From Streptomyces ortus (GTDB lineage: Bacteria > Actinomycetota > Actinomycetes > Streptomycetales > Streptomycetaceae): DNA of 64,000 nucleotides. The number at the start of each line of letters is the position of its first letter. The first letter of the stretch is position 1. The stretch spans positions 942,361 to 1,006,360 of the forward strand of contig NZ_JAIFZO010000002.1 in NCBI RefSeq assembly GCF_026341275.1, given 5' to 3'. Positions 1 to 64,000 of this stretch are shown in pieces. Under the pieces are notes generated by a model. It worked only from the letters and a program-made list of their open reading frames with translations. It was not told where the DNA came from and did no database searches. Made by a program: the position numbers and the translations under genes.

Positions 1-1037
1 GTGCCCCGGTCCCGCAGCCGCTCGCACCGGCCGGGGTCGGCGAGGAGCGCGGCGACGGCCCCGGCGAGCGCCCGCGGGTCGCCGGGCGGGACGAGTTCGG
101 CCGCGTCACCGACGAGTTCGGGCAGGCCCGCGGTGGCGGCGGCGACCAGCGGCACGCGCGCGTGGAGGGCTTCCTGGGCGAGCAGGGAGCGCGATTCCGG
201 GCAGCCGGGCAGCAGGGCGAGGTCGGCGGCGGAGAGCAGTTCCCCGATGTCGTCCCGGCGGCCGATGAGACGTACCGGGAGCCCTTCGTCCTCGATGCGC
301 CGCTGGAGCGCGCCGCGCAGCGGTCCCTCGCCGGCGATCACGAGCAGCGGTACGGGGTCGAGCCGACTCCAGGCGTGCGTGGCGTCCAGCAGCGTGTCGT
401 ACCCCCGGTGCCGGTCGAGGGAGCCGACGGCCACCAGCAACGGCCGGTCGGTCGTGCCGAGTTCCGCGCGCGCCTTGGGCCGCAGTCCGTCGCTCTCCTC
501 GGGCGCGGCGCCGGGCCGTCGCCCGGCCGGCAGCGCGACCGCGGCGAGCCGCGCGTCCCGGGCGCCCCGGCTGCGGGCGCGGTCCACGAGGTCGGACGAG
601 GATCCGAGGACCACCGAGGCGGCCCTCGCCACCCGCCGTTCCAGGGCGCGCAGCAGATGCGCCCGCGCGCCCTCGGCGTAGGGGCGGGTGTGCCAGGTGA
701 CGACGAGCGGGACGCGCCGTCCGCTGAGCGCGAGCGCGGCCCGCAGCGCGGCGTGCAGCCCGTGCGCGTGGACCAGGTCGGCGTCCCCGCAGACCGCCCG
801 CAGGGCGGCCACGGAGGACGGGTCGTTGCGCCTGGGCACCGGGACGTGTTGGGCGCCGACGCCGGTGAAGTCGTACGCGTGGTCGGCCTCGGCCGGGGCG
901 CACACGGTCACCCGCACGCCCCGTGCGACGAGTCCCGAGGTCAGCGACCGCACATGGGCACAGCTGCCCGCGCTGCCGCCGCCGAGCACCTGGACGGTAC
1001 GCAGCGGCGACTGTCCGTGCGGTGAGTGGCTGCTCAC
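1..1037 (-). CDS. GT-B glycosyltransferase (GT4-like), 3' end outside the window
   Basis: The frame starting with GTG at 1037 stays open to the window edge, giving about 345 residues without the C-terminus. The N-terminal half has the GT-B donor/acceptor pattern: LGGGSAGSCAHVRSL near residue 18, then DLVHAHGLHAAL and VVTWHTRP. The C-terminal half has GSLDRHRGYDTLLDA, VIAGEGPLRGAL and LLPGCPESRSLLAQEALHAR, the nucleotide-sugar site with its acidic/EALH segment of family 4 retaining transferases. Substrate cannot be told; a cell-envelope glycoconjugate or secondary-metabolite role is possible. No signal peptide is visible. The strand and frame are secure; the exact start is less so because no strong GGAGG precedes it. 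Confidence 0.85.
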   Translation of the reverse strand, partial: MSSHSPHGQSPLRTVQVLGGGSAGSCAHVRSLTSGLVARGVRVTVCAPAEADHAYDFTGVGAQHVPVPRRNDPSSVAALRAVCGDADLVHAHGLHAALRAALALSGRRVPLVVTWHTRPYAEGARAHLLRALERRVARAASVVLGSSSDLVDRARSRGARDARLAAVALPAGRRPGAAPEESDGLRPKARAELGTTDRPLLVAVGSLDRHRGYDTLLDATHAWSRLDPVPLLVIAGEGPLRGALQRRIEDEGLPVRLIGRRDDIGELLSAADLALLPGCPESRSLLAQEALHARVPLVAAATAGLPELVGDAAELVPPGDPRALAGAVAALLADPGRCERLRDRG

Positions 1038-1233
1038 GTGGCCGTGGCTCCTGGTTCGGCGTCGGGCGGTCACGAAGAAAAGTACCGAAGGAACGGGCGA
1101 CGGGGGTGTACCGCTCGTCCCGCTCCCAAGGATGCCAGGACGGGGACGGGCCGCCGACCACCGCGGGGGCGGAGCGGGACCACCGCGGCGGGGGCCGGGT
1201 GTGCGGACCGGCGGCGCGGACGGGATACGCGGA

Positions 1234-1282
1234 CCGGATACGGGGGCCGGATACGGGGGGCCGGATACGGGGGCCGGATGCG
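1234..1282. repeat. Short tandem repeat (CCGGATACGGGGG) upstream of the glycosyltransferase
   Basis: Three full copies of a 13-14 bp unit CCGGATACGGGGG(G) at 1234-1246, 1247-1260 and 1261-1273, followed by a partial copy to 1282. It lies in the 353-base gap between the glycosyltransferase start (1037) and the recN end (1391), which otherwise holds no gene I can support. Confidence 0.85.
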
Positions 1283-1285
1283 CCT

Positions 1286-1303
1286 CTCACTCGCGCGAGT
1301 GAG
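1286..1303. promoter_or_regulatory. Perfect 18-bp palindrome, possible operator
   Basis: CTCACTCGC followed directly by its reverse complement GCGAGTGAG. It has no loop, so it reads as a dimeric-protein site rather than a terminator. It lies about 250 bases upstream of the glycosyltransferase start, beside the tandem repeat, and about 90 bases beyond the recN stop. A regulator is not identifiable. Confidence 0.4.
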
Positions 1304-1390
1304 GTCCGGGCGATGCCCGCGGACAGTCAGGGGCGTGCGTCGCCCTGCCGAGCTCCGGCGCACGCCCTCCGCGCGCCCCTCCCCGCTCCG

Positions 1391-3133
1391 CTACCCGTCC
1401 GCCCGGGCCGTCGCCAGCAGTTCCTCCGCGTGGGCCCGTGCCGTCTGCGAGTCCTCCTGACCCGCCAGCATCCGGGAGAGCTCACGGATGCGCTCCTCGC
1501 CCTCCAGGACCTTCACGCCGGAACGGGTCACCGAGCCGTCGTTGGTCTTCTCGACCAGCAGCTGCCGGTCGGCGAACGCGGCCACCTGCGGGAGGTGGGT
1601 GACGACGACGACCTGCGCGCTCCTGGCGAGCTTCGCGAGCCGCCGGCCGATCTCGACGGCCGCCTTGCCGCCGACACCGGCGTCGACCTCGTCGAAGAGA
1701 TAGGTGGGCACCGGATCCGTACCCGCGAAGACGACCTCGACCGCGAGCATGACGCGCGACAGTTCACCGCCGGACGCACCCTTGGCGATGGGCCGCGGCG
1801 GTGCCCCCGGGTGCGGGGCGAGGAGCAGTTCGACCTCGTCGCACCCGGCGGGCCCGTACGCGACGGAACGTCCGCCGACCTCCACGCCCTCCGGGTCCTC
1901 GGTCTGCCGGATCTCGAACGACACGCGCGCGTGCGGCATGGCGAGCGAGGCCAGTTCGGCGGTCACGGCGGCGGCGAAGCGCTCGGCGGCCTCCGTACGG
2001 GCGTCGGTCAGGGCCTGCGCCAGTCCGCCCAGCTCGGCCCGCAGCGCGTCCCGCTCGGCGGTGAGTTCACCGATCCGGTCGTCGTCCCCGTCCAGTTCCA
2101 GCAGCCGCGCCGCGCTCTGCTCGGCCCAGGTCAGCACCGCGCCGACGTCGTCGCCGTACTTGCGGGTGAGCGCGGTGAGCGCGGCACGCCGCTCCTCGAC
2201 CGCGGCGAGCCGCAGCGGATCGGCGTCGAGGTCGTCGGCGTAACCGGCCAGCTCCCCCGCCACGTCGCCCAACAGGATCCCGATCTCCCCGATGCGGCCC
2301 GCCAGGGCACCCAGGGCGGCGTCGTGGGACCGCACGGCCTCCAGGGCCCGGTGCGCGCCCGCCACGAGCGTCGTGGCGTCGATGCCCTCCGGGTCCTCCG
2401 GGTTGCCCGCCAGAGCGGCGTGCGCGACCGTGGCGGCCGACGCGAGGGCCTCCGCGTGCCCCAGCCGCTCGGCCTCGGCCGCGAGCTCCACGTCCTCGCC
2501 CGCCCGGGGCTCCACCGCGGCGATCTCGTCGAGCCCGAAGCGCAGCATGTCGGCTTCCTGGGCGCGTTCACGGGCACGCGTGGTGATCCGGTCCAGCTCG
2601 GTGGTGATGGCACGCAGCCGGCGGTAGGCGCCCGAGTACTTGGCGAGCGGCACGGCGACCGCGTCGCCCGCGTACCGGTCGAGGGCCTGCCGCTGCCGGG
2701 ACAGCTTGAGCAGCCCCTGCTGATCGGTCTGCCCGTGCACGGCCACCAGGTCGTCGGCGAGTTCGGCGAGCAGCCCCACCGGCACCGAACGTCCGCCGAG
2801 GTGCGCGCGCGAGCGGCCCTCGGCGGAAACGGTACGGCTGATGAGCAGCGTGCCGTCGTCGAGTTCCGCGCCGGCCTCCTCGGCCCGCAGGGTCGCCGAG
2901 GCGCCGTCGGGGACGGAGATCCGCCCCTCCACGACCGCGCTCTTCGCCCCGATCCGCACGAGGGCGGCGTCGGCGCGTCCGCCCATCAGCAGGCCCAGGC
3001 TGGTGACCACCATCGTCTTGCCCGCGCCGGTCTCACCGGTGACCGCGGTGAAGCCGGGCGACAGCTCGACCACCGCGTCGTCGATTACTCCGAGCGACCG
3101 TATCCGCATCTCCTCCAACACGGACATGACCAT
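1391..3133 (-). CDS. recN: DNA repair ATPase RecN
   Basis: 580-residue SMC-like ATPase that acts early in double-strand-break repair. Walker A GETGAGKT lies at residues 33-40 after the typical MRIRSLGVIDDAVVELSPGF start. The middle is Ala/Glu/Arg-rich coiled coil. The ABC signature GASGGELSRVMLA is near 452 and Walker B YLFDEVDAGVGG near 480, followed by the H-loop VVVVTHLPQVA. Length fits the family (about 550-590). I chose ATG 3133 (MVMSVLEEM) because a GGGAG box lies 9 bases upstream; a longer frame to 3211 lacks family similarity. It is downstream of ppnK and tlyA on the same strand, the usual actinomycete order, but here a 196-bp inverted-repeat element (3248-3443) separates it from ppnK. 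Confidence 0.96.
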   Translation of the reverse strand: MVMSVLEEMRIRSLGVIDDAVVELSPGFTAVTGETGAGKTMVVTSLGLLMGGRADAALVRIGAKSAVVEGRISVPDGASATLRAEEAGAELDDGTLLISRTVSAEGRSRAHLGGRSVPVGLLAELADDLVAVHGQTDQQGLLKLSRQRQALDRYAGDAVAVPLAKYSGAYRRLRAITTELDRITTRARERAQEADMLRFGLDEIAAVEPRAGEDVELAAEAERLGHAEALASAATVAHAALAGNPEDPEGIDATTLVAGAHRALEAVRSHDAALGALAGRIGEIGILLGDVAGELAGYADDLDADPLRLAAVEERRAALTALTRKYGDDVGAVLTWAEQSAARLLELDGDDDRIGELTAERDALRAELGGLAQALTDARTEAAERFAAAVTAELASLAMPHARVSFEIRQTEDPEGVEVGGRSVAYGPAGCDEVELLLAPHPGAPPRPIAKGASGGELSRVMLAVEVVFAGTDPVPTYLFDEVDAGVGGKAAVEIGRRLAKLARSAQVVVVTHLPQVAAFADRQLLVEKTNDGSVTRSGVKVLEGEERIRELSRMLAGQEDSQTARAHAEELLATARADG

Positions 3134-3247
3134 ACGAGGTTTCTCCCACCCGGCGCGACGCCGCCCCAGTCCCTGCACAAACGTCCAGGTATCCACGCTG
3201 CCCGAGGTCACTCCTGGGGGCTACCCCGCCGACGGCCCCGCGGGGCG

Positions 3248-3443
3248 CTAGGGCGCTTCTGATGGATCTCCGCGGCGTCGCGACGCCCGGCACGCTCCCC
3301 CAGCCTCCGGCCGGGGGGACCCCCACTCGCCGCACCGGGCACAGACCCAAGTACGTCCAGTACGCGGGCCTGTGCCCGGCACGACGAGAGCACGCACCGG
3401 ACGCCGCTCCTTCACCCACGGAGATCCATCAGAAACGCCCTAG
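3248..3443. mobile_element. MITE-like palindromic element A, CTAG-bounded, no transposase
   Basis: 196 bp bounded by CTAG at both ends with 25-bp terminal inverted repeats (3248-3272 and 3419-3443, 24 of 25 matching; they start CTAGGGCG(C/T)TTCTGATG). The centre (3332-3382) is an inner hairpin, CCGGGCACAG against CTGTGCCCGG, closing on GTAC-gtcca-GTAC. A C-run/G-run stretch (about 3295-3325) is absent from the related element at 28935-29113. There is no coding capacity. The right CTAG supplies the TAG stop of ppnK (3440-3442). Small non-autonomous elements moved in trans are known in bacteria; that this is one is inference from structure and from the second copy in this window. Confidence 0.7.
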
Positions 3444-4345
3444 TGCGGCGCCCCCCGCCACCCGGCGACCGGCAGCGCGAACTTGGCCACCAGCCGGTCG
3501 GTGAACGACGCGTGGTGCAGCCGCGCCAGCCGCACCGGCACGGCACCGCGCCGGACCTCCACCCGGGCCCCCGGCGGCAGCTCGATCGTCCGCCGCCCGT
3601 CGCACCACAGCACCCCGGGCGGGATGTGCGGCAGGATCTCCACGGCGAGGACCGAGTTCGGCGACGTCACCAGCGGCTTGGCGAACAGGGCGTGCGCGCT
3701 GATGGGCACCATGAGCAGCGCCTCGACCTCCGGCCACACCACGGGACCGCCCGCGGAGAACGCGTACGCCGTGGACCCGGTCGGCGTCGACAGGACGATC
3801 CCGTCGCAGCCGAAGCCGGTCACCGGCCGCCCGTCGATCTCCAGGACCACTTCGAGCAGCTTCTCGGCACCCGCCTTCTGCACAGCGGCCTCGTTGAGCG
3901 CCCAGTCCGTGTGCACGACGTCGCCGTTGCTGTGCACGACGACGTCGACGGTCATCCGCTCCTCGACCTCGTACGCCTTCGTCACCACCCGGTCGACGAC
4001 CTTGTCGAGGTCGTCGCGCTCGGCCTCCGCGAGGAAGCCGACGCGCCCCAGGTTGACGCCGAGCATCGGCACGCCGGAGGCGCGGGCGAACTCGGCGCCG
4101 CGCAGCAGCGTGCCGTCACCGCCGAGGACGATCAGCAGTTCGCATCCGTCGAGGCACTCGGGAGTGGCCTCCTCGACGAGCTCCACGGTCGGCGGCAGCG
4201 GCAGGTCGGCCGCCTCCGCCGCCAGGACGCGTACGCCGAGTCCGGAGCGCAGCAGCCCCTCGACGACGAGCTCGGCACTGCGGATGGCAGCGGGCCGTCC
4301 GGTGTGGGCGAGCAGGAAAACGGTACGAGATCGGGTGTCGGTCAA
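3440..4345 (-). CDS. ppnK: NAD kinase
   Basis: 301 residues. It phosphorylates NAD to NADP. The GGDGT motif lies at residues 75-79 (LIVLGGDGTLL), with the conserved DWALNEAAV segment, and GSTAYAFSAGGP as the second nucleotide-binding motif. Start is TTG 4345 (LTDTRSRTVFLLAHTGRP), preceded by GGAGG at 7 bases and overlapping the tlyA stop as TTGA, so translation is probably coupled. The C-terminus GWRGAPH ends with a TAG that belongs to the terminal repeat of the neighbouring palindromic element, so the last codons may have been trimmed or altered by that insertion. Confidence 0.96.
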   Translation of the reverse strand: MTDTRSRTVFLLAHTGRPAAIRSAELVVEGLLRSGLGVRVLAAEAADLPLPPTVELVEEATPECLDGCELLIVLGGDGTLLRGAEFARASGVPMLGVNLGRVGFLAEAERDDLDKVVDRVVTKAYEVEERMTVDVVVHSNGDVVHTDWALNEAAVQKAGAEKLLEVVLEIDGRPVTGFGCDGIVLSTPTGSTAYAFSAGGPVVWPEVEALLMVPISAHALFAKPLVTSPNSVLAVEILPHIPPGVLWCDGRRTIELPPGARVEVRRGAVPVRLARLHHASFTDRLVAKFALPVAGWRGAPH

Positions 4346-5157
4346 CGCGGCCCCTCCGCCACTGCACGGTCGATGTCGGCCGGGTCCGGTGCGGGTGCCC
4401 CGGCACGCAGCCACAGAAAGTACTCGACGTTCCCCGAGGGCCCGGGCAGCGGACTGGCCGTCACACCCTTCACCCCGAGCCCCAGTTCCCCCGCCCGGCG
4501 GGCCACACCGCGCACGGCGTCCGCCCGCAGCTCGGGGCTGCGGACGACGCCGCCGCTCCCGAGCCGTTCCCTGCCCACCTCGAACTGCGGCTTGACCATC
4601 ATCACCAGGTCGGCACCGGGCGCCGCGCACCGCACGAGGGCGGGCAGCACCAGGCCGAGCGGGATGAAGGACAAATCACCGACCACAAGATCCACCGGCT
4701 CCCCATCGATCGCCTCCAACGTCAACTCGCGTACGTTCGTACGGTCCTTGACGGTGACGCGTTCATCACTTCGGAGAGACCACGCCAACTGGCCGTAGCC
4801 GACGTCCACGGCGAGGACGTGCGAGACGCCCGCGCGCAGCAGCACATCGGTGAACCCGCCGGTCGAGGCTCCGGCGTCCAGCGCCCGCCGCCCCCGGACC
4901 TCAAGACCCAGCGGTACGAAGGCCTCCAGGGCCCCCGCGAGCTTGTGGCCGCCGCGCGAGACGTAGTCCGGGTCGTCGTCGTCCCGGCTGACCAGGATGG
5001 GGGCCGCGGTCTCCACCTGGGTGGCGGGTTTGGTCGCGAGGTTCTTGCCGACGGTGACGCGTCCGGCGGCGATCAGCTGTCCGGCGTGCTCGCGCGAGCG
5101 GGCGAGCTTGCGTCGGACCAGCTCGGCGTCGAGGCGGCGTCGTGCCACTCCTGCCAC
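4342..5157 (-). CDS. tlyA: TlyA-type rRNA 2'-O-methyltransferase
   Basis: 271 residues. An N-terminal S4 RNA-binding domain (RRRLDAELVRRKLARSREHA, residues about 5-65) is followed by an FtsJ-fold SAM methyltransferase (ALDAGASTGGFTDVLLRAG; VVGDLSFIPL; VMMVKPQFEVGRE). TlyA enzymes 2'-O-methylate 16S C1409 and 23S C1920 and confer capreomycin sensitivity; that is family knowledge. Start taken at GTG 5157 (VAGVARRRLDAEL), with AGGAG 11 bases upstream. First of a coupled tlyA-ppnK pair (4-base overlap). Confidence 0.94.
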   Translation of the reverse strand: MAGVARRRLDAELVRRKLARSREHAGQLIAAGRVTVGKNLATKPATQVETAAPILVSRDDDDPDYVSRGGHKLAGALEAFVPLGLEVRGRRALDAGASTGGFTDVLLRAGVSHVLAVDVGYGQLAWSLRSDERVTVKDRTNVRELTLEAIDGEPVDLVVGDLSFIPLGLVLPALVRCAAPGADLVMMVKPQFEVGRERLGSGGVVRSPELRADAVRGVARRAGELGLGVKGVTASPLPGPSGNVEYFLWLRAGAPAPDPADIDRAVAEGPR

Positions 5158-5164
5158 GTTCGGT

Positions 5165-5506
5165 TCAGCTCCTGTTGCTGTTGCTGTGGTCGGTCGGTCC
5201 CGGGGGCGCCGGGGGTCCCGGACGGGCGTCGAGCGCGGTGAGCGTGTCGCGCAGCCCCCGGTGTACATCCTCGTACACCTCGACGTGCCCGTCCGTCGCG
5301 AGGTGGTCCGCGTCGCCCAGCCGGTCGAGCAGGGCGTCGACCCCGTCGTCGCCCGTGGGCGTGCGCGGGACGTGCAGGGGGGCGGGCGCGGCCGGACCGT
5401 ACGCCTCCGTACCGAAGGGTTCCGCGCCGACGGCGCCGACAGCACCGCCGTCACCGCCGGGTTCGGTCCGGGATCCGTCGTCCGGCCCGGTCATGGACTC
5501 GCTCAT
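5165..5506 (-). CDS. Small conserved hypothetical protein
   Basis: 113 residues, ATG 5506, ending 7 bases before tlyA and so probably in its operon. The N-terminal 50 residues are Gly/Ala/Pro/Glu-rich and look disordered. The C-terminal half has a short acidic helical segment (DDGVDALLDRLGDADHLATD) and EVYEDVHRGLRDTLTAL, then a Pro tail. No signal peptide, membrane segment or known catalytic motif. I recognise it only as a type of small protein seen upstream of tlyA in streptomycetes; function unknown. An in-frame second ATG (MTGPDDG) four codons in is an alternative start. Confidence 0.7.
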   Translation of the reverse strand: MSESMTGPDDGSRTEPGGDGGAVGAVGAEPFGTEAYGPAAPAPLHVPRTPTGDDGVDALLDRLGDADHLATDGHVEVYEDVHRGLRDTLTALDARPGPPAPPGPTDHSNSNRS

Positions 5507-5548
5507 GACCCGACGCTACCGCGAAGCGCTGAGGTACCGTCGATCACG

Positions 5549-5896
5549 ATGGCGACGATCGAGGAGTGCCGCAGCGCACTCGACAAACTCTCGGACAACA
5601 TGGCCGGCGCGAACGGCGACGTGCGCAGCGCAGCCGCGTTGGACCGCTCCCTGAGCTGCCGTATCACTGACCTGGACATCACCTTCGTGGGCCGCCTGCA
5701 GGACGGCCGCATCGTGGTGCTCGACACGGTCGAGGGCCCGCCGCCCGAGAAGGCCGAGATCCGGCTCGCGATGACCGGCGACGACCTGCTCGCGATGGTC
5801 GACGGCGAGCTCCACTTCGCGAAGGCCTGGGGCTCGGGCCGCGTCAAGCTCGAAGCGGGCCTGCGCGACCTGATGCGGCTCAGAAAACTGCTCTGA
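5549..5896 (+). CDS. SCP2 sterol-carrier-fold protein
   Basis: 115 residues, ATG 5549, divergent from the tlyA operon with only 42 bases between starts. Small single-domain protein with the SCP2 pattern: FVGRLQDGRIVVLD, then AEIRLAMTGDDLLAMVDGEL and FAKAWGSGRVKLEAGLRDLM. SCP2 folds bind lipids or act as bacterial lipid-binding/accessory domains; ligand unknown. No signal peptide, so cytosolic. Confidence 0.85.
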   Translation: MATIEECRSALDKLSDNMAGANGDVRSAAALDRSLSCRITDLDITFVGRLQDGRIVVLDTVEGPPPEKAEIRLAMTGDDLLAMVDGELHFAKAWGSGRVKLEAGLRDLMRLRKLL

Positions 5897-5917
5897 CCCG
5901 CTCCTCCCCCGGCCCCG

Positions 5918-6772
5918 TCAGCGCTTGCTCACAGCGACGGGCGCGTCAACAGGCGCGACGGCCGTACGGGCCTTCCGCGCGGCCGGCACCACCAGCGGCG
6001 TACCCGTCTCCGGGTCGTCGATGACCTGGCAGCGCAGTCCGAAGACCTCCTCGACCAGTTCCGCCGTGACGATGTCCGCCGGGGCCCCCTCCGCGATCAC
6101 CGCACCGTCGCGCAGCGCGATCAGATGGGTGGCGTAGCGGGCGGCGTGGTTGAGGTCGTGCAGTACGGCCACCAGGGTGCGGCCCTGCTCCTCGTGGAGT
6201 TCGGCACACAGGTCGAGTACGTCGATCTGGTGCTGGATGTCGAGGAAGGTGGTCGGCTCGTCGAGCAGCAGCAGCGGGGTCTGCTGGGCGAGCGCCATGG
6301 CGATCCACACGCGCTGCCGCTGCCCTCCGGAGAGTTCGTCGACATACCGGTCGGCCAGTTCGGCGACACCGGTGGAGGCCATGGACTCGCGGACGATCCG
6401 CTCGTCGTCGGCGGACCACTGGCGCAGCAGCCCCTGGTGCGGGTAGCGGCCACGCCCCACGAGGTCGCCGACGGTGATCCCGTCGGGCGCGACCGACGAC
6501 TGCGGGAGCAGTCCGAGCGTCCTCGCCACCTTCTTCGCGGGCATCGACTGGATGGCGTGGCCGTCGAGCAGCACCCGGCCCTGGCGCGGCTTCAGCATGC
6601 GGGACAGCGCGCGCAGCAGCGTGGACTTGCCGCAGGCGTTGGGGCCGACGATCACCGTGAACGAGTTGTCCGGTATCTCGACCGACAACCGCTCGGCGAT
6701 GACGCGCTGGTCATAGGCGAGGGTGACATCCTCGGCGGACAGGCGGTTCACAGTGCTCCTCAGGTTGTTCAT
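5918..6772 (-). CDS. Iron-siderophore ABC importer, ATPase subunit
   Basis: 284 residues, FepC/FhuC type. Walker A GPNACGKST at 43-51, signature LSGGQRQRVWIAMALA, Walker B LLLLDEPTTFLD, then the switch His in VAVLHDLNHAARYATH. Start ATG 6772 (MNNLRSTVNRL) overlaps the upstream permease stop as ATGA. Third gene of an operon of two FecCD permeases and this ATPase, headed by an iron box at 8940-8957. No substrate-binding lipoprotein is encoded in the operon. The C-terminal 30 residues are an Ala/Val/Arg tail of no known role. Confidence 0.93.
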   Translation of the reverse strand: MNNLRSTVNRLSAEDVTLAYDQRVIAERLSVEIPDNSFTVIVGPNACGKSTLLRALSRMLKPRQGRVLLDGHAIQSMPAKKVARTLGLLPQSSVAPDGITVGDLVGRGRYPHQGLLRQWSADDERIVRESMASTGVAELADRYVDELSGGQRQRVWIAMALAQQTPLLLLDEPTTFLDIQHQIDVLDLCAELHEEQGRTLVAVLHDLNHAARYATHLIALRDGAVIAEGAPADIVTAELVEEVFGLRCQVIDDPETGTPLVVPAARKARTAVAPVDAPVAVSKR

Positions 6773-7899
6773 ATCCGGCCCGCCTTCCGCTCCGTGACCA
6801 GGAGCCACAGGAGATAGACGCCGCCGAGGATTCCGGTCACCACGCCGACGGGCAGCTGGTCGGCCCCGAAGAGCCGCTGGGAGGCCCAGTCCGCGACGAC
6901 CAGGAGCGTGGCGCCCATGCACATCGCGGGCACCAGATTGGGTCCCGGTGAGCGGGTCAGGCGCCGTGCGAGCTGCGGCGCGGTCAGCGCGACGAAGCCG
7001 ACCGGGCCCGCGGCGGCGGTGGCCGACGCGGTGAGCAGCACGGCGGCGACCATCAGGAGCAGCCGCGTCCGCTCCACGCGCACACCGAGCGCGTACGCCA
7101 CGTCGTCGCCCATCTCCAGCATGCGCAGGGCGCGCGCGTTGCCGAGGACCAGCGGGACGAGCACGGCGCACAGGCCGAGCAGGGGCCGGACCTGCTCCCA
7201 GTCGCGGCCGTCGAGGGAGCCGGTCATCCAGACGACCGCGCGGGCCGCGTCGACCAGGTCGGCCTTGGTGATCAGATAGCCGTTGACGGCCGTGACGATC
7301 GCGGAGACCCCGATACCGACCAGGACCAGCCGGTATCCGTGCACGCCCCGCTTCCAGGCGAGCAGATAGATGGCGAATCCGGTCACCAGACCGCCGATCA
7401 GCGCCCCGACGGTGACCTGCCTGGCGGTGCCGGAGAACAGCACGATCATCACGAGCGCGCCCGCCGTCGAGCCCTGCCCGAGGCCGAGCACGTCCGGACT
7501 GCCCAGCGGGTTGCGGGAGATGGCCTGGAAGAGCGCGCCGCCGAGTCCGAGCGAGGCGCCGACCAGGAGCCCTACCAGGACCCGAGGCAGCCGCAGCTCG
7601 TTGACGATGAACTCCTGGCCCGCGTCTCCGTCGCCGAGCAGCGTCCGGACGACGTCGCCGGGGGAGATCGGGAAGTCGCCGGTGCCGATGAGCACGACGC
7701 TCGCGGTGAGCGCGGCCACCAGGAGGAGGGCGACGACCGTGAACGCGCGGACGTCGACACGGACCGACAGCCCGCCGACGGTACGGACCGTACGGCCGCG
7801 GAAGACCCGGGCGGGGGCCGCCGGCGTGATCCCGTGCTCGGTGGCGGCCTCGGTCGCGGTTTCGGGCTCGGTGGCGGTCTGGTTGCGTGGGGCCTTCAC
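6769..7899 (-). CDS. Iron-siderophore ABC importer, FecCD permease (second)
   Basis: 376 residues. The cytoplasmic N-terminal about 55 residues are Thr/Glu/Ala-rich (ATEPETATEAATEHG). The rest is a BtuC/FecD-type permease with about nine to ten membrane segments. Family landmarks are PRVLVGLLVGASLGLGGALF, RNPLGSPDVLGLGQGS, and the C-terminal GPVGFVALTAPQLARRL followed by LPVGVVTGILGGVYLLWLL. Start GTG 7899 (VKAPRNQT) overlaps the stop of the first permease as GTGA. Works with the permease encoded at 7896-8936 as a heterodimeric channel. Confidence 0.93.
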   Translation of the reverse strand: MKAPRNQTATEPETATEAATEHGITPAAPARVFRGRTVRTVGGLSVRVDVRAFTVVALLLVAALTASVVLIGTGDFPISPGDVVRTLLGDGDAGQEFIVNELRLPRVLVGLLVGASLGLGGALFQAISRNPLGSPDVLGLGQGSTAGALVMIVLFSGTARQVTVGALIGGLVTGFAIYLLAWKRGVHGYRLVLVGIGVSAIVTAVNGYLITKADLVDAARAVVWMTGSLDGRDWEQVRPLLGLCAVLVPLVLGNARALRMLEMGDDVAYALGVRVERTRLLLMVAAVLLTASATAAAGPVGFVALTAPQLARRLTRSPGPNLVPAMCMGATLLVVADWASQRLFGADQLPVGVVTGILGGVYLLWLLVTERKAGRI

Positions 7900-8936
7900 A
7901 GCTGTGCCGTCCTCCGCCGTCGTACGAGAAAGATGAAGACCGGGCCGCCGAGGATCGCGGTGACGATGCCGACCTGGAGTTCCGCGGGCCGCGCCACGAC
8001 GCGGCCGATCACGTCGGCGCCGAGCAGCAGCACCGGCGACAGCACGGTGGCGTACGGCAGGATCCAGCGCAGGTCGGGGCCGGTGAAGGACCGCACGACG
8101 TGCGGGACCATCAGCCCCACGAAGACGATCGGCCCGCAGGCGGCGGTCGCGGCCCCGCACAGCACGGTGGCGGCGGCCATGGACAGCGCGCGGGTGCGGC
8201 TCAGATGCGCGCCGAGGGCGCGGGCGGTGTCGTCGCCCATGGCCATGGCGTTCAGCGGCCGGGCGAGGGCCAGCGCCAGGACCGTACCGGCCGCGAGGAA
8301 CGGCAGCACCTGCCAGATGATGTCGCCGGTCGCCGAGGCCAGCGAACCGACCGTCCAGAAGCGCATCTTGCCGAGCGCCGCCTCGTCCGTGATCATCACG
8401 GCCTGGAGATAGCCGTAGAGCGCGGCGCTGATCGCGGTGCCGGCGAGGGCGAGCCGCACCGGCGTCGCGCCCCGGCCGCCGCCGAGGAAGAACACGAGCA
8501 CTCCGACCAGCGCCGCGCCCGCGAAGGCGAACCACACGTAGCCGTTCAGCGAGGTGACGCCGAAGAAGGTGATCGCCGTGACGACCGCGGCGGACGCGCC
8601 CGCGTTGATGCCGAGCAGCCCGGGGTCGGCGAGCGGGTTGCGGGTGAGCGCCTGGAGCACGGCTCCGGCGAGCCCGAGCGCGGCGCCGACGAGCAGCCCG
8701 AGGACCGTACGCGACAGCCGCTCCCCCACCACGACGTCGCCGTACGTACCGGAGTCCGCGAACAGGCCGTGCCACACCTGCTCCGGGGACAGCTCTTTCG
8801 CGCCGATGGCGATGCTCGCCACGGCGACGAGCGCCAGCACGACGAGGGACAGGAGAAGCCCGGCGGCTCGGACCGCCCGGCGCCTGGGGGGCGCGGGGGC
8901 GGTCGCGCTCTGTTCGGGGGGACTGTCGACCAACAC
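7896..8936 (-). CDS. Iron-siderophore ABC importer, FecCD permease (first)
   Basis: 346 residues. After about 25 residues it is a standard FecCD permease: RTVLGLLVGAALGLAGAVLQ, RNPLADPGLLGINAGAS, then GPIVFVGLMVPHVVRSF and LQVGIVTAILGGPVFIFLV. First gene of the importer operon. Start GTG 8936 has no Shine-Dalgarno sequence: the iron-box palindrome 8940-8957 ends only three bases before it. Either the mRNA is leaderless or repressor binding covers the transcription start. Expected control: repression by a DtxR/IdeR-family regulator (DmdR in Streptomyces) when iron is plentiful. Confidence 0.93.
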   Translation of the reverse strand: MLVDSPPEQSATAPAPPRRRAVRAAGLLLSLVVLALVAVASIAIGAKELSPEQVWHGLFADSGTYGDVVVGERLSRTVLGLLVGAALGLAGAVLQALTRNPLADPGLLGINAGASAAVVTAITFFGVTSLNGYVWFAFAGAALVGVLVFFLGGGRGATPVRLALAGTAISAALYGYLQAVMITDEAALGKMRFWTVGSLASATGDIIWQVLPFLAAGTVLALALARPLNAMAMGDDTARALGAHLSRTRALSMAAATVLCGAATAACGPIVFVGLMVPHVVRSFTGPDLRWILPYATVLSPVLLLGADVIGRVVARPAELQVGIVTAILGGPVFIFLVRRRRTAQL

Positions 8937-8939
8937 GGC

Positions 8940-8957
8940 AGTTAGGTTAACCTAACT
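8940..8957. promoter_or_regulatory. Iron box (DtxR/IdeR/DmdR operator)
   Basis: Perfect 18-bp palindrome AGTTAGGTT|AACCTAACT. Its TTAGGTTA...CCTAA core matches the known DtxR/IdeR/DmdR operator. It sits directly upstream of the permease-permease-ATPase operon (start 8936), so iron repression of that operon is strongly implied. Confidence 0.9.
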
Positions 8958-9076
8958 TGCGGTGGCGCTTCGCTCGGCGGTCCCGGTGATCAGGCCAGAC
9001 AAGCCCGAGCGGGCCGGTGCGGGCTTGCGCGGGTCGGCATGTCCTTGCGCGGGCCGTACGTGCCTGTGCGCGCCCC

Positions 9077-10105
9077 TCAGAGCCCCAGCCGGGCCAGCGC
9101 CTTGCCCCCGTCCAGCTCGCACGCCGCGTCGCCGCCCGCCGTCCAGGCCGCGGCACACAGCGCCCTCAGCCCGTCCATGGGCTCGCCCTCACCGTCCAGT
9201 TCCAGCCTCTCGCCGCCCGCCGTGGCCGTGTAACCCCCGCACCGGAAGCCGTCACCGTCCTCGACCACCTCGGGCTGCCCGGTCAGCATGCCCCGCAGAT
9301 CGGCGTCCACATAGGTCGGCCGGTGCTGCGGCGGCGCGGCGAGGAGCTGCGCACCGTCGGTCACCCCGGTCAGTACGAGCAGCGAATCCACCTCGCCGTT
9401 GAACGCGCCCTCGATGTCCGTGTCGAGCCGGTCCCCGACCACCAGCGGTCGCTTCGCCCCGGTCCGCAGGATCGTCTCCCGGTGCATCGGGGGCAGCGGC
9501 TTGCCCGCCACCTGCGGCTCGGCACCCGTGGCGATCCGGACGACCTCCACGGCCGCGCCGTTGCCCGGGGCGATGCCGCGGGCGCCGGGGATCGTCAGAT
9601 CGGTGTTGGACGCGAACCACGGCACCCCGCGCGCGATGGCGTAGCAGGCCTCGGCGAAGCGCCCCCACGGCAGGTCGGGGCCGCCGAATCCCTGCACGAC
9701 GGCCGCCGGGTCGTCGTCGGCCGACTCGACCGGCTCCAGACCGCGCTCGCGCAGCGCGACCCGCAGTCCCTCCCCGCCGACCACCAGCACGCGCGCGCCC
9801 TGGGGCAGCTGCTCGCTCATCAGGCGGGCCACGGCCTGGGCCGAGGTGATGACGTCCGACGCCTCGGTCGCCATGCCCAGCTCGGTGAGGTGCTCCGCGA
9901 CATGGTCGGGCGTGCGCAGCGCGTTGTTCGTGACGTACGCGAGGCGCATCCCGCCCTTGTGGGCCGTGCCGAGCGACTCCACCGCGTGCGCGATCGCGTT
10001 GCCACCCGCGTACACCACGCCGTCCAGGTCGAGCAGCGCCGTGTCGTACGCCTGGCTCAGGGCCGTGTCACTGCCCTCGGGCCGCGTCCTGGCGGTCTGG
10101 CTCAT
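9077..10105 (-). CDS. HAD-superfamily hydrolase (subclass IIA, NagD/PGP-like)
   Basis: 342 residues. Motif I is DTALLDLDGVVYAGG near residue 22, motif II VTNNALRTPDHVAEHL, then a C2-type cap with VVGGEGLRVALRERGL. Motif III Lys/IV are PQVAGKPLPPMHRE and VVGDRLDTDIEGAFNG. This is the NagD/p-nitrophenyl-phosphatase class; physiological substrate unknown (phosphoglycolate or nucleotides possible). Start ATG 10105 (MSQTARTRPEG), with GAGGAG 9 bases upstream; a longer GTG/ATG frame to 10144 lacks a site. Divergent from the DUF1015 gene across 72 bases. Confidence 0.92.
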   Translation of the reverse strand: MSQTARTRPEGSDTALSQAYDTALLDLDGVVYAGGNAIAHAVESLGTAHKGGMRLAYVTNNALRTPDHVAEHLTELGMATEASDVITSAQAVARLMSEQLPQGARVLVVGGEGLRVALRERGLEPVESADDDPAAVVQGFGGPDLPWGRFAEACYAIARGVPWFASNTDLTIPGARGIAPGNGAAVEVVRIATGAEPQVAGKPLPPMHRETILRTGAKRPLVVGDRLDTDIEGAFNGEVDSLLVLTGVTDGAQLLAAPPQHRPTYVDADLRGMLTGQPEVVEDGDGFRCGGYTATAGGERLELDGEGEPMDGLRALCAAAWTAGGDAACELDGGKALARLGL

Positions 10106-10177
10106 TACGCATCGCTCCTCGTTCGGTCTCTTTCCCCCGATCATCGCTCATGGCACTGACACACTTACGATGCATCA

Positions 10178-11476
10178 ATGAACACGGCAGGTACCGCGGA
10201 CGTACCGGCACGCGTGGGTCTCGACCTCACCCCGTTCCGGGGCCTGCGCTACGACCCCGACCGGGTCGGCAGCCTGTCCGCCGTCACATCCCCGCCGTAC
10301 GACGTGGTCGTACGGCCCGACGGCCTGCACCATCTGGAGTCGGCGGACCCGCACAACATCGTCCGTCTGATCCTGCCGCAGGCCCCCACCCCGAGCATCC
10401 GCAACGAACAGGCGGCCGACACCCTGCACCGATGGGTGTCCGAGGGCGTCCTGAGAACCGACGCCCGGCCGGCTCTGTACGTCTACGAGCAGCGGGACGA
10501 CGAAGGCATGTTCCAGCGGGGCGTCATCGGCGCCCTGCGGCTGTCGGAGCCGTCGGAGGGCGTGGTGCTGCCGCACGAGGACGTCATGCCGCACGTGGTC
10601 GCGGACCGTGCGGCCCTCATGCGGGCCACCTCCGCGAACCTCGAACCCCTGTTGCTGACCTACCGGGGCGACGGCGCGTCCGGTACGACGGCCGTCATCG
10701 AACGCACCGCGAAACACCCGCCCCTGCTGTCCACCACCACGGAGGACGGCTTCAGCCATCATCTGTGGGCCGTCACCGACCCCGCCGACCTCACCGAGAT
10801 CCACGCGGACCTGGCCCACCGCCAAGCGCTCATCGCGGACGGCCACCACCGCTGGGCGACCTACCTGCGGGTACGCGCGGAGCACCCGTCCCCCAGCCCC
10901 TGGGACTACGGCCTGGTCCTCCTGGTGGACACCGCGCGCCACCCTCTGCGCGTCCGCGCGATCCACCGTCTGCTGCACCGCCTCCCGGTGCCGGAAGCCC
11001 TCGCGGCCCTGGACGGCTCGTTCCGCGTACGCCGGGTCGAGGGCTCCCTCTCCTCGGCTCTGTCGGCCCTCTCCGTAGCGACCGCCGAGGGAAACGCCTT
11101 CCTCCTTGCGGGCGACGGAGCCTTCCACCTCGTCGACCGCCCTTCCCCCGACCTCCTCGCCCGTACGGTTCCACCGGACCCGCCGGAGGCCTGGCGCACC
11201 CTCGACGCGACGGTCCTGCACGCCACGCTCCTCGACCACGTCTGGCGGATCCCGGACGTCCCGGAGCACATCGCGTACATCCACGACACGGCCGCCACGG
11301 TCGCCAAGGCGGAGCGCGACGGCGGTACGGCCGTCCTGATGCACCCGGTCCGCGAGGAGGTCGTACGCGAGCTGGCGAGCCAGGGCGTCACGATGCCCCG
11401 CAAGTCGACGTCCTTCGGCCCGAAGCCGGCGTCGGGCCTGGTGCTGCGCGCCCTCTCCGACACGGATCCCCCCTAG
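10178..11476 (+). CDS. DUF1015 family protein
   Basis: 432 residues, ATG 10178. Family landmarks are DLTPFRGLRYDP, AVTSPPYDVV, HNIVRLILP, the central IADGHHRWATYLRVR, and the C-terminal VLMHPVREEVVRELASQG followed by MPRKSTSFGPKPASGLV. DUF1015 proteins (one group named SerC-adjacent) have no settled function; the invariant DGHHRW segment looks catalytic or phosphate-binding. Full length for the family. Followed by a terminator at 11487-11517 that also serves the convergent repeat-protein gene. Confidence 0.92.
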   Translation: MNTAGTADVPARVGLDLTPFRGLRYDPDRVGSLSAVTSPPYDVVVRPDGLHHLESADPHNIVRLILPQAPTPSIRNEQAADTLHRWVSEGVLRTDARPALYVYEQRDDEGMFQRGVIGALRLSEPSEGVVLPHEDVMPHVVADRAALMRATSANLEPLLLTYRGDGASGTTAVIERTAKHPPLLSTTTEDGFSHHLWAVTDPADLTEIHADLAHRQALIADGHHRWATYLRVRAEHPSPSPWDYGLVLLVDTARHPLRVRAIHRLLHRLPVPEALAALDGSFRVRRVEGSLSSALSALSVATAEGNAFLLAGDGAFHLVDRPSPDLLARTVPPDPPEAWRTLDATVLHATLLDHVWRIPDVPEHIAYIHDTAATVAKAERDGGTAVLMHPVREEVVRELASQGVTMPRKSTSFGPKPASGLVLRALSDTDPP

Positions 11477-11486
11477 AAAACACGAA

Positions 11487-11517
11487 CGGGCGGGACTCCC
11501 CGAGGGAATCCCGCCCG
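11487..11517. terminator. Bidirectional hairpin terminator
   Basis: CGGGCGGGA (11487-11495) pairs with TCCCGCCCG (11509-11517), with an inner CTCCC/GGGAA extension. It lies between the convergent stops at 11476 and 11548; only weak T/A runs flank it. Confidence 0.75.
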
Positions 11518-11547
11518 CGTGTTCCTACCGTGTTCCTACGCGCCGAC

Positions 11548-13746
11548 TCAGTCCGACCGGTCGCCCTTGACGTCGCCGTCACTGTCGCTGTCGCTGTCGC
11601 TGTCAATGTGACTGTCGCTGCCGGGCTCGGGGGCCTCTACGTCGTCCTCGGCTGCGTCCTCGGGTCCGGCCTCTGTGTCGTTCTCGTCGTCGACGAGCGC
11701 GTCCACGAACTCGACGCCGTCGAGTTCCGCGAGGCGGTCGGAGGCGTCCGTGCTGCCGTCCTTGTCGGACTCGACGGCCTTGGCGAACCACTCACGGGCC
11801 TCGCCCGTCCGCCCGGCGGCGAGCAGCGCGTCGGCGTACGCGTAACGCAGCCGCGCGGTCCAGGGCTGGACGGAGTGGGACGCCAGCTCGGGGCTCTGCA
11901 GGGTGACGATGGCCGCTTCGAGCTGGTCCATGTCGCGCCGCGCACCGGCCGCCACGAGCCGCATCTCGACCTGTCCGGCCTTGTCGAGCTTCTGCACCTC
12001 GGGCGCTCCGGCCATGTCGAGCGCCTTCTCGGGGCGCCCCATGCCCCGCTCGCAGTCCGCCATGACGGGCCACAGGTCCACGTTGCCGGTCATCCGGCGG
12101 GCGGCCCTGAACTCGGCGAGCGCCTCGCTGTACTTCTGGTTCGCGTACGCGGCGAAGCCGGCCGCCTCCCGCACGGCGGCGACGCGTGAGGCGAGCCGCA
12201 GCGCGATCCTGGAGTAGTTGTACGCGCCCTCGGGGTCCTCGTCGATGAGCCGCGCCACCATGACCAGGTTCCTGGAGACGTCCTCGGCGAGTCCCTTGGG
12301 CAGGCTCATGAGCTCCTGCCGCACGTCCTTGTCGATCTCCTCGCCCGTGATGTCGTCAGGGATCGGCAGCCGCTTGATCGGCTCGCGATCGCGGTCCCGC
12401 TCGTCACGGAAGCGGCCACCGCCGCCGCCACGGTCGTCGCGCCCACGGAAGCCACCGCCGGGACGGCCACGGCTGTCGTCGCGGCGGGGTCCGCCACGCC
12501 CGCGGTCGTCGCGCCCGCCCCGGTCGTCACGGCCACGGAATCCGCCGCGGTCGCCACCGCCGCGATTGTCGTCACGACGGAACGCCGGACGGTCGCCGCC
12601 ACCACGGTTGTCGTCACGGCGGTCATCACGACGGTCGTCACGCCGGAAGGCCGGGCGGTCGTCGCGGCGGTCGTCGCGTCCACGGAAGCCGCCACGGTCG
12701 TCATCACGCCGGAAGGACGGACGGTCGCCACCACCACGGTTGTCGTCGCGCCGGAAACCACCACGGTCACCGCCACCCCGATTGTCGTCACGGCGGTCGT
12801 CTCGGCGATCGTCACGCCGGTCATCGCGGCGGAAGGACGGGCGGTCACTGTCGCGGCGCGGGGCACCGCGGTCACGGTCATCGCGGCGGTCGTCGCGTCC
12901 ACGGAAGCCACCGCGGTCGTCATCACGCCGGAAGGACGGGCGGTCGCCACCGCCCCGGTTGTCGTCACGTCGATCATCGCGGCGGAAGGACGGGCGGTCA
13001 CTGTCGCGGCGCGGGGCACCTCGGTCGTCGTCGCGACGGAACGCCGGACGATCGCCCCCACGGTTGTCGTCGCGACGGAAGCCCCCGCGGTCACCGCCAC
13101 CACTGCGGTCGTCGCGCCCACGGAAGCCACCGCGGTCGCCTCCCCCGCGGTTGTCATCGCGACGGAAACCGCCACGGTCACCGCCACCGCGGTTGTCGTC
13201 GCGCCGGTCATCGCGGCGGAAGGGCGGACGGTCGTTGTCGCGGCGCGGGGCACCACGCTCGTCGTCGCGACGGAACGGGGGACGACTCCCACCGCTGCGG
13301 TTGTCGTCACGCCGGAAACCGCCACGGTCACCGCCACCGCGGTTGTCGTCACGGCGATCATCACGACGGTCGTCCCGGCGGAAGGCCGGACGGTCGCCGT
13401 CACGGCGCGGGGCACCGCGGTCACGGTCGTCACGGCTCGGCCCACCGGGCCGGTCGTCGCGGCGGAACGGAGGACGGCCTCCACCACTGCTGCGGTTGTC
13501 GTCACGCCGGAAACCACCACGATCACCGCCACCGCGGTTGTCGTCACGGCGATCATCACGGCGGTCGTCACGCCGGTCATCGCGACGGAAGGGCGGGCGG
13601 GCACCGCCGCCCCGGTTGTCGTCACGCCTGCCGGCCCCACCGCGGTCGTTGTCGCGGCTCGGGCCTCCGCGGTAGCCGCCGCGGTCACCACTGTCCCGGC
13701 GTCGCTGATCGCGCTCCGGTCGCTCGTCGGGAGAGTTGGTGGACAT
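11548..13746 (-). CDS. RDD/RGG-repeat protein with TPR-like C-terminal domain
   Basis: 732 residues, ATG 13746 with AGGAG 6 bases upstream. Residues about 14-450 are a near-continuous low-complexity array of RRDDRRDD, GGDRGGF, RRDDNRGGG and RPxFRRDD units. The array is highly charged, lacks Cys and is surely disordered; its RGG/FRRDD spacing resembles RNA-binding, condensate-forming tails. Residues about 460-690 are helical and TPR-like (LPKGLAEDVSRNLVMVARLI; SEALAEFRAARRMTG; ADALLAAGRTGEAREWFAKA). The extreme C-terminus is acidic with a DSDSDSDSD run. No signal or membrane segment. It follows the rRNA operon on the same strand 70 bases past its terminator, with no clear -35 in the gap, so partial readthrough is possible. 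A role in rRNA or ribosome metabolism is inference only. Confidence 0.88.
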   Translation of the reverse strand: MSTNSPDERPERDQRRRDSGDRGGYRGGPSRDNDRGGAGRRDDNRGGGARPPFRRDDRRDDRRDDRRDDNRGGGDRGGFRRDDNRSSGGGRPPFRRDDRPGGPSRDDRDRGAPRRDGDRPAFRRDDRRDDRRDDNRGGGDRGGFRRDDNRSGGSRPPFRRDDERGAPRRDNDRPPFRRDDRRDDNRGGGDRGGFRRDDNRGGGDRGGFRGRDDRSGGGDRGGFRRDDNRGGDRPAFRRDDDRGAPRRDSDRPSFRRDDRRDDNRGGGDRPSFRRDDDRGGFRGRDDRRDDRDRGAPRRDSDRPSFRRDDRRDDRRDDRRDDNRGGGDRGGFRRDDNRGGGDRPSFRRDDDRGGFRGRDDRRDDRPAFRRDDRRDDRRDDNRGGGDRPAFRRDDNRGGGDRGGFRGRDDRGGRDDRGRGGPRRDDSRGRPGGGFRGRDDRGGGGGRFRDERDRDREPIKRLPIPDDITGEEIDKDVRQELMSLPKGLAEDVSRNLVMVARLIDEDPEGAYNYSRIALRLASRVAAVREAAGFAAYANQKYSEALAEFRAARRMTGNVDLWPVMADCERGMGRPEKALDMAGAPEVQKLDKAGQVEMRLVAAGARRDMDQLEAAIVTLQSPELASHSVQPWTARLRYAYADALLAAGRTGEAREWFAKAVESDKDGSTDASDRLAELDGVEFVDALVDDENDTEAGPEDAAEDDVEAPEPGSDSHIDSDSDSDSDGDVKGDRSD
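12400..13700. repeat. DNA repeat array encoding the RDD/RGG region
   Basis: Degenerate in-frame repeats (units of roughly 12-45 bp, recurring cores cggtcgtcacggcg and ccaccgcggttgtcgtc) cover the first 60% of the gene. Unit order is irregular, which suggests repeated unequal exchange. It would be prone to length change and to assembly collapse. Confidence 0.85.
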
Positions 13747-13815
13747 GGGTGACTCCTGTCATCGGTACCGCAAGTCATTCTCGCGCAGCCGGGTACCCGG
13801 CGCGCTTCGGGAAAA

Positions 13816-13862
13816 CAAAAAAGGACCTCTGGTCCCAGCGAGTCGCTGGGACCAGAGGTCCT
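13816..13862 (-). terminator. Intrinsic terminator of the rRNA operon
   Basis: A 19-bp perfect stem (13822-13840 with 13844-13862, 3-base loop), followed in the minus direction by TTTTTT (13816-13821). It ends transcription just after 5S rRNA. It is one of the few canonical U-tract terminators in this GC-rich window. Confidence 0.95.
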
Positions 13863-13870
13863 CAAAGATT

Positions 13871-13989
13871 GTTCGGCGGCGTCCTACTCTCCCACAGGGT
13901 CCCCCCTGCAGTACCATCGGCGCTGTAAGGCTTAGCTTCCGGGTTCGGAATGTAACCGGGCGTTTCCCTCACGCTATGACCACCGAAAC
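13871..13989 (-). rRNA. rrf: 5S ribosomal RNA
   Basis: 119 bases, recognised from the 5' GTTTCGGTGGTCATAGCG and 3' GTAGGACGCCGCCGAAC ends, which pair as helix I, and the internal CCGAACCCGGAAGCTAAG. Last gene of the operon; the ends are accurate to a few bases. Confidence 0.96.
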
Positions 13990-14096
13990 CCTTTCAGACA
14001 CTCCGCCAGAGGCAGAGCTGTGAACGGGCAGCGAACTAGCACACTATTTAATTGACTAGTGGAACTGTTCAGCCAGCACAACCGTTCGTTGTCTGG

Positions 14097-14123
14097 GAAC
14101 TACACAGTGGACGCGAGCAACTG
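14097..14123 (-). other. 23S processing stem, 3' arm
   Basis: Complementary to 17247-17273: 26 of 27 positions pair when one G-U is counted, with a single U-U mismatch. This is the long-range duplex normally cut by RNase III to release pre-23S rRNA. The rest of the 23S-5S spacer (13990-14096) holds no gene. Confidence 0.85.
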
Positions 14124-19090
<4,967 letters not shown>

Positions 19091-19560
19091 AATGTTTACC
19101 GGTAATCCGGTTCACATCATGAGAGCGGAACGACCAACCGGAATAAGGAAGGCCGTTCACAGCGTCCTCGCTGATGCGCCTGCCGTGCTTGCGCCCGGCA
19201 GGACTTTTTCAAAGGAACCTCCACCCACCACCCTGCGGTGATGGACGGGGTATCAACATATCTGGCGTTGATTTTTGGCACGCTGTTGAGTTCTCAAGGA
19301 ACGGACGCTTCCTTTGTACTCACCCTCTCGGGCTTTCCTCCGGGCTTTTCCCTTCGGTCTTGCGTTTCCGACTCTATCAGACCGTTTCCGGCTCCGATTC
19401 CCAGTCGGTGGGCTTTGCCTATTGGCCTTGCGGCCTTTCGACATTCACTACGTTAGCCGATCCCCTCGGCAACTCATAATCGAGTCCCGCGAGTTCGAAT
19501 TCAGGCATACGGACACGCTGAATCGACCCTCGCTGAGAGGAAGTCGTAGGTAGTGGGTTG
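19091..19560 (-). promoter_or_regulatory. rRNA operon promoter and leader region
   Basis: 470 bases without a gene, upstream of 16S. The leader carries TTGAGAACTCAAC (19286-19302, minus strand) followed by GCGTGCCAAAAATCAACGCC, the conserved antitermination/processing block of streptomycete rRNA leaders. A TAGAGT -10-like hexamer (19371-19376) lies upstream of it. Streptomyces rrn operons usually have several tandem promoters; I can point to this one only, and its -35 (AATCGG) is poor. Confidence 0.6.
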
Positions 19561-19637
19561 GCCACTTCCGGCTGCTGGCTGAACGCAGTACCCGGGTCAA
19601 GCGGCTCGGGCCACGTTACGTATCGCCCAAGGACGAG

Positions 19638-20288
19638 TCAAGTTCGGCGGCGGCGAGGGGTGTGGGCCCGATACGGGCTCACCGTCGGGTCGTCGCTGAT
19701 CCAGAAGCGCCAGGGGTGGACGCCTCCGTCGCCTGACACTCCGGTGCGTGGGCCGTTGAGTACCTGGTCGGAGGTCACCGGGGTGCCGTGCAGGAGGCTC
19801 AGCGGTGAACGCTGCGAGGCGCAGGCGTCCGTGCCGTCGAGGGACCGGTCGACGCCCAGGGCCGTGGCCAGGCGGGCCGGGCCTTTGGCCAGTTCTCGGT
19901 CGTGTCGGGCCGAAAGTCGACGTTTGCGTGCGAGTTCGGCGCCTGCGGTGACCTCTCCCGCGCGGAGCAGGACCGCGCTCGCCCTGCCCTTCGGGCCGCA
20001 GACCAGGTTCATGCAGTGCCACATGCCGTAGGTGAAGTAGACGTACACGTACCCGGGTGGACCGAACATCACCGCGTTGCGGGCCGTGGGGCCGCGGAAG
20101 GCGTGGGAGCCGGGGTCGTTCGGGCCGTCGTAGGCCTCGACCTCCGTGATGCGCAGCTCGATGGGATCGGCCGAACCGTCCATGTCCATGCGCACGAGTA
20201 CGCGCCCCAGGAGGTCGGGGGCGACCTCAAGTACAGGTCGGTCGAAGAAGTCCCGGGTGAGGGGCGTACGGTCAGGGGCCGCGATCAT
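19638..20288 (-). CDS. DNA-3-methyladenine glycosylase (AAG/MPG family)
   Basis: 216 residues, ATG 20288. Base-excision glycosylase removing alkylated purines. Family landmarks: [29 protein letters not shown] with the catalytic Glu, [40 protein letters not shown], then [14 protein letters not shown]. Length is normal for bacterial AAG (190-220). It lies beside the rRNA promoter region on the same strand; 77 bases separate its stop from the leader. Confidence 0.95.
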
Positions 20289-20471
20289 GGCTTCCGAGCG
20301 TACTTCACACGTCCGAATACGGGCGGGGTGGTCAGGGAGCGCCCGGCTTGCCAGGGTGAAGACGCGGAACCGGACCCGGCCGGATCGCGTATGTATGGAT
20401 CAAGGATCCGATCCGGACCGGACAACCCGGACCGAACAACAACGGGGCGTTGCCCGAAAGAGGAGAAGACG

Positions 20472-21257
20472 ATGGGGTTCAAGCGGCTGCTTGCGAGCAT
20501 GGGTGCCGGTGGGGCTTCGGTCGAGACGGAGCTGACCGAGGTCAACGTCGTTCCCGGTGGCGTCGTCCAGGGCGAGGTGCGGATCCAGGGCGGATCCGTG
20601 AACCAGGCGATCGAGGGACTGTCGGTCGGGCTGCAGGCCAAGGTCGAGGTCGAGGGCCACGACGACCAGGAGTACAAGCAGAACATCGAGTTCACGAAGG
20701 TTCAGCTCGGCGGTGCCTTCGAACTCCAGGCCAACGGCGTGCACGCGGTGCCGTTCGGTCTTGAGATCCCGTGGGAGACGCCGATCACGAACATCGCCGG
20801 TCAGTCGCTGCGCGGTATGAACATCGGTGTGACCACGGAGCTGGCCATCGCGCGCGCGGTGGACTCCGGTGACCTGGACCCGATCAACGTGCACCCGCTG
20901 CCGGCGCAGCAGGCACTGCTGGACGCCTTCATCCAGTTGGGCTTCCGCTTCAAGAGCGCGGACCTGGAGAAGGGGCACATCCGGGGTACGCGGCAGAAGC
21001 TGCCGTTCTACCAGGAGATCGAGTTCTTCCCGCCGCAGCAGTACCGCGGTCTCAACCAGGTGGAGCTGACCTTCGTCGCGGACGACCGCGAGATGGACGT
21101 CGTCCTGGAGATGGACAAGAAGCCGGGTCTGTTCAGCGAGGGCAGCGACTCCTTCCGCTCTTTCCAGGTCGGCCTCAACGACTTCCAGGGCACCGACTGG
21201 GCCGCGTACCTCAACCAGTGGCTGTCCGAGGTGGGCAGCCGCCGCAACTGGTTCTAG
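20472..21257 (+). CDS. Spo0M-like sporulation-control protein
   Basis: 261 residues, ATG 20472 with GAGGAG 6 bases upstream. Arrestin-like double beta-sandwich family: MGFKRLLASMGAGGASVETE, VVPGGVVQGEVRIQGG, VPFGLEIPWETPIT, then the C-terminal LPFYQEIEFFPPQQY and LTFVADDREMDVVLEMD. In Bacillus, Spo0M affects sporulation and division; the role in actinomycetes is not established. Cytosolic, and apparently monocistronic. Confidence 0.92.
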   Translation: MGFKRLLASMGAGGASVETELTEVNVVPGGVVQGEVRIQGGSVNQAIEGLSVGLQAKVEVEGHDDQEYKQNIEFTKVQLGGAFELQANGVHAVPFGLEIPWETPITNIAGQSLRGMNIGVTTELAIARAVDSGDLDPINVHPLPAQQALLDAFIQLGFRFKSADLEKGHIRGTRQKLPFYQEIEFFPPQQYRGLNQVELTFVADDREMDVVLEMDKKPGLFSEGSDSFRSFQVGLNDFQGTDWAAYLNQWLSEVGSRRNWF

Positions 21258-21368
21258 GGCGCCCAGGACCTGGCGGGCCTAAGCTCGGGACGTGACTTCT
21301 CCGGAGCAGGAATCCCGTAGTCCAGTAGTCCAGTAGTCCCGAGCAGGAACCGATCAGGAGGTACCGAG

Positions 21369-21908
21369 GTGACGGAGTCGACGAGGCCGCCGCTTCCCCA
21401 TGACTTCCATCCCGCCGTGCCGTCGTTCACTGTGACCAGTGAGGACGTCGAGGCGGGTGGGACGCTGAAGGACGCTCAGGTCCAGGCGGCCGGGAACACC
21501 TCGCCGCAGGTGCGCTGGGAGGGTTTCCCGGCGGAGACCAAGAGTTTCGCCGTGACGTGTTTCGACCCGGACGCCCCCACGGGGAGTGGATTCTGGCACT
21601 GGGTCGTGTTCGACATTCCCGTCTCGGTGACGGAATTGCCGGCGGGCGCGGGCACGGGGAAGTTCGAGGGGCTGCCCGAGGGCGCGATCCACGTGCGCAA
21701 CGACTACGGGTCGAAGGACTTCGGAGGTGCCGCGCCCCCGGCGGGTGATCCGGCGCACCGGTACGTGTTCACCGTGTACGCGGTGGACCAGGAGAAGCTC
21801 GGTCCTGACGCGGACGCCTCGCCGGCCGTGGTGGGCTTCAATCTGCGGTTCCACACGCTCGCGAGGGCGCAGCTCGTCGCCGAGTACGCGGCTCCGGCGG
21901 AGAGCTGA
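21369..21908 (+). CDS. YbhB/YbcL family (PEBP / Raf-kinase-inhibitor-like) protein
   Basis: 179 residues, GTG 21369 behind AGGAGG. PEBP landmarks: [60 protein letters not shown], and [11 protein letters not shown]. These form the anion-binding pocket of phosphatidylethanolamine-binding-like proteins. Bacterial function is not settled. No signal peptide. Followed at once by a U-tract terminator. Confidence 0.93.
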
Positions 21909-21924
21909 CCTTTCACTGAGTGTT

Positions 21925-21970
21925 TTGCCCGTCCCTGGTCTTGGAATTGATCAGGGGCGGGCATTTTTAT
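21925..21970 (+). terminator. Intrinsic terminator after the PEBP gene
   Basis: TGCCCG-t-CCCTG (21925-21936) pairs with CAGGG-g-CGGGCA (21951-21962) and is followed by TTTTTATT, a canonical hairpin plus U-tract. Confidence 0.85.
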
Positions 21971-22053
21971 TGCGTTGTCCATCTCGACGTGCCCGGCCAG
22001 AGTTGATCCACGCCCGCCAGGTGGTGGGCCGGTGCACATGGGAGGTGGGCTGG

Positions 22054-22557
22054 ATGCGGGACACGCTGGTGCTGAACGCGAGCTTCGAGCCGCTGTCGAC
22101 GGTGACGTTGAACCGAGCCGTCGTTCTGGTGCTGCAGGACAAGGCTGTCGTCGAGCAGGCCCACCCCGAACTGCGTATGCGCGGAGCCGCGCTGGACATA
22201 CCCGCGCCGCGGGTGATCAGGCTCTGCCGTTATGTGCGGGTGCCCTTCCGAAGACAAGCACCGTGGTCACGGCGGGGTGTGCTGGTGCGTGACCGGCACA
22301 AGTGCGCGTACTGCGGGCGGCGGGCGACCACGGTGGACCACGTGGTGCCGCGGGCTCAGGGGGGTCAGGACTCGTGGCTGAACACGGTGGCGTCGTGTGC
22401 GGAGGACAATCACCGGAAGGCTGCTCGGACGCCTGACCAGGCGGGGATGCCGTTGCTGCGGCGGCCGTTCGAGCCTACGCCGGCGGATGCGATGTTGCTC
22501 GCGCTGGGGCGGGATGACCTTGAGGCTCTGCCGGAGTGGCTTGCGCAGCCGGCGTAG
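22054..22557 (+). CDS. HNH endonuclease family protein
   Basis: 167 residues, ATG 22054 with GGGAGG 8 bases upstream. N-terminal segment TLVLNASFEPLSTVTLNRAV, then RDRHKCAYCGRRATTVDHVV (Cys pair and the DH of the beta-beta-alpha-metal site), then QGGQDSWLNTVASCAEDNHR with the Asn and second Cys ligands. This is a widespread actinobacterial stand-alone HNH protein; DNA target and biological role are unknown. Confidence 0.9.
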   Translation: MRDTLVLNASFEPLSTVTLNRAVVLVLQDKAVVEQAHPELRMRGAALDIPAPRVIRLCRYVRVPFRRQAPWSRRGVLVRDRHKCAYCGRRATTVDHVVPRAQGGQDSWLNTVASCAEDNHRKAARTPDQAGMPLLRRPFEPTPADAMLLALGRDDLEALPEWLAQPA

Positions 22558-22574
22558 TCGCTCCGACTGAGGGG

Positions 22575-22705
22575 GGTGCGGGGCGTTGTCGGGTGCGGGT
22601 CCGCTGTGGCTGGCTGCGCAGTTCCCCGCGCCCCTAGGGGGTTCAGCCCCTCTGGCGTTTGAGGAGCGGGGGGTCGGGGCGGAGCCCCTGAGCCCCCCGC
22701 TACGT
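22575..22705. repeat. Dispersed streptomycete intergenic repeat
   Basis: GC-rich block with CGCAGTTCCCCGCGCCCCT, CAGCCCCTCTGGCGTTTGAG and GGGGCGGAGCCCC. I recall these phrases as scattered many times between streptomycete genes. A related GTTCCCCGCGCCCCTT forms the stem at 48339-48382. It lies between convergent genes and contains short inverted repeats, so it may also stop transcription. Confidence 0.65.
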
Positions 22706-22716
22706 GGCTGAGCGGG

Positions 22717-23652
22717 TCAGTCCACTGACGGCTTTTCTCGGCGTTCCGTGCCGCCGCCGCCCTGGTTGCCGCCGCCCATCGGCCCGAAGTTGCCCATCGC
22801 GCCGCTCAGACCCTTGAGCGCGTCGCCGATCTCGCTCGGCACGATCCAGAGCTTGTTCGCGTCGCCCTCGGCGATCTTCGGCAGCATCTGGAGGTACTGG
22901 TAGGCCAGCAGCTTCTGGTCCGCGTCACCGGCGTGGATGGACTCGAAGACCGTACGGATCGCCTGGGCCTCGCCCTCGGCGCGCAGCGCGGCGGCCCTGG
23001 CCTCACCCTCTGCACGCAGGATGGCCGACTGCTTCTCACCCTCGGCGGTGAGGATCTGCGACTGGCGGATACCTTCCGCGGTGAGGATCGCGGCGCGCTT
23101 GTCGCGGTCCGCGCGCATCTGCTTCTCCATCGAGTCCTGGATGGAGGTGGGCGGCTCGATCGCCTTGAGCTCGACGCGGTTGACGCGGATGCCCCACTTG
23201 CCGGTGGCTTCGTCGAGGACTCCGCGCAGGGCCGCGTTGATCTCCTCGCGGGAGGTCAGGGTCCGCTCCAGGTCCATGCCGCCGATGATGTTGCGGAGCG
23301 TGGTGACGGTGAGCTGCTCGATCGCCTGGATGTAGCTGGCGACCTCGTAGGTCGCGGCGCGGGCGTCCGTCACCTGGTAGTAGATGACGGTGTCGATGTT
23401 CACGACCAGGTTGTCCTGGGTGATCACCGGCTGGGGCGGGAACGGCACGACCTGCTCGCGGAGGTCGATGCGGTTGCGGATCGAGTCGATGAACGGGACG
23501 ACGATGTTCAGGCCCGCGTTGAGAGTGCGCGTGTAACGGCCGAACCGCTCGACGATCGCGGCGCTGGCCTGGGGAATGACTTGGATGGTCTTGATCAACG
23601 CGATGAAGACCAACACCACCAGAATGATCAGGACGATGATGATCGGTTCCAT
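22717..23652 (-). CDS. SPFH/Band-7 membrane protein (paraslipin type)
   Basis: 311 residues, ATG 23652 with GGGGAG 5 bases upstream. One N-terminal membrane segment (IIIVLIILVVLVFIALI, residues 4-20), then the Band-7 domain: QASAAIVERFGRYTRTLNAG, PVITQDNLVVNIDTVIYYQV, and ERTLTSREEINAALRGVLDE. A coiled-coil EGEARAAALRAEGEAQ stretch and a Gly-rich tail (GPMGGGNQGGGG) follow. It scaffolds membrane domains and usually partners an NfeD protein, here encoded 200 bases upstream on the same strand. Confidence 0.94.
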   Translation of the reverse strand: MEPIIIVLIILVVLVFIALIKTIQVIPQASAAIVERFGRYTRTLNAGLNIVVPFIDSIRNRIDLREQVVPFPPQPVITQDNLVVNIDTVIYYQVTDARAATYEVASYIQAIEQLTVTTLRNIIGGMDLERTLTSREEINAALRGVLDEATGKWGIRVNRVELKAIEPPTSIQDSMEKQMRADRDKRAAILTAEGIRQSQILTAEGEKQSAILRAEGEARAAALRAEGEAQAIRTVFESIHAGDADQKLLAYQYLQMLPKIAEGDANKLWIVPSEIGDALKGLSGAMGNFGPMGGGNQGGGGTERREKPSVD

Positions 23653-23855
23653 CGTGGCTCCCCGTACCCTTCTCCGCCTCGGTGCTTCCGGAAATCCTGT
23701 GACTGCCGAAGATCTGCTGACTGTCGAAGATCTTGCTGGACGAGTGTGACAGACCACAACTCGCCACGTGCGACGTTCCGTTCACTGGACGTCTTGGACG
23801 CCTCGGGTGCCTCGGGTGCCTCGGTGGCCTCGGGTGCGTCGGGTGCGTCGGGTCG

Positions 23856-24287
23856 TCACACGATGATCGCCGTGGCTCCTTCGATCTCCACCACATCCAC
23901 TTCCTGGCCCACGTCGTAGGCGCGGGTGGTGTCGAGGGAGCGTGCGGACCAGATCTCTCCCGCGAGTTTGATCCGGCCTCCCGAACCGTCCACCTTCTCC
24001 AGGACGACGGCTTGCCTGCCCTTCAACGCGTCGATTCCCGTAGCCAGTTCAGGTCGCTGCGCACGGTGCCGGGCCGCGACGGGCCGTACCACCGCGATGA
24101 GGGCGACGGAGACGGCGGCGAAGACGACGACCTGGACGACGACACCGCCTCCGAACCCCGCGGTCACGGCGCCCGCGACGGCGCCGACGGCGAGCATGCC
24201 GAATTCCGGCATCGCGGTCACGACCAACGGGATTCCGAGCCCGGCCGCGCCGATCAGCCACCACACCCAAGCGTCGATGTCGTTCAC
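23856..24287 (-). CDS. NfeD-like membrane protein
   Basis: 143 residues. Three to four membrane helices in residues 5-70 (WWLIGAAGLGIPLVVTAMP; VVVQVVVFAAVSVALIAVV), then the OB-fold NfeD domain (GRQAVVLEKVDGSGGRIKLA; VGQEVDVVEIEGATAIIV). Partner of the SPFH protein at 22717-23652. Start GTG 24287 has no good ribosome site. The 200 bases between its stop and the SPFH start hold a degenerate CCTCGGGTG repeat (about 23800-23856) and no gene. Confidence 0.92.
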   Translation of the reverse strand: MNDIDAWVWWLIGAAGLGIPLVVTAMPEFGMLAVGAVAGAVTAGFGGGVVVQVVVFAAVSVALIAVVRPVAARHRAQRPELATGIDALKGRQAVVLEKVDGSGGRIKLAGEIWSARSLDTTRAYDVGQEVDVVEIEGATAIIV

Positions 24288-24401
24288 ACGGTCATGGTAA
24301 GTCCGCAGGTCCCGTCCCCGACAGGGCGCCGATCCGGTTGGGGCGGGTGTTCCCGGTTGTCGTAGGAGGTTTGTCAGGACAAGTCCGCCGGCCCGGGCCC
24401 G

Positions 24402-25193
<792 letters not shown>

Positions 25194-25327
25194 GAGCGCG
25201 CTGTCTCCCATTGCAGTCTCGGCCGTCGCTGACGTCTGTGGACGCAGCCCCCAGGGAAAACCTACGCCACCGGTCGACCCGTCCAATCCATCGGCCGGTC
25301 CTTAAGCGGTTCCTTAAAGTGGGAGGC

Positions 25328-26116
25328 ATGCTTTCGGAACCACGTTCAGGACGGTTGGCGGCATGGGGAAACGCACTGTTGGCCGGATTTGTCTCACCGG
25401 ATGACGCGGTCGTCGCCATCGTCGGGGAGGACGCCGTGCACCGGGTCGCGGGGCTGCCCGGCGAGACGGCGCCCGTCGGGCTCTCGCTCGCCCTGGGGCG
25501 GCTGCGCACGCTCGGGGCGACCGGGCTGCGGGTCGCGCTGCCCGCGCCCGGGCATCCCCTCGGGCTGAGCGGCCCGCCGGACTTCAACGCGCGCGCGTTG
25601 GAGGCCGAGGAGGCCGTCGTCTGTCAGGGGGTCGGTCTCGGCCTCGTACCCGAGGTGTACGAGGCCGGGCCCGACGGCGATGTGCATGTGGAGGTCGTCT
25701 GGCACTGTCTGCCGGTGCGCGAGGGGCCGCCCGCCGATGTGCCGTCCCTCGGGGAGGCGGAGCGGGAGCTCGCGGAGGCGCTGCGGGACGCGACCGAGGT
25801 GCTGTCGCGGCTCGACGTGGCGGGGTCGGGGCCGGTCGCCGAGGCGGCGATCGACGCGTACCGGGCGCGGGCCGAGCGGGACGGCGAGGTGCTCGCTCCC
25901 GGTTATCCGCCCCGGGCGGTGCGGGTGCTGGCGCTGTCCCGGCGGGTCGGGCTGCTGGTCTCGGTGGCGCACGGCAACGGGTCCGGTGGGGCTGTGAGCG
26001 CGTCGGAGATGGCCGCGCGCTCCGAGGCGCTGCGGCCGGTCGAACGGACGGCCAGGCGGGCTCAGGTGGCGGCGTACAACGCGTTCGTGGAGGAGCGGGA
26101 GCGCGGGGTGCGCTGA
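25328..26116 (+). CDS. Conserved actinobacterial hypothetical protein
   Basis: 262 residues, ATG 25328 with GGGAGG just upstream. Recognisable blocks are GRLAAWGNALLAGFVSPDDA, LGRLRTLGATGLRVALPAPG, and RVGLLVSVAHGNGSGGAVS. No signal, membrane or metal motif. Divergent from the ABC ATPase (134-base gap). I do not recognise the family and make no functional claim. Confidence 0.8.
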   Translation: MLSEPRSGRLAAWGNALLAGFVSPDDAVVAIVGEDAVHRVAGLPGETAPVGLSLALGRLRTLGATGLRVALPAPGHPLGLSGPPDFNARALEAEEAVVCQGVGLGLVPEVYEAGPDGDVHVEVVWHCLPVREGPPADVPSLGEAERELAEALRDATEVLSRLDVAGSGPVAEAAIDAYRARAERDGEVLAPGYPPRAVRVLALSRRVGLLVSVAHGNGSGGAVSASEMAARSEALRPVERTARRAQVAAYNAFVEERERGVR

Positions 26117-26170
26117 GGGTCGCGGAGGCCCCGGTTGAGGCGCCGGTCGACGAAGGCCACCGGCACGGCC

Positions 26171-26206
26171 GAGGGCCCCGCGGACCGTGTGGTCCGCGGG
26201 GCCCTC
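26171..26206. terminator. Bidirectional terminator hairpin
   Basis: 16-bp perfect stem GAGGGCCCCGCGGACC / GGTCCGCGGGGCCCTC with loop GTGT. It lies between the convergent stops at 26116 and 26222. Confidence 0.8.
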
Positions 26207-26221
26207 AGGGCGGTCGGGGCG

Positions 26222-26461
26222 TCAGTCGTTGACAGCCTCGTTGCCGAAGGTCGGGTTCAGGAGCCCGATCACGTTGATGCTGTCACCGACGACGTTGACG
26301 GGGACGTGGATCGGCGCCTGGACCGCGTTGCCCGAGGCGACGCCCGGGGACTTCACGGCAGCGGCGTCGGCGTCCGAGTCGGCGACAGCCGCACCGGCCG
26401 AGGCACCCGCTGCGATACCGGCGACGGTGACGGCCAGTGCGGCCTTCTTGGCGATGTTCAT
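26222..26461 (-). CDS. Short chaplin lacking cysteines (ChpE-like)
   Basis: 79 residues, ATG 26461, AGGAGG 10 bases upstream. Signal peptide about 1-27 (MNIAKKAALAVTVAGIAAGA...AVA). One chaplin domain follows: SPGVASGNAVQAPIHVPVNV, then NVIGLLNPTFGN. Chaplins are secreted amyloid surfactants that coat aerial hyphae. Most carry two conserved Cys; here both positions are non-Cys (VVGDS; NEAVN), as in S. coelicolor ChpE. Second of two adjacent paralogues, with its own terminator. Confidence 0.92.
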   Translation of the reverse strand: MNIAKKAALAVTVAGIAAGASAGAAVADSDADAAAVKSPGVASGNAVQAPIHVPVNVVGDSINVIGLLNPTFGNEAVND

Positions 26462-26591
26462 GAAAAGCGTTCCTCCTGCGATTGCGTATCCGGCCCTGCC
26501 GCGGGCCGTAGCCTGAGAAACGTCCGAGGGGCGCGGACGGCACGGTGGCCGGGCGCGTTCTGCCCGTTCGGGCCAGTGGTCCGACGAGCCG

Positions 26592-26631
26592 AAAAACGGA
26601 CCGGCCTCCCAGGCGAACCTGGGAGGCCGGT
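26592..26631 (-). terminator. Intrinsic terminator between the two chaplins
   Basis: 14-bp stem ACCGGCCTCCCAGG / CCTGGGAGGCCGGT (26600-26613 and 26618-26631, 4-base loop). In the minus direction it is followed by CCG and TTTTT (26592-26596). It makes the two chaplin genes separately terminated. Confidence 0.85.
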
Positions 26632-26654
26632 GGTCATGTGACCCGGGGCGTACG

Positions 26655-26900
26655 TCAGCCGTTGAAGCCGTCGTTGCCGAACGCCGGGTTCAGGATGCCG
26701 ATGACGTTCACGGTGTTGCCGACCGCGTTCACCGGGATGGCGACCGGGACCTGGACGAGGTTGCCCGAGGCGACACCCGGCGAGCCCACGGCCTGACCGG
26801 CGGCGTGCGCACCGTCGGTGGCGGAGGCGAAACCGGCACCGGCGGCAACGAGGCCACCGGCCACCATCGTGACGGCAGCGGCCTTCTTCAGGTTCTTCAC
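26655..26900 (-). CDS. Short chaplin lacking cysteines (ChpE-like), upstream copy
   Basis: 81 residues from GTG 26900 (VKNLKKAAAVTMVAG) with GGAGAGG 8 bases upstream. Signal peptide about 1-25, cleavage near FASA-TDG. The chaplin core is SPGVASGNLVQVPVAIPVNA, then NVIGILNPAFGN. Both cysteine positions are replaced (NAVGN; NDGFN). Close paralogue of the gene at 26222-26461 and most likely a tandem duplicate; which copy corresponds to chpE of S. coelicolor cannot be settled here. Confidence 0.9.
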   Translation of the reverse strand: MKNLKKAAAVTMVAGGLVAAGAGFASATDGAHAAGQAVGSPGVASGNLVQVPVAIPVNAVGNTVNVIGILNPAFGNDGFNG

Positions 26901-27083
26901 TTCTGAGCCCTCTCCTTGCGAACCACTGCGGCAGAGCGCCGCAGCACGCACTGAAGAACGGCGGCGGCCGGCGAAGGATGCGCCATCCGGGGGACATTCC
27001 CACGACGGTATGAATCTCAGTCCGGAGGCAGGCCCTCCGAATTGCCGTCCCCCGGACCGGCCGTTGCGCGTATCAGCAGGTCA

Positions 27084-27725
27084 TCAGCCCGTCACACCGT
27101 GGCGTACGGCCCACAGCGCGGCCTGGGTGCGGTCGGAGAGGTCGAGCTTCATCAGAATGTTCGATACGTGCGTCTTGACGGTCTTCTCGGAGAGGACGAG
27201 GGCGCGGGCTATCTCGCGGTTGGAGCGGCCGTCGGCGATCAGGCCGAGCACCTCGCGCTCCCGCTCCGTGAGCGAACTCCCTCTTCCCTGGCTGTAGTTG
27301 ACGCCCTCCTGGGACAGCAGCGCGTCGGCCACCTCGGACTGCAGCAGGATGTGCCCGGCGTGAACCGAGCGGATGGCCCCGGCGAGCGCGTCCGGGTCCA
27401 CGTCCTTGTAGACATAGCCCGCGGCGCCCGCGCGCAGGGCCGGGATCACCGTGCGCTGCTCGGTGAAGCTGGTGACGACGAGCACGCGCGCGGGGTTGTC
27501 CAGTTCGCGGAGCCTGCGCAGGGCCTCGACGCCGTCCATGCCCGGCATCTTGACGTCCATGAGGACGACGTCGGGCTTCAACTCCTCGGCGCGGGCGACT
27601 CCTTCGGCGCCGTCGGACGCCTCCCCCACGACCTCGATGTCTTCCTGCACCTCAAGGAAGGTGCGCAGCCCTCGGCGGACGACCTGGTGGTCGTCGACGA
27701 GCAGCACCTTGATCGCGTCAGCCAC
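27084..27725 (-). CDS. NarL/FixJ-type response regulator
   Basis: 213 residues, GTG 27725, GGAGG 6 bases upstream. Receiver domain: VLLVDDHQVVRRGL, phospho-acceptor D57 in DVVLMDVKMPGMDG, T/K residues in VVTSF and YVYKD. LuxR-type helix-turn-helix at about 150-210 (SLTEREREVLGLIADGRSNR; EKTVKTHVSNILMKL). Its start lies inside the kinase gene (8-base overlap), so the two are co-translated. Target genes unknown; neighbouring chaplins are an obvious but untested candidate. Confidence 0.94.
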   Translation of the reverse strand: MADAIKVLLVDDHQVVRRGLRTFLEVQEDIEVVGEASDGAEGVARAEELKPDVVLMDVKMPGMDGVEALRRLRELDNPARVLVVTSFTEQRTVIPALRAGAAGYVYKDVDPDALAGAIRSVHAGHILLQSEVADALLSQEGVNYSQGRGSSLTEREREVLGLIADGRSNREIARALVLSEKTVKTHVSNILMKLDLSDRTQAALWAVRHGVTG

Positions 27726-28863
27726 CAGGAACCTCCATCTCGATCGTGGTGCCCTTGCCCGGCGCTGATGCGACGGTGAGCTCGCCGCCGACGCCGTTGG
27801 TCCGGTCGCGCATGGAGACCAGGCCGAGATGGCGTCCCGCGCGGCGGGTCGCGCTCGGCTCGAAGCCCCTGCCGTCGTCCGTGACGCGCAGGACGGCGCC
27901 CGGACCGCGCTTCTCCACGGTGACGTCGACGCGGGCCGCGCCCGAGTGCCGCAGCGCGTTGTGCAGCGCCTCCTGGGCGACCCGCAGCATGGCCTCCTCC
28001 TGGGCGGCGGGCAGCGCGCGGACGCCGCGGCTGTCGAAGGTCACGCGCGCGGAGTGGGCCCGGTCGAGGACCTGTGTCTGGGTGCGCAACGTGGCGACCA
28101 GGCCGTCCTCGTCGAGGGCGGCGGGGCGCAACTCGACGACGGCGGCGCGCAGTTCGTCGGCCGCCTCGGCGGCGAGGGCGGCCACCTGCTGGAGTTCGCC
28201 CTTGGCGCGGTCCGGGTCGCGGTCCACCAGGGCCGCGGCGGCCTGGGCGGTCAGGCGCAGGGAGAACAGCTTCTGGCTGACGGCGTCGTGCAGTTCGTGG
28301 GCGATGCGGGAGCGTTCCTCGGCGATGGTCAGCTCACGGCTGCGCTCGTACAGCCGGGCGTTCGTGAGGGCGATCGCGGCGTGCTGGGCGAGGATCCCGA
28401 GCACGTCCTCGTCGTCCTCGGTGAAACCGCAGCCGCCCGTCGGCCGTGCGCAGTTCTTGTTGGCCAGGAAGAGTGCGCCGAGGACCTCGTCGCCGTCGCG
28501 GATGGGCAGGCCGAGGAAGTCGGACATGTCGGGGTGGGCGGCGGGCCAGCCCTCGAAGCGCGGGTCCTCGCGGACGTCGGCGAGGCGCTCCGGGCGGGCC
28601 TGGTGCAGCATCGCGGCGAGGATGCCGTGCTGGCGCGGGAGCGGGCCGATGGCCTTCCACTGGGCATCGCTGACACCATCGACGACGAACTGGGCGAAGC
28701 CGCCGTGGTCGTCGGGGACCCCCAGGGCCGCGTACTGCGCGTCGAGCAGTTCGCGGGCGGAGGCGACGATCGTCTTGAGGACGTCGCGCACCTCGAGATG
28801 CCTGCTCATGGCCAGCAGCGCGGTGCTCACCGCGAGCAGGCCCGACCGGGGTCCTTGACTCAT
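27718..28863 (-). CDS. Soluble GAF-domain sensor histidine kinase
   Basis: 381 residues, ATG 28863 (MSQGPRSGLLAV). Residues 1-175 form a GAF sensor domain (ELLDAQYAALGV; FLGLPIRDGDEVLGALFLAN). HisKA_3 dimerisation box SRIAHELHDAVSQKLF has the His near 192. The ATPase has N-box AQEALHNALRHSGA and G-box TDDGRGFEP. No membrane segment, so it senses a cytoplasmic signal; GAF cysteines (C138, C145) could bind a ligand or redox cofactor. Phosphorylates the overlapping regulator at 27084-27725. Confidence 0.93.
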   Translation of the reverse strand: MSQGPRSGLLAVSTALLAMSRHLEVRDVLKTIVASARELLDAQYAALGVPDDHGGFAQFVVDGVSDAQWKAIGPLPRQHGILAAMLHQARPERLADVREDPRFEGWPAAHPDMSDFLGLPIRDGDEVLGALFLANKNCARPTGGCGFTEDDEDVLGILAQHAAIALTNARLYERSRELTIAEERSRIAHELHDAVSQKLFSLRLTAQAAAALVDRDPDRAKGELQQVAALAAEAADELRAAVVELRPAALDEDGLVATLRTQTQVLDRAHSARVTFDSRGVRALPAAQEEAMLRVAQEALHNALRHSGAARVDVTVEKRGPGAVLRVTDDGRGFEPSATRRAGRHLGLVSMRDRTNGVGGELTVASAPGKGTTIEMEVPGG

Positions 28864-28934
28864 GACCTCACGGTACCGGCGGGGTGCGACAGCCGGATCC
28901 GGCCTGTGGACGGGCCGCTCATGGGCCGCTGGAC

Positions 28935-29113
28935 CTAGGGTCTGTCTGACAATTCCCGTCTGCCGCGCGACGCCATGCACGCACTCTCGCCGCACCGGGC
29001 GCAGAGCCAAGTACGTCCAGTACGAGGCTCTACGCCCGGCACACCGAGAGCACGCACCTGACGCCGCGCAGCCGCCCTACGGGCGACGACGGGAATTGTC
29101 AGACAGACCCTAG
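28935..29113. mobile_element. MITE-like palindromic element B, CTAG-bounded, no transposase
   Basis: 179 bp bounded by CTAG, with perfect 26-bp terminal inverted repeats (28935-28960 and 29088-29113; begin CTAGGGTCTGTCTGAC). The whole element is one imperfect palindrome centred near 29017. Its core (28992-29042) is about 85% identical to the core of element A at 3332-3382, and two base pairs of the stem differ by compensatory changes. The termini differ from element A. It lies between the divergent kinase and SDR genes, 71 bases upstream of the kinase start, so it may affect their promoters. Confidence 0.75.
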
Positions 29114-29225
29114 GCCGAAGTGCCCCGGTGCGCTGCGGCCCGCGCACGAGGCGGACAGGTCCTCTCGGTTCCTACGTTGAGGACGACCCGCCGGGAGCGG
29201 CGGTTCCGGGACGAGGGGACGGATC

Positions 29226-29921
29226 ATGCCGGTAGCGATCATCACGGGGGCCTCGAAGGGGCTCGGGCGCGCGCTCGCCGAGGCGCTGGCGGAGCGCGGC
29301 TGGGATCTGGTGCTGGACGCCAGAACCGCGCGGCCCCTCCAGGAGGCGGCGGCCGTCCTCAGTAAGTACGGAGCACGGGTACGGGCGCTGCCCGGGGACG
29401 TCACGGACGCCGCGCACCGGGGCCGGCTGGTGGCGGCGGCCCGGGAGCTCGGCGGCGTCGATCTGCTGGTGAACAACGCGAGCGCGCTGGGCGCCGAACC
29501 GCTCGTACGGCTCGAATCGCTGGCTGCGGACGGGCTCAGGCGTGCGCTGGAGGTCAATGTGGTCGCGGCGCTCGGGCTGGTCCAGGAGGCGCTGCCGCTG
29601 TTGCGAAGGTCGGCGGCGGGCGCGGTGATCGCGGTCAGTTCGGACGCGGCAGCGGAGGCGTACGAGACCTGGGGCGGCTACGGGGCGTCGAAGGCGGCGC
29701 TCGACCAGCTCTCCGCGGTGCTCGGGGAGGAGGAGCCGGGCCTGCGGGTCTGGGCGGTCGACCCGGGTGACATGGGTACGGACCTGTACGCGGCGGCCGT
29801 TCCCGAGGACGACGATCCGCGGCCCGACCCGGCGGGCGTCGCGCCGGCCTTCCTGAGGCTGCTGGACGGGCGTCCGGCGAGTGGACGCTACCGGGCCTCC
29901 GCGCTGCTGGAGCGGCGATGA
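29226..29921 (+). CDS. Short-chain dehydrogenase/reductase
   Basis: 231 residues, ATG 29226, GAGGGG 7 bases upstream. Cofactor motif IITGASKGLGRALAEALAER (TGxxxGxG), NNAS at the structural Asn site, catalytic Ser in AVSSDAAAEA and YGASKAALDQLS (YxxxK). Substrate unknown. Its stop overlaps the start of the QueA-like gene (ATGA), so the two are translated together and may act in one pathway. Confidence 0.92.
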   Translation: MPVAIITGASKGLGRALAEALAERGWDLVLDARTARPLQEAAAVLSKYGARVRALPGDVTDAAHRGRLVAAARELGGVDLLVNNASALGAEPLVRLESLAADGLRRALEVNVVAALGLVQEALPLLRRSAAGAVIAVSSDAAAEAYETWGGYGASKAALDQLSAVLGEEEPGLRVWAVDPGDMGTDLYAAAVPEDDDPRPDPAGVAPAFLRLLDGRPASGRYRASALLERR

Positions 29922-31042
29922 CGACCGCCATGGGGGTGCCTCCGCTCGACGGCGGCCGGCCGGGGAGCTGGACGCTCCCCGCGGAGCTGTCGGCGTCCGT
30001 GCCGGCCGAGCAGCGGGGTCCGGGGCTCGACCGCGACGCCGTCCGTCTGCTCGTCTCCCACGGGACCCGGGTGTCGCACCACGCGTTCGTGGAGCTGCCG
30101 GGTCTGCTGCGGGCCGGGGACCTGCTCGTCGTGAACACCTCGATGACGCTGGCGGCGGCGGTGGACGGGAGAGCGGGGCACGCGCGCGCGGTGGTGCACT
30201 TCTCCACCCGGGGCGACGACGGGCGCTGGGCGGTGGAGCTGCGGGAGCCCGACGGGAGGGGGACCACGCGCGCACGCGGGGGCGGGCCCGCGGGGACGGA
30301 GGTGCGGCTGCCCGGAAACGTACGGCTCGTGCTGGAGGAGCCGCTGTCGGGGCGGAACGCGCGGCTGTGGTGGGGGCGGGTCTTTGACGCCGACGTGCCG
30401 GGGCTGCTGCGGCGGCACGGGAGGCCCATCCGCTACTCCTACACGGAGCGGGACCAGCCGCTGTCCGCGTACCGGACCGTTTTCGCGCTGGCGTCCGCCG
30501 ACGGGGCGGGGAGTGCGGAGATGCCGAGCGCCTCGCGGCCCTTCACGGCGCGGCTGGTGGCGGAGCTGGTGAGCCGGGGTGTGCAGTTCGCGCCGGTCAC
30601 CCTGCATACGGGGGTCGCCTCGGCCGAGGCGCACGAGCCGCCGTATCCGGAGCGCTTCGCGGTGCCGGAGACCTCGGCGCGGCTGATCAACGCGGCGAGG
30701 GCCGGGGGCGGCAGGGTCGTCGGGGTCGGCACCACGGCCGTCCGCGCCGTGGAGTCGGCGGCCGGTCCCGACGGGGTGGTGCGCGCCGCGCGGGGCTGGA
30801 CCGGTCTGGTGGTGACCCCGGAGCGCGGGGTGGGGGTCGTCGACGGGCTGCTCACCGGGCTGCACGAGCCGCGGGCCTCACATCTGCTGATGCTGGAGGC
30901 GATCGCGGGCAGGGAGGCCGTCGACCGTGGGTACCAGGAGGCGCTGCGCGGGCGCTATCTGTGGCACGAGTTCGGCGACGTGCACCTCATCCTCCCGGAG
31001 GAGGACCCTCACGCAGAGGGTTGCCGCAGCAACTCCCGGTGA
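29918..31042 (+). CDS. QueA-like S-adenosylmethionine:tRNA ribosyltransferase-isomerase
   Basis: 374 residues, ATG 29918. QueA landmarks: RLLVSHG, LPGLLRAGDLLVVNTSMTLA, WWGRVFDADVPGLLRRHGRP, PIRYSYTERDQPLSAYRTVF, then PSASRPFTARLVAELVSRGV, FAPVTLHTG and the C-terminal HLLMLEAIAG. True QueA makes epoxyqueuosine on tRNA with preQ1. No tgt, queC/D/E or queG gene is in this window, and it is paired with an SDR, so its real substrate may differ. Close to the usual QueA length (about 340-360). Confidence 0.88.
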   Translation: MTTAMGVPPLDGGRPGSWTLPAELSASVPAEQRGPGLDRDAVRLLVSHGTRVSHHAFVELPGLLRAGDLLVVNTSMTLAAAVDGRAGHARAVVHFSTRGDDGRWAVELREPDGRGTTRARGGGPAGTEVRLPGNVRLVLEEPLSGRNARLWWGRVFDADVPGLLRRHGRPIRYSYTERDQPLSAYRTVFALASADGAGSAEMPSASRPFTARLVAELVSRGVQFAPVTLHTGVASAEAHEPPYPERFAVPETSARLINAARAGGGRVVGVGTTAVRAVESAAGPDGVVRAARGWTGLVVTPERGVGVVDGLLTGLHEPRASHLLMLEAIAGREAVDRGYQEALRGRYLWHEFGDVHLILPEEDPHAEGCRSNSR

Positions 31043-31128
31043 GTTCCCGGTGCGCTCGATGTGAGCCCGCACATAGGGCACACATCACGTACGAACGGGC
31101 ATAGGAGACAACCGGATCCCTGGTGAGC

Positions 31129-31152
31129 GGGACAGACGTGCCAGTCTGTCCC
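31129..31152 (+). terminator. Hairpin after the QueA-like gene
   Basis: GGGACAGAC / GTCTGTCCC with a 6-base loop, followed by GATTTGCCCTTT. It is probably the terminator of the SDR-queA pair, though the U-tract is weak. The rest of 31043-31342 (300 bases) is the leader of the next gene; I see no riboswitch consensus in it. Confidence 0.5.
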
Positions 31153-31342
31153 GATTTGCCCTTTGGGGGTCCACTACCCGAGGTCGTACGTCACACCTTT
31201 GCCATCGAAAATTCGGGCCGCTAACAATGGCTCCCGTCGCTCGATGCCGAAGGTGCTTACCCACGGCGTCAGATCCGGAAACACTTCTTGTCCCCATCGG
31301 ATCGAGAGCGGCCTCCGCGCTACTCGAAGAGGTCCTCCAGCC

Positions 31343-32050
31343 ATGCCCAAGCAGCACAGCATTCCTGGTCGCATCCCCGCCATGACCAAGGCCCACAAGC
31401 TCTCGTTCGCCGGTGTCGCCACGCTCGGCGCCGCCGCGCTCGCGTTCTCGCTGGCTCCCGCCGACACGAAGGCGAGCACCGACGCGGTCTCCGCGGCCCC
31501 CGCCGCGTTCTCGTCGGAGCACCTGAAGGTCAAGACCGTCGGCCTCAGCGGCCAGCTCGCCGACGCCCAGGCCGCCGCCGCGAAGAAGAAGGCCGCCGAC
31601 GCCGCCGCCACGAAGAAGGCCGCCGAGGCAGCCGCGGCGAAGAAGGCCGCGGACGCCCGCAAGGCCAAGGAGGCCGCGAGCCGGTCCGCCCAGCGCGCCG
31701 CGGTCAAGCCGGTCGCCGCGAAGACCTACGCGAACAACCTCGACGGCTGGATACGCCAGTCGCTGGACATCATGAAGAAGCACGGCATCCCCGGCACGTA
31801 CGACGGACTGCACCGCAACATCATGCGGGAGTCCTCGGGCAACCCGAACGCGATCAACGGCTGGGACATCAACGCCATCAACGGCGTCCCGTCCATCGGT
31901 CTGCTGCAGGTCATCAAGCCGACCTTCGACGCCTACCACGTCGCCGGCACCGTCCACAGCCAGTACAACCCGGTCGCCAACATCACCGCCGCCGCCAACT
32001 ACGCGGCGGACCGGTACGGCTCGATCGACAACGTCAACAGCGCGTACTGA
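31343..32050 (+). CDS. Secreted lytic-transglycosylase-like protein
   Basis: 235 residues, ATG 31343, GAGG 10 bases upstream (a second ATG at 31382, MTKAHKLSF, is possible). Twin-basic/hydrophobic signal segment FAGVATLGAAALAFSLAPA, then an Ala/Lys-rich helical linker of repeated AAAKKKAADAAATKKAAE type (about residues 73-115). The C-terminal SLT domain starts near 130: LDIMKKHGIPGTYDGLHRNI, MRESSGNPNAINGWDINA with the catalytic Glu, GVPSIGLLQVIKPTFDAYHV, and NPVANITAAANYAADRYGSI. Likely cleaves peptidoglycan outside the membrane. Ends on a strong terminator. Confidence 0.9.
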   Translation: MPKQHSIPGRIPAMTKAHKLSFAGVATLGAAALAFSLAPADTKASTDAVSAAPAAFSSEHLKVKTVGLSGQLADAQAAAAKKKAADAAATKKAAEAAAAKKAADARKAKEAASRSAQRAAVKPVAAKTYANNLDGWIRQSLDIMKKHGIPGTYDGLHRNIMRESSGNPNAINGWDINAINGVPSIGLLQVIKPTFDAYHVAGTVHSQYNPVANITAAANYAADRYGSIDNVNSAY

Positions 32051-32082
32051 GGTCTGCGCGGACCTCTGCCCCGTACGCCGAA

Positions 32083-32114
32083 AAGGGCGGCACCCCCAGC
32101 GGGGTGCCGCCCTT
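32083..32114. terminator. Bidirectional terminator hairpin
   Basis: 14-bp stem AAGGGCGGCACCCC / GGGGTGCCGCCCTT with loop CAGC. It sits between convergent stops (32050 and 32137). Confidence 0.85.
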
Positions 32115-32136
32115 CGCGCGTGCCGCTCGCGGCGTA

Positions 32137-34653
32137 CTACTTGCGCATGACCTCCGGCTCGTGGCGGCGCAGGAAGCGGGCCACCAGGAAGGCGCAGACC
32201 GCGGCGAGGGCGAACAGGGCCGTCATGTCCAGGACCCAGGTCAGCGCCGTGTGGTCCCAGAGGGGGTCGGTCTCGGCCGTGTTGTGCGGGTTGATCTTGT
32301 TGAAGTCGAGCGTGGCCCCGGAGGCACCGACCGCCCAGCGCGACGGCATCAGATACGAGATCTGGTTGACGCCCACAGCGCCGTTCAGCGGGAACAGGCA
32401 GCCGGTGAAGACGACCTGGATGATCGCGAACATCACCAGCAGGGGCATGGTCTTCTCGGCGGTCTTCACCAGCGAGGAGATGACCAGGCCGAACATCATC
32501 GAGGTGAAGCCGAGCGCCATGATCGGCAGGGAGAGCTCCAGCGCGACCGCGCCGCCGAGGATCAGTCCCTCGTCGGGGATGGTCCGGCTCATGAAGCCGA
32601 TCGCGCCGACCAGCGCGCCCTGGAACATCGTGATCACGCCGAGAACGATCACCTTGGACATCAGATACGCGGAGCGTGACAGGCCGGTCGCGCGCTCGCG
32701 CTCGTAGATCACCCGTTCCTTGATCAGCTCACGGACGGAGTTCGCGGCGCCCGCGAAACAGGCGCCCACCGCGAGGATCAGCAGCACGGTCGCGGCCGTG
32801 CTGTTCGGGATGGGCAGGCCGTTCGGCTGCAGTTTCTCGTTCACCAGCAGCGTCTTGTCCGGCTCGATGAGCAGGCTGACCGCGCCGAGGACCGCCGGCA
32901 GGATCACCGTCAGGGCCAGGAAGCCCTTGTCGGACGCGATGACCGAGACGTACCGCCGGACCAGTGTGCTCAGCTGGGAGACCCAGCCCTGGGGCTTCGG
33001 CGGGCGCATCGCCTGCGGCGACGGCATGGCTACGGACTGCGGGGCGACCGCGTCGATGTCCGCGGCGTACATCTGGTAGTGCTGCGAGCCCTTCCAGCGG
33101 CCCGCCCAGTCGTAGTCGCGGTAGTTCTCGAAGGCGGAGAAGACATCGGCCCAGGTGTCGTAGCCGAAGAAGTTCAGCGCCTCCTCGGGCGGACCGAAAT
33201 AGGCCACGGAACCGCCGGGCGCCATGACCAGAAGTTTGTCGCAGATGGCCAGTTCGGCCACCGAGTGCGTGACGACGAGGACCGTGCGGCCGTCGTCGGC
33301 GAGGCCGCGCAGCAGCTGCATGACATCGCGGTCCATGCCCGGGTCGAGACCCGAGGTGGGCTCGTCGAGGAAGATCAGCGACGGCTTGGTCAGCAGCTCC
33401 AGGGCCACCGATACGCGCTTGCGCTGGCCACCGGAGAGGGAGGTGACCTTCTTCTCCTTGTGGACGTCGAGCTTGAGCTCGCGCAGCACCTCGTCGATCC
33501 GGGAGTCGCGCTCCTGGGTCGTGGTGTCCGCGGGGAAGCGCAGCTTGGCCGCGTACTTGAGGGCCTTCTTGACGGTCAGCTCCTTGTGCAGGATGTCGTC
33601 CTGCGGGACCAGACCGATGCGCTGACGCAGCTCGGCGAACTGCTTGTAGAGGTTTCGGTTGTCGTAGAGGACGTCACCCTCGTTGGCCGGGCGGTAGCCC
33701 GTGAGCGCCTTGAGGAGCGTCGACTTGCCGGAGCCGGAGGGGCCGATGACCGCGATGAGCGACTTCTCCGGCACGCCGAAGGAGACGTCCTTGAGGATCT
33801 GCTTGCCGCCGTCGACCGTGACGGTCAGGTGGCGGGCCGAGAAGGAGACCTCACCGGTGTCGACGAACTCCTCGAGGCGGTCGCCCACCAGGCGGAACGT
33901 CGAGTGGCCGACGCCGACGATGTCGTTCGGGCCGAGCAGCGCGGAGCCGCCCTTGGCGATCGCCACACCGTTGACGAACGTGCCGTTGTGCGAGCCGAGG
34001 TCACGGATCTCCGCCCGTCCGTCGGGCGTCGCGTGGAACTCGGCGTGGTGGCGCGAGACCTGCAGGTCGGAGACGACCAGCTCGTTCTCCAGCGCACGGC
34101 CGATCCGCATCACGCGGCCCAGCGACATCTGGTGGAACGTGGTCGGGCTGCGGTCCCCGTAGACCGGCGGCGCCCCCGCGGCGCCGCCGGAGCCCTGCTG
34201 CTGCGGGATGTGGCCGCCCTGCTGTCCCTGCTGCGACTGCTGCCAGCTCTGCTCCGGCGCCTGCGGAGTCTGCTGGGCCCAGCCGGCCGCCGGGGCGCCC
34301 TGAGCGGCGTACGGCTGCTGCTGGGACTGTGCCTGCGGTGCGGGCGCCGCGGCGCCCGTCAGGCTCAGACGTGGTCCGTCGGTCGCGTTGCCGAGGTGCA
34401 CGGCCGAGCCCGGGCCGATCTCCATCTGATGGATCCGCTGGCCCTGCACGAAGGTGCCGTTGGTGCTGCCGTGGTCCTCGATGACCCAACTGCGGCCACC
34501 CCAGGTGATCGTGGCGTGACGCCAGGACACCCTGGCGTCCTCGAGCACGACGTCCCCCTGCGGATCGCGTCCGAGGCTGTATGGCCTGGACGCGTCGAGC
34601 GTCCAGGTACGTCCGTTCAATTCCAGTACGAGTTCCGGCACTCCATGCCCCAC
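32137..34653 (-). CDS. Double-FHA ABC transporter (Rv1747-like)
   Basis: 838 residues, GTG 34653, GGGGGA 7 bases upstream. Order: FHA-1 (about 5-98; SLGRDPQGDVVLED, DHGSTNGTFVQG); Gln/Ala/Pro/Gly linker (100-165); FHA-2 (175-262; RIGRALENELVVSD, DLGSHNGTFVNG); ABC ATPase (Walker A GPSGSGKST 304-312, LSGGQRKRV 406, FLDEPTSGLD 428-437); ABCG-type ABC2 membrane domain with six helices (about 590-825). The layout is that of mycobacterial Rv1747, whose FHA domains bind phosphothreonines set by Ser/Thr kinase PknF and which exports envelope lipids. Regulation by a Ser/Thr kinase is inferred; no kinase gene adjoins. The linker Thr residues (QQTPQAP; SPTTFHQ) are possible phosphosites. Confidence 0.94.
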   Translation of the reverse strand: MGHGVPELVLELNGRTWTLDASRPYSLGRDPQGDVVLEDARVSWRHATITWGGRSWVIEDHGSTNGTFVQGQRIHQMEIGPGSAVHLGNATDGPRLSLTGAAAPAPQAQSQQQPYAAQGAPAAGWAQQTPQAPEQSWQQSQQGQQGGHIPQQQGSGGAAGAPPVYGDRSPTTFHQMSLGRVMRIGRALENELVVSDLQVSRHHAEFHATPDGRAEIRDLGSHNGTFVNGVAIAKGGSALLGPNDIVGVGHSTFRLVGDRLEEFVDTGEVSFSARHLTVTVDGGKQILKDVSFGVPEKSLIAVIGPSGSGKSTLLKALTGYRPANEGDVLYDNRNLYKQFAELRQRIGLVPQDDILHKELTVKKALKYAAKLRFPADTTTQERDSRIDEVLRELKLDVHKEKKVTSLSGGQRKRVSVALELLTKPSLIFLDEPTSGLDPGMDRDVMQLLRGLADDGRTVLVVTHSVAELAICDKLLVMAPGGSVAYFGPPEEALNFFGYDTWADVFSAFENYRDYDWAGRWKGSQHYQMYAADIDAVAPQSVAMPSPQAMRPPKPQGWVSQLSTLVRRYVSVIASDKGFLALTVILPAVLGAVSLLIEPDKTLLVNEKLQPNGLPIPNSTAATVLLILAVGACFAGAANSVRELIKERVIYERERATGLSRSAYLMSKVIVLGVITMFQGALVGAIGFMSRTIPDEGLILGGAVALELSLPIMALGFTSMMFGLVISSLVKTAEKTMPLLVMFAIIQVVFTGCLFPLNGAVGVNQISYLMPSRWAVGASGATLDFNKINPHNTAETDPLWDHTALTWVLDMTALFALAAVCAFLVARFLRRHEPEVMRK

Positions 34654-34880
34654 TGTGTTGTCCCCCGATGTACCCCCAACACAGGGAGTCTAGGGATGTC
34701 GAACATCGTGGGGAACTATTTCAGTAGGAGGCCCCTGACCGAAAGTCGGGCCTCGCGAAGACCGAGTACGGGCGTCTTGTCCGTTTCCGTTGACGGGGTT
34801 GAAACCGGACCGGAGAGTGGTAATCCCACGCGAGGGGGACACCGCGGCGGAGGTGTCGCGGGTGCGGAGTCGGGGGGCTG

Positions 34881-36881
34881 ATGATGAGCGACGGGTCCGT
34901 GGGACAGGGCAGGCGCGTGCCGGTGGGCGATGTGCTGCTGTCCGCGATCGCCGCCGTGAGCTGGGCGTTGATCGGCATGGCGGGCGTGGCCGCGCTGGGG
35001 CTGCACCTGCTCGGCGCCGACGAGACGGCCTCGCTCGGACCGATGACCGCGGCGCTCGTGGCGCTCGGGGCGGGTGGTTCGGTGACGCCGTCGGGGGACA
35101 TGTCCGCCTTCGGGCTCGATGGCGCGCAGGCCGACACCGCCCTCCAGATCACGCCACTCGGGGTGAGCCTGGTGGGCGCGCTGCTGCTGTCCTGGTTCTT
35201 CCTGCGCTCCCTGCGCGGGGCGGGCGCGGTGCTCGCGCCCGCCGAACTGCTGGCGCGGGCGGGCACGGTGGCCGCCCTCTTCGTGGCGCTGCTGGGGGGT
35301 CTCGCCTGGGCGGGACACGACATCATCACGATCGACGGCGGTGCGCTCGGGCTGGACAAGCTGCCCGGCGGTGGAGTGCCCGACGACGTGGAGGTGCCCG
35401 GCCTCGGCAACATCGGCGGACTGCTGCCGGACCGGCTCGGGGACCTCGCGGACGCGAAAGCCAAGGTGGGCTTCACCGTGGACACCGTCCCCACGCTCCT
35501 CGGGGGCCTGGGCTGGGTGCTCGGCGTCCTGCTGATCGCGTTGCTGGCCTCGCGCAGGACCCCGCTGCCCGGCGGCTGGACGGCCGTGCACCGGGTGGTG
35601 CGGCCCGCGGTGTCCGCGCTGGTCACGGTGTTGCTGGTGGCGGTCCTCGCGGGTTTCGCGGCGGCGGCGTACGCGGCGATCGGCGACGAGAACCCGAAGC
35701 GGATCGCCGGCGCCGCGCTGCTCGGGGCGCCCAACGGGGTGTGGCTCGGTGTCCCGATCGGGCTGTTCGTGCCGTGGGACGGGACGGCCAAGGGGCCGTT
35801 CCTGCAGTTCCTGCCGGATCCCATGGACGACCTCCTGAAGTTCTCCGACAAGCCCGTGACCCTGAGCAGGCTGGCCGAACTGGACGGCCGGGTCTGGCTG
35901 CTGGGCATCGCGGCGGCCCTGATGATGCTGTTCGCGGGCGTCCTGACCGCGGCGCGCACTCCGTTCGTACGGGAGCGGGGCGTCCTCGCCTTCGCGGCTC
36001 GTTGCGCGCTGCGGCTGGCGGTCGTGACCGCGCTGGTGCTGCCGCTGCTGGTCCGGCTGACCGAGGTGTCGGTGAACGCCTCGTTGTCCGTGCTCGGCAT
36101 AGACGCCTTCGACTCCGGCATCGAGTTGCGCGGGCAGATCGGCATGGCGCTGCTGCTCGGGGCGCTGTGGGGCGCGGTCGCGGGGGCGGTGGGCGCGCTG
36201 CTCGCGTGCGCGTCGGGTGCGGCCGGCCGGCAGGCGGCACCGCTGGCACGGGGTGACGCGGACGCCACCCCGGACGCCGTCGCCTCGTACGCGGAGGTGG
36301 CCGGGCGGGGCGCCGGGCAGGAGGCGGGTCAGGCAGCCGGGGAGGCCGAGGCCGGTCCCTACCGCCCGGGGACGCCGTTCCGGCCGACGAACCCGGAGAC
36401 GAACCCCTACTTGCGGATCCCCGAAGAGTTACGGGAGTCCGGGCCCGGGCGGCACGCCGGCCCCCACTCCCCCGGTGGCCCGCGACCGCCCGGCGGCCAG
36501 CCCCGCGACCCGGGTGGACAGGCCCGGCCTCCCGGCGCACAGGCACCGCCCCCACGTGGGCATGGGCAGCAGCAGCCTCCCGGCGCTCAGCCACGCCCCC
36601 CGGGCGGACAAGCACAACCTCCCGGCGCTCAGCCACAGCCCCCTGGCGGGCAGCCTCCACGTGGCGGTGGGCAGCCGCCCGGCTCGCGTCCGCCGGACGA
36701 TGTGCCGGACGATGTGTACGGGGCGCAGACGATGATCGGTCCCATCCCGCCGGCGTCCCGTCCGGGGTCTCCCGGGGCCGGACCCCGGCGCCGCCCCCGC
36801 TCGTCGCAGGACGGGCCGCCGCCCCCACCGGACGAGCTGCCGCCCCCGCCTCCGCCGCGCAAACCGGGCGGGCGCCGCTGA
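34881..36881 (+). CDS. Streptophobe-type multi-pass membrane protein
   Basis: 666 residues, ATG 34881 (or 34884). About nine to ten hydrophobic segments in residues 15-470 (VLLSAIAAVSWALIGMAGVA; GVSLVGALLLSWFFL; VSALVTVLLVAVLAGFAAAA). The C-terminal about 190 residues are cytoplasmic, disordered and Pro/Gly/Gln-rich with repeated PPGGQ and PPGAQ units, ending PPPPDELPPPPPPRKPGGRR. Known only from streptomycetes and relatives; function unknown. Divergent from the FHA transporter with 227 bases between starts. Confidence 0.85.
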   Translation: MMSDGSVGQGRRVPVGDVLLSAIAAVSWALIGMAGVAALGLHLLGADETASLGPMTAALVALGAGGSVTPSGDMSAFGLDGAQADTALQITPLGVSLVGALLLSWFFLRSLRGAGAVLAPAELLARAGTVAALFVALLGGLAWAGHDIITIDGGALGLDKLPGGGVPDDVEVPGLGNIGGLLPDRLGDLADAKAKVGFTVDTVPTLLGGLGWVLGVLLIALLASRRTPLPGGWTAVHRVVRPAVSALVTVLLVAVLAGFAAAAYAAIGDENPKRIAGAALLGAPNGVWLGVPIGLFVPWDGTAKGPFLQFLPDPMDDLLKFSDKPVTLSRLAELDGRVWLLGIAAALMMLFAGVLTAARTPFVRERGVLAFAARCALRLAVVTALVLPLLVRLTEVSVNASLSVLGIDAFDSGIELRGQIGMALLLGALWGAVAGAVGALLACASGAAGRQAAPLARGDADATPDAVASYAEVAGRGAGQEAGQAAGEAEAGPYRPGTPFRPTNPETNPYLRIPEELRESGPGRHAGPHSPGGPRPPGGQPRDPGGQARPPGAQAPPPRGHGQQQPPGAQPRPPGGQAQPPGAQPQPPGGQPPRGGGQPPGSRPPDDVPDDVYGAQTMIGPIPPASRPGSPGAGPRRRPRSSQDGPPPPPDELPPPPPPRKPGGRR

Positions 36882-37059
36882 CCGGGAAACGGTGAACGGG
36901 AAAGAGTGGACGGGGACCGGGACGCGGACCGACGTGTGGCCGACACAGCCGCCACGGCGTGTACGGGCCCGGGACACCCGGACGACATGTACTGTTCCCT
37001 GTCCGTCAGGCGGACCTCAGGGGCCTCCGGCACGGAGTGCCGGATACGGTGTACGCACC

Positions 37060-38277
37060 ATGAGCGCATCACAGACCTCTGATGTTCCCACTGATGTCCC
37101 CACTCTTCTCGTCAAGATCTTCGGCAAGGACCGCCCAGGTATCACCGCCGGACTCTTCGACACCCTCGCCGCCTACTCGGTCGACGTCGTCGACATCGAG
37201 CAGGTCGTCACCCGTGGCCGGATCGTGCTGTGCGCGCTCGTGACGCATCCGCCGGCCGGTCTGGAGGGCGATCTGCGGGCCACCGTGCACAGCTGGGCGG
37301 ACTCGATGCGGTTGCAGACCGAGATCATCTCCGGTCGCGGCGACAACCGGCCCCGCGGGCACGGCAGGTCGCTGGTGACCGTGCTCGGGCATCCGCTCAC
37401 CGCTGAGTCGACGGCCGCCATCGCCGCCCGGATCACCGGGGCCGGCGGCAACATCGACCGTATCTTCCGGCTCGCCAAGTACCCCGTGACCGCGGTCGAG
37501 TTCGCGGTGTCCGGTACGGAGCCCGAGAAGCTGCGGACCGCTCTGGTGACCGAGGCCGCGGCGCTCGGCGTCGACATCGCGGTGGTCGCGGCCGGGCTGC
37601 ACCGGCGGGCCCAGCGCCTGGTCGTCATGGACGTGGACTCCACGCTCATCCAGGACGAGGTCATCGAGCTGTTCGCGGCGCACGCCGGCTGCGAGGCCGA
37701 GGTCGCCGAGGTGACGGCCGCCGCGATGCGCGGCGAGCTGGACTTCGAGCAGTCCCTGCACGCACGCGTGAAGCTGCTCGCGGGCCTCGACGCCTCCGTG
37801 GTGGACAAGGTGCGCAGCGAGGTCCGGCTGACCCCGGGGGCGCGCACGCTCATCCGCACGCTGAAGCGGCTCGGCTTCCAGGTCGGTGTCGTCTCGGGCG
37901 GGTTCACCCAGGTCACGGACGATCTGCGGGAGCGGCTCGGGCTGGACTTCGCCCAGGCCAACACCCTGGAGATCGTCGACGGGAAACTGACGGGCCGGGT
38001 CATCGGCGAGGTCGTGGACCGGGCGGGCAAGGCGCGGTTGCTGCGCCGGTTCGCCGCGGAGGCGGGCGTACCGATCTCCCAGACGGTGGCGATCGGCGAC
38101 GGGGCCAATGACCTGGACATGCTCAACGCGGCCGGTCTCGGGGTCGCCTTCAACGCCAAGCCGGTGGTGCGCCAGGCGGCGCACACCGCGGTGAACTTCC
38201 CCTTCCTGGACACGGTCCTCTACCTGCTGGGCGTGACCCGCGAAGAGGTCGAGGCGGCGGACATGCACGTGGACTGA
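37060..38277 (+). CDS. serB: Phosphoserine phosphatase with N-terminal ACT domains
   Basis: 405 residues. Residues about 15-180 hold two ACT-type regulatory domains (LLVKIFGKDRPGITAGLFDT; VTVLGHPLTAESTAAIAARI). The HAD catalytic domain has DVDSTLIQDEVIEL (191-204), GVVSGGFTQV, then AKARLLRRFA-type Lys and AIGDGANDLDML. Last step of serine synthesis; ACT domains normally give feedback control by serine. Start ATG 37060 has no Shine-Dalgarno; a TACGGT -10-like box ends 11 bases before it, so a leaderless or very short-leader mRNA is likely. The 178-base gap before it holds only a small palindrome (37027-37043). Confidence 0.95.
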   Translation: MSASQTSDVPTDVPTLLVKIFGKDRPGITAGLFDTLAAYSVDVVDIEQVVTRGRIVLCALVTHPPAGLEGDLRATVHSWADSMRLQTEIISGRGDNRPRGHGRSLVTVLGHPLTAESTAAIAARITGAGGNIDRIFRLAKYPVTAVEFAVSGTEPEKLRTALVTEAAALGVDIAVVAAGLHRRAQRLVVMDVDSTLIQDEVIELFAAHAGCEAEVAEVTAAAMRGELDFEQSLHARVKLLAGLDASVVDKVRSEVRLTPGARTLIRTLKRLGFQVGVVSGGFTQVTDDLRERLGLDFAQANTLEIVDGKLTGRVIGEVVDRAGKARLLRRFAAEAGVPISQTVAIGDGANDLDMLNAAGLGVAFNAKPVVRQAAHTAVNFPFLDTVLYLLGVTREEVEAADMHVD

Positions 38278-38353
38278 CCGCCCGCCCTCGTGGACGCGCT
38301 CTCGCGAGCATGTGGGGTCCCACGGAGGCTCCCTCGGGGCCTGCCGCGACAGG

Positions 38354-38389
38354 GACGGGGCCCGGCACCTGATGGTGCCGGGCCCCGTC
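38354..38389. terminator. Bidirectional terminator hairpin
   Basis: 16-bp perfect stem GACGGGGCCCGGCACC / GGTGCCGGGCCCCGTC with loop TGAT. It lies between convergent serB (stop 38277) and the phosphatase gene (stop 38406). Confidence 0.85.
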
Positions 38390-38405
38390 CGCGCTCACGG
38401 CGTGG

Positions 38406-38921
38406 TCACTCGGACGGGTCCCAGTAGTCGAGCAGGGTGGCGGCGCCGGGCTCCAGGCTCTTCCACGAGCCGGTGAAGGAGAGGACGGCGAACGCGGCGG
38501 GGTGGAACTCGCGGTTCACCCCTTCCCGGGCGTCGGCCGCGGACCGGCCGACGAGGATGTCGGTGAGACCCTGCACCCCGGGGTTGTGGCCGATCAGGAG
38601 GGCGTTCTGCGCGTCGTCCGGCGTTTCGTTCAGTACGGCGATCAGCTCGCCCGGGGAGGCCTCGTAGAGCCGCTCCTCGTAGACCGTCTTCGGCCGGCGC
38701 GGCAGTTCCTGGACGGCGAGCTTCCAGGTCTCGCGGGTCCGGGTCGCGGTGGAGCAGAGGGCCAGATCGAAGGGGATGCCGGTATCGGCCAGTTTGCGTC
38801 CGGCGACGGCGGCGTCCTTGCGGCCCCGCTCGGCCAGCGGACGCTCGTGGTCGGGCACTTCGGGCCAGTCGGCCTTCGCATGCCGGAAAAGGACGATCCT
38901 GCGGGGTTCTGCGACGCTCAT
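38406..38921 (-). CDS. SixA-type phosphohistidine phosphatase (histidine phosphatase family)
   Basis: 171 residues from ATG 38921 (MSVAEPRRIVLFRHAKADWP); a GTG at 38945 is the longer alternative. LFRHAKADW carries the RH catalytic motif, followed by PLAERGRKDAAVAGRKLADT, STATRTRETW with the second Arg, and LLIGHNPGVQGL with the second His. Compact SixA layout. SixA in E. coli dephosphorylates ArcB or PtsO; the target here is unknown. Confidence 0.92.
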   Translation of the reverse strand: MSVAEPRRIVLFRHAKADWPEVPDHERPLAERGRKDAAVAGRKLADTGIPFDLALCSTATRTRETWKLAVQELPRRPKTVYEERLYEASPGELIAVLNETPDDAQNALLIGHNPGVQGLTDILVGRSAADAREGVNREFHPAAFAVLSFTGSWKSLEPGAATLLDYWDPSE

Positions 38922-39045
38922 GGGTCCCAGCTTCGCATGAAACACGCCACGGGGCGCAGGGAGTTGATGCGCTGCCCCACCACCGGGTGCGGGGAGCTCG
39001 GGAGCCCCGGTGCGGCACGGTCCCAGGAGGCGACGCGCGGGCGGC

Positions 39046-39261
39046 TCAGGAGCCCTGGTGCAGCACCATCTGCTGGATCCGCTCGAAGAGGCTGCCGACC
39101 GCCGGGTCCGCGCCCGCCGCGTGGGCGTCCGCGGGGTTCAGTATCAGCAGCAGGAGGGCCACGAAGGCCAGCGCGGGGAGGAGCAGCGCCCACCAGGGCA
39201 GTCGCGTATCGACGCCGCGCCCGGTCGCCGGGTGGGGCGGGGTGTGCGTTGGGGCCGACAT
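39046..39261 (-). CDS. Small single-pass membrane protein
   Basis: 71 residues from ATG 39261, GGAGG 4 bases upstream (an upstream in-frame GTG at 39312 has no site). A short Pro/His/Thr N-terminus, one strong membrane helix LPWWALLLPALAFVALLLLI, then about 28 residues ending SLFERIQQMVLHQGS. No known family; seems conserved in type among streptomycetes. It follows the transporter cluster on the same strand. Confidence 0.7.
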   Translation of the reverse strand: MSAPTHTPPHPATGRGVDTRLPWWALLLPALAFVALLLLILNPADAHAAGADPAVGSLFERIQQMVLHQGS

Positions 39262-39442
39262 GCCGCCTCCGTGGGGCTCCGAGTGGTCCGTGGTCCGCGT
39301 CCTCGCGGTCACATCTCGAAGGTACGGACTCGGGAACCCTCAACCCATCCGGTGATCCACCCACTTGACCCTGACACTCGCCCCCTAGGGGACGGGGGGA
39401 TAACCCCACCACCCGCCCTCGTGAGGGCTCGGCGCAGTGCGG

Positions 39443-39559
39443 TCAGGGTGAGGCGATGGACGCGATGACGCCGATGACCACGAAGATGAGGAGGAACGCG
39501 CCGAAGACGAGGAGCATCTTCTTCTGGCCGTTCTTGGGGTTCGGATCGAGCACGGGCAT
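39443..39559 (-). CDS. 38-residue transporter-associated membrane peptide (SGM_5486-like)
   Basis: 38 residues, ATG 39559: MPVLDPNPKNGQKKM, then one membrane helix LLVFGAFLLIFVVIGVIASI and the end ASP. It lies 60 bases after the CynX-type transporter on the same strand. I recall a named streptomycete family, 'SGM_5486 transporter-associated protein', with this start and this position; the match is from memory. Very short, but the coding pattern, membrane helix and synteny support it. A GGGCG stretch precedes the start; no strong ribosome site. Confidence 0.75.
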   Translation of the reverse strand: MPVLDPNPKNGQKKMLLVFGAFLLIFVVIGVIASIASP

Positions 39560-39619
39560 ACGCCCAGTCTCGCACTCTTCGCCCGGCTCCTCACGGGTGG
39601 GGTCGGTGTCCGGGGGCGG

Positions 39620-40990
39620 TCAGCGCCCGGCCTCGTCCTCCACCGTGCGGTCGCGGCCCGCCAGGACGCCCACCACGATCTGCGGGACCAGCAGGCCCGC
39701 CATGAGCGCGATCGGCAGCCCCCAGCCGCCGCTGTGCTGGTAGAGCACGCCCACCAGCAGCGGGCCGGGGATCGAGATGAGGTAGCCGGTGCTCTGTGCG
39801 AAGGCCGAGAGCTGCACGACGCCCGCGCCGGTCCTGGCCCGCATGCCGACCATGGTGAGGGCCAGCGGGAACGCGCAGTTGGCGATACCGAGCAGCAGGG
39901 CCCACGCCCAGGCGCCGCCGGCCGGGGCGAAGTAGAGCCCCGCGTAGCCGGCGAACCCGCAGAGGCCGAGGGCGACGACGATGGGCCCCTGGTGGGGCAG
40001 CCGGGTGGCCAGCCGCGGTATGACGAAGGCGAGGGGCACGCCCATCACCATCGTGACCGCGAGCAGTAGTCCGGCGGTGCCCGCCGGGACGCCGGCGTCC
40101 CGGAAGATCTGCGCCATCCAGCCCATCGTGATGTACGCGGCGGTGGCCTGCAGCCCGAAGAAGACGGCGAGGGCCCAGGCGGTACGACTGCGGGTGATCC
40201 GCAGCGGGGCGGACGCCTCCCGCGCCCCGGAAACCGAGGCCGGGACCGAAGTCTGGGCAGGTGCCGAAGCGCGGGCCGGAGCAGCCGCAGGGGCCCGGGC
40301 CGGGGCGGGCTCGGCGGACAAGGGGGTGCCCTTGGCCCGTACCAGCGGGATCCAGGGCAGGACGGCGGCGGCTGCGAGAGCCGCCCAGACGGCGAGGCCC
40401 GACTGCCAGTTCCCGCCCAGGGCCCGGGTCATGGGCACGGTGACGGCCGCCGCGGCGGCGGTGCCGAGGGCGAGGGCCATGGAGTAGAGGCCGGTCATGG
40501 TGCCGACCCGGTCCGGGAACCAGCGCTTGACGATCACCGGCATGAGGACGTTGCTGACGGCGATGCCCATGAGGGCGAGGGCGCTGGCCACCAGGAAGCC
40601 CGCCGTGCCGCCCACGAAGGGGCGCAGCACCAGCCCCGTACCGATCGCGAGCATGCCGGCACAGACCACCGCGGCGGGTCCGAAGCGACGGGCGAGGCGC
40701 GGCGCCATGACGCCGAAGACGGCGAAGCAGAGCGGCGGTACGGAGGTGAGGAGTCCGGCGACGCTGCCGCTCATGCCGAGGCCGTCGCGCACCTCTTCGA
40801 GGAGGGCGCCCAGGCTGGTGATGGCGGGGCGCAGGTTGAGGGCCGTCAGGACGATGCCGGCGATCACCAGACGCGTCATCCACGCGCGCGTGGGGGGCGT
40901 GTGCGGGTCGGCGACCCGCGCGGAGCCGCGTACCGGTGTCGTGGTCGGTATCGATGGGGACACGGTCGTCCTGGTTTCCTCGCCTGTCAT
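39620..40990 (-). CDS. CynX/NimT-family MFS transporter
   Basis: 456 residues from ATG 40990 (MTGEETRTTVSP); ATGs at 40999 and 41002 give slightly longer forms. Twelve membrane segments with the CynX landmarks LNLRPAITSLGALLEEVRDG near 60, VPPLCFAVFGVMAPRLARRF, VLMPVIVKRWFPDRVGTMTG, and YITMGWMAQIF in the second half. The central loop is Ala/Pro-rich (PAPARAPAAAPARASAPA). Substrates of this family include cyanate and 2-nitroimidazole; unknown here. Divergent from a GntR regulator gene through a 61-base gap with two palindromes, so local regulation is likely. Confidence 0.92.
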   Translation of the reverse strand: MTGEETRTTVSPSIPTTTPVRGSARVADPHTPPTRAWMTRLVIAGIVLTALNLRPAITSLGALLEEVRDGLGMSGSVAGLLTSVPPLCFAVFGVMAPRLARRFGPAAVVCAGMLAIGTGLVLRPFVGGTAGFLVASALALMGIAVSNVLMPVIVKRWFPDRVGTMTGLYSMALALGTAAAAAVTVPMTRALGGNWQSGLAVWAALAAAAVLPWIPLVRAKGTPLSAEPAPARAPAAAPARASAPAQTSVPASVSGAREASAPLRITRSRTAWALAVFFGLQATAAYITMGWMAQIFRDAGVPAGTAGLLLAVTMVMGVPLAFVIPRLATRLPHQGPIVVALGLCGFAGYAGLYFAPAGGAWAWALLLGIANCAFPLALTMVGMRARTGAGVVQLSAFAQSTGYLISIPGPLLVGVLYQHSGGWGLPIALMAGLLVPQIVVGVLAGRDRTVEDEAGR

Positions 40991-41004
40991 GAACCCCATC
41001 ATAG

Positions 41005-41031
41005 AATCATGGGATGATTGGTTGTCCAACC
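41005..41031. promoter_or_regulatory. Two adjoining palindromes, probable GntR operator
   Basis: AATCAT-GGG-ATGATT (41005-41019) adjoins GGTTG-TC-CAACC (41020-41031) in the short gap between the divergent transporter and FadR-type regulator genes. The second palindrome resembles the TGGT...ACCA logic of FadR-class operators. Autoregulation and control of the transporter are the natural inference. Confidence 0.6.
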
Positions 41032-41051
41032 CCCTGGCGCGAAGGACCGTC

Positions 41052-41819
41052 ATGCCCCTGAGCCACCCTCGTCGGTCGGCACTGTCCGAGCAGGTCATCG
41101 CCGCTCTGCGGAACGAGATCGCCTCGGGCGAGTGGCCGGTGGGCTCCCGCATCCCCACCGAGCCCGAGCTGGTCGAGCAGCTGGGAGTGGCCCGCAACAC
41201 CGTCCGGGAGGCCGTGCGGGCCCTCGCCCACAACGGCCTGCTCGACATCCGGCAGGGCTCGGGCACCTACGTGCTGGCCACCAGCGAGCTGGCCGGGGTG
41301 ATGCACCGCCGGTTCGCGGACGCCGACCCGCGGCACATCGCCGAGCTGCGCTCCACGCTGGAGTCGAGCGCGGCGAGGCTGGCCGCCGAGCGCCGTACCG
41401 AGCGCGATCTCAAACAGCTGGACGCGCTGCTCGTACGCCGTGAGGAGGCCTGGGAGTCCGGCGACACGGAGGCCTTCGTGACCGCCGACACGACCTTCCA
41501 CCTGGCCGTGGTCGCCGCTTCCCACAACGACGTCATGACGGCGATGTACGCGGACCTGGGCGAGGTCGTGCGCGACTGGCTGCGCGAGGACGTCGGCGAG
41601 GAGCTGACGCCCGAGACGCACATGGACCACACACGCCTGGTGGACGCGATCCGCGCGGGCGACGCGCAGACGGCGGCCTCGGAGGCGGCCGGCTATCCGT
41701 TCCTGTGCCGCCCCGGGCGGTCCGCGGCGGCTGGACGGCCGGGGCGGACGGGACAGCGGGGGCAGCCAGGACAGGAGGCTCAGCCAGGACAGGAGGCAGA
41801 CGTCACTTCTGGTGGCTGA
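41052..41819 (+). CDS. GntR-family (FadR subfamily) transcriptional regulator
   Basis: 255 residues, ATG 41052, AAGGA 5 bases upstream. Winged helix at 8-75 (LSEQVIAALRNEIASGEWPV; GVARNTVREAVRALAHNGLL; RQGSGTYV). FCD effector domain at about 95-215, with metal/ligand residues in DTTFHLAVVAASHNDVM (D, H) and HMDHTRLVDAIRAGD. The last 35 residues are a low-complexity Gly/Gln/Pro tail (GQPGQEAQPGQEAD) from a short DNA repeat. The stop lies 17 bases inside the convergent secreted-protein gene. Confidence 0.93.
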   Translation: MPLSHPRRSALSEQVIAALRNEIASGEWPVGSRIPTEPELVEQLGVARNTVREAVRALAHNGLLDIRQGSGTYVLATSELAGVMHRRFADADPRHIAELRSTLESSAARLAAERRTERDLKQLDALLVRREEAWESGDTEAFVTADTTFHLAVVAASHNDVMTAMYADLGEVVRDWLREDVGEELTPETHMDHTRLVDAIRAGDAQTAASEAAGYPFLCRPGRSAAAGRPGRTGQRGQPGQEAQPGQEADVTSGG

Positions 41820-42207
41820 CCCACGCCGAGCGGACTTCCTTCCAGCAGCGGCCGGTCAGCCGGACGTTCTGCGCGGGCCCCGCCTCGACCCTCGTACCGT
41901 CGGCGTCGAGGTCCCACCACCGGTCGCACTCGATGTGCAGTCCGACATGGTCGGACTCCGGATACGGGTTGTGGCAGTACGCCGTCACGTGGGAGCCGTC
42001 GACGACGGTCCGGCACGCGGCCCCGAAGGGCCGCTTCTCGGCGGGCACGCGCGCGTGGGGCGTCGTTACCGCGCTGTGCGCGGTGTGGGAGGCGGCGTCG
42101 GAGGGCGCCGCGAGCAGCAGGGTCAGAGCGGCGAACAGCGCGGCGGGGGCCGCCGCGAAACCGTTCCTGGGGAGCCGACGGGTGCATCGGGCCTGGGACA
42201 GGCGCAC
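41803..42207 (-). CDS. Secreted Cys-containing hypothetical protein
   Basis: 134 residues, GTG 42207, AGGAGG 8 bases upstream. Signal peptide about 1-38 (AAAPAALFAALTLLLAAPSD). The mature part has four Cys (CRTVVDG; AYCHNPYP; HIECDRWWD; GRCWKE), probably two disulfides, in a small beta-rich domain with DHVGLHIECDRWWDLD. No known family. Overlaps the 3' end of the GntR gene tail to tail by 17 bases. Confidence 0.8.
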   Translation of the reverse strand: MRLSQARCTRRLPRNGFAAAPAALFAALTLLLAAPSDAASHTAHSAVTTPHARVPAEKRPFGAACRTVVDGSHVTAYCHNPYPESDHVGLHIECDRWWDLDADGTRVEAGPAQNVRLTGRCWKEVRSAWVSHQK

Positions 42208-42318
42208 AAAGGGACCTCCTCGGCTGGGCTCTGGAGGGCATCTCGGGAGAAGAACTCCTACTCCAGAGTGGGCCGTTACCCCTCCTGGCCGCCCGGCCGG
42301 TGGGGCCGAACGGGTGAC

Positions 42319-42351
42319 GCCCCGCTCCCCGCGCTCTGCGGGGAACGGGGC
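42319..42351 (-). terminator. Terminator after fabI
   Basis: GCCCCgcTCCCCGC pairs with GCGGGGAacGGGGC around a GCTCT loop, 34 bases past the fabI stop; GC hairpin without a U-tract. Confidence 0.65.
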
Positions 42352-42384
42352 GCCGACACCGTAGGGGCGCCTTCGCGGCAGCGG

Positions 42385-43155
42385 TTACGCGCCGATCGCG
42401 TGCAGACCGCCGTCGACGTGGATGATCTCGCCGGTGGTCTTCGGGAACCAGTCGCTGAGCAGGGCGACGACACCGCGGCCGGCCGGCTCGGGGTCCTTGA
42501 GGTCCCACTCCAGGGGCGCGCGGTCGTCCCAGACGGCGGCCAGCTCGCCGAAGCCAGGGATGGACTTGGCGGCCATCGAGCCGATCGGACCGGCCGAGAT
42601 GAGGTTGGAACGCACGTTCTGCTTGCCCAGGTCGCGGGCGAGGTAGCGGTTGGTGGCCTCCAGGGCGGCCTTGGCCGGACCCATCCAGTCGTACTGCGGC
42701 CACGCGTACTGGGCGTCGAAGGTGAGGCCGACGACCGAGCCGCCGCCGTTCTGCATCAGCGGCAGGCAGGCCATGGTCAGCGACTTCAGGGAGAAGGCGG
42801 AGACGTGCATGGCGGTGGCGACCGACTCGAACGGCGTGTTCAGGAAGTTGCCGCCCAGGGCGTCCTGCGGGGCGAAGCCGATGGAGTGCACGACCCCGTC
42901 GAGACTGCCCAGCTCCGCGCCGACGACCTCGGCGAGCCGCCCGAGGTGCTCGTCGTTGGTCACGTCGAGCTCGATGACCTTGGTGGGCCTGGGCAGCTTC
43001 CGGGCGATGCGCTCGGTCAGCGTGGGCCGCGGGAACGCGGTCAGGATGATCTCGGCACCCTGCTCCTGGGCCAGCCTCGCGGTGTGGAAGGCGATGGACG
43101 ACTCCATCAGCACACCGGTGATCAGGACACGCTTGCCCTCAAGAATTCCGCTCAT
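42385..43155 (-). CDS. fabI: Enoyl-[acyl-carrier-protein] reductase (NADH), FabI/InhA type
   Basis: 256 residues, ATG 43155. Last reductive step of each fatty-acid elongation round. Features: KRVLITGVLMESSIAFHTAR, VVHSIGFAPQDALGGNF, and the Y155-x6-K162 catalytic pair in QYDWMGPAKAALEATNRY. The overall wording is close to mycobacterial InhA (isoniazid/triclosan target class). It follows fabG with a 5-base gap and no clear ribosome site, so translational coupling is likely. Confidence 0.96.
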   Translation of the reverse strand: MSGILEGKRVLITGVLMESSIAFHTARLAQEQGAEIILTAFPRPTLTERIARKLPRPTKVIELDVTNDEHLGRLAEVVGAELGSLDGVVHSIGFAPQDALGGNFLNTPFESVATAMHVSAFSLKSLTMACLPLMQNGGGSVVGLTFDAQYAWPQYDWMGPAKAALEATNRYLARDLGKQNVRSNLISAGPIGSMAAKSIPGFGELAAVWDDRAPLEWDLKDPEPAGRGVVALLSDWFPKTTGEIIHVDGGLHAIGA

Positions 43156-43160
43156 GGTGA

Positions 43161-43880
43161 TCAGTGACCCATTCCCAGTCCGCCGTCTACGGGGATGACG
43201 GCTCCAGTGATGTACGAGGCCTCTTCCGAGGCGAGGAACCGCACCGTCGCGGCGATCTCCTCGGGCTGCGCGTAGCGGCCGAGCGGCACCTGCTTCACGA
43301 TGGCCTCACGCTGCTCGTCGGTGAGCGCCTTGGTCATGTCGGTGTCGACGAAACCGGGCGCGACGACGTTGAAGGTGAGGTTGCGCGAGCCGAGCTCACG
43401 GGCGAGCGAGCGCGCGAAGCCGACCAGGCCGGCCTTGGACGCGGCGTAGTTCGCCTGGCCGGCCGAGCCGAGGAGGCCGACCACCGAGGAGATCAGGACG
43501 ACGCGGCCCTTCTTGGCGCGCAGCATGCCGCGGTTGGCGCGCTTCACGACCCGGAAGGTGCCCGTCAGGTTGGTGTCCAGGACGGACGTGAAGTCCTCCT
43601 CTGACATCCGCATCAGCAACTGGTCCTTGGTGACACCGGCGTTGGCCACGAGCACCTCGACCGGGCCGTGCGCGGCCTCGACCTCCTTGTAGGCCTGCTC
43701 CACCTGCTCGGTGTCGGTGATGTCGCACTTGACCGCGAGGCAGCCCAGTTCGGTGAGGGCGGCCGGGGGCTCGCCCGAACGGTATGTGATCGCGACCTTG
43801 TCGCCCGCGTCGGCGAACGTGCGGGCGATGGCGAGGCCGATGCCCCGGTTTCCTCCGGTGACGAGAACCGAGCGGCTCAA
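43161..43880 (-). CDS. fabG: 3-oxoacyl-[acyl-carrier-protein] reductase FabG
   Basis: 239 residues from TTG 43880 (LSRSVLVTGGNRGIGLAIAR), AAGGG 8 bases upstream. SDR with VTGGNRGIG, NAG in VLVANAGVTKDQLLMRM, SSVVGLLGSAGQANYAASKA with Ser and YxxxK, and the C-terminal YITGAVIPVDGGLGMGH typical of FabG. First gene of a fabG-fabI pair, the MabA-InhA arrangement of mycobacteria. The 184 bases upstream hold its promoter and the divergent tldD promoter; no operator recognised. Confidence 0.96.
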   Translation of the reverse strand: MSRSVLVTGGNRGIGLAIARTFADAGDKVAITYRSGEPPAALTELGCLAVKCDITDTEQVEQAYKEVEAAHGPVEVLVANAGVTKDQLLMRMSEEDFTSVLDTNLTGTFRVVKRANRGMLRAKKGRVVLISSVVGLLGSAGQANYAASKAGLVGFARSLARELGSRNLTFNVVAPGFVDTDMTKALTDEQREAIVKQVPLGRYAQPEEIAATVRFLASEEASYITGAVIPVDGGLGMGH

Positions 43881-44064
43881 CGGATCACCCTTTCGATAGC
43901 CGGTCTGGTACCTCAAAAACCTATCGGTACGGTCGGTCCCGCGGAGAATCGGGCACCGACAGTGGCTCGGGGGACTCGCTGTCGGATCCCTACAGAAAGG
44001 TCTGGCCGCCGGGCCCGCCCGCGCGACATGATCGGACCGACAGGCGACAACAAGGGAGACCTCC

Positions 44065-45588
44065 GTGCCCCATTCCATCGACGAAGCCTTCACGGCACTG
44101 CCGCTACGGGCCCTGGCCGACGCGGCGCTCGCGCGGGCCCGGGCGCTGGGCGCCGACCATGCGGACTTCCGGTTCGAGCGGGTGCGCAGCGCGTCCTGGC
44201 GGCTGCGGGACGCGAAGCCCGCCGGTTCCTCGGACACGACCGACCTCGGGTACGCGGTACGGGTCGTGCACGGCGGGACCTGGGGGTTCGCCTCCGGTGT
44301 CGACCTGACGATGGACGCCGCCGCGAAGGTGGCGTCGCAGGCCGTGGCGATGGCCAAGCTGTCGGCGCAGGTGATCAGGGCGGCGGGCTCGGACGAGCGC
44401 GTGGAGCTGGCCGATGAGCCCGTGCACGCCGAGAAGACGTGGATCTCCTCGTACGAGATCGACCCCTTCTCCGTACCGGACGAGGAGAAGTCCGCGCTGC
44501 TGGCCGAGTGGAGTGCGCGGCTGCTCGGGGCGGCCGGTGTCAGCCATGTCGACGCCTCGCTGACGACCGTCCACGAGAACAAGTTCTACGCGGACACCGC
44601 GGGCACGGTGACCACCCAGCAGCGGGTCAGGCTGCACCCCCAGCTGACCGCCGTGGCCGTCGACGAGTCGAGCGGCGAGTTCGACTCGATGCGCACGATC
44701 GCGCCGCCCGTCGGGCGCGGCTGGGAGTACCTCACCGGCACCGGCTGGGACTGGGAGGAGGAGCTCGGGCGGATCCCGGAGCTGCTGGCGGAGAAGATGC
44801 GGGCGCCGAGCGTCACGGCCGGGATGTACGACCTGGTCGTGGACCCGTCCAACCTGTGGCTGACCATCCACGAGTCCATCGGCCACGCCACCGAGCTGGA
44901 CCGCGCACTGGGGTACGAGGCCGCGTACGCCGGGACCTCGTTCGCCACCTTCGACCAGCTGGGCAAGCTGCGCTACGGCTCCGAGCTGATGAACGTCACC
45001 GGTGACCGCACCGCCGAGCACGGGCTCGCGACCATCGGGTACGACGACGAGGGTGTGGCGGGGCAGTCCTGGGACCTGGTGAAGGACGGCACGCTCGTCG
45101 GCTACCAGCTGGACCGCAGGATCGCGAGGCTGACCGGCTTCGAGCGGTCCAACGGCTGCGCGTACGCCGACTCGCCCGCGCATGTGCCCGTACAGCGCAT
45201 GGCGAACGTGTCGCTGCGGCCCGATCCGGCGGGGATGTCCACGGACGACCTCATCGGGAGCGTCGACCGCGGGATCTACGTCGTCGGTGACCGGTCCTGG
45301 TCGATCGACATGCAGCGCTACAACTTCCAGTTCACCGGCCAGCGGTTCTTCAAGATCGAGAACGGGCAGATCACGGGCCAGCTGCGGGATGTCGCCTACC
45401 AGGCGACGACCACGGACTTCTGGGGCTCGATGGCGGCGGTCGGCGGCCCGCAGACCTACGTCCTGGGCGGCGCCTTCAACTGCGGCAAGGCCCAGCCGGG
45501 CCAGGTCGCGGCGGTCTCGCACGGCTGCCCGTCGGCCCTCTTCAAGGGCGTCAACATTCTGAACACCACGCAGGAGGCCGGTCGATGA
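44065..45588 (+). CDS. tldD: TldD-type metalloprotease subunit
   Basis: 507 residues, GTG 44065, GGGAG 6 bases upstream. Carries the HExxxH zinc motif HESIGHATELDRALGYE (269-274) and the C-terminal GGAFNCGKAQPGQVAAVSHG with the Cys ligand. TldD forms a heterodimer with TldE/PmbA and trims unfolded peptides, including leader removal from some RiPPs. Stop overlaps the start of the TldE gene (ATGA), keeping the two in stoichiometric translation. Confidence 0.95.
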   Translation: MPHSIDEAFTALPLRALADAALARARALGADHADFRFERVRSASWRLRDAKPAGSSDTTDLGYAVRVVHGGTWGFASGVDLTMDAAAKVASQAVAMAKLSAQVIRAAGSDERVELADEPVHAEKTWISSYEIDPFSVPDEEKSALLAEWSARLLGAAGVSHVDASLTTVHENKFYADTAGTVTTQQRVRLHPQLTAVAVDESSGEFDSMRTIAPPVGRGWEYLTGTGWDWEEELGRIPELLAEKMRAPSVTAGMYDLVVDPSNLWLTIHESIGHATELDRALGYEAAYAGTSFATFDQLGKLRYGSELMNVTGDRTAEHGLATIGYDDEGVAGQSWDLVKDGTLVGYQLDRRIARLTGFERSNGCAYADSPAHVPVQRMANVSLRPDPAGMSTDDLIGSVDRGIYVVGDRSWSIDMQRYNFQFTGQRFFKIENGQITGQLRDVAYQATTTDFWGSMAAVGGPQTYVLGGAFNCGKAQPGQVAAVSHGCPSALFKGVNILNTTQEAGR

Positions 45589-46976
45589 GTCCTCGTACGA
45601 ACAAGCCGCACGAGATCGTCGAGCGTGCCCTCGCGCTGTCCCGGGCCGACGGGTGTGTCGTCATCGCCGACGAGCGGTCGACCGCGAACCTGCGCTGGGC
45701 GGGCAACGCGCTGACCACCAACGGTGTCACGCGCGGGCGCACGCTGACCGTCGTCGCCACGGTCGACGGCCGCGAGGGCACCGCCTCCGGGGTCGTCTCC
45801 CGCTCCGCCGTGACCGCCGACGAGCTGGAGCCGCTGGTACGGGCCGCGGAGGCCGCGGCGCGCGGGGCGGGCCCCGCCGAGGACGCGCAGCCGCTCGTCG
45901 AGGGCGTGCCCGCCTCCCCCGACTTCACGGACGCGCCCGCCGAGACCTCGTCGGCGGTGTTCACCGACTTCGCCCCGGCGCTCGGCGAATCGTTCGCCCA
46001 CGCGCGTACGGGCGGCCGCGAGCTGTACGGCTTCGCCAACCACGAGCTCGTCAGCAGCTACCTCGGTACGTCCACGGGGCTGCGTCTGCGCCACGACCAG
46101 CCCAACGGGACGCTGGAGCTGAACGCCAAGTCCCCGGACCGTACGCGCTCGGCGTGGGCCGGCCGCTCCACACGGGACTTCAAGGACGTCGACCCGGCGG
46201 CGCTCGACGCCGAGCTGGCCGTCCGGCTGGGCTGGGCGGAGCGGCGGATCGACCTGCCCGCCGGGCGGTACGAGACGCTGCTGCCGCCGACCGCCGTCGC
46301 GGACCTGCTGATCTACCAGCTGTGGTCGGCGGCGGCCCGGGACGCGGCGGAGGGCCGGACGGTGTTCAGCAAGCCCGGTGGCACCCGCGTCGGCGACCGG
46401 CTCAGCGACCTGCCGCTCACCCTGCGCAGCGACCCGAACGAGCCCGGGCTCGAATGCGCGCCCTTCGTCCTCACCCACTCCTCCGGGGACGACGCCTCCG
46501 TCTTCGACAACGGGCTGCCCCTCGCGGCCACGGAGTGGGTCCGCGAGGGGCAGCTGAAGCGTCTGACGAGCACCCGGCACAGCGCGGTCCTGACCGGTCT
46601 GCCGGTGGCTCCCGGCATCGGCAACCTCATCCTCGACGGCGGCGACGAGACGTCGCTGGAGGAGATGGTCGCCGCGACCGGGCGCGGGCTGCTGCTGACC
46701 TGCCTCTGGTACATCCGGGAGGTCGATCCGGCGACGCTGTTGCTGACCGGGCTGACCCGGGACGGCGTCTACCTCGTGGAGAACGGCGAGGTCACCGGCG
46801 AGGTGAACAACTTCCGGTTCAACGAGTCGCCGGTGGGGCTGCTGGGCCGGGCGACGGAGGCGGGGCGGACCGAGAAGACGCTGCCGCGCGAGTGGAGCGA
46901 CTGGTTCACCCGGGCCGCGATGCCGGCGCTGCGGGTGCCGGATTTCAATATGAGCTCGGTCAGCCAGGGCGTATAA
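45585..46976 (+). CDS. tldE: TldE/PmbA-type subunit of the TldD protease
   Basis: 463 residues, ATG 45585. PmbA fold: VIADERSTANLRWAGNALTT, GYETLL-type PAGRYETLLPPTAVADLL, SSGDDASVFDNGLPLAATEW, then GNLILDGGDETSLEEMVAAT and VENGEVTGEVNNFRFNESPV. Lacks the HExxxH of TldD, as expected for the non-catalytic partner. Together they form the TldD/E peptidase; no RiPP precursor is evident nearby, so a housekeeping role is likelier. Confidence 0.94.
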   Translation: MSPRTNKPHEIVERALALSRADGCVVIADERSTANLRWAGNALTTNGVTRGRTLTVVATVDGREGTASGVVSRSAVTADELEPLVRAAEAAARGAGPAEDAQPLVEGVPASPDFTDAPAETSSAVFTDFAPALGESFAHARTGGRELYGFANHELVSSYLGTSTGLRLRHDQPNGTLELNAKSPDRTRSAWAGRSTRDFKDVDPAALDAELAVRLGWAERRIDLPAGRYETLLPPTAVADLLIYQLWSAAARDAAEGRTVFSKPGGTRVGDRLSDLPLTLRSDPNEPGLECAPFVLTHSSGDDASVFDNGLPLAATEWVREGQLKRLTSTRHSAVLTGLPVAPGIGNLILDGGDETSLEEMVAATGRGLLLTCLWYIREVDPATLLLTGLTRDGVYLVENGEVTGEVNNFRFNESPVGLLGRATEAGRTEKTLPREWSDWFTRAAMPALRVPDFNMSSVSQGV

Positions 46977-46989
46977 CCTCGATAGCCTC

Positions 46990-47015
46990 GCAGTCGGCAG
47001 GTCCCTGCCGACTGC
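46990..47015 (+). terminator. Hairpin between tldE and tyrS
   Basis: GCAGTCGGCAG / CTGCCGACTGC, 11-bp perfect stem with a 4-base loop, 13 bases after the tldE stop and 33 before tyrS. Terminator of the tldDE operon, or an attenuating leader hairpin for tyrS. Confidence 0.6.
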
Positions 47016-47048
47016 ACCCCGAAGATCATCCGAGGAGACGCGAGAACC

Positions 47049-48317
47049 GTGACGGACATCGTCGACGAGCTGAAGTGGCGCGGGCTGTTCGCCCTGTCCA
47101 CCGACGAGAACGCATTGCGCAAGGCGCTCGCGGACGGTCCCGTCACCTTCTATTGCGGCTTCGACCCGACCGCGGCCTCCCTGCACGTCGGACACCTGGT
47201 GCAGGTCCTCACGATGCGCCGGCTCCAGCAGGCGGGCCTGCGTCCGCTGGCCCTGGTGGGCGGGGCGACCGGCCAGATCGGCGACCCGCGCCCGACGGCG
47301 GAGCGCACGCTGAACGACCCGGAGACGGTCTCCGCCTGGGTGGGCCGGCTGCGCTCCCAGATCGAGCCGTTCCTGTCCTTCGAGGGCGAGAACGCCGCGG
47401 TCATGGTGAACAACCTGGACTGGACGGCCGGCCTGTCGGCCATCGAGTTCCTGCGGGACATCGGCAAGCACTTCCGCGTCAACAAGATGCTCACCAAGGA
47501 CTCGGTCGCCCGGCGCCTGGAGTCCCAGGAGGGCATCAGCTACACGGAGTTCAGCTACCAGCTGCTCCAGGGCATGGACTTCCTGGAGCTGTACCGCCGG
47601 TACGGCTGCACGCTCCAGCAGGGCGGCAGCGACCAGTGGGGCAACCTCACGGCGGGCCTGGACCTGATCCACCGCCTGGAGCCGGACGCGCAGGCGCACT
47701 GCATCGCGACGCCGCTGATGGTCAAGGCGGACGGCACCAAGTTCGGCAAGACCGAGGGCGGGGCCGTCTGGCTCGACCCGGAGATGACGACGCCGTACGC
47801 GTTCTACCAGTTCTGGCTGAACGTGGACGACCGCGACGTCTCGACGTACCTGCGGATCTTGTCCTTCAGGTCCCGACAGGAGCTGGAGGAGCTGGAGAAG
47901 CTGACCGAGGAGCGTCCGCAGGCCCGGGCGGCGCAGCGGGCGCTGGCGGAGGAGCTGACGACGCTGGTGCACGGCGCCGGGCAGACCGCCGCCGTGATCG
48001 CCGCTTCGCGGGCGCTGTTCGGGCAGGGGGAGCTGGGTGAGCTCGACGCGGCGACGCTGAGTGCCGCGCTGTCCGAGCTGCCCCGGGTGCGGGTGTCCTC
48101 GCCGGGACCGGTGGTCGACCTGTTCGCCGAGGTCGGGCTCGTGCCCAGCAAGTCCGCCGCGCGGCGGGCCGTGAAGGAGGGCGGGGCGTACGTGAACAAT
48201 GTGAAGGTCGCCGCGGAGGACGCGGTGCCCGCGGCGGAGGATCTTCTGCACGGGCGGTGGCTGGTGCTGCGGCGGGGCAAGAAGTCGCTCGCGGCAGTGG
48301 AAGTCGTGCCCGCTTGA
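47049..48317 (+). CDS. tyrS: Tyrosyl-tRNA synthetase
   Basis: 422 residues, GTG 47049 behind GAGGAGA. Class I synthetase: [20 protein letters not shown] with the HIGH-equivalent HVGH, the tyrosine pocket in [15 protein letters not shown] and [10 protein letters not shown], and the KMSKS-equivalent KFGKT. The C-terminal S4 domain ([20 protein letters not shown]) binds tRNA. Standard length for bacterial TyrRS. Followed by a strong terminator. Confidence 0.97.
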
Positions 48318-48338
48318 AAACTTGAAAGCAAAAGGATT

Positions 48339-48382
48339 GCGCCGTTCCCCGCGCCCCTTTTCAGGGGCGCGGGGAACGGCGC
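48339..48382. terminator. Bidirectional terminator made from a dispersed repeat
   Basis: 19-bp perfect stem (48339-48357 with 48364-48382, loop TTTTCA) followed by AGTCTTTT. Its GTTCCCCGCGCCCC phrase also occurs at about 22618-22635. Lies between convergent tyrS and the GlsB gene. Confidence 0.85.
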
Positions 48383-48399
48383 AGTCTTTTGCCTTTGGC

Positions 48400-48675
48400 T
48401 CAGGCTCTTTGTTTGTTGCCCTTCATCGCGGTGTAGAGCATGTCTCCCAGGAAGACGATGACGACCGCGGCGACCAGCTGAAGGGCGTGACGGCCCCAGT
48501 CGATACCGCTGGTCTCCCCGATGCCGATACCGCGGGCGATCGCGTTGCCCACGATCGCACCGATGATTCCGAAGATCGTGGTGAGCCAGAGCGGACTGTG
48601 CTGCTTGCCCGGAATGATCGCCTTGGCCAGCAAGCCCAGCACGAATCCCACGATGATCGCCCACAACCAGCCCAT
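48400..48675 (-). CDS. GlsB/YeaQ/YmgE family stress-response membrane protein
   Basis: 91 residues, ATG 48675, AGGAGG 5 bases upstream. Three glycine-rich helices: WLWAIIVGFVLGLLAKAIIP, LTTIFGIIGAIVGNAIARGI, and LVAAVVIVFLGDMLYTAMKG. Transglycosylase-associated (GlsB) family of small integral proteins often induced by envelope or general stress. Function not known in detail. Confidence 0.93.
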   Translation of the reverse strand: MGWLWAIIVGFVLGLLAKAIIPGKQHSPLWLTTIFGIIGAIVGNAIARGIGIGETSGIDWGRHALQLVAAVVIVFLGDMLYTAMKGNKQRA

Positions 48676-48887
48676 GGCTGCCTCCTATACGGCTCTACGC
48701 GAGCATTACGCCCAGTGTCGGCCCGGGTCCCCTACGGCGCATGTCGGGCACAGCCATACGCGGTACGGCGCAGCCGTCCCCACCCGCGCCGGAGGCGACC
48801 CGGCCTCGTGGGCGGCGCGACCGCGGCGTAACGTTGTTGCCCGTACGGGCCAGGGAGCGTCCGACGCAGGCGGGGTGGTGGAACGTG

Positions 48888-49274
48888 ATGCGGAAGCAGA
48901 GCGAGACCGAGGTCTTCCGGATCACCGGGGCCAGGCAGGGACTCACCGACGACGTACGCGGCAGGCAGCGGCGCTACATCATCTCGATGTCCGTCCGCAC
49001 GGTTTCCGTCGTCCTCGCGGCCACGCTCTGGAACGTGGAGCGCCATGTCGCCGTCGTTGCGCTGGTGCTCGGCGTGCTGCTCCCCTACATCTCCGTCGTG
49101 ATCGCCAACGCGGGACGTGAGAACGTACCGTCGCTGCCGTCCACTTTCGTGACCGCTCCGACCCGTCCGATGCTCGCGGCTCCGCGCGCCGGGGGGACCG
49201 CGGAACCCGTCGCGGAAGACCTGACGGCCGCCCCCGGCACCGGGCTGCGGGACGAGCCGCACGAGCGGGCCTGA
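48888..49274 (+). CDS. DUF3099-type membrane protein
   Basis: 128 residues from ATG 48888 (MRKQSETEVFRITGARQGLT). A cytoplasmic N-terminus ends in RGRQRRYIISMS. Two membrane helices follow (VRTVSVVLAATLWNV; VAVVALVLGVLLPYISVVIA), then a charged, disordered tail (EPVAEDLTAAPGTG). The pattern is that of the DUF3099 family of actinobacteria; no function is known. A probable small-RNA gene follows it. Confidence 0.82.
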   Translation: MRKQSETEVFRITGARQGLTDDVRGRQRRYIISMSVRTVSVVLAATLWNVERHVAVVALVLGVLLPYISVVIANAGRENVPSLPSTFVTAPTRPMLAAPRAGGTAEPVAEDLTAAPGTGLRDEPHERA

Positions 49275-49388
49275 GCACCGGGGACCGGGAAAAAGCGGAA
49301 TCCGAATCCTCTCCCAAGCTCAAGAAAAGCTCAGATCAATCATGTTGTTCCGTTGCCGGGCGATGGGTTACCCGTGACATACTTGGTA

Positions 49389-49465
49389 CGCACTCCGCAT
49401 CCCCCGTCGGAGTGACAGACCGACGCCGGGCAGCTCCCCCCGTGGCTGCTCGGCGTCGCCTTTTC
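49389..49465 (+). ncRNA. Two-hairpin small RNA with C-run loops (6C-like)
   Basis: Hairpin 1: CACTCCG (49391-49397) / CGGAGTG (49408-49414), loop CATCCCCCGT. Hairpin 2: CGACGCCGGGCAGC (49421-49434) / GCTGCTCGGCGTCG (49445-49458), loop TCCCCCCGTG, followed by CCTTTT. Both loops share a run of C then GT. The 6C RNA of actinobacteria is defined by two hairpins with C-run loops, the second acting as terminator. A CATACT -10-like box (49378-49383) lies just upstream; a TTGCCG at 49353 is at a long 19-base spacing. The simple alternative is two terminator-like hairpins of the DUF3099 gene, but paired C-run loops argue against it. Confidence 0.55.
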
Positions 49466-49518
49466 CGGAGCCGACAGGGGCCGTCGGAGCCCTTCTGGAC
49501 TCGGCTAGTGTCGAGGAC

Positions 49519-49776
49519 GTGATCCTGAACGTTCCCGGTTCCGAGCCGTCGTCGCCGTCCTCCCCCATCTGCTCCGCGAAGGGCTGCCGGGCCGACGCCG
49601 TGTGGGTGCTCGCCTGGAACAACCCGAAACTGCACACGCCGGAGCGCCGCAAGACCTGGCTCGCGTGCGAGGAACACCGCGACCATCTGTCGAAGTTTTT
49701 GAGCGTCCGCGGATTCCTGAAGGACGTGGTCCTCCTGGCGGAATGGGAGTCCGCGGAACAACCGCCCGGAAGCTGA
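49519..49776 (+). CDS. Small Cys/His protein, possible zinc binder
   Basis: 85 residues, GTG 49519 with GAGG very close upstream. Contains SPICSAKGCRADAVWVLAWN and TWLACEEHRDHLSKFL: a C-x4-C pair and C-x2-H-x2-H, spaced like a small treble-clef or zinc-ribbon site. Otherwise no recognised family. Convergent with moaA (28-base gap). Confidence 0.78.
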   Translation: MILNVPGSEPSSPSSPICSAKGCRADAVWVLAWNNPKLHTPERRKTWLACEEHRDHLSKFLSVRGFLKDVVLLAEWESAEQPPGS

Positions 49777-49804
49777 CGCGAGGCCCCTGCGACGGGCCGG
49801 GCGG

Positions 49805-50794
49805 TCAGCCGCCGATCGCCGACATCGGGCGGTCCGGCTGAACGAAGGAGGGGTCGTCCAGGCCCGCTCCGGCCTTCTTTCCCCACATCGCCAGCCGCCA
49901 GATCCGGGCGATCTCCTCGTCCGGCGCGTCCGAGCGGAGCGCCGCCCGCAGGTCGGTCTCCTCCTGGGCGAAGAGGCAGGTGCGGACCTGCCCGTCCGCG
50001 GTGAGCCGCGTACGGTCGCAGGCCGAGCAGAACGGGCGGGTGACCGAGGCGATCACGCCGACCCGGTGGGGGCCGCCGTCCACCAACCAGCGCTCGGCGG
50101 GTGCCGAGCCGCGCTCCTCGGAGCCCTCCTCGGTGAGTTCGAAGCGCGTGCGCAGCGAGGCGAGGATGTCACCGGCGGTGACCATTCCTTCGCGCTTCCA
50201 GCCGTGCTGCGCGTCCAGCGGCATCTGCTCGATGAACCGCAGTTCGTAGTCGTTCTCCACGGCCCAGGCGAGCAGGTCCGGCGCCTCGTCCTCGTTCAGT
50301 CCGGGCATCAGTACGGAGTTGACCTTGACCGGGGTCAGTCCCGCGGCGCGGGCCGCTTCGAGGCCCTCGATGACGTCCTTGTGGCGGTCGCGGCGGGTGA
50401 GGGTCTTGAAGACGTCCGGGCGCAGGGTGTCCAGCGAGACGTTCACCCGGTCGAGGCCCGCCGCCTTGAGGGCGGTCGCGGTGCGCCTGAGGCCGATGCC
50501 GTTCGTCGTCAGGGACATCTGGGGGCGGGGTTCGAGGGCGGCCACGCGCTCGACGATCCCGACCAGACCGGGGCGCAGCAGGGGCTCCCCGCCGGTGAAG
50601 CGGACCTCGGTGATGCCGAGCCGGGTCACCGCGAGGTCGATGAGGCGGACGATCTCGTCGTCCGTGAGCAGGTCGGGCTTGGCCAGCCACTGCAGGCCCT
50701 CCTCGGGCATGCAGTACGTACATCTGAGGTTGCACCGGTCGGTCAGTGAGACGCGCAGGTCGGTGGCCACCCGGCCGTAGGTGTCGATGAGCAC
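49805..50794 (-). CDS. moaA: GTP 3',8-cyclase, molybdenum cofactor synthesis
   Basis: 329 residues, GTG 50794 (VLIDTYGRVATDLRVSLTDR), GGAGGGG 5 bases upstream. Radical-SAM cluster C21-x3-C25-x2-C28 (CNLRCTYC), GGEPLLRP. The second 4Fe-4S site is in CSACDRTRLTADGQVRTCLF. The C-terminus ends in the conserved Gly-Gly (SAIGG). Converts GTP to 3',8-cyclo-7,8-dihydro-GTP with MoaC. No other moa gene is in the window. Confidence 0.96.
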   Translation of the reverse strand: MLIDTYGRVATDLRVSLTDRCNLRCTYCMPEEGLQWLAKPDLLTDDEIVRLIDLAVTRLGITEVRFTGGEPLLRPGLVGIVERVAALEPRPQMSLTTNGIGLRRTATALKAAGLDRVNVSLDTLRPDVFKTLTRRDRHKDVIEGLEAARAAGLTPVKVNSVLMPGLNEDEAPDLLAWAVENDYELRFIEQMPLDAQHGWKREGMVTAGDILASLRTRFELTEEGSEERGSAPAERWLVDGGPHRVGVIASVTRPFCSACDRTRLTADGQVRTCLFAQEETDLRAALRSDAPDEEIARIWRLAMWGKKAGAGLDDPSFVQPDRPMSAIGG

Positions 50795-50958
50795 GTGGGC
50801 CCCTCCCTCGATACGGACCGCGACACGGACCGACCGTGGTGGACGGCCGGACCGATGCGAACGACCGGATCGCTTCGAATCCGCTTCGAACGATCGGTCG
50901 ACGATACGAACGAGCCTACGTGACAGGACCGACAACACGCGTGGCCCGATCCCACGAG

Positions 50959-51006
50959 ACGCACCGCGGCCACGTCGTAGGGATCTACGACGTGGCCGCG
51001 GTGCGT
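50959..51006. terminator. 22-bp perfect hairpin, terminator of the symporter operon
   Basis: Perfect 22-bp stem (50959-50980 with 50985-51006) around GGAT, 63 bases after the ActP stop (minus strand) and 165 bases upstream of moaA. No U-tract. The remaining gap (50795-50958) has no gene. Confidence 0.75.
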
Positions 51007-51068
51007 GACAGTCGGTACCTGACCGGGCGATAACGAGCGGTCAGCGCGCTTCGGTCTGTGCGCTCCGG

Positions 51069-52712
51069 TCAGTGCGCCCCGGTTCCGGTGAGGGAACGGA
51101 CCTCCAGCTCGGCGTACTTGCCGGCGTCGGGCTCCTCCTTGGACAGGAGGGTGCCGAGGAAGCCCAGCAGGAAGCCGACGGGGATCGAGATGATGCCCGG
51201 GTTCTCCAGGGGGAACCAGTGGAAGTCGACGTCCGGGAACATCGAGGTGGCCTTGCCCGAGACGACCGGCGAGAAGAGCACCAGGCCGACCGCCGTGGCG
51301 AGTCCTCCGTAGATCGACCACAGCGCGCCCTGGGTGGTGAACCGCTTCCAGAAGAGGCTGTAGAGGATCGTCGGCAGGTTGGCGGAGGCGGCGACCGCGA
51401 AGGCCAGGGCGACGAGGCCCGCGACGTTCAGGTCACGGGCGAGGGCGCCGAGGCCGATGGAGACGACACCGATGCCGATGGTGGCGTACCGGGCGGCCCT
51501 GAGCTCCTCCTTCTCGGTGGCCTGGCCCTTCTTGATGACGTTCGCGTAGATGTCGTGCGCGAACGACGAGGACGACGCGAGGGTCAGACCGGCGACCACG
51601 GCGAGGATCGTGGCGAAGGCCACCGCGGAGATCGTGGCGAGCAGGATCGCGCCCCACGCCGAGTCGACGCCGCCCAGATGCAGGGCGAGCAGGGGCGCGG
51701 CCGTGTTGCCCGCGGGGTTCGACTCGACGATCTCCTTCTTGGAGATGAGGGCCGCCGCGCCGAAGCCGAGCGCGATGGTCATCAGGTAGAAGCCGCCGAT
51801 GATGCCGATCGCCCAGTTCACGGACTTACGGGCGGCCTTGGCGTTGGGCACGGTGTAGAAGCGGATCAGGATGTGCGGCAGACCGGCGGTGCCCAGCACC
51901 AGGGCGATGCCCAGCGAGATGAAGTCGATGCTGGAGGTGGTCGTGAGCCCGTACTTCAGGCCGGGCTCCAGGAAGGCCGCGCCGCCGCCGCTGTTCTTGG
52001 CCGCCGAACCGAGCAGGTCCGAGACGTTGAAGTCGAACTTGAGCAGCACCAGGAAGGTGATGAGCAGGGTGCCGCTGATGAGCAGCACGGCCTTGACCAT
52101 CTGGACCCAGGTGGTGCCCTTCATGCCGCCGATGGTGACGTACACGATCATCAGGACGCCGACCAGGGCGACGATGCCGACCTTGCCCGCGTCGCTGGTG
52201 ATGCCGAGGAGCAGCGAGACCAGGACGCCCGCGCCCGCCATCTGCGCGAGCAGGTAGAAGATCGAGACGACGATCGTGGAGGTGCCCGCCGCGGTACGGA
52301 CCGGGCGCTGGCGCATGCGGTAGGCGAGGACGTCGCCCATCGTGTAGCGGCCGGAGTTGCGCAGCGGTTCGGCGACCAGCAACAGCGCCACCAGCCACGC
52401 GACCAGGAAGCCGATGGAGTACAGGAAGCCGTCGTAGCCGAAGAGAGCGATGGCGCCCGCGATGCCGAGGAACGAGGCCGCGGACATGTAGTCGCCGGAG
52501 ACGGCGAGTCCGTTCTGGAAGGCGCTGAAGGAACGGCCGCCGGCGTAGAAGTCGGAGGCGTCCTTGGTCTGCCGGCCCGCCCAGACGGTGATGACGAGGG
52601 TCGCGACGACGAAGATCGCGAACAGGGAGATGATCAGCGGCCGGTGCTCGCTGGCCTCCCCCGCCGCGAGCTGCGCCTGTGCGAGCTGTACCTGACCGAT
52701 CGCGGGGCTCAT
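51069..52712 (-). CDS. Sodium:solute symporter (ActP-like, acetate/cation)
   Basis: 547 residues from ATG 52712 (MSPAIGQVQLAQAQ). SSS family with about 13 helices: ASDFYAGGRSFSAFQNGLAV, SGDYMSAASFLGIAGAIALF, LRNSGRYTMGDVLAYRM, GMKGTTWVQMVKAVLLI, and TAGLPHILIRFYTVPNAKAA. These phrases are typical of the acetate permease ActP. Start overlaps the DUF485 stop (ATGA), the yjcH-actP arrangement of enterobacteria, which supports a short-chain monocarboxylate role. Confidence 0.93.
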   Translation of the reverse strand: MSPAIGQVQLAQAQLAAGEASEHRPLIISLFAIFVVATLVITVWAGRQTKDASDFYAGGRSFSAFQNGLAVSGDYMSAASFLGIAGAIALFGYDGFLYSIGFLVAWLVALLLVAEPLRNSGRYTMGDVLAYRMRQRPVRTAAGTSTIVVSIFYLLAQMAGAGVLVSLLLGITSDAGKVGIVALVGVLMIVYVTIGGMKGTTWVQMVKAVLLISGTLLITFLVLLKFDFNVSDLLGSAAKNSGGGAAFLEPGLKYGLTTTSSIDFISLGIALVLGTAGLPHILIRFYTVPNAKAARKSVNWAIGIIGGFYLMTIALGFGAAALISKKEIVESNPAGNTAAPLLALHLGGVDSAWGAILLATISAVAFATILAVVAGLTLASSSSFAHDIYANVIKKGQATEKEELRAARYATIGIGVVSIGLGALARDLNVAGLVALAFAVAASANLPTILYSLFWKRFTTQGALWSIYGGLATAVGLVLFSPVVSGKATSMFPDVDFHWFPLENPGIISIPVGFLLGFLGTLLSKEEPDAGKYAELEVRSLTGTGAH

Positions 52713-53065
52713 GCGCCGCCCTCCATCCGGGACTTGATCGCCTCGGCCTTGGGGTCGAGCTTGGTCGAGGAGTGACGCTCGTACCACCAGGCGATGAGGA
52801 ACGTGGTGAGGAACTGGGCGAGGCCCAGGACGAAGGCGACGTTGAAGTTGCCGAAGAGCTTGGTGCCCATGAAGTCGTCCGCGTAGATCGACAGCAGGAC
52901 GTACAGCAGGTACCAGCTGATGAAGCCGATGGTTAGCGGGAAGGCGAAGGAGCGGTGGGCGCGGCGCAGTTCACCGAACTCGGCGCTCTCCTGCACCTCG
53001 ACGAACTCCGCGGTGGACGGGAGATGAGGTTCGGCTTTCGAGGGGGGTGGTGCGTCGGTGGCCAC
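52709..53065 (-). CDS. DUF485 membrane protein (YjcH-like)
   Basis: 118 residues from GTG 53065, chosen for its AGGAG 5 bases upstream; an ATG at 53119 adds 18 Pro/Ala residues encoded by a GCGGGTGCGG repeat. Two membrane helices: PLTIGFISWYLLYVLLSIYA and FNVAFVLGLAQFLTTFLIAW. DUF485 proteins are translated with ActP-type symporters; role presumed accessory. A CRP-like palindrome lies upstream at 53140-53153. Confidence 0.9.
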   Translation of the reverse strand: MATDAPPPSKAEPHLPSTAEFVEVQESAEFGELRRAHRSFAFPLTIGFISWYLLYVLLSIYADDFMGTKLFGNFNVAFVLGLAQFLTTFLIAWWYERHSSTKLDPKAEAIKSRMEGGA

Positions 53066-53139
53066 GGAGTCTCCTCGCGTTGCGGGTGCGGGTGCGGGTT
53101 CTGAGGCGGGTGCGGGCATGGCTGGTTTCTGACCTCACG

Positions 53140-53153
53140 GTGACGTGGATCAC
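53140..53153. promoter_or_regulatory. CRP-like palindrome upstream of the DUF485-ActP operon
   Basis: GTGA-CGTGGA-TCAC matches the core spacing of the CRP family (TGTGA-N6-TCACA). It lies 75 bases upstream of GTG 53065. The 279-base gap from here to the protease gene also holds a GGGCCCCC/GGGGGCCC hairpin (53175-53205) and the protease promoter; no gene. Confidence 0.35.
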
Positions 53154-53432
53154 GTGGGCCGGCTGGCGATGTTAGGGCCCCCGGGCGTGATCCAACAGGG
53201 GGCCCGACGGTGCTCGTGCTCCCTGCTCAACGTCACGGCGCCGCACCGGGAGCGGTTCAACACCCGGCACTTCTTTCGGAACACGGCTCGGGCGTTTCAC
53301 AAGACATCCCCGTAAGTCATTGCTGGCCAGGGATGGCGGGAGATAGCTTCGCCCTGCACCACCCAGTCATGTACCTGCCCGAGCACCACCTGTGTTCGGG
53401 CCGGTTCCTTTTCCGGATGATGTGGAGATCCC

Positions 53433-54959
53433 ATGGCTCATCTGCGCTCCAGACGCCGTCTCGCTCTCGCCGTGCCCGTCGTGCTGTCCCTCACCGCCAC
53501 GCTCGGTTTCCTGCCGGGTGCCGCTTCGGCCGCCCCGCAGCGGTCCGCCCCCGCGGTCACCGCCGCCGACGGGCCGAACCTCGCGTACGTGGTCAACACG
53601 AAGACCGACCACCGCACGATCGGTGCGGTGAAGAAGGCGATCGCGGAGGCCGGCGGCACCGTCGTCACGACGTACGACCGCATAGGCGTCATAGTCGCCC
53701 ACTCGGCCGACCCCGAGTTCGGACCGCGGATGCGCGCGGTGCGCGGCGTCCAGTCCGCCGGCGCGACGCGTACGACCCCGCTGACCGCGGCGGGTACGAC
53801 GGACGAGGGCGCCGCCGACCACCTGTCGGCCGCCGAGGCCGCGAAGGTGAAGGCCGCCGCCACCCCCGGGAGCGAGCCCCTAGAGGCCGACCAGTGGGAC
53901 CTGCGCGCGATAGGCGCCGACAAGGCCGCGAAGATCAACCCGGGCAGCAGGAAGGTCACGGTCGCCGTGATCGACACGGGTGTCGACGACACGCACCCGG
54001 ACCTGGCCCCCAACTTCTCCGCCAAGCAGTCCGCCAACTGCGTGGGCGGCGTGGCCGACACGAGTGCGGGCGCCTGGCGTCCGTACACCGCCGAGGACTA
54101 CCACGGCACGCATGTCGCCGGTGAGATCGCCGCCGCCCGCAACGGCATCGGCGTCGCCGGTGTCGCGCCCGGTGTGAAGGTCTCCGGCATCAAGGTCAGC
54201 GACCCGGACAACGGGCTCTTCTACCCGGAGAGCGTCGTCTGCGCGTTCGTGTTCGCCGCCGACCACGGCGTGGAGATCACGAACAACAGCTACTACGTGG
54301 ACCCGTGGCTCTACAACTGCATGGACGACCCGGACCAGAAGGCGATCCTCGACGCGGTCAACCGGGCCCAGCAGTACGCCACGAAGAAGGGCACCCTGCA
54401 CCTCGCGTCGGCCGGCAACTCCAACCACGACCTGGCCTCGGACGCCATCGTGGACGACTCCAGCCCCGACGACTCGACGCCGGTCACCCGCACGATCGAC
54501 CCGCACGAGTGCTTCGACGTACCGACCCAGCTGCCGGGTGTCGTCACGGTGAGCGCGACCGGCGTGCAGAACCTCAAGTCGTACTACTCGACGTACGGCA
54601 AGGGTGTCATCGACATCGCCGCTCCCGGCGGTGACCGGCTCTACCAGATCCCGGACACCCCGTCGAAGAACGGCCGCATCCTCTCCACGCTGCCGAACAA
54701 CCAGTACGGCTTCCTCCAGGGCACGTCGATGGCGTCGCCGCACGCCGCGGGGGTCGCCGCGCTCCTCAAGTCCGAGCACCCGTGGGCGAGTCCGGCCCAG
54801 TTGCAGGCGCTGCTGAAGGCCCAGGCGGACAACCCGGGCTGCCCGGACTCGTACGACCAGGACGGCAACGGCACGCAGGACGCCACCTGTGAGGGCGGCA
54901 AGCGCGTGAACGGTTTCTACGGCTTCGGCATCGTCAACGCGCTGAAGGCGGTCAAGTAG
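53433..54959 (+). CDS. Secreted subtilisin-family serine protease (S8), copy 1
   Basis: 508 residues, ATG 53433, GGAG 5 bases upstream. Signal peptide 1-33 (RRRLALAVPVVLSLTATLGF, cleavage near ASA-AP). Propeptide of the I9 type with VVTTYDRIGVIVAHSADPEF (about 50-150). Catalytic triad D181 (VAVIDTGVDDTHPD), H224 (YHGTHVAGE), S432 (GTSMASPHAAG); oxyanion Asn in ASAGNSNHD. Near the end, DQDGNGTQD (475-483) is a dockerin/EF-hand-like calcium loop flanked by two Cys. Extracellular; a tandem paralogue follows at 55098. Confidence 0.95.
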   Translation: MAHLRSRRRLALAVPVVLSLTATLGFLPGAASAAPQRSAPAVTAADGPNLAYVVNTKTDHRTIGAVKKAIAEAGGTVVTTYDRIGVIVAHSADPEFGPRMRAVRGVQSAGATRTTPLTAAGTTDEGAADHLSAAEAAKVKAAATPGSEPLEADQWDLRAIGADKAAKINPGSRKVTVAVIDTGVDDTHPDLAPNFSAKQSANCVGGVADTSAGAWRPYTAEDYHGTHVAGEIAAARNGIGVAGVAPGVKVSGIKVSDPDNGLFYPESVVCAFVFAADHGVEITNNSYYVDPWLYNCMDDPDQKAILDAVNRAQQYATKKGTLHLASAGNSNHDLASDAIVDDSSPDDSTPVTRTIDPHECFDVPTQLPGVVTVSATGVQNLKSYYSTYGKGVIDIAAPGGDRLYQIPDTPSKNGRILSTLPNNQYGFLQGTSMASPHAAGVAALLKSEHPWASPAQLQALLKAQADNPGCPDSYDQDGNGTQDATCEGGKRVNGFYGFGIVNALKAVK

Positions 54960-55097
54960 CCCGGTTTCCGCCGGTTTCCGCCAGGGGACTCCCGCACGAC
55001 CCGCACCGCTCGCACCACCTGTACGGCCCGCACCACCCGTACACCTCGTACCGCCCGCACGGCCCGCTCGAACTCGCGAAAACGAACTGGAGACAGC

Positions 55098-56651
55098 ATG
55101 ACCGCGCCTACTACGCGCTCGCGTCGCTTCATAGCCATCCCGCTGGGAATGGCCATGGCCACGGCCCTCGCCTTCCTGCCGAACGTCAACGCGTCCGCCG
55201 CTCCGGCGGCCGACGGGACCGGGGCGACCACGGCGGCCGACGTGGCCGGGAAGATCTCGGCGGAGGGCACCCCGCTGAGCTATGTCGTCAACGTCCGTTC
55301 CGGGCACGGCACGTCGTCCTACGTGAAGAAGGCCATCGCCAAGGCCGGCGGCACCATCGTGACGTCGTACGACCGGATCGGCGTGATCGTCGTCCACTCG
55401 TCGAACGCCGACTTCGCCAAGACCATCCGCAAGACGCGCGGCGTCCAGTCGGCCGGCTCGACGCGTACGGCGCCGCTGCCCGCGCAGTCCACGACCGACG
55501 TCGGCACCCCGAAGGCGCTCACCGCCGAGGAGATCGCCGACGTCGAGGCCGCCGCCGGACAGGACCCGCTGGAGCCCCTGCAGTGGGACCTGCCCGCCAT
55601 CAAGGCGGACAAGGCGCACGAGAAGACGCTCGGCAGCAAGAAGGTCACCGTCGCCGTGATCGACACGGGCGTCGACGACACGCACCCCGACATCGCGCCG
55701 AACTTCGACCGCAAGGCGTCGGTCAACTGCGTGACGGGCAAGCCGGACACGACCGACGGGGCCTGGCGGCCGAGCGCCGAGGAGAGCCCGCACGGCACAC
55801 ACGTGGCGGGCGAGATCGCCGCCGCCAAGAACGGTGTCGGCGTCACCGGTGTCGCGCCCGGCGTGAAGGTGTCCGGCATCAAGGTCTCCACGACGGCCGG
55901 CTTCTTCTACACGGAGGCCGTCGTGTGCGGCTTCATGTGGGCGGCCGAGCACGGCGTGGACGTCACGAACAACAGCTATTACACCGACCCGTGGTACTTC
56001 AACTGCAAGAACGACCCGGACCAGAAGGCGCTCGTCGAGGCCCTCACCCGGGCCACGAAGTACGCCGAGAAGAAGGGCACGGTCAACGTCGCGGCGGCCG
56101 GCAACGAGAACTACGACCTCGCCGCCGACGAGATCGCCGACCCGACCTCGCCGAACGACTCGACCCCCTCGGACCGCGTCATCGACCCGTCCGAGTGCCT
56201 GGACATCCCGACCCAGCTGCCGGGCGTCGTCACGGTCTCCTCGACCGGCGCGAAGGGCATCAAGTCGTCCTTCTCCAACCACGGCCTGGGCGTCATCGAC
56301 ATCGCGGCCCCCGGCGGCGACTCGACGCGCTACCAGACCCCCGCCCCGCCCGCCACCAGCGGCCTGATCCTCGGCCCGCTGCCGGGCGGCTCGTGGGGCT
56401 ACATGGCCGGTACGTCGATGGCGTCGCCGCACGTCGCGGGCGTCGCGGCCCTGATCAAGTCGACGCACCCGCACGCCTCGGCCGCCCTGGTCAAGGCCCT
56501 GCTGTACGCGGAGGCCGACGCCACGCCGTGCACGGACCCGTACGACATCGACGGCGACGGCAAGGTCGACGCGGTGTGCGAGGGCTCGAAGAACCGCAAC
56601 AGCTTCTACGGCTGGGGCACGGCGGACGCGCTGGACGCGGTGACGAAGTAG
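55098..56651 (+). CDS. Secreted subtilisin-family serine protease (S8), copy 2
   Basis: 517 residues, ATG 55098, GGAG 7 bases upstream. Signal peptide about 1-34 (PLGMAMATALAFLPNVNASA), I9-type propeptide (IVTSYDRIGVIVVHSSNADF), triad Asp in VAVIDTGVDDTHPDI, His in SPHGTHVAGE, Ser in GTSMASPHVAG, and the calcium-loop DIDGDGKVD between two Cys. Clear paralogue of the gene at 53433, aligned throughout. The 138 bases between them are a degenerate CGCACCACCCGTAC-type repeat with no strong terminator, so the two may share a transcript. Confidence 0.95.
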   Translation: MTAPTTRSRRFIAIPLGMAMATALAFLPNVNASAAPAADGTGATTAADVAGKISAEGTPLSYVVNVRSGHGTSSYVKKAIAKAGGTIVTSYDRIGVIVVHSSNADFAKTIRKTRGVQSAGSTRTAPLPAQSTTDVGTPKALTAEEIADVEAAAGQDPLEPLQWDLPAIKADKAHEKTLGSKKVTVAVIDTGVDDTHPDIAPNFDRKASVNCVTGKPDTTDGAWRPSAEESPHGTHVAGEIAAAKNGVGVTGVAPGVKVSGIKVSTTAGFFYTEAVVCGFMWAAEHGVDVTNNSYYTDPWYFNCKNDPDQKALVEALTRATKYAEKKGTVNVAAAGNENYDLAADEIADPTSPNDSTPSDRVIDPSECLDIPTQLPGVVTVSSTGAKGIKSSFSNHGLGVIDIAAPGGDSTRYQTPAPPATSGLILGPLPGGSWGYMAGTSMASPHVAGVAALIKSTHPHASAALVKALLYAEADATPCTDPYDIDGDGKVDAVCEGSKNRNSFYGWGTADALDAVTK

Positions 56652-56711
56652 GACCCGCGCTGCCCCAGGGCACTGCGGGAGAGCACTGCCCGAGCCGAGG
56701 GCACTGCGTGA

Positions 56712-56742
56712 GGGGCCGGGCAGCCGTGTGCTGTCCGGCCCC
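56712..56742 (+). terminator. Terminator after the protease pair
   Basis: GGGGCCGGGCAG / CTGTCCGGCCCC (one G-T pair, 7-base loop) followed by TTCGTG. The rest of 56652-56915 shows repeated GGGCACTGC phrases and no gene. Confidence 0.65.
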
Positions 56743-56915
56743 TTCGTGCTGACGGGCGTTTGCCGACGGGCGAGGATTGGCTCCGCCCCGGCTGAGTCGC
56801 GGAGCGGCCGGGCGCGTATGAATGGGCGGAATGCCCGTGGGGCGGGTGGAATGCCGTTCCGCCGGTTGTTTTCCAGGACTTGCCCCGGTCTGGGACGACT
56901 GGTGAAGATCTTGGG

Positions 56916-57947
56916 GTGAGTGCGATACGACCCACTGCCGACACGGGTGGCGAGGCCGGCGAGCCGGGCGCTGCCCGGGTGAGCGCGGCCTCCCTGCGGC
57001 GTTCCGTCACCGTCCTGGCCCTGGTGGCGCTGGCCGCGCTGATCCCCCTGCTGGGCCCGTCCCTCGCGCTGAGCGGCACGGGCGAGGCCGCCGCGCCCGG
57101 GGTGGGCGGGATCGCGTTGCTGCGGACGGTCCTGTTCGCGGCGGTGTGCGTGCCGGTCGGCGAGCTGTTCGTCGCCCGGCTGGCGCGCCGGGTGCCCGGC
57201 GCTCCGTGGGAGGACGCGCCGCGCAGTTGGGCGCCGGTGTCGGCCGCGGCCGGTTTCGTCGCCGCGCTCGGTCTGGCGTCGGTGGTGGCCACCGGGAACC
57301 TGGTGCCGCGCCGGCTCTCCGACATGGACATCGGAGGGCTGTACCAGTCGAGGGACGGCGCGCTGGCGCTCCTGGAGGTCAACGCGTTCGTCGTGCTGGG
57401 TCTGTGCGCCCTGTCGCGCCGGCCGGGCACCCAGGTGTGGCCGCTGGCCGCGGTGGCCGTCGCGGAGGCCCTGCGCGCCCATCCGACGACCGAACAGAGT
57501 CCGCTGGCCGGTTCGGGCCTAACCCTCCTTCATGTCACCTGTGCGGCGCTGTGGGCGGGCGGGCTGCTGTATGTCCTGCGCACGCTGCTCCGGTGGCGGA
57601 ACAGCGCCCCCGGGGAGGGCGCCGCGCTGTTGGGCCTCTACGCGCGCGTGGCGGCCGTTCTGCTCGCCGCGATCACCGCGACGGGGGTCTGCAGCACCCT
57701 GCGCCGGATGCCGCCCGGCACGGTGGTGGACCAGCTGACGACGACGGCGTACGGGCGCACGCTGCTCGCGAAGGTGCTCCTCGTGGTCGTCGTCGCCCTC
57801 CTCGCGCTGTGGGCCAGACGCAGGCTGAGCCGGGCGGCCGATCCGCTCACCGCCTACTCCCCCGCGCGCGCGGAGGTCGTGGTGCTGGGGCTCGTGGTGG
57901 CGGTCTCGGCCCTGCTCACGGCGGTGCCGGTGCCGATCCGCTGGTGA
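56916..57947 (+). CDS. CopD-family copper-resistance membrane protein
   Basis: 343 residues from GTG 56916 (VSAIRPTADTGGEAG); no strong ribosome site, so the start is uncertain. About eight helices (VTVLALVALAALIPLLGP; LHVTCAALWAGGLLYVLRTL; AAITATGVCSTLRRMPPGTV). The HVxxAALWxGGL segment and the helix with TAYGRTLLAKVLLVVVVALL are those of CopD/YcnJ-like copper-import proteins. No CopC domain or partner is adjacent. Its 3' end overlaps the convergent YhhN gene by 32 bases. Confidence 0.85.
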   Translation: MSAIRPTADTGGEAGEPGAARVSAASLRRSVTVLALVALAALIPLLGPSLALSGTGEAAAPGVGGIALLRTVLFAAVCVPVGELFVARLARRVPGAPWEDAPRSWAPVSAAAGFVAALGLASVVATGNLVPRRLSDMDIGGLYQSRDGALALLEVNAFVVLGLCALSRRPGTQVWPLAAVAVAEALRAHPTTEQSPLAGSGLTLLHVTCAALWAGGLLYVLRTLLRWRNSAPGEGAALLGLYARVAAVLLAAITATGVCSTLRRMPPGTVVDQLTTTAYGRTLLAKVLLVVVVALLALWARRRLSRAADPLTAYSPARAEVVVLGLVVAVSALLTAVPVPIRW

Positions 57948-58683
57948 CCGGCCGGCTCCCGGGGTGCGTGGCGCAGGAGGGTTCGGGGGGCTCGGCGTCG
58001 GAGGGCCCGGGGCGCGCGCCGGACACCCTGAGTACGGCTGTGACCAGTAGGTACTGTGCCGCGAGATAGGTCAGCATGATCCACAGGTCGGGCCGTGGCG
58101 GCTGCGGCCGGTCGGCGACGCCGGTCGCGATGAGGGTGTCCGACAGCATGAAGAGGGCTCCCCCGGCGGCGGCGACGGGCCCGAGCCTGGTGGCGCCGTA
58201 CGCCATCGCCGTCAGCAGCAGGCTGTAGGCGGCGACGGGGCCGCGGAGGCCGGCGGGCAGGCCGGGCCACAGGAGGGCGACGGTGACGAGGAGGGCGAGG
58301 GCGTACGCGGCTGCCGTGAGCCGCCCGGCACGTCTGCGGGGAGCGTTCCCCTCGCCGGGCTTCCCCGGATTCCCCAGCTTCGCGAAGAGCAGCAGGTAGC
58401 AGACATGGCCCGCCGCGAAGGAGGCCATTCCGGCGAGGAACGCCGGTTCGGCGTCGAGGAGGAGCAGGACGTCGCCGCCCCATCCGCACAGCAGGGCGCC
58501 GACGAGGAGCCGGGGTCCGCCGCGCAGATGCGCGTAGACGGCGAGCAGGGGCATCAGCAGCGGCTTGGCCACGGCGTGACCGATGTCGAGGCCGACGGCC
58601 AGGGAGACGAGATCCACGGCGCTCACGAGAGCGAAGGAGACCCCGAGGGCGACGGTCAGCACGCGCGCGTGGCGCTTACTCAC
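57916..58683 (-). CDS. YhhN/TMEM86-family protein, lysoplasmalogenase-like
   Basis: 255 residues, GTG 58683 overlapping the upstream hydroxylase stop as GTGA. Seven to eight helices: LVSAVDLVSLAVGL, HAVAKPLLMPLLAVYAHLRG with the conserved KP, ALLCGWGGDVLLLL with GD, FAAGHVCYLLLF, and FMLSDTLIATG. YhhN proteins include lysoplasmalogenases that cleave the vinyl-ether bond of lysoplasmalogens. The C-terminal 40 residues are Pro/Ser-rich and overlap copD. Coupling to an ether-lipid-hydroxylase-like gene fits that chemistry. Confidence 0.9.
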   Translation of the reverse strand: MSKRHARVLTVALGVSFALVSAVDLVSLAVGLDIGHAVAKPLLMPLLAVYAHLRGGPRLLVGALLCGWGGDVLLLLDAEPAFLAGMASFAAGHVCYLLLFAKLGNPGKPGEGNAPRRRAGRLTAAAYALALLVTVALLWPGLPAGLRGPVAAYSLLLTAMAYGATRLGPVAAAGGALFMLSDTLIATGVADRPQPPRPDLWIMLTYLAAQYLLVTAVLRVSGARPGPSDAEPPEPSCATHPGSRPVTSGSAPAPP

Positions 58684-59585
58684 GCGGCGGATTCCGTGAC
58701 GGGGGCCTCCGTAGGCGCGCCCCGCCCGGGAGAGGAGGCGGGCGCGGGCTCCGGGGGGCGCGGCTGCCAGCCCGGCCCGCCGAACACCCGCCCGGCCCGC
58801 TCGCGCCAGCTCCGCGCCGCCCGCAGGTCCCTGGCGATGGCGGCGTACTCGTGCGTGGCGACGCGGATCGGGTTGTAGGTGCGGATGTTCTTGGTCAGTC
58901 CGTAGACGGGCCGGTCCGTCTCCGGGACGAACGACCCGAAGAGCCGGTCCCAGACGATCAGGATCCCGCCGAAGTTCCGGTCCAGGTAACCGCCCTGGGA
59001 GGCGTGGTGGACCCGGTGGTGCGAAGGCGTGTTGAAGACGAACTCGAAGGCCCGGGGCAGCTTGTCGATCCGCTCGGTGTGGATCCAGAACTGGTAGACG
59101 AGGTTCGCGGACGAACAGAAGGCGAGCGCGGCGGGATGGACGCCGAGGGCGATGAGGGGCACGTAGAACGGCCATACGGTCCAGGTCGTCCAGGGCTGCC
59201 GCAGCGCGGTGGTGAGGTTGAACTTCTCACTGGAGTGGTGCACGACGTGACAGGCCCACAGGATGCGGATGACGTGGTGCCCACGGTGCGACCAGTAGTA
59301 GAAGAAGTCCTGCGCCAGCAGGAGCAGGGGCACGGTCCACCACAGGACGGGCACGCGCAGGGGTGTCAGCTCGTACAGGGCCGTGTAGACGGCGAGGATC
59401 GGGATCTTCCACAGGAAGTCGAAGGCCATGCTCCCCAGGCCCATGCCGACACTCGTGGCGGCGTCCTTCGTCTCGTACCCCGCGGCGTCCTCGTCCGGGT
59501 GGACGCGGACACTCACCATTTCCACGACGGTGAGCAGGACAAAGGCGGGTATCGACCACAGCACGACATCGGGCAGGTTCGGCAT
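58680..59585 (-). CDS. Fatty-acid hydroxylase / sterol-desaturase superfamily, AGMO-like
   Basis: 301 residues, ATG 59585. Membrane di-iron oxygenase: H100-RGHH, H113VVHH, and H189HRVHH form the eight-His set; four to five helices before and around them (DVVLWSIPAFVLLTVVEMV; VLWWTVPLLLLAQDFFYYWS). The tail after 270 is Pro-rich. The family includes alkylglycerol monooxygenase, sterol and carotenoid hydroxylases. Because the next gene, overlapping by 4 bases, is YhhN-like, an ether-lipid substrate is favoured over sterol; that is inference. Confidence 0.9.
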   Translation of the reverse strand: MPNLPDVVLWSIPAFVLLTVVEMVSVRVHPDEDAAGYETKDAATSVGMGLGSMAFDFLWKIPILAVYTALYELTPLRVPVLWWTVPLLLLAQDFFYYWSHRGHHVIRILWACHVVHHSSEKFNLTTALRQPWTTWTVWPFYVPLIALGVHPAALAFCSSANLVYQFWIHTERIDKLPRAFEFVFNTPSHHRVHHASQGGYLDRNFGGILIVWDRLFGSFVPETDRPVYGLTKNIRTYNPIRVATHEYAAIARDLRAARSWRERAGRVFGGPGWQPRPPEPAPASSPGRGAPTEAPVTESAA

Positions 59586-59717
59586 TACTGCACCGTAGGA
59601 CGGCCGGCCGGCTGCGGCTAGACGTTGTTACCCACAAGTATTACCGACGGTACGCGCTTGTTTCTTGGCCATCCCCGCCAATCCCGTCACCGTGCGGCCC
59701 GCCCCATCGGTGCGGAG

Positions 59718-60910
59718 TCACCAGACCCGTACCGAACCTCCCCTCGCGAACGCCGGGCTCGTCGCGTCCGGTGGCGGGGTGGTCAGGGGCTCGGCCAGCT
59801 CCTTCACCGTCGGCCCGACCTTCGCGGCGACGGGATCCAGGAGGGCCAGGTCGAAGCCGTACACGCGGGCCGCGTTGCCGCCCGCCATGACCCTGATCTC
59901 CTCGGGTGGCAGGCCCGCGTACGCGATGCGCAGGCCCTGCCCGCTGTACGGGTACGTGCCCTCGTCGTGCGGGTAGTCGCTGCCCCACATGATCTTGTCG
60001 AGGCCGATGCGGTCCCGCAGCGGCACCTCGTGCGGGCGCATGAAACTCGCCCCTACGAAGCAGTTGTCGCGCCATACCCGGGACGGACCCCTGCCCATCG
60101 AGGCGGCGAGCCCCGCGCCGAACTCGGACTCCGCGGTGGCCGTCTTCGTCGCCGCGGCCACCAGGCGGCCGTGGTAGTAGTCCAGCATGTCGAGCACTCC
60201 GGGGATCCAGCCCGAACCCTGCTCGGTCAGGACGAGCCGGAGGCCCGGGTACCGGTGGAAGGCACCGCCGAAGATCAGGTGCCGAAGGGCGCGGTGCGAG
60301 AACCATGTCGTCTCCACCATGAAGACCGCCCGGGCCGCCGGTTCCTCCCCGAGCTGCGGCGAGGAAACAGAAGTCCGCGAGCCAGCGGTTGTGGGCGCGC
60401 AGGCCCGCCATGCCGAGGTCCGGGTCGTGGTCGCCGGAGAGGCCGAGGCCCACTCCGAAGGGTGCGGCCGTGCGGCTGTCCACGGCGTCCGCGTCCGGGA
60501 AGACGACCTCGCCCGCCACCCCGTCGCCGTCCGGCTCCTTGAGGCGCTGCGCGGAGTCCCAGCCGCCGCGCAGGCCCTCCTCGTTGTCGCGGAACCACTT
60601 GTCGGCGAAGGACTCGTTGCGGATGCCCAGGCGGGTCATCTCCTCGCGGCGGCGGCCCTGCCCCGCGAGGAACTCGTCGAAGTCCCGGTGGAAACGGGCC
60701 TCCAGGTAGGGCCGGTACTCCTCGGTGGGCAGCCCGGCGTGGCAGTCGGAGGAGATGATTCCCCGCCTCCCTCATCGCGGCCTCCCACTGGCCGAGGCTG
60801 CGGTACGGGGTTCGGCGGGGCCGCTGCTTGGCGTACCGGGCCGGCCGGTTGCGGTGCGTCTCCCACGGGCCCGTACGGAGCATGTGGGGCCCGGGGAAGA
60901 GCACGGAGGC
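59718..60910 (-). pseudogene. Amidohydrolase-2-family gene, decayed
   Basis: Fragments of one metal-dependent amidohydrolase are in different frames. IISSDCHAGLPTEEYRPYLE and DADAVDSRTAAPFG continue to AHNRWLADFC. The frame then changes near 60350, and the C-terminal part resumes as FMVETTWFSHRALRHLIFGG, LVLTEQGSGW and IMWGSDYPHDEGT. The usual middle of the protein (about 80-90 residues, including the metal HTH segment) is missing, so there is a real deletion besides the shift. Another shift at GGGGAATC (about 60767) separates it from the upstream frame. No intact start. It cannot make an active enzyme. Confidence 0.8.
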
Positions 60911-61096
60911 CCCCACGCGCGCGTGCACCACGGCCCCGTCCTCGCGCAGCGCGGCGGCGGCCTTCTCCAGGGCGCCCTCCTCCACATCGGCGAGGACGAC
61001 CTTCAGCCCGTCGGCCGCGAACCGGCGGGCCAGGGCGAGGCCGACCCCGCTCGCGGCGCCCGTGACGACGGCGACCTGTCCCACGGCCAGTTCCAT
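60911..61096 (-). pseudogene. Truncated short-chain dehydrogenase (N-terminal fragment)
   Basis: ATG 61096 opens QVAVVTGAASGVGLALARRF, ADGLKVVLADVEEGALEKAA and VVHARV, a good SDR nucleotide-binding half. After about 62 residues it runs in frame into sequence unlike any SDR (SVLFPGPHMLRTGPWETHRN), then into the amidohydrolase remnant. The catalytic Ser/Tyr/Lys half is absent. The start overlaps the upstream stop as TGATG, so it was once second in a coupled operon with the decarboxylase-family gene. Confidence 0.8.
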
Positions 61097-61943
61097 CAGA
61101 CACTCCCCCGGGGCGGCCCGTCGAGGATCTGCCGGGGGTCGTCGTACCGGTGGTGGATGTAGGGCAACAGCGCCTGGGCGTCGACGCGTTCGACGACCGT
61201 GCCCCTCTGGTCCGTGGTCTTCTCGCCGAGGGTGATCCCGAGGAGTTCACGGACCGGAAGGTCGGCCACCGGGTCGTACACCGACTCCCGCAGGACGACG
61301 TCGCCGGAGACCCGTTCCAGCTTCCGCACCTTCTCGTTGCGCACGCAGTGCACGAGGACGGGTCCGGCGTCGAAACCGGAACCGCCTCCCGGACCATCAC
61401 CCGGACCGTCGGCCGAGCCATCGCCCGAACCGTCCACCGCGGGCAGGAACTTGAAGTAGAAGTCGGTCTTCCGGGCCGGCTCCGGCAGGGGCAGCGGCCC
61501 GCTCACGGCGCCGCGCACCTCCACGAACTCGATGCCGTGCCGGGCGAGGGCGGCGCGTACGACGAGGCCCTCTCGTTCGACCGTCACCTCGCCGGGTTTC
61601 TTGGGTTCGCCGAAGACCTCCCGGCCGCCGACGAGAGCCCGTTCGTGGGTCATCGGCACGACGAGCGGATACCAGCCCTCGACCCCGCCGTGCGCGGCGG
61701 CGACCGCGAACGACCCGGCGCCCAGCGGGTATCCGGGCAGGTCCACCTTGCTGATGTTCACCCGCACGAGGGGACGGCCGGTGGGTTTGAGCGGCGGCGG
61801 AAGGACCGCCGCGACCGCGTCCGGGTCGCTCTCCCAGACGGCCGCCACCCCGGTGGACCAGATGTCGGGGGGAGCCGGGAACCCGCGGTGCGCGCGGCGG
61901 CGATCTCCGCCCCGGTCCGCGCGCCGTACCGTACGCGTGCCAC
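61096..61943 (-). pseudogene. Acetoacetate-decarboxylase-family gene with a frameshift at a C6 run
   Basis: The body is intact ADC-fold sequence: PDIWSTGVAAVWESDPDAVA, PLVRVNISKVDLPGYPLGAG, HERALVGGREVFGEPKKPGE, FYFKFLPAVDGSG, and VHCVRNEKVRKLERVSGDVV. The likely N-terminus VARVRYGARTGAEIAAAR (GTG 61943) is in another frame. The switch falls at about 61868-61880, where six C (minus strand) stand in GCTCCCCCCGAC; seven would restore LPPDIWSTG. It may be a true inactivating slip, a phase-variable tract or a sequencing error. ADC-like proteins here usually lack acetoacetate activity; substrate unknown. Confidence 0.75.
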
Positions 61944-62200
61944 GCCGTACCGCCCTTCGCGTCGCATGCGTTCCGCTCGTGCGTGTGCCTCGTGCGTGTG
62001 CCTCGCGCGTGTCCCTCGTGCGTGCACCGGCCGTTCGGGCCGGGCGCGCAGCACGGTCGCACCGGGCGCGGCAATGGTCCACAGCCGTGCAGGCACGAGC
62101 CCGCGGAAATCGCCGGAATGTCGTCGAAAGGGCCTGAACCCGCCCCGGGTTCGGACTCCGGGGACAGGAGTGTCAGTCGCGCCCCTTATCCTCAGTGACC

Positions 62201-63247
62201 ATGCTCGAAGACCGTCAGACCGCACCGTCCGCCACCCCGTGGCCGGCCGCCTATCCCCAGGGGTACGCGGTCGTCGACGTCGAGACCACAGGGCTGGCCC
62301 GCGACGACCGCATAGTGTCGGCCGCGGTCTACCGGCTGGACGCGCGCGGCGAGGTCGAGGACCACTGGTACACGCTGGTCAACCCGGAGCGGGACCCGGG
62401 CCCGGTGTGGATCCACGGCCTGACGAGCGACGTGCTCGAAGGGGCGCCCCTGTTCCCGGACATCGCCGAGGAGTTCGCGACCCGCCTGGAGGGCCGGGTG
62501 CTCGTCGCGCACAACGCGGTCTTCGACTGGTCGATGATCGCCAGGGAGTACGCGCGTGCCCGGCGCGAGGCGCCGGTCCGTCAGCGGCTGTGCACCATCG
62601 CGCTGTCCAAGGAACTGGGGCTGCCGCTCGCCAACCACAAGCTGGAGTCGCTGGCCGCGCACTTCGGCGTCGTGCAGCAGCGCGCGCACCACGCGCTGGA
62701 CGACGCGCGCGTGCTCGCCGAGGCGTTCCGGCCGAGCCTGCACACGGCCGCACGCGACGGCGTACGGCTGCCGCTGCTCGAGTGCCGGCCGCTGACGGAG
62801 TGGACGGACCGGGCGGCCCCGCTCATCGGACGGCAGTCGGGGGGTTCGGGGGGCGCGGGGGGTTACTCGTCCGGCGGCTACGCGTCGGGAACGCCCGCGA
62901 GTTGGCGTCCCTCGCGCAAGCGGCCCGCCTGCCCGTATCCGAATCCGGGCCGGTACGAACCGGGCAAGCAGCTCAAACAGGGCATGCGGATCGCGTTCTC
63001 CGGAGACACCTCGGTCGAGCGCGACCTACTGGAGGACCGGGCCGTCGAGGCCGGGCTGCATGTCGCGACGAGCCTGTCCCGGCTGACCAGCCTGCTCGTC
63101 ACGAACGACCCGGAGTCCGGTACGTCCAAGGTGGTCAAGGCGCGCCAGTTCGGCACCCCGGTCGTCGACGAGGCGGCGTTCGGCCAGCTCCTCGGGAACG
63201 TGGAACCGGCGGCGGGACCGCCGACCGGACCGGCAGCGGGGGCGTGA
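62201..63247 (+). CDS. DEDDh 3'-5' exonuclease with C-terminal BRCT domain
   Basis: 348 residues from ATG 62201 (GTG 62195 is an alternative). Exonuclease residues D26/E28 in AVVDVETTGLARDDR, Asp in VLVAHNAVFDWSMI, and H/D in QQRAHHALDDARVLAE, as in the proofreading epsilon subunit. A Gly/Ser linker (SGGSGGAGGYSSGGYASG) follows. BRCT domain from about 258: GMRIAFSGDTSVERDLLEDR, SLLVTNDPESGTSKVVKARQ. Probably DNA repair. A TATCCT box (62187-62192) just before ATG suggests a leaderless transcript; no Shine-Dalgarno is present. Confidence 0.92.
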   Translation: MLEDRQTAPSATPWPAAYPQGYAVVDVETTGLARDDRIVSAAVYRLDARGEVEDHWYTLVNPERDPGPVWIHGLTSDVLEGAPLFPDIAEEFATRLEGRVLVAHNAVFDWSMIAREYARARREAPVRQRLCTIALSKELGLPLANHKLESLAAHFGVVQQRAHHALDDARVLAEAFRPSLHTAARDGVRLPLLECRPLTEWTDRAAPLIGRQSGGSGGAGGYSSGGYASGTPASWRPSRKRPACPYPNPGRYEPGKQLKQGMRIAFSGDTSVERDLLEDRAVEAGLHVATSLSRLTSLLVTNDPESGTSKVVKARQFGTPVVDEAAFGQLLGNVEPAAGPPTGPAAGA

Positions 63248-63270
63248 CGGTACCGAGGACACGCCCGGAC

Positions 63271-63326
63271 GGACCTGACCGTACGGACGTGACCGTACGG
63301 ACCTGACCGTACGGACCTGACCGTAC
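63271..63326. repeat. 14-bp tandem repeat, four copies
   Basis: GGACCTGACCGTAC repeated at 63271, 63285 (one change, C to G), 63299 and 63313. It lies between the exonuclease stop and the zinc-ribbon gene. GTAC inside each unit is itself palindromic. Confidence 0.95.
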
Positions 63327-63399
63327 GGACGGGTGATTGCCGGGCGACTCGCCCACGGCCCGCTCGCCCGGACCGCGGGAACGGCCCACCCTGTGGCGC

Positions 63400-63633
63400 A
63401 TGGCGACATGTGAGGTTTGCGGCAACAGCTACGGAATGACCTTCGAAGTCCACGCGCAAGGAGCGGTGCACGTCTTCGACTGCTTCTCCTGCGCGATCCA
63501 CCGCATGGCACCCCTGTGCGAGCACTGCCGGGTCCAGATCATCGGGCAGGGCGTGGAGGTCGAGGGCCACTGGTACTGCGGTGCCCACTGCGCCCGCGCG
63601 GAGGGAAAGGTGGGGATCATCGACCGGGTCTGA
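63400..63633 (+). CDS. Small zinc-ribbon protein
   Basis: 77 residues, ATG 63400. Metal-ligand pattern: ATCEVCGNSYG, HVFDCFSCAIHRMAPLCEHC, and YCGAHCARAEG, i.e. several CxxC pairs plus His, enough for two zinc sites. Conserved type in streptomycetes; likely a nucleic-acid or protein-binding adapter but function unknown. No ribosome site; the mRNA may have a very short leader. Confidence 0.85.
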   Translation: MATCEVCGNSYGMTFEVHAQGAVHVFDCFSCAIHRMAPLCEHCRVQIIGQGVEVEGHWYCGAHCARAEGKVGIIDRV

Positions 63634-63698
63634 CCCGGTACGCGAGGGACCCGGTACCCGACCGAACGCGCCCCACGACCCGGTTGTACGGTCGTGGG

Positions 63699-64000
63699 GT
63701 GTACCGCTTCCTGTTGTCCCGGCAGTGGGTGATCCTCACCCTCATCATGCTCGCGCTCATCCCGACGATGATCGAGCTGGGCTTCTGGCAACTGCACCGG
63801 CACGAGCACAAGGTCGCCCTGAACCGGGTGATCTCCCAGTCGCTGGCCGCGAAGCCCGTGCCCGCCGAGTCGCTGGCCGCGCCGGGGCAGGCGGTCGAGC
63901 ACGAGAACCTGTACCGCCGGGTGACGGCGAAGGGCACGTTCGACACCGCCGACGAGGTCGTGGTCCGCCGCCGTACCAACTCCGACGAAGAGGTCGGCTT
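63699..64000 (+). CDS. SURF1-family cytochrome oxidase assembly protein, 5' part
   Basis: The first about 100 residues are in the window; the rest lies beyond its end. GTG 63699 (VYRFLLSRQWVILTLIMLAL), membrane helix at residues 8-26, then GFWQLHRHEHKVALNRVISQ and ENLYRRVTAKGTFDTADEVV, the SURF1 (Shy1) start. Assists insertion of heme a/CuB in cytochrome c oxidase. A TACGGT box (63687-63692) ends six bases before GTG and there is no Shine-Dalgarno, so leaderless translation is likely. Confidence 0.9.
   Translation, partial: MYRFLLSRQWVILTLIMLALIPTMIELGFWQLHRHEHKVALNRVISQSLAAKPVPAESLAAPGQAVEHENLYRRVTAKGTFDTADEVVVRRRTNSDEEVG

What the first reader, a model, noticed from the sequence alone, without database searches (positions are those of the whole stretch)
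3248..29113. Two transposase-less palindromic elements: different ends, same covarying core hairpin
Elements at 3248-3443 and 28935-29113 are both CTAG-bounded long palindromes with no coding capacity. Their terminal inverted repeats differ (25 bp, 24 matching, beginning CTAGGGCG; 26 bp perfect, beginning CTAGGGTCTG), but the 51-bp cores (3332-3382, 28992-29042) are about 85% identical. In the core stem one A-T pair is G-C in the other copy and one C-G pair is G-C: two compensatory double changes. One further mismatch in A is repaired in B. The hairpin itself therefore seems selected. A shared core carrying two kinds of ends suggests a structured passenger mobilised by two transposases, or a structured DNA/RNA element with exchangeable termini.
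Basis: partly seen in the sequence, partly recalled or inferred. Interest (0 to 1): 0.78.

Follow-up and report, generated by a model that had tools for sequence, protein, structure and literature searches.

The report
Mobile RNA-folding core with swappable ends
Two short gene-less repeats in this Streptomyces-like genome belong to a family found in about seven of ten genomes sampled from its genus, in which one conserved core is framed by end sequences that resemble those of different jumping genes; those jumping genes likely move it, and the core is predicted to work as a long folded RNA made from one strand only.

Summary
A (3248-3443) and B (28935-29113) have 4 and 12 near-identical full copies in the genome. 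A covariance model of the core hits 287 of 392 same-genus genomes and 206 of 293 in the order, 6 of 9 genera. Among 153 elements with recognisable ends I distinguish eight end classes; identical or nearly identical 91-nt cores carry different ends. Class I, III and VII ends resemble both ends of IS5-family ISs, class VI ends those of IS630-family ISs. Both window elements have IS5-like ends; IS630-like ends occur in relatives. Arm mismatches are A.C, not G.T (104:10 over 84 distinct stems), so the opposite strand forms an almost continuous helix with G.U wobbles: 91% of cells pair against 73%, and 139 of 142 elements fold better on that strand. Strand-neutral DNA processes would not give this. 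Best reading: MITE-like elements likely moved by IS5/IS630 transposases, carrying a conserved, strand-specific structured-RNA passenger with exchangeable ends. Movement by those enzymes, transcription and RNA function are inferred.

The parts
3248..3443 (.). Element A, class VII ends, 196 bp, no coding capacity
   Evidence: (4 full copies in own genome)
3248..3272 (+). A left terminal inverted repeat with CTAG
   Evidence: 20 of 24 bases as in the ends of 1.0-kb IS5-family ISs such as L261 (hand count)
3419..3443 (-). A right terminal inverted repeat; its CTAG (3440-3443) holds the TAG stop of the NAD kinase gene on the - strand
3296..3325 (.). Extra C/G-rich hairpin beside the core of A, where B has 3 bases
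   Evidence: alignment; partial matches elsewhere in own genome
3326..3388 (-). Conserved core of A; the better-folding strand is the - strand
28935..29113 (.). Element B, class I ends, 179 bp, no coding capacity
   Evidence: (12 near-identical full copies)
28935..28960 (+). B left terminal inverted repeat, 26 bp perfect
   Evidence: 20 of 23 bases as in the end of the IS5-family IS L258 (hand count)
29088..29113 (-). B right terminal inverted repeat
28970..28973 (+). Conserved ACGC facing ACGC (29061-29064): becomes G.U, C-G, G-C, U.G on the - strand
28978..28983 (+). Conserved CACGCA facing CACGCA (29051-29056): two tandem U.G/G.U steps on the - strand
28984..29050 (-). Core stem-loop of B, with apical GTAC-GTCCA-GTAC at 29011-29023
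29073..29085 (.). Side hairpin of the predicted three-way junction in B

Best explanation
A and B belong to a widespread family of short (mostly 165-220 bp) non-coding elements of Streptomyces and relatives, in which one conserved core sits between terminal repeats that resemble those of either IS5-family or IS630-family insertion sequences; the elements are likely moved in trans by such transposases, and the core is likely kept because the strand opposite to the one drawn is predicted to fold as a long RNA hairpin. Shown by sequence: the repeated copies, the end classes, IS elements with similar ends, identical cores with different ends, CTAG borders that often are a gene's TAG stop, compensatory changes, and the one-sided mismatch pattern. 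Inferred: each IS transposase binds the ends and pastes the element at the TA of CTAG; a core passes from one end type to another by recombination in the shared core followed by copying of one arm onto the other; when a transcript reads the folding strand, about 80 pairs form with G.U wobbles at fixed places, giving a double-stranded RNA that a protein such as RNase III could recognise or cut, so that an insertion at a stop codon is tolerated. Encoding wobbles keeps the RNA helix continuous while the DNA palindrome stays interrupted, which would reduce DNA-level instability.
For: Spread: 287 of 392 genus genomes, 206 of 293 in the order, 6 of 9 genera. Recent mobility: near-identical copies at sites with different flanks. 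End exchange: 100% identical 91-nt cores in L145 (class VI) and L186 (V), L031 (II) and L093 (I), L104 (V) and L194 (IV, same genome); L136 (III) and L137 (VI) differ at one position; a hybrid with a class II left and class VII right end, L214. IS partners: IS5 for class I (L253, L258), III (L256, L257) and VII (L261-L263, IS5 by annotation); IS630 for class VI (L217, L221 at both ends; L220 with a weaker second end; L218 second end not found). Covariation. Strand: A.C 104 to G.T 10 over 84 distinct stems, 57 stems against 4, where base composition predicts 1.8:1; in the end repeats 56 to 12 (anchored) or 100 to 32 (with flanking pairs); 139 of 142 fold better on the - strand, median difference -36 kcal/mol with RNA parameters. 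Stop codon at a border: 47 of 144 sites. In five copies at the dxr locus the arms changed together in place.
Against: No transcript, transposition or binding was tested. IS ends are similar, not identical (20 of 24 bases for A, 20 of 23 for B; hand counts). In the own genome no two ends of type A or B (up to 3 mismatches) face each other at IS length; none in the listed rows either, but that list was cut and covers four of six genomes. Of 20 stretches fetched round single ends, 15 had no second end by the script's rule and 5 had one within about 240 bases; none at IS length. Class I IS partners come from Arthrobacter and Kocuria plasmids. No IS was identified for class II (queried) or V and VIII (not queried); for IV only one end beside an IS5 transposase. 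Orientation towards the gene whose stop is hit is neutral (27 against 23), so host read-through would make the folding RNA in about half of copies. The same strand also folds better with DNA parameters (139 of 142), so energy does not separate RNA from single-stranded DNA. In the outermost arm parts the unanchored alignment gave a weaker asymmetry, A.C 80 to G.T 45. Copies were found by likeness to B's core, which inflates apparent conservation; the structures counted were drawn from these sequences.
Confidence: 0.6

Rival explanations
1. Ordinary MITEs: internally deleted IS derivatives that share a core by descent and recombination, whose arms stay complementary because inverted repeats are corrected against each other by template switching; no RNA function.
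For: Deletion derivatives and a hybrid occur (L016, L022, L023; L214); at dxr the left border may have been copied from the right one (inference); IS partners exist.
Against: Template switching and transposase binding treat the two strands alike, but mismatches are A.C ten times as often as G.T over distinct stems, and six checked positions are A.C in 62-76 of 78-81 distinct inner haplotypes. Ordinary MITEs keep their ends and lose their middle (general knowledge); here the middle is kept while the ends differ.
Confidence: 0.22
2. The strand folds as single-stranded DNA, not RNA, and serves a DNA process such as recognition by a hairpin-specific transposase or recombinase, or priming in replication.
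For: The - strand is also the better folder with DNA parameters (139 of 142); the strand preference does not follow host gene orientation; copies are oriented relative to the chromosome middle (72 against 27).
Against: If the origin is central, as assumed, that bias puts the foldable strand away from the lagging-strand template, where single-stranded DNA is most exposed. Conserved tandem U.G/G.U steps suit RNA. DDE transposases are not known to need a folded strand (general knowledge).
Confidence: 0.15
3. A host-selected bidirectional terminator or mRNA 3'-end structure spread by transposition to gene ends.
For: 47 of 144 sites lie at a gene's stop codon; both strands fold far better than shuffles.
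Against: CTAG is rare, so the stop-codon sites may simply follow from the target sequence; a terminator would need neither one strand nor exact internal motifs; several copies lie in open frames or leaders.
Confidence: 0.08

Closest known systems
[quoted passage not shown]
   Same: Short, non-coding, terminal inverted repeats, dispersed copies, autonomous ISs with similar ends exist, transcripts predicted to fold (review PMC10969869, outline and passages seen)
   Different: Usually one MITE family goes with one IS and its interior is arbitrary (general knowledge); here the interior is conserved across a genus and the ends resemble ISs of two transposase families, with a strand-specific fold
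Correia elements / NEMIS of Neisseria (RNase III cutting from a review passage in PMC10969869; other details recalled)
   Same: Palindromic short mobile repeats whose transcripts are cut by RNase III
   Different: No conserved core under interchangeable ends is known to me; relation by sequence not tested
Rickettsia palindromic elements (recalled; search listing only)
   Same: Palindromic short repeats found in frame inside proteins, as L043 appears to be here
   Different: Here many copies sit at stop codons, and ends resemble IS ends
REP/BIME sequences and RAYT transposases (recalled; search listing only)
   Same: Hairpins with strand-specific recognition
   Different: Here the ends are 20-30 bp inverted repeats at CTAG; HUH transposases were not searched for

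Membership tests
MITE | short, no coding capacity, terminal inverted repeats | tested here: met
MITE | multiple dispersed near-identical copies | tested here: met
MITE | ends shared with an autonomous IS | tested here: met
   similar ends: class I, III and VII with IS5, class VI with IS630; none identified for II, V, VIII; none in the own genome for A and B ends
MITE | target-site duplication | tested here: inconclusive
   CTAG on both sides in 56 of 144 sites, 38 with no recognised border; CTAG is palindromic and no clean empty/filled pair was found; the dxr site looks rearranged
IS5 family (partner ISs of A and B ends) | IS5-type transposase between matching ends | tested here: met
   NF033580 above its cut-off for L253 first ORF, L256 and L255; L258 109.2 against cut-off 110, L253 second ORF 91.2; L261-L263 by annotation only
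IS630 family (partner ISs of class VI ends) | IS630-type transposase between matching ends | tested here: met
   NF033545 148 bits, cut-off 100, for L221; ends
Structured RNA family of Rfam 15 | match at the gathering score | tested here: not met
   window: only rRNA matches; seven loci with elements: five matches up to E 1, all far below their gathering scores, best a microRNA family at 37.9 bits against 95
Structured non-coding RNA in general | covariation above controls and strand-specific wobble pairing | tested here: met
Structured non-coding RNA in general | stable transcript in cells | not testable with these tools
   no RNA-seq at hand

The most novel reading that the evidence does not exclude
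A mobile structured RNA that is a passenger, not a by-product: one RNA fold, conserved in a bacterial genus and its relatives, has repeatedly taken new transposon ends from at least two unrelated DDE transposase families (IS5 and IS630), writes G.U wobbles at fixed positions so that its 80-pair RNA helix is continuous while its DNA palindrome is not, and is domesticated in places as a leader or protein segment.
Probability: 0.4. Interest if true: 0.85.

Novelty: new variant of a known kind. Interest (0 to 1): 0.72.

Why it matters
MITEs are normally seen as dead IS remnants defined by their ends. Here the conserved unit is the interior, it keeps a strand-specific RNA-type fold in most sampled species of a genus, and it changes ends. 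If true, it is a portable RNA module that outlives the transposons that carry it, and it gives a testable way to find its function in Streptomyces, where about a third of examined copies touch a gene's stop codon. The A.C/G.T strand test is also a cheap way to tell single-strand (RNA-type) selection from DNA palindromes in any repeat family. The listings of ten searches of an open-access full-text library show no description of these elements; of papers I saw only those listings and passages of two. Subscription papers and ISfinder could not be searched.

Tried and rejected
Autonomous copies with the same ends in the own genome: no facing pair at IS length at up to 3 mismatches. Six other genomes: none in the listed rows, which were cut and cover four of the six. 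Twenty stretches round single ends: 15 without a second end by the script's rule, 5 (L206, L210, L211, L212, L215) with one within about 240 bases; the script printed the distances wrongly and I recalculated them by hand. A 1385-bp stretch with class VII ends and an IS630 transposase (L238) was first taken for the parent; it is a class VII element with another IS630 nested in its tip. IS630 ends: of 30 loci from 14 genomes, 11 gave no TA-flanked repeat and, L238 apart, the rest matched no class.

Rfam: nothing at threshold. Phages: no match. Empty sites: joined flanks of five loci against 41 genomes; most listed matches stop near the junction, two rows cross it (query 1-165 and 1095-1380) and were not followed, so target duplication stays open.

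Terminator function from orientation: not supported, 27 against 23. Core tree and end classes: 37 changes against 61-70 in 30 label shuffles, so classes are also partly inherited; the tree rests on short cores and is weak, and I rely on identical cores instead. Chromosome orientation rests on an assumed central origin, on rounded genome sizes for some, and on positions typed by hand from cut listings (G027 and G313 were not entered); it weakens from p 7e-6 to 5e-3 as the centre is excluded. The one pattern scan of named genomes had a spacer one base too long and found 2 stretches. A first dxr alignment was wrong for several rows; one search replaces it for five loci, a sixth (L281) failed its filter.

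Rows dropped: the model alignment A1 left out ten loci by name and any copy with the extra hairpin, element A among them; L057-L086 were skipped in the element hunt; 50 of 139 unique elements with gapped arms were left out; elements with unclear ends were left out; L009 was left out of A2.
Full report
WHAT IS THERE. The window lies in a 9.29-Mb genome. The named plasmids with the core are of Streptomyces and Embleya, so I treat the host as Streptomyces-like; its name was not given. Element A (3248-3443) lies between a NAD kinase gene (3440-4630, - strand) and a RecN/SMC-type gene (1391-3211, - strand); its right CTAG holds the NAD kinase stop. Element B (28935-29113) lies between a GAF/histidine kinase gene read to the left (Pfam hits on 27721-28860) and a short-chain dehydrogenase gene read to the right from 29226. 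A has 4 full copies in the genome at 99-100% identity and B 12 at 98-100%, plus damaged ones. Flanks differ, and 13 of these 16 full copies have CTAG on both sides. Short remnants with the same ends and no core occur too (L016, L022, L023).

HOW WIDE. The 77-bp core of B as plain DNA hits 96 of 199 genus genomes. A covariance model R1 made from 30 copies hits 287 of 392 genus genomes and 206 of 293 genomes of the order. The six genera with matches are the own one, three others of the same family and two of another family, the last two with weaker E-values (1e-10 to 1e-4). Plasmids: 16 records have some match to B, 15 Streptomyces and one Embleya; six cover at least 80% of it. Phages: none.

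MANY ENDS, ONE CORE. A script found 154 elements in fetched loci; 153 have a recognisable inverted repeat at the ends. Classes I-V are loosely alike (GGNNNTGT start); VI and VII are not. Pairs with identical 91-nt cores and different ends: L145/L186 (VI/V, ends 46% alike), L031/L093 (II/I), L104/L194 (V/IV, one genome); L136/L137 (III/VI) differ at one position. L214 joins a class II left end to a class VII right end. So ends do get exchanged; the route by recombination plus arm copying is my inference.

WHOSE ENDS. A 31-base class VI query meets annotated IS630 transposases in Streptomyces and Rhodococcus plasmids. L217 and L221 show inverted ends of about 30 bp bounded by CTAG (1506 and 1237 bp), L220 a weaker second end, and for L218 no second end was found; the L221 protein scores 148 bits on NF033545. 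Class VII: L261-L263, 1011-1014 bp with 24-25 bp inverted ends and a gene annotated as IS5 family transposase; I did not scan that protein because my coordinates failed. Class I: L253 (Arthrobacter) and L258 (Kocuria), 947 bp. Class III: L256, L257, 893-894 bp (the L256 protein). Class IV: L255, one end beside an IS5 transposase, other end not found. The likeness is partial: 20 of 24 bases for A against L261, 20 of 23 for B against L258 (hand counts). Of the hits only a few were opened. Published work on the IS630 relative ISY100 shows insertion into TA with TA duplication (PMC2170065, abstract and passages seen); its reference list names IS630 preference for TA in CTAG (title seen only).

THE FOLD AND ITS STRAND. 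In 30 copies, the drawn strand supports 36 pairs in four helices, 14 with double changes, none of 500 shuffles as high; the structure was drawn by me from these sequences, so the sliding control leans towards it. Between the helices lie nearly invariant stretches on both arms: ACGC/ACGC, CACGCA/CACGCA, CCGCA/CACGC. Written as pairs these are mostly A.C mismatches, which on the opposite strand are G.U wobbles. Treating all 53 positions as one helix, 72.7% of 1588 cells pair on the drawn strand (30 rows) and 91.2% of 1537 on the other (29 rows), covariation score 0.109 against 0.185. Over whole arms of 139 unique elements A.C is 1182 and G.T 131, much of it from the fixed positions. The asymmetry holds where sequence varies: over 84 distinct core stems A.C 104, G.T 10; 57 stems have more A.C, 4 more G.T; composition would give 1.8 to 1. 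By end class it is 8:1, 41:3, 10:1, 2:1, 6:0, 15:0, 4:0 and 5:0 for I to VIII, so class IV says little. In the end repeats it is 56 to 12 over 86 distinct pairs, 100 to 32 with flanking pairs, and 80 to 45 in the unanchored outer arms. Of 142 distinct elements 139 fold better on the - strand, median difference -36 kcal/mol (RNA) and -17 (DNA parameters). Part of that follows from its G+U-richer make-up: shuffles also fold better on that strand; the z-scores still differ, for B -17.7 on - and -13.9 on +, for A -14.4 and -10.1. For B and the class I, II and VIII copies printed, the predicted shape is a three-way junction: end stem, small side hairpin, long core stem; classes VI and VII lack that side hairpin in the alignment.

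Transposase binding and arm copying are strand-neutral, so I take this as the mark of a folded single strand. RNA is favoured over single-stranded DNA by wobble tolerance and by the chromosome orientation (72 against 27 copies in 32 genomes, origin assumed central), but this is not settled.

WHERE IT SITS. In 47 of 144 sites a border TAG is the stop codon of a gene-like reading frame; drawn orientation relative to that gene is 27 against 23, three sites counting on both sides (gene calls are by frame length and codon composition only). The border is CCAG...CTGG in 10 sites and CGAG...CTCG in 3, complementary on the two sides, against 9 mixed with CTAG; several of these lie in open frames, for example L043 within a 1024-codon frame and the dxr leader or N-terminus in L033, L040 and L107. 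In a search of 150 genomes with the dxr stretch, 4 listed rows cover the element together with dxr, and most other listed dxr rows begin at or beyond its edge. In five aligned dxr copies at one position, one end pair reads C-G, G-C or A-T, changing on both sides. That shows upkeep in place, by selection or by arm copying.

VERDICT. MITE-like by form, but a variant: conserved structured interior, changing ends that resemble two transposase families, strand-specific fold. Functional steps are inferred.

Noticed in passing
window 3296-3325; also L036, L054, L207, L208: A C/G-rich hairpin sits at the same joint of the core in A and in other species' copies; parts of A's version match other places of the genome, so it may be a separate repeat that uses this joint.
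   Followed up: partly
L006, L011, L012, L015, L019 (own genome): A further end type, reading roughly AGGGCTGTCCCGTAACTCCCGG, lies directly beside these copies: nested or tandem insertions of small elements.
   Followed up: no
L238: An IS630-family IS sits nested in the tip of a class VII element, keeping the element's arms on both sides.
   Followed up: partly
99 copies in 32 genomes with large contigs: Copies are oriented relative to the chromosome middle, 72 against 27.
   Followed up: partly
window, 22 sites: CTAG is about four times rarer than expected (22 against 84); 10 of the 22 lie in the rRNA operon stretch 13871-19092 and 4 are the borders of A and B.
   Followed up: no
L043: A copy lies in frame, with over 480 codons open on each side, in a long high-GC3 reading frame.
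   Followed up: no
L033, L107, L278 (same locus as L040), L279, L280: A copy is fixed at the start of dxr in several species and keeps its pairing there.
   Followed up: partly
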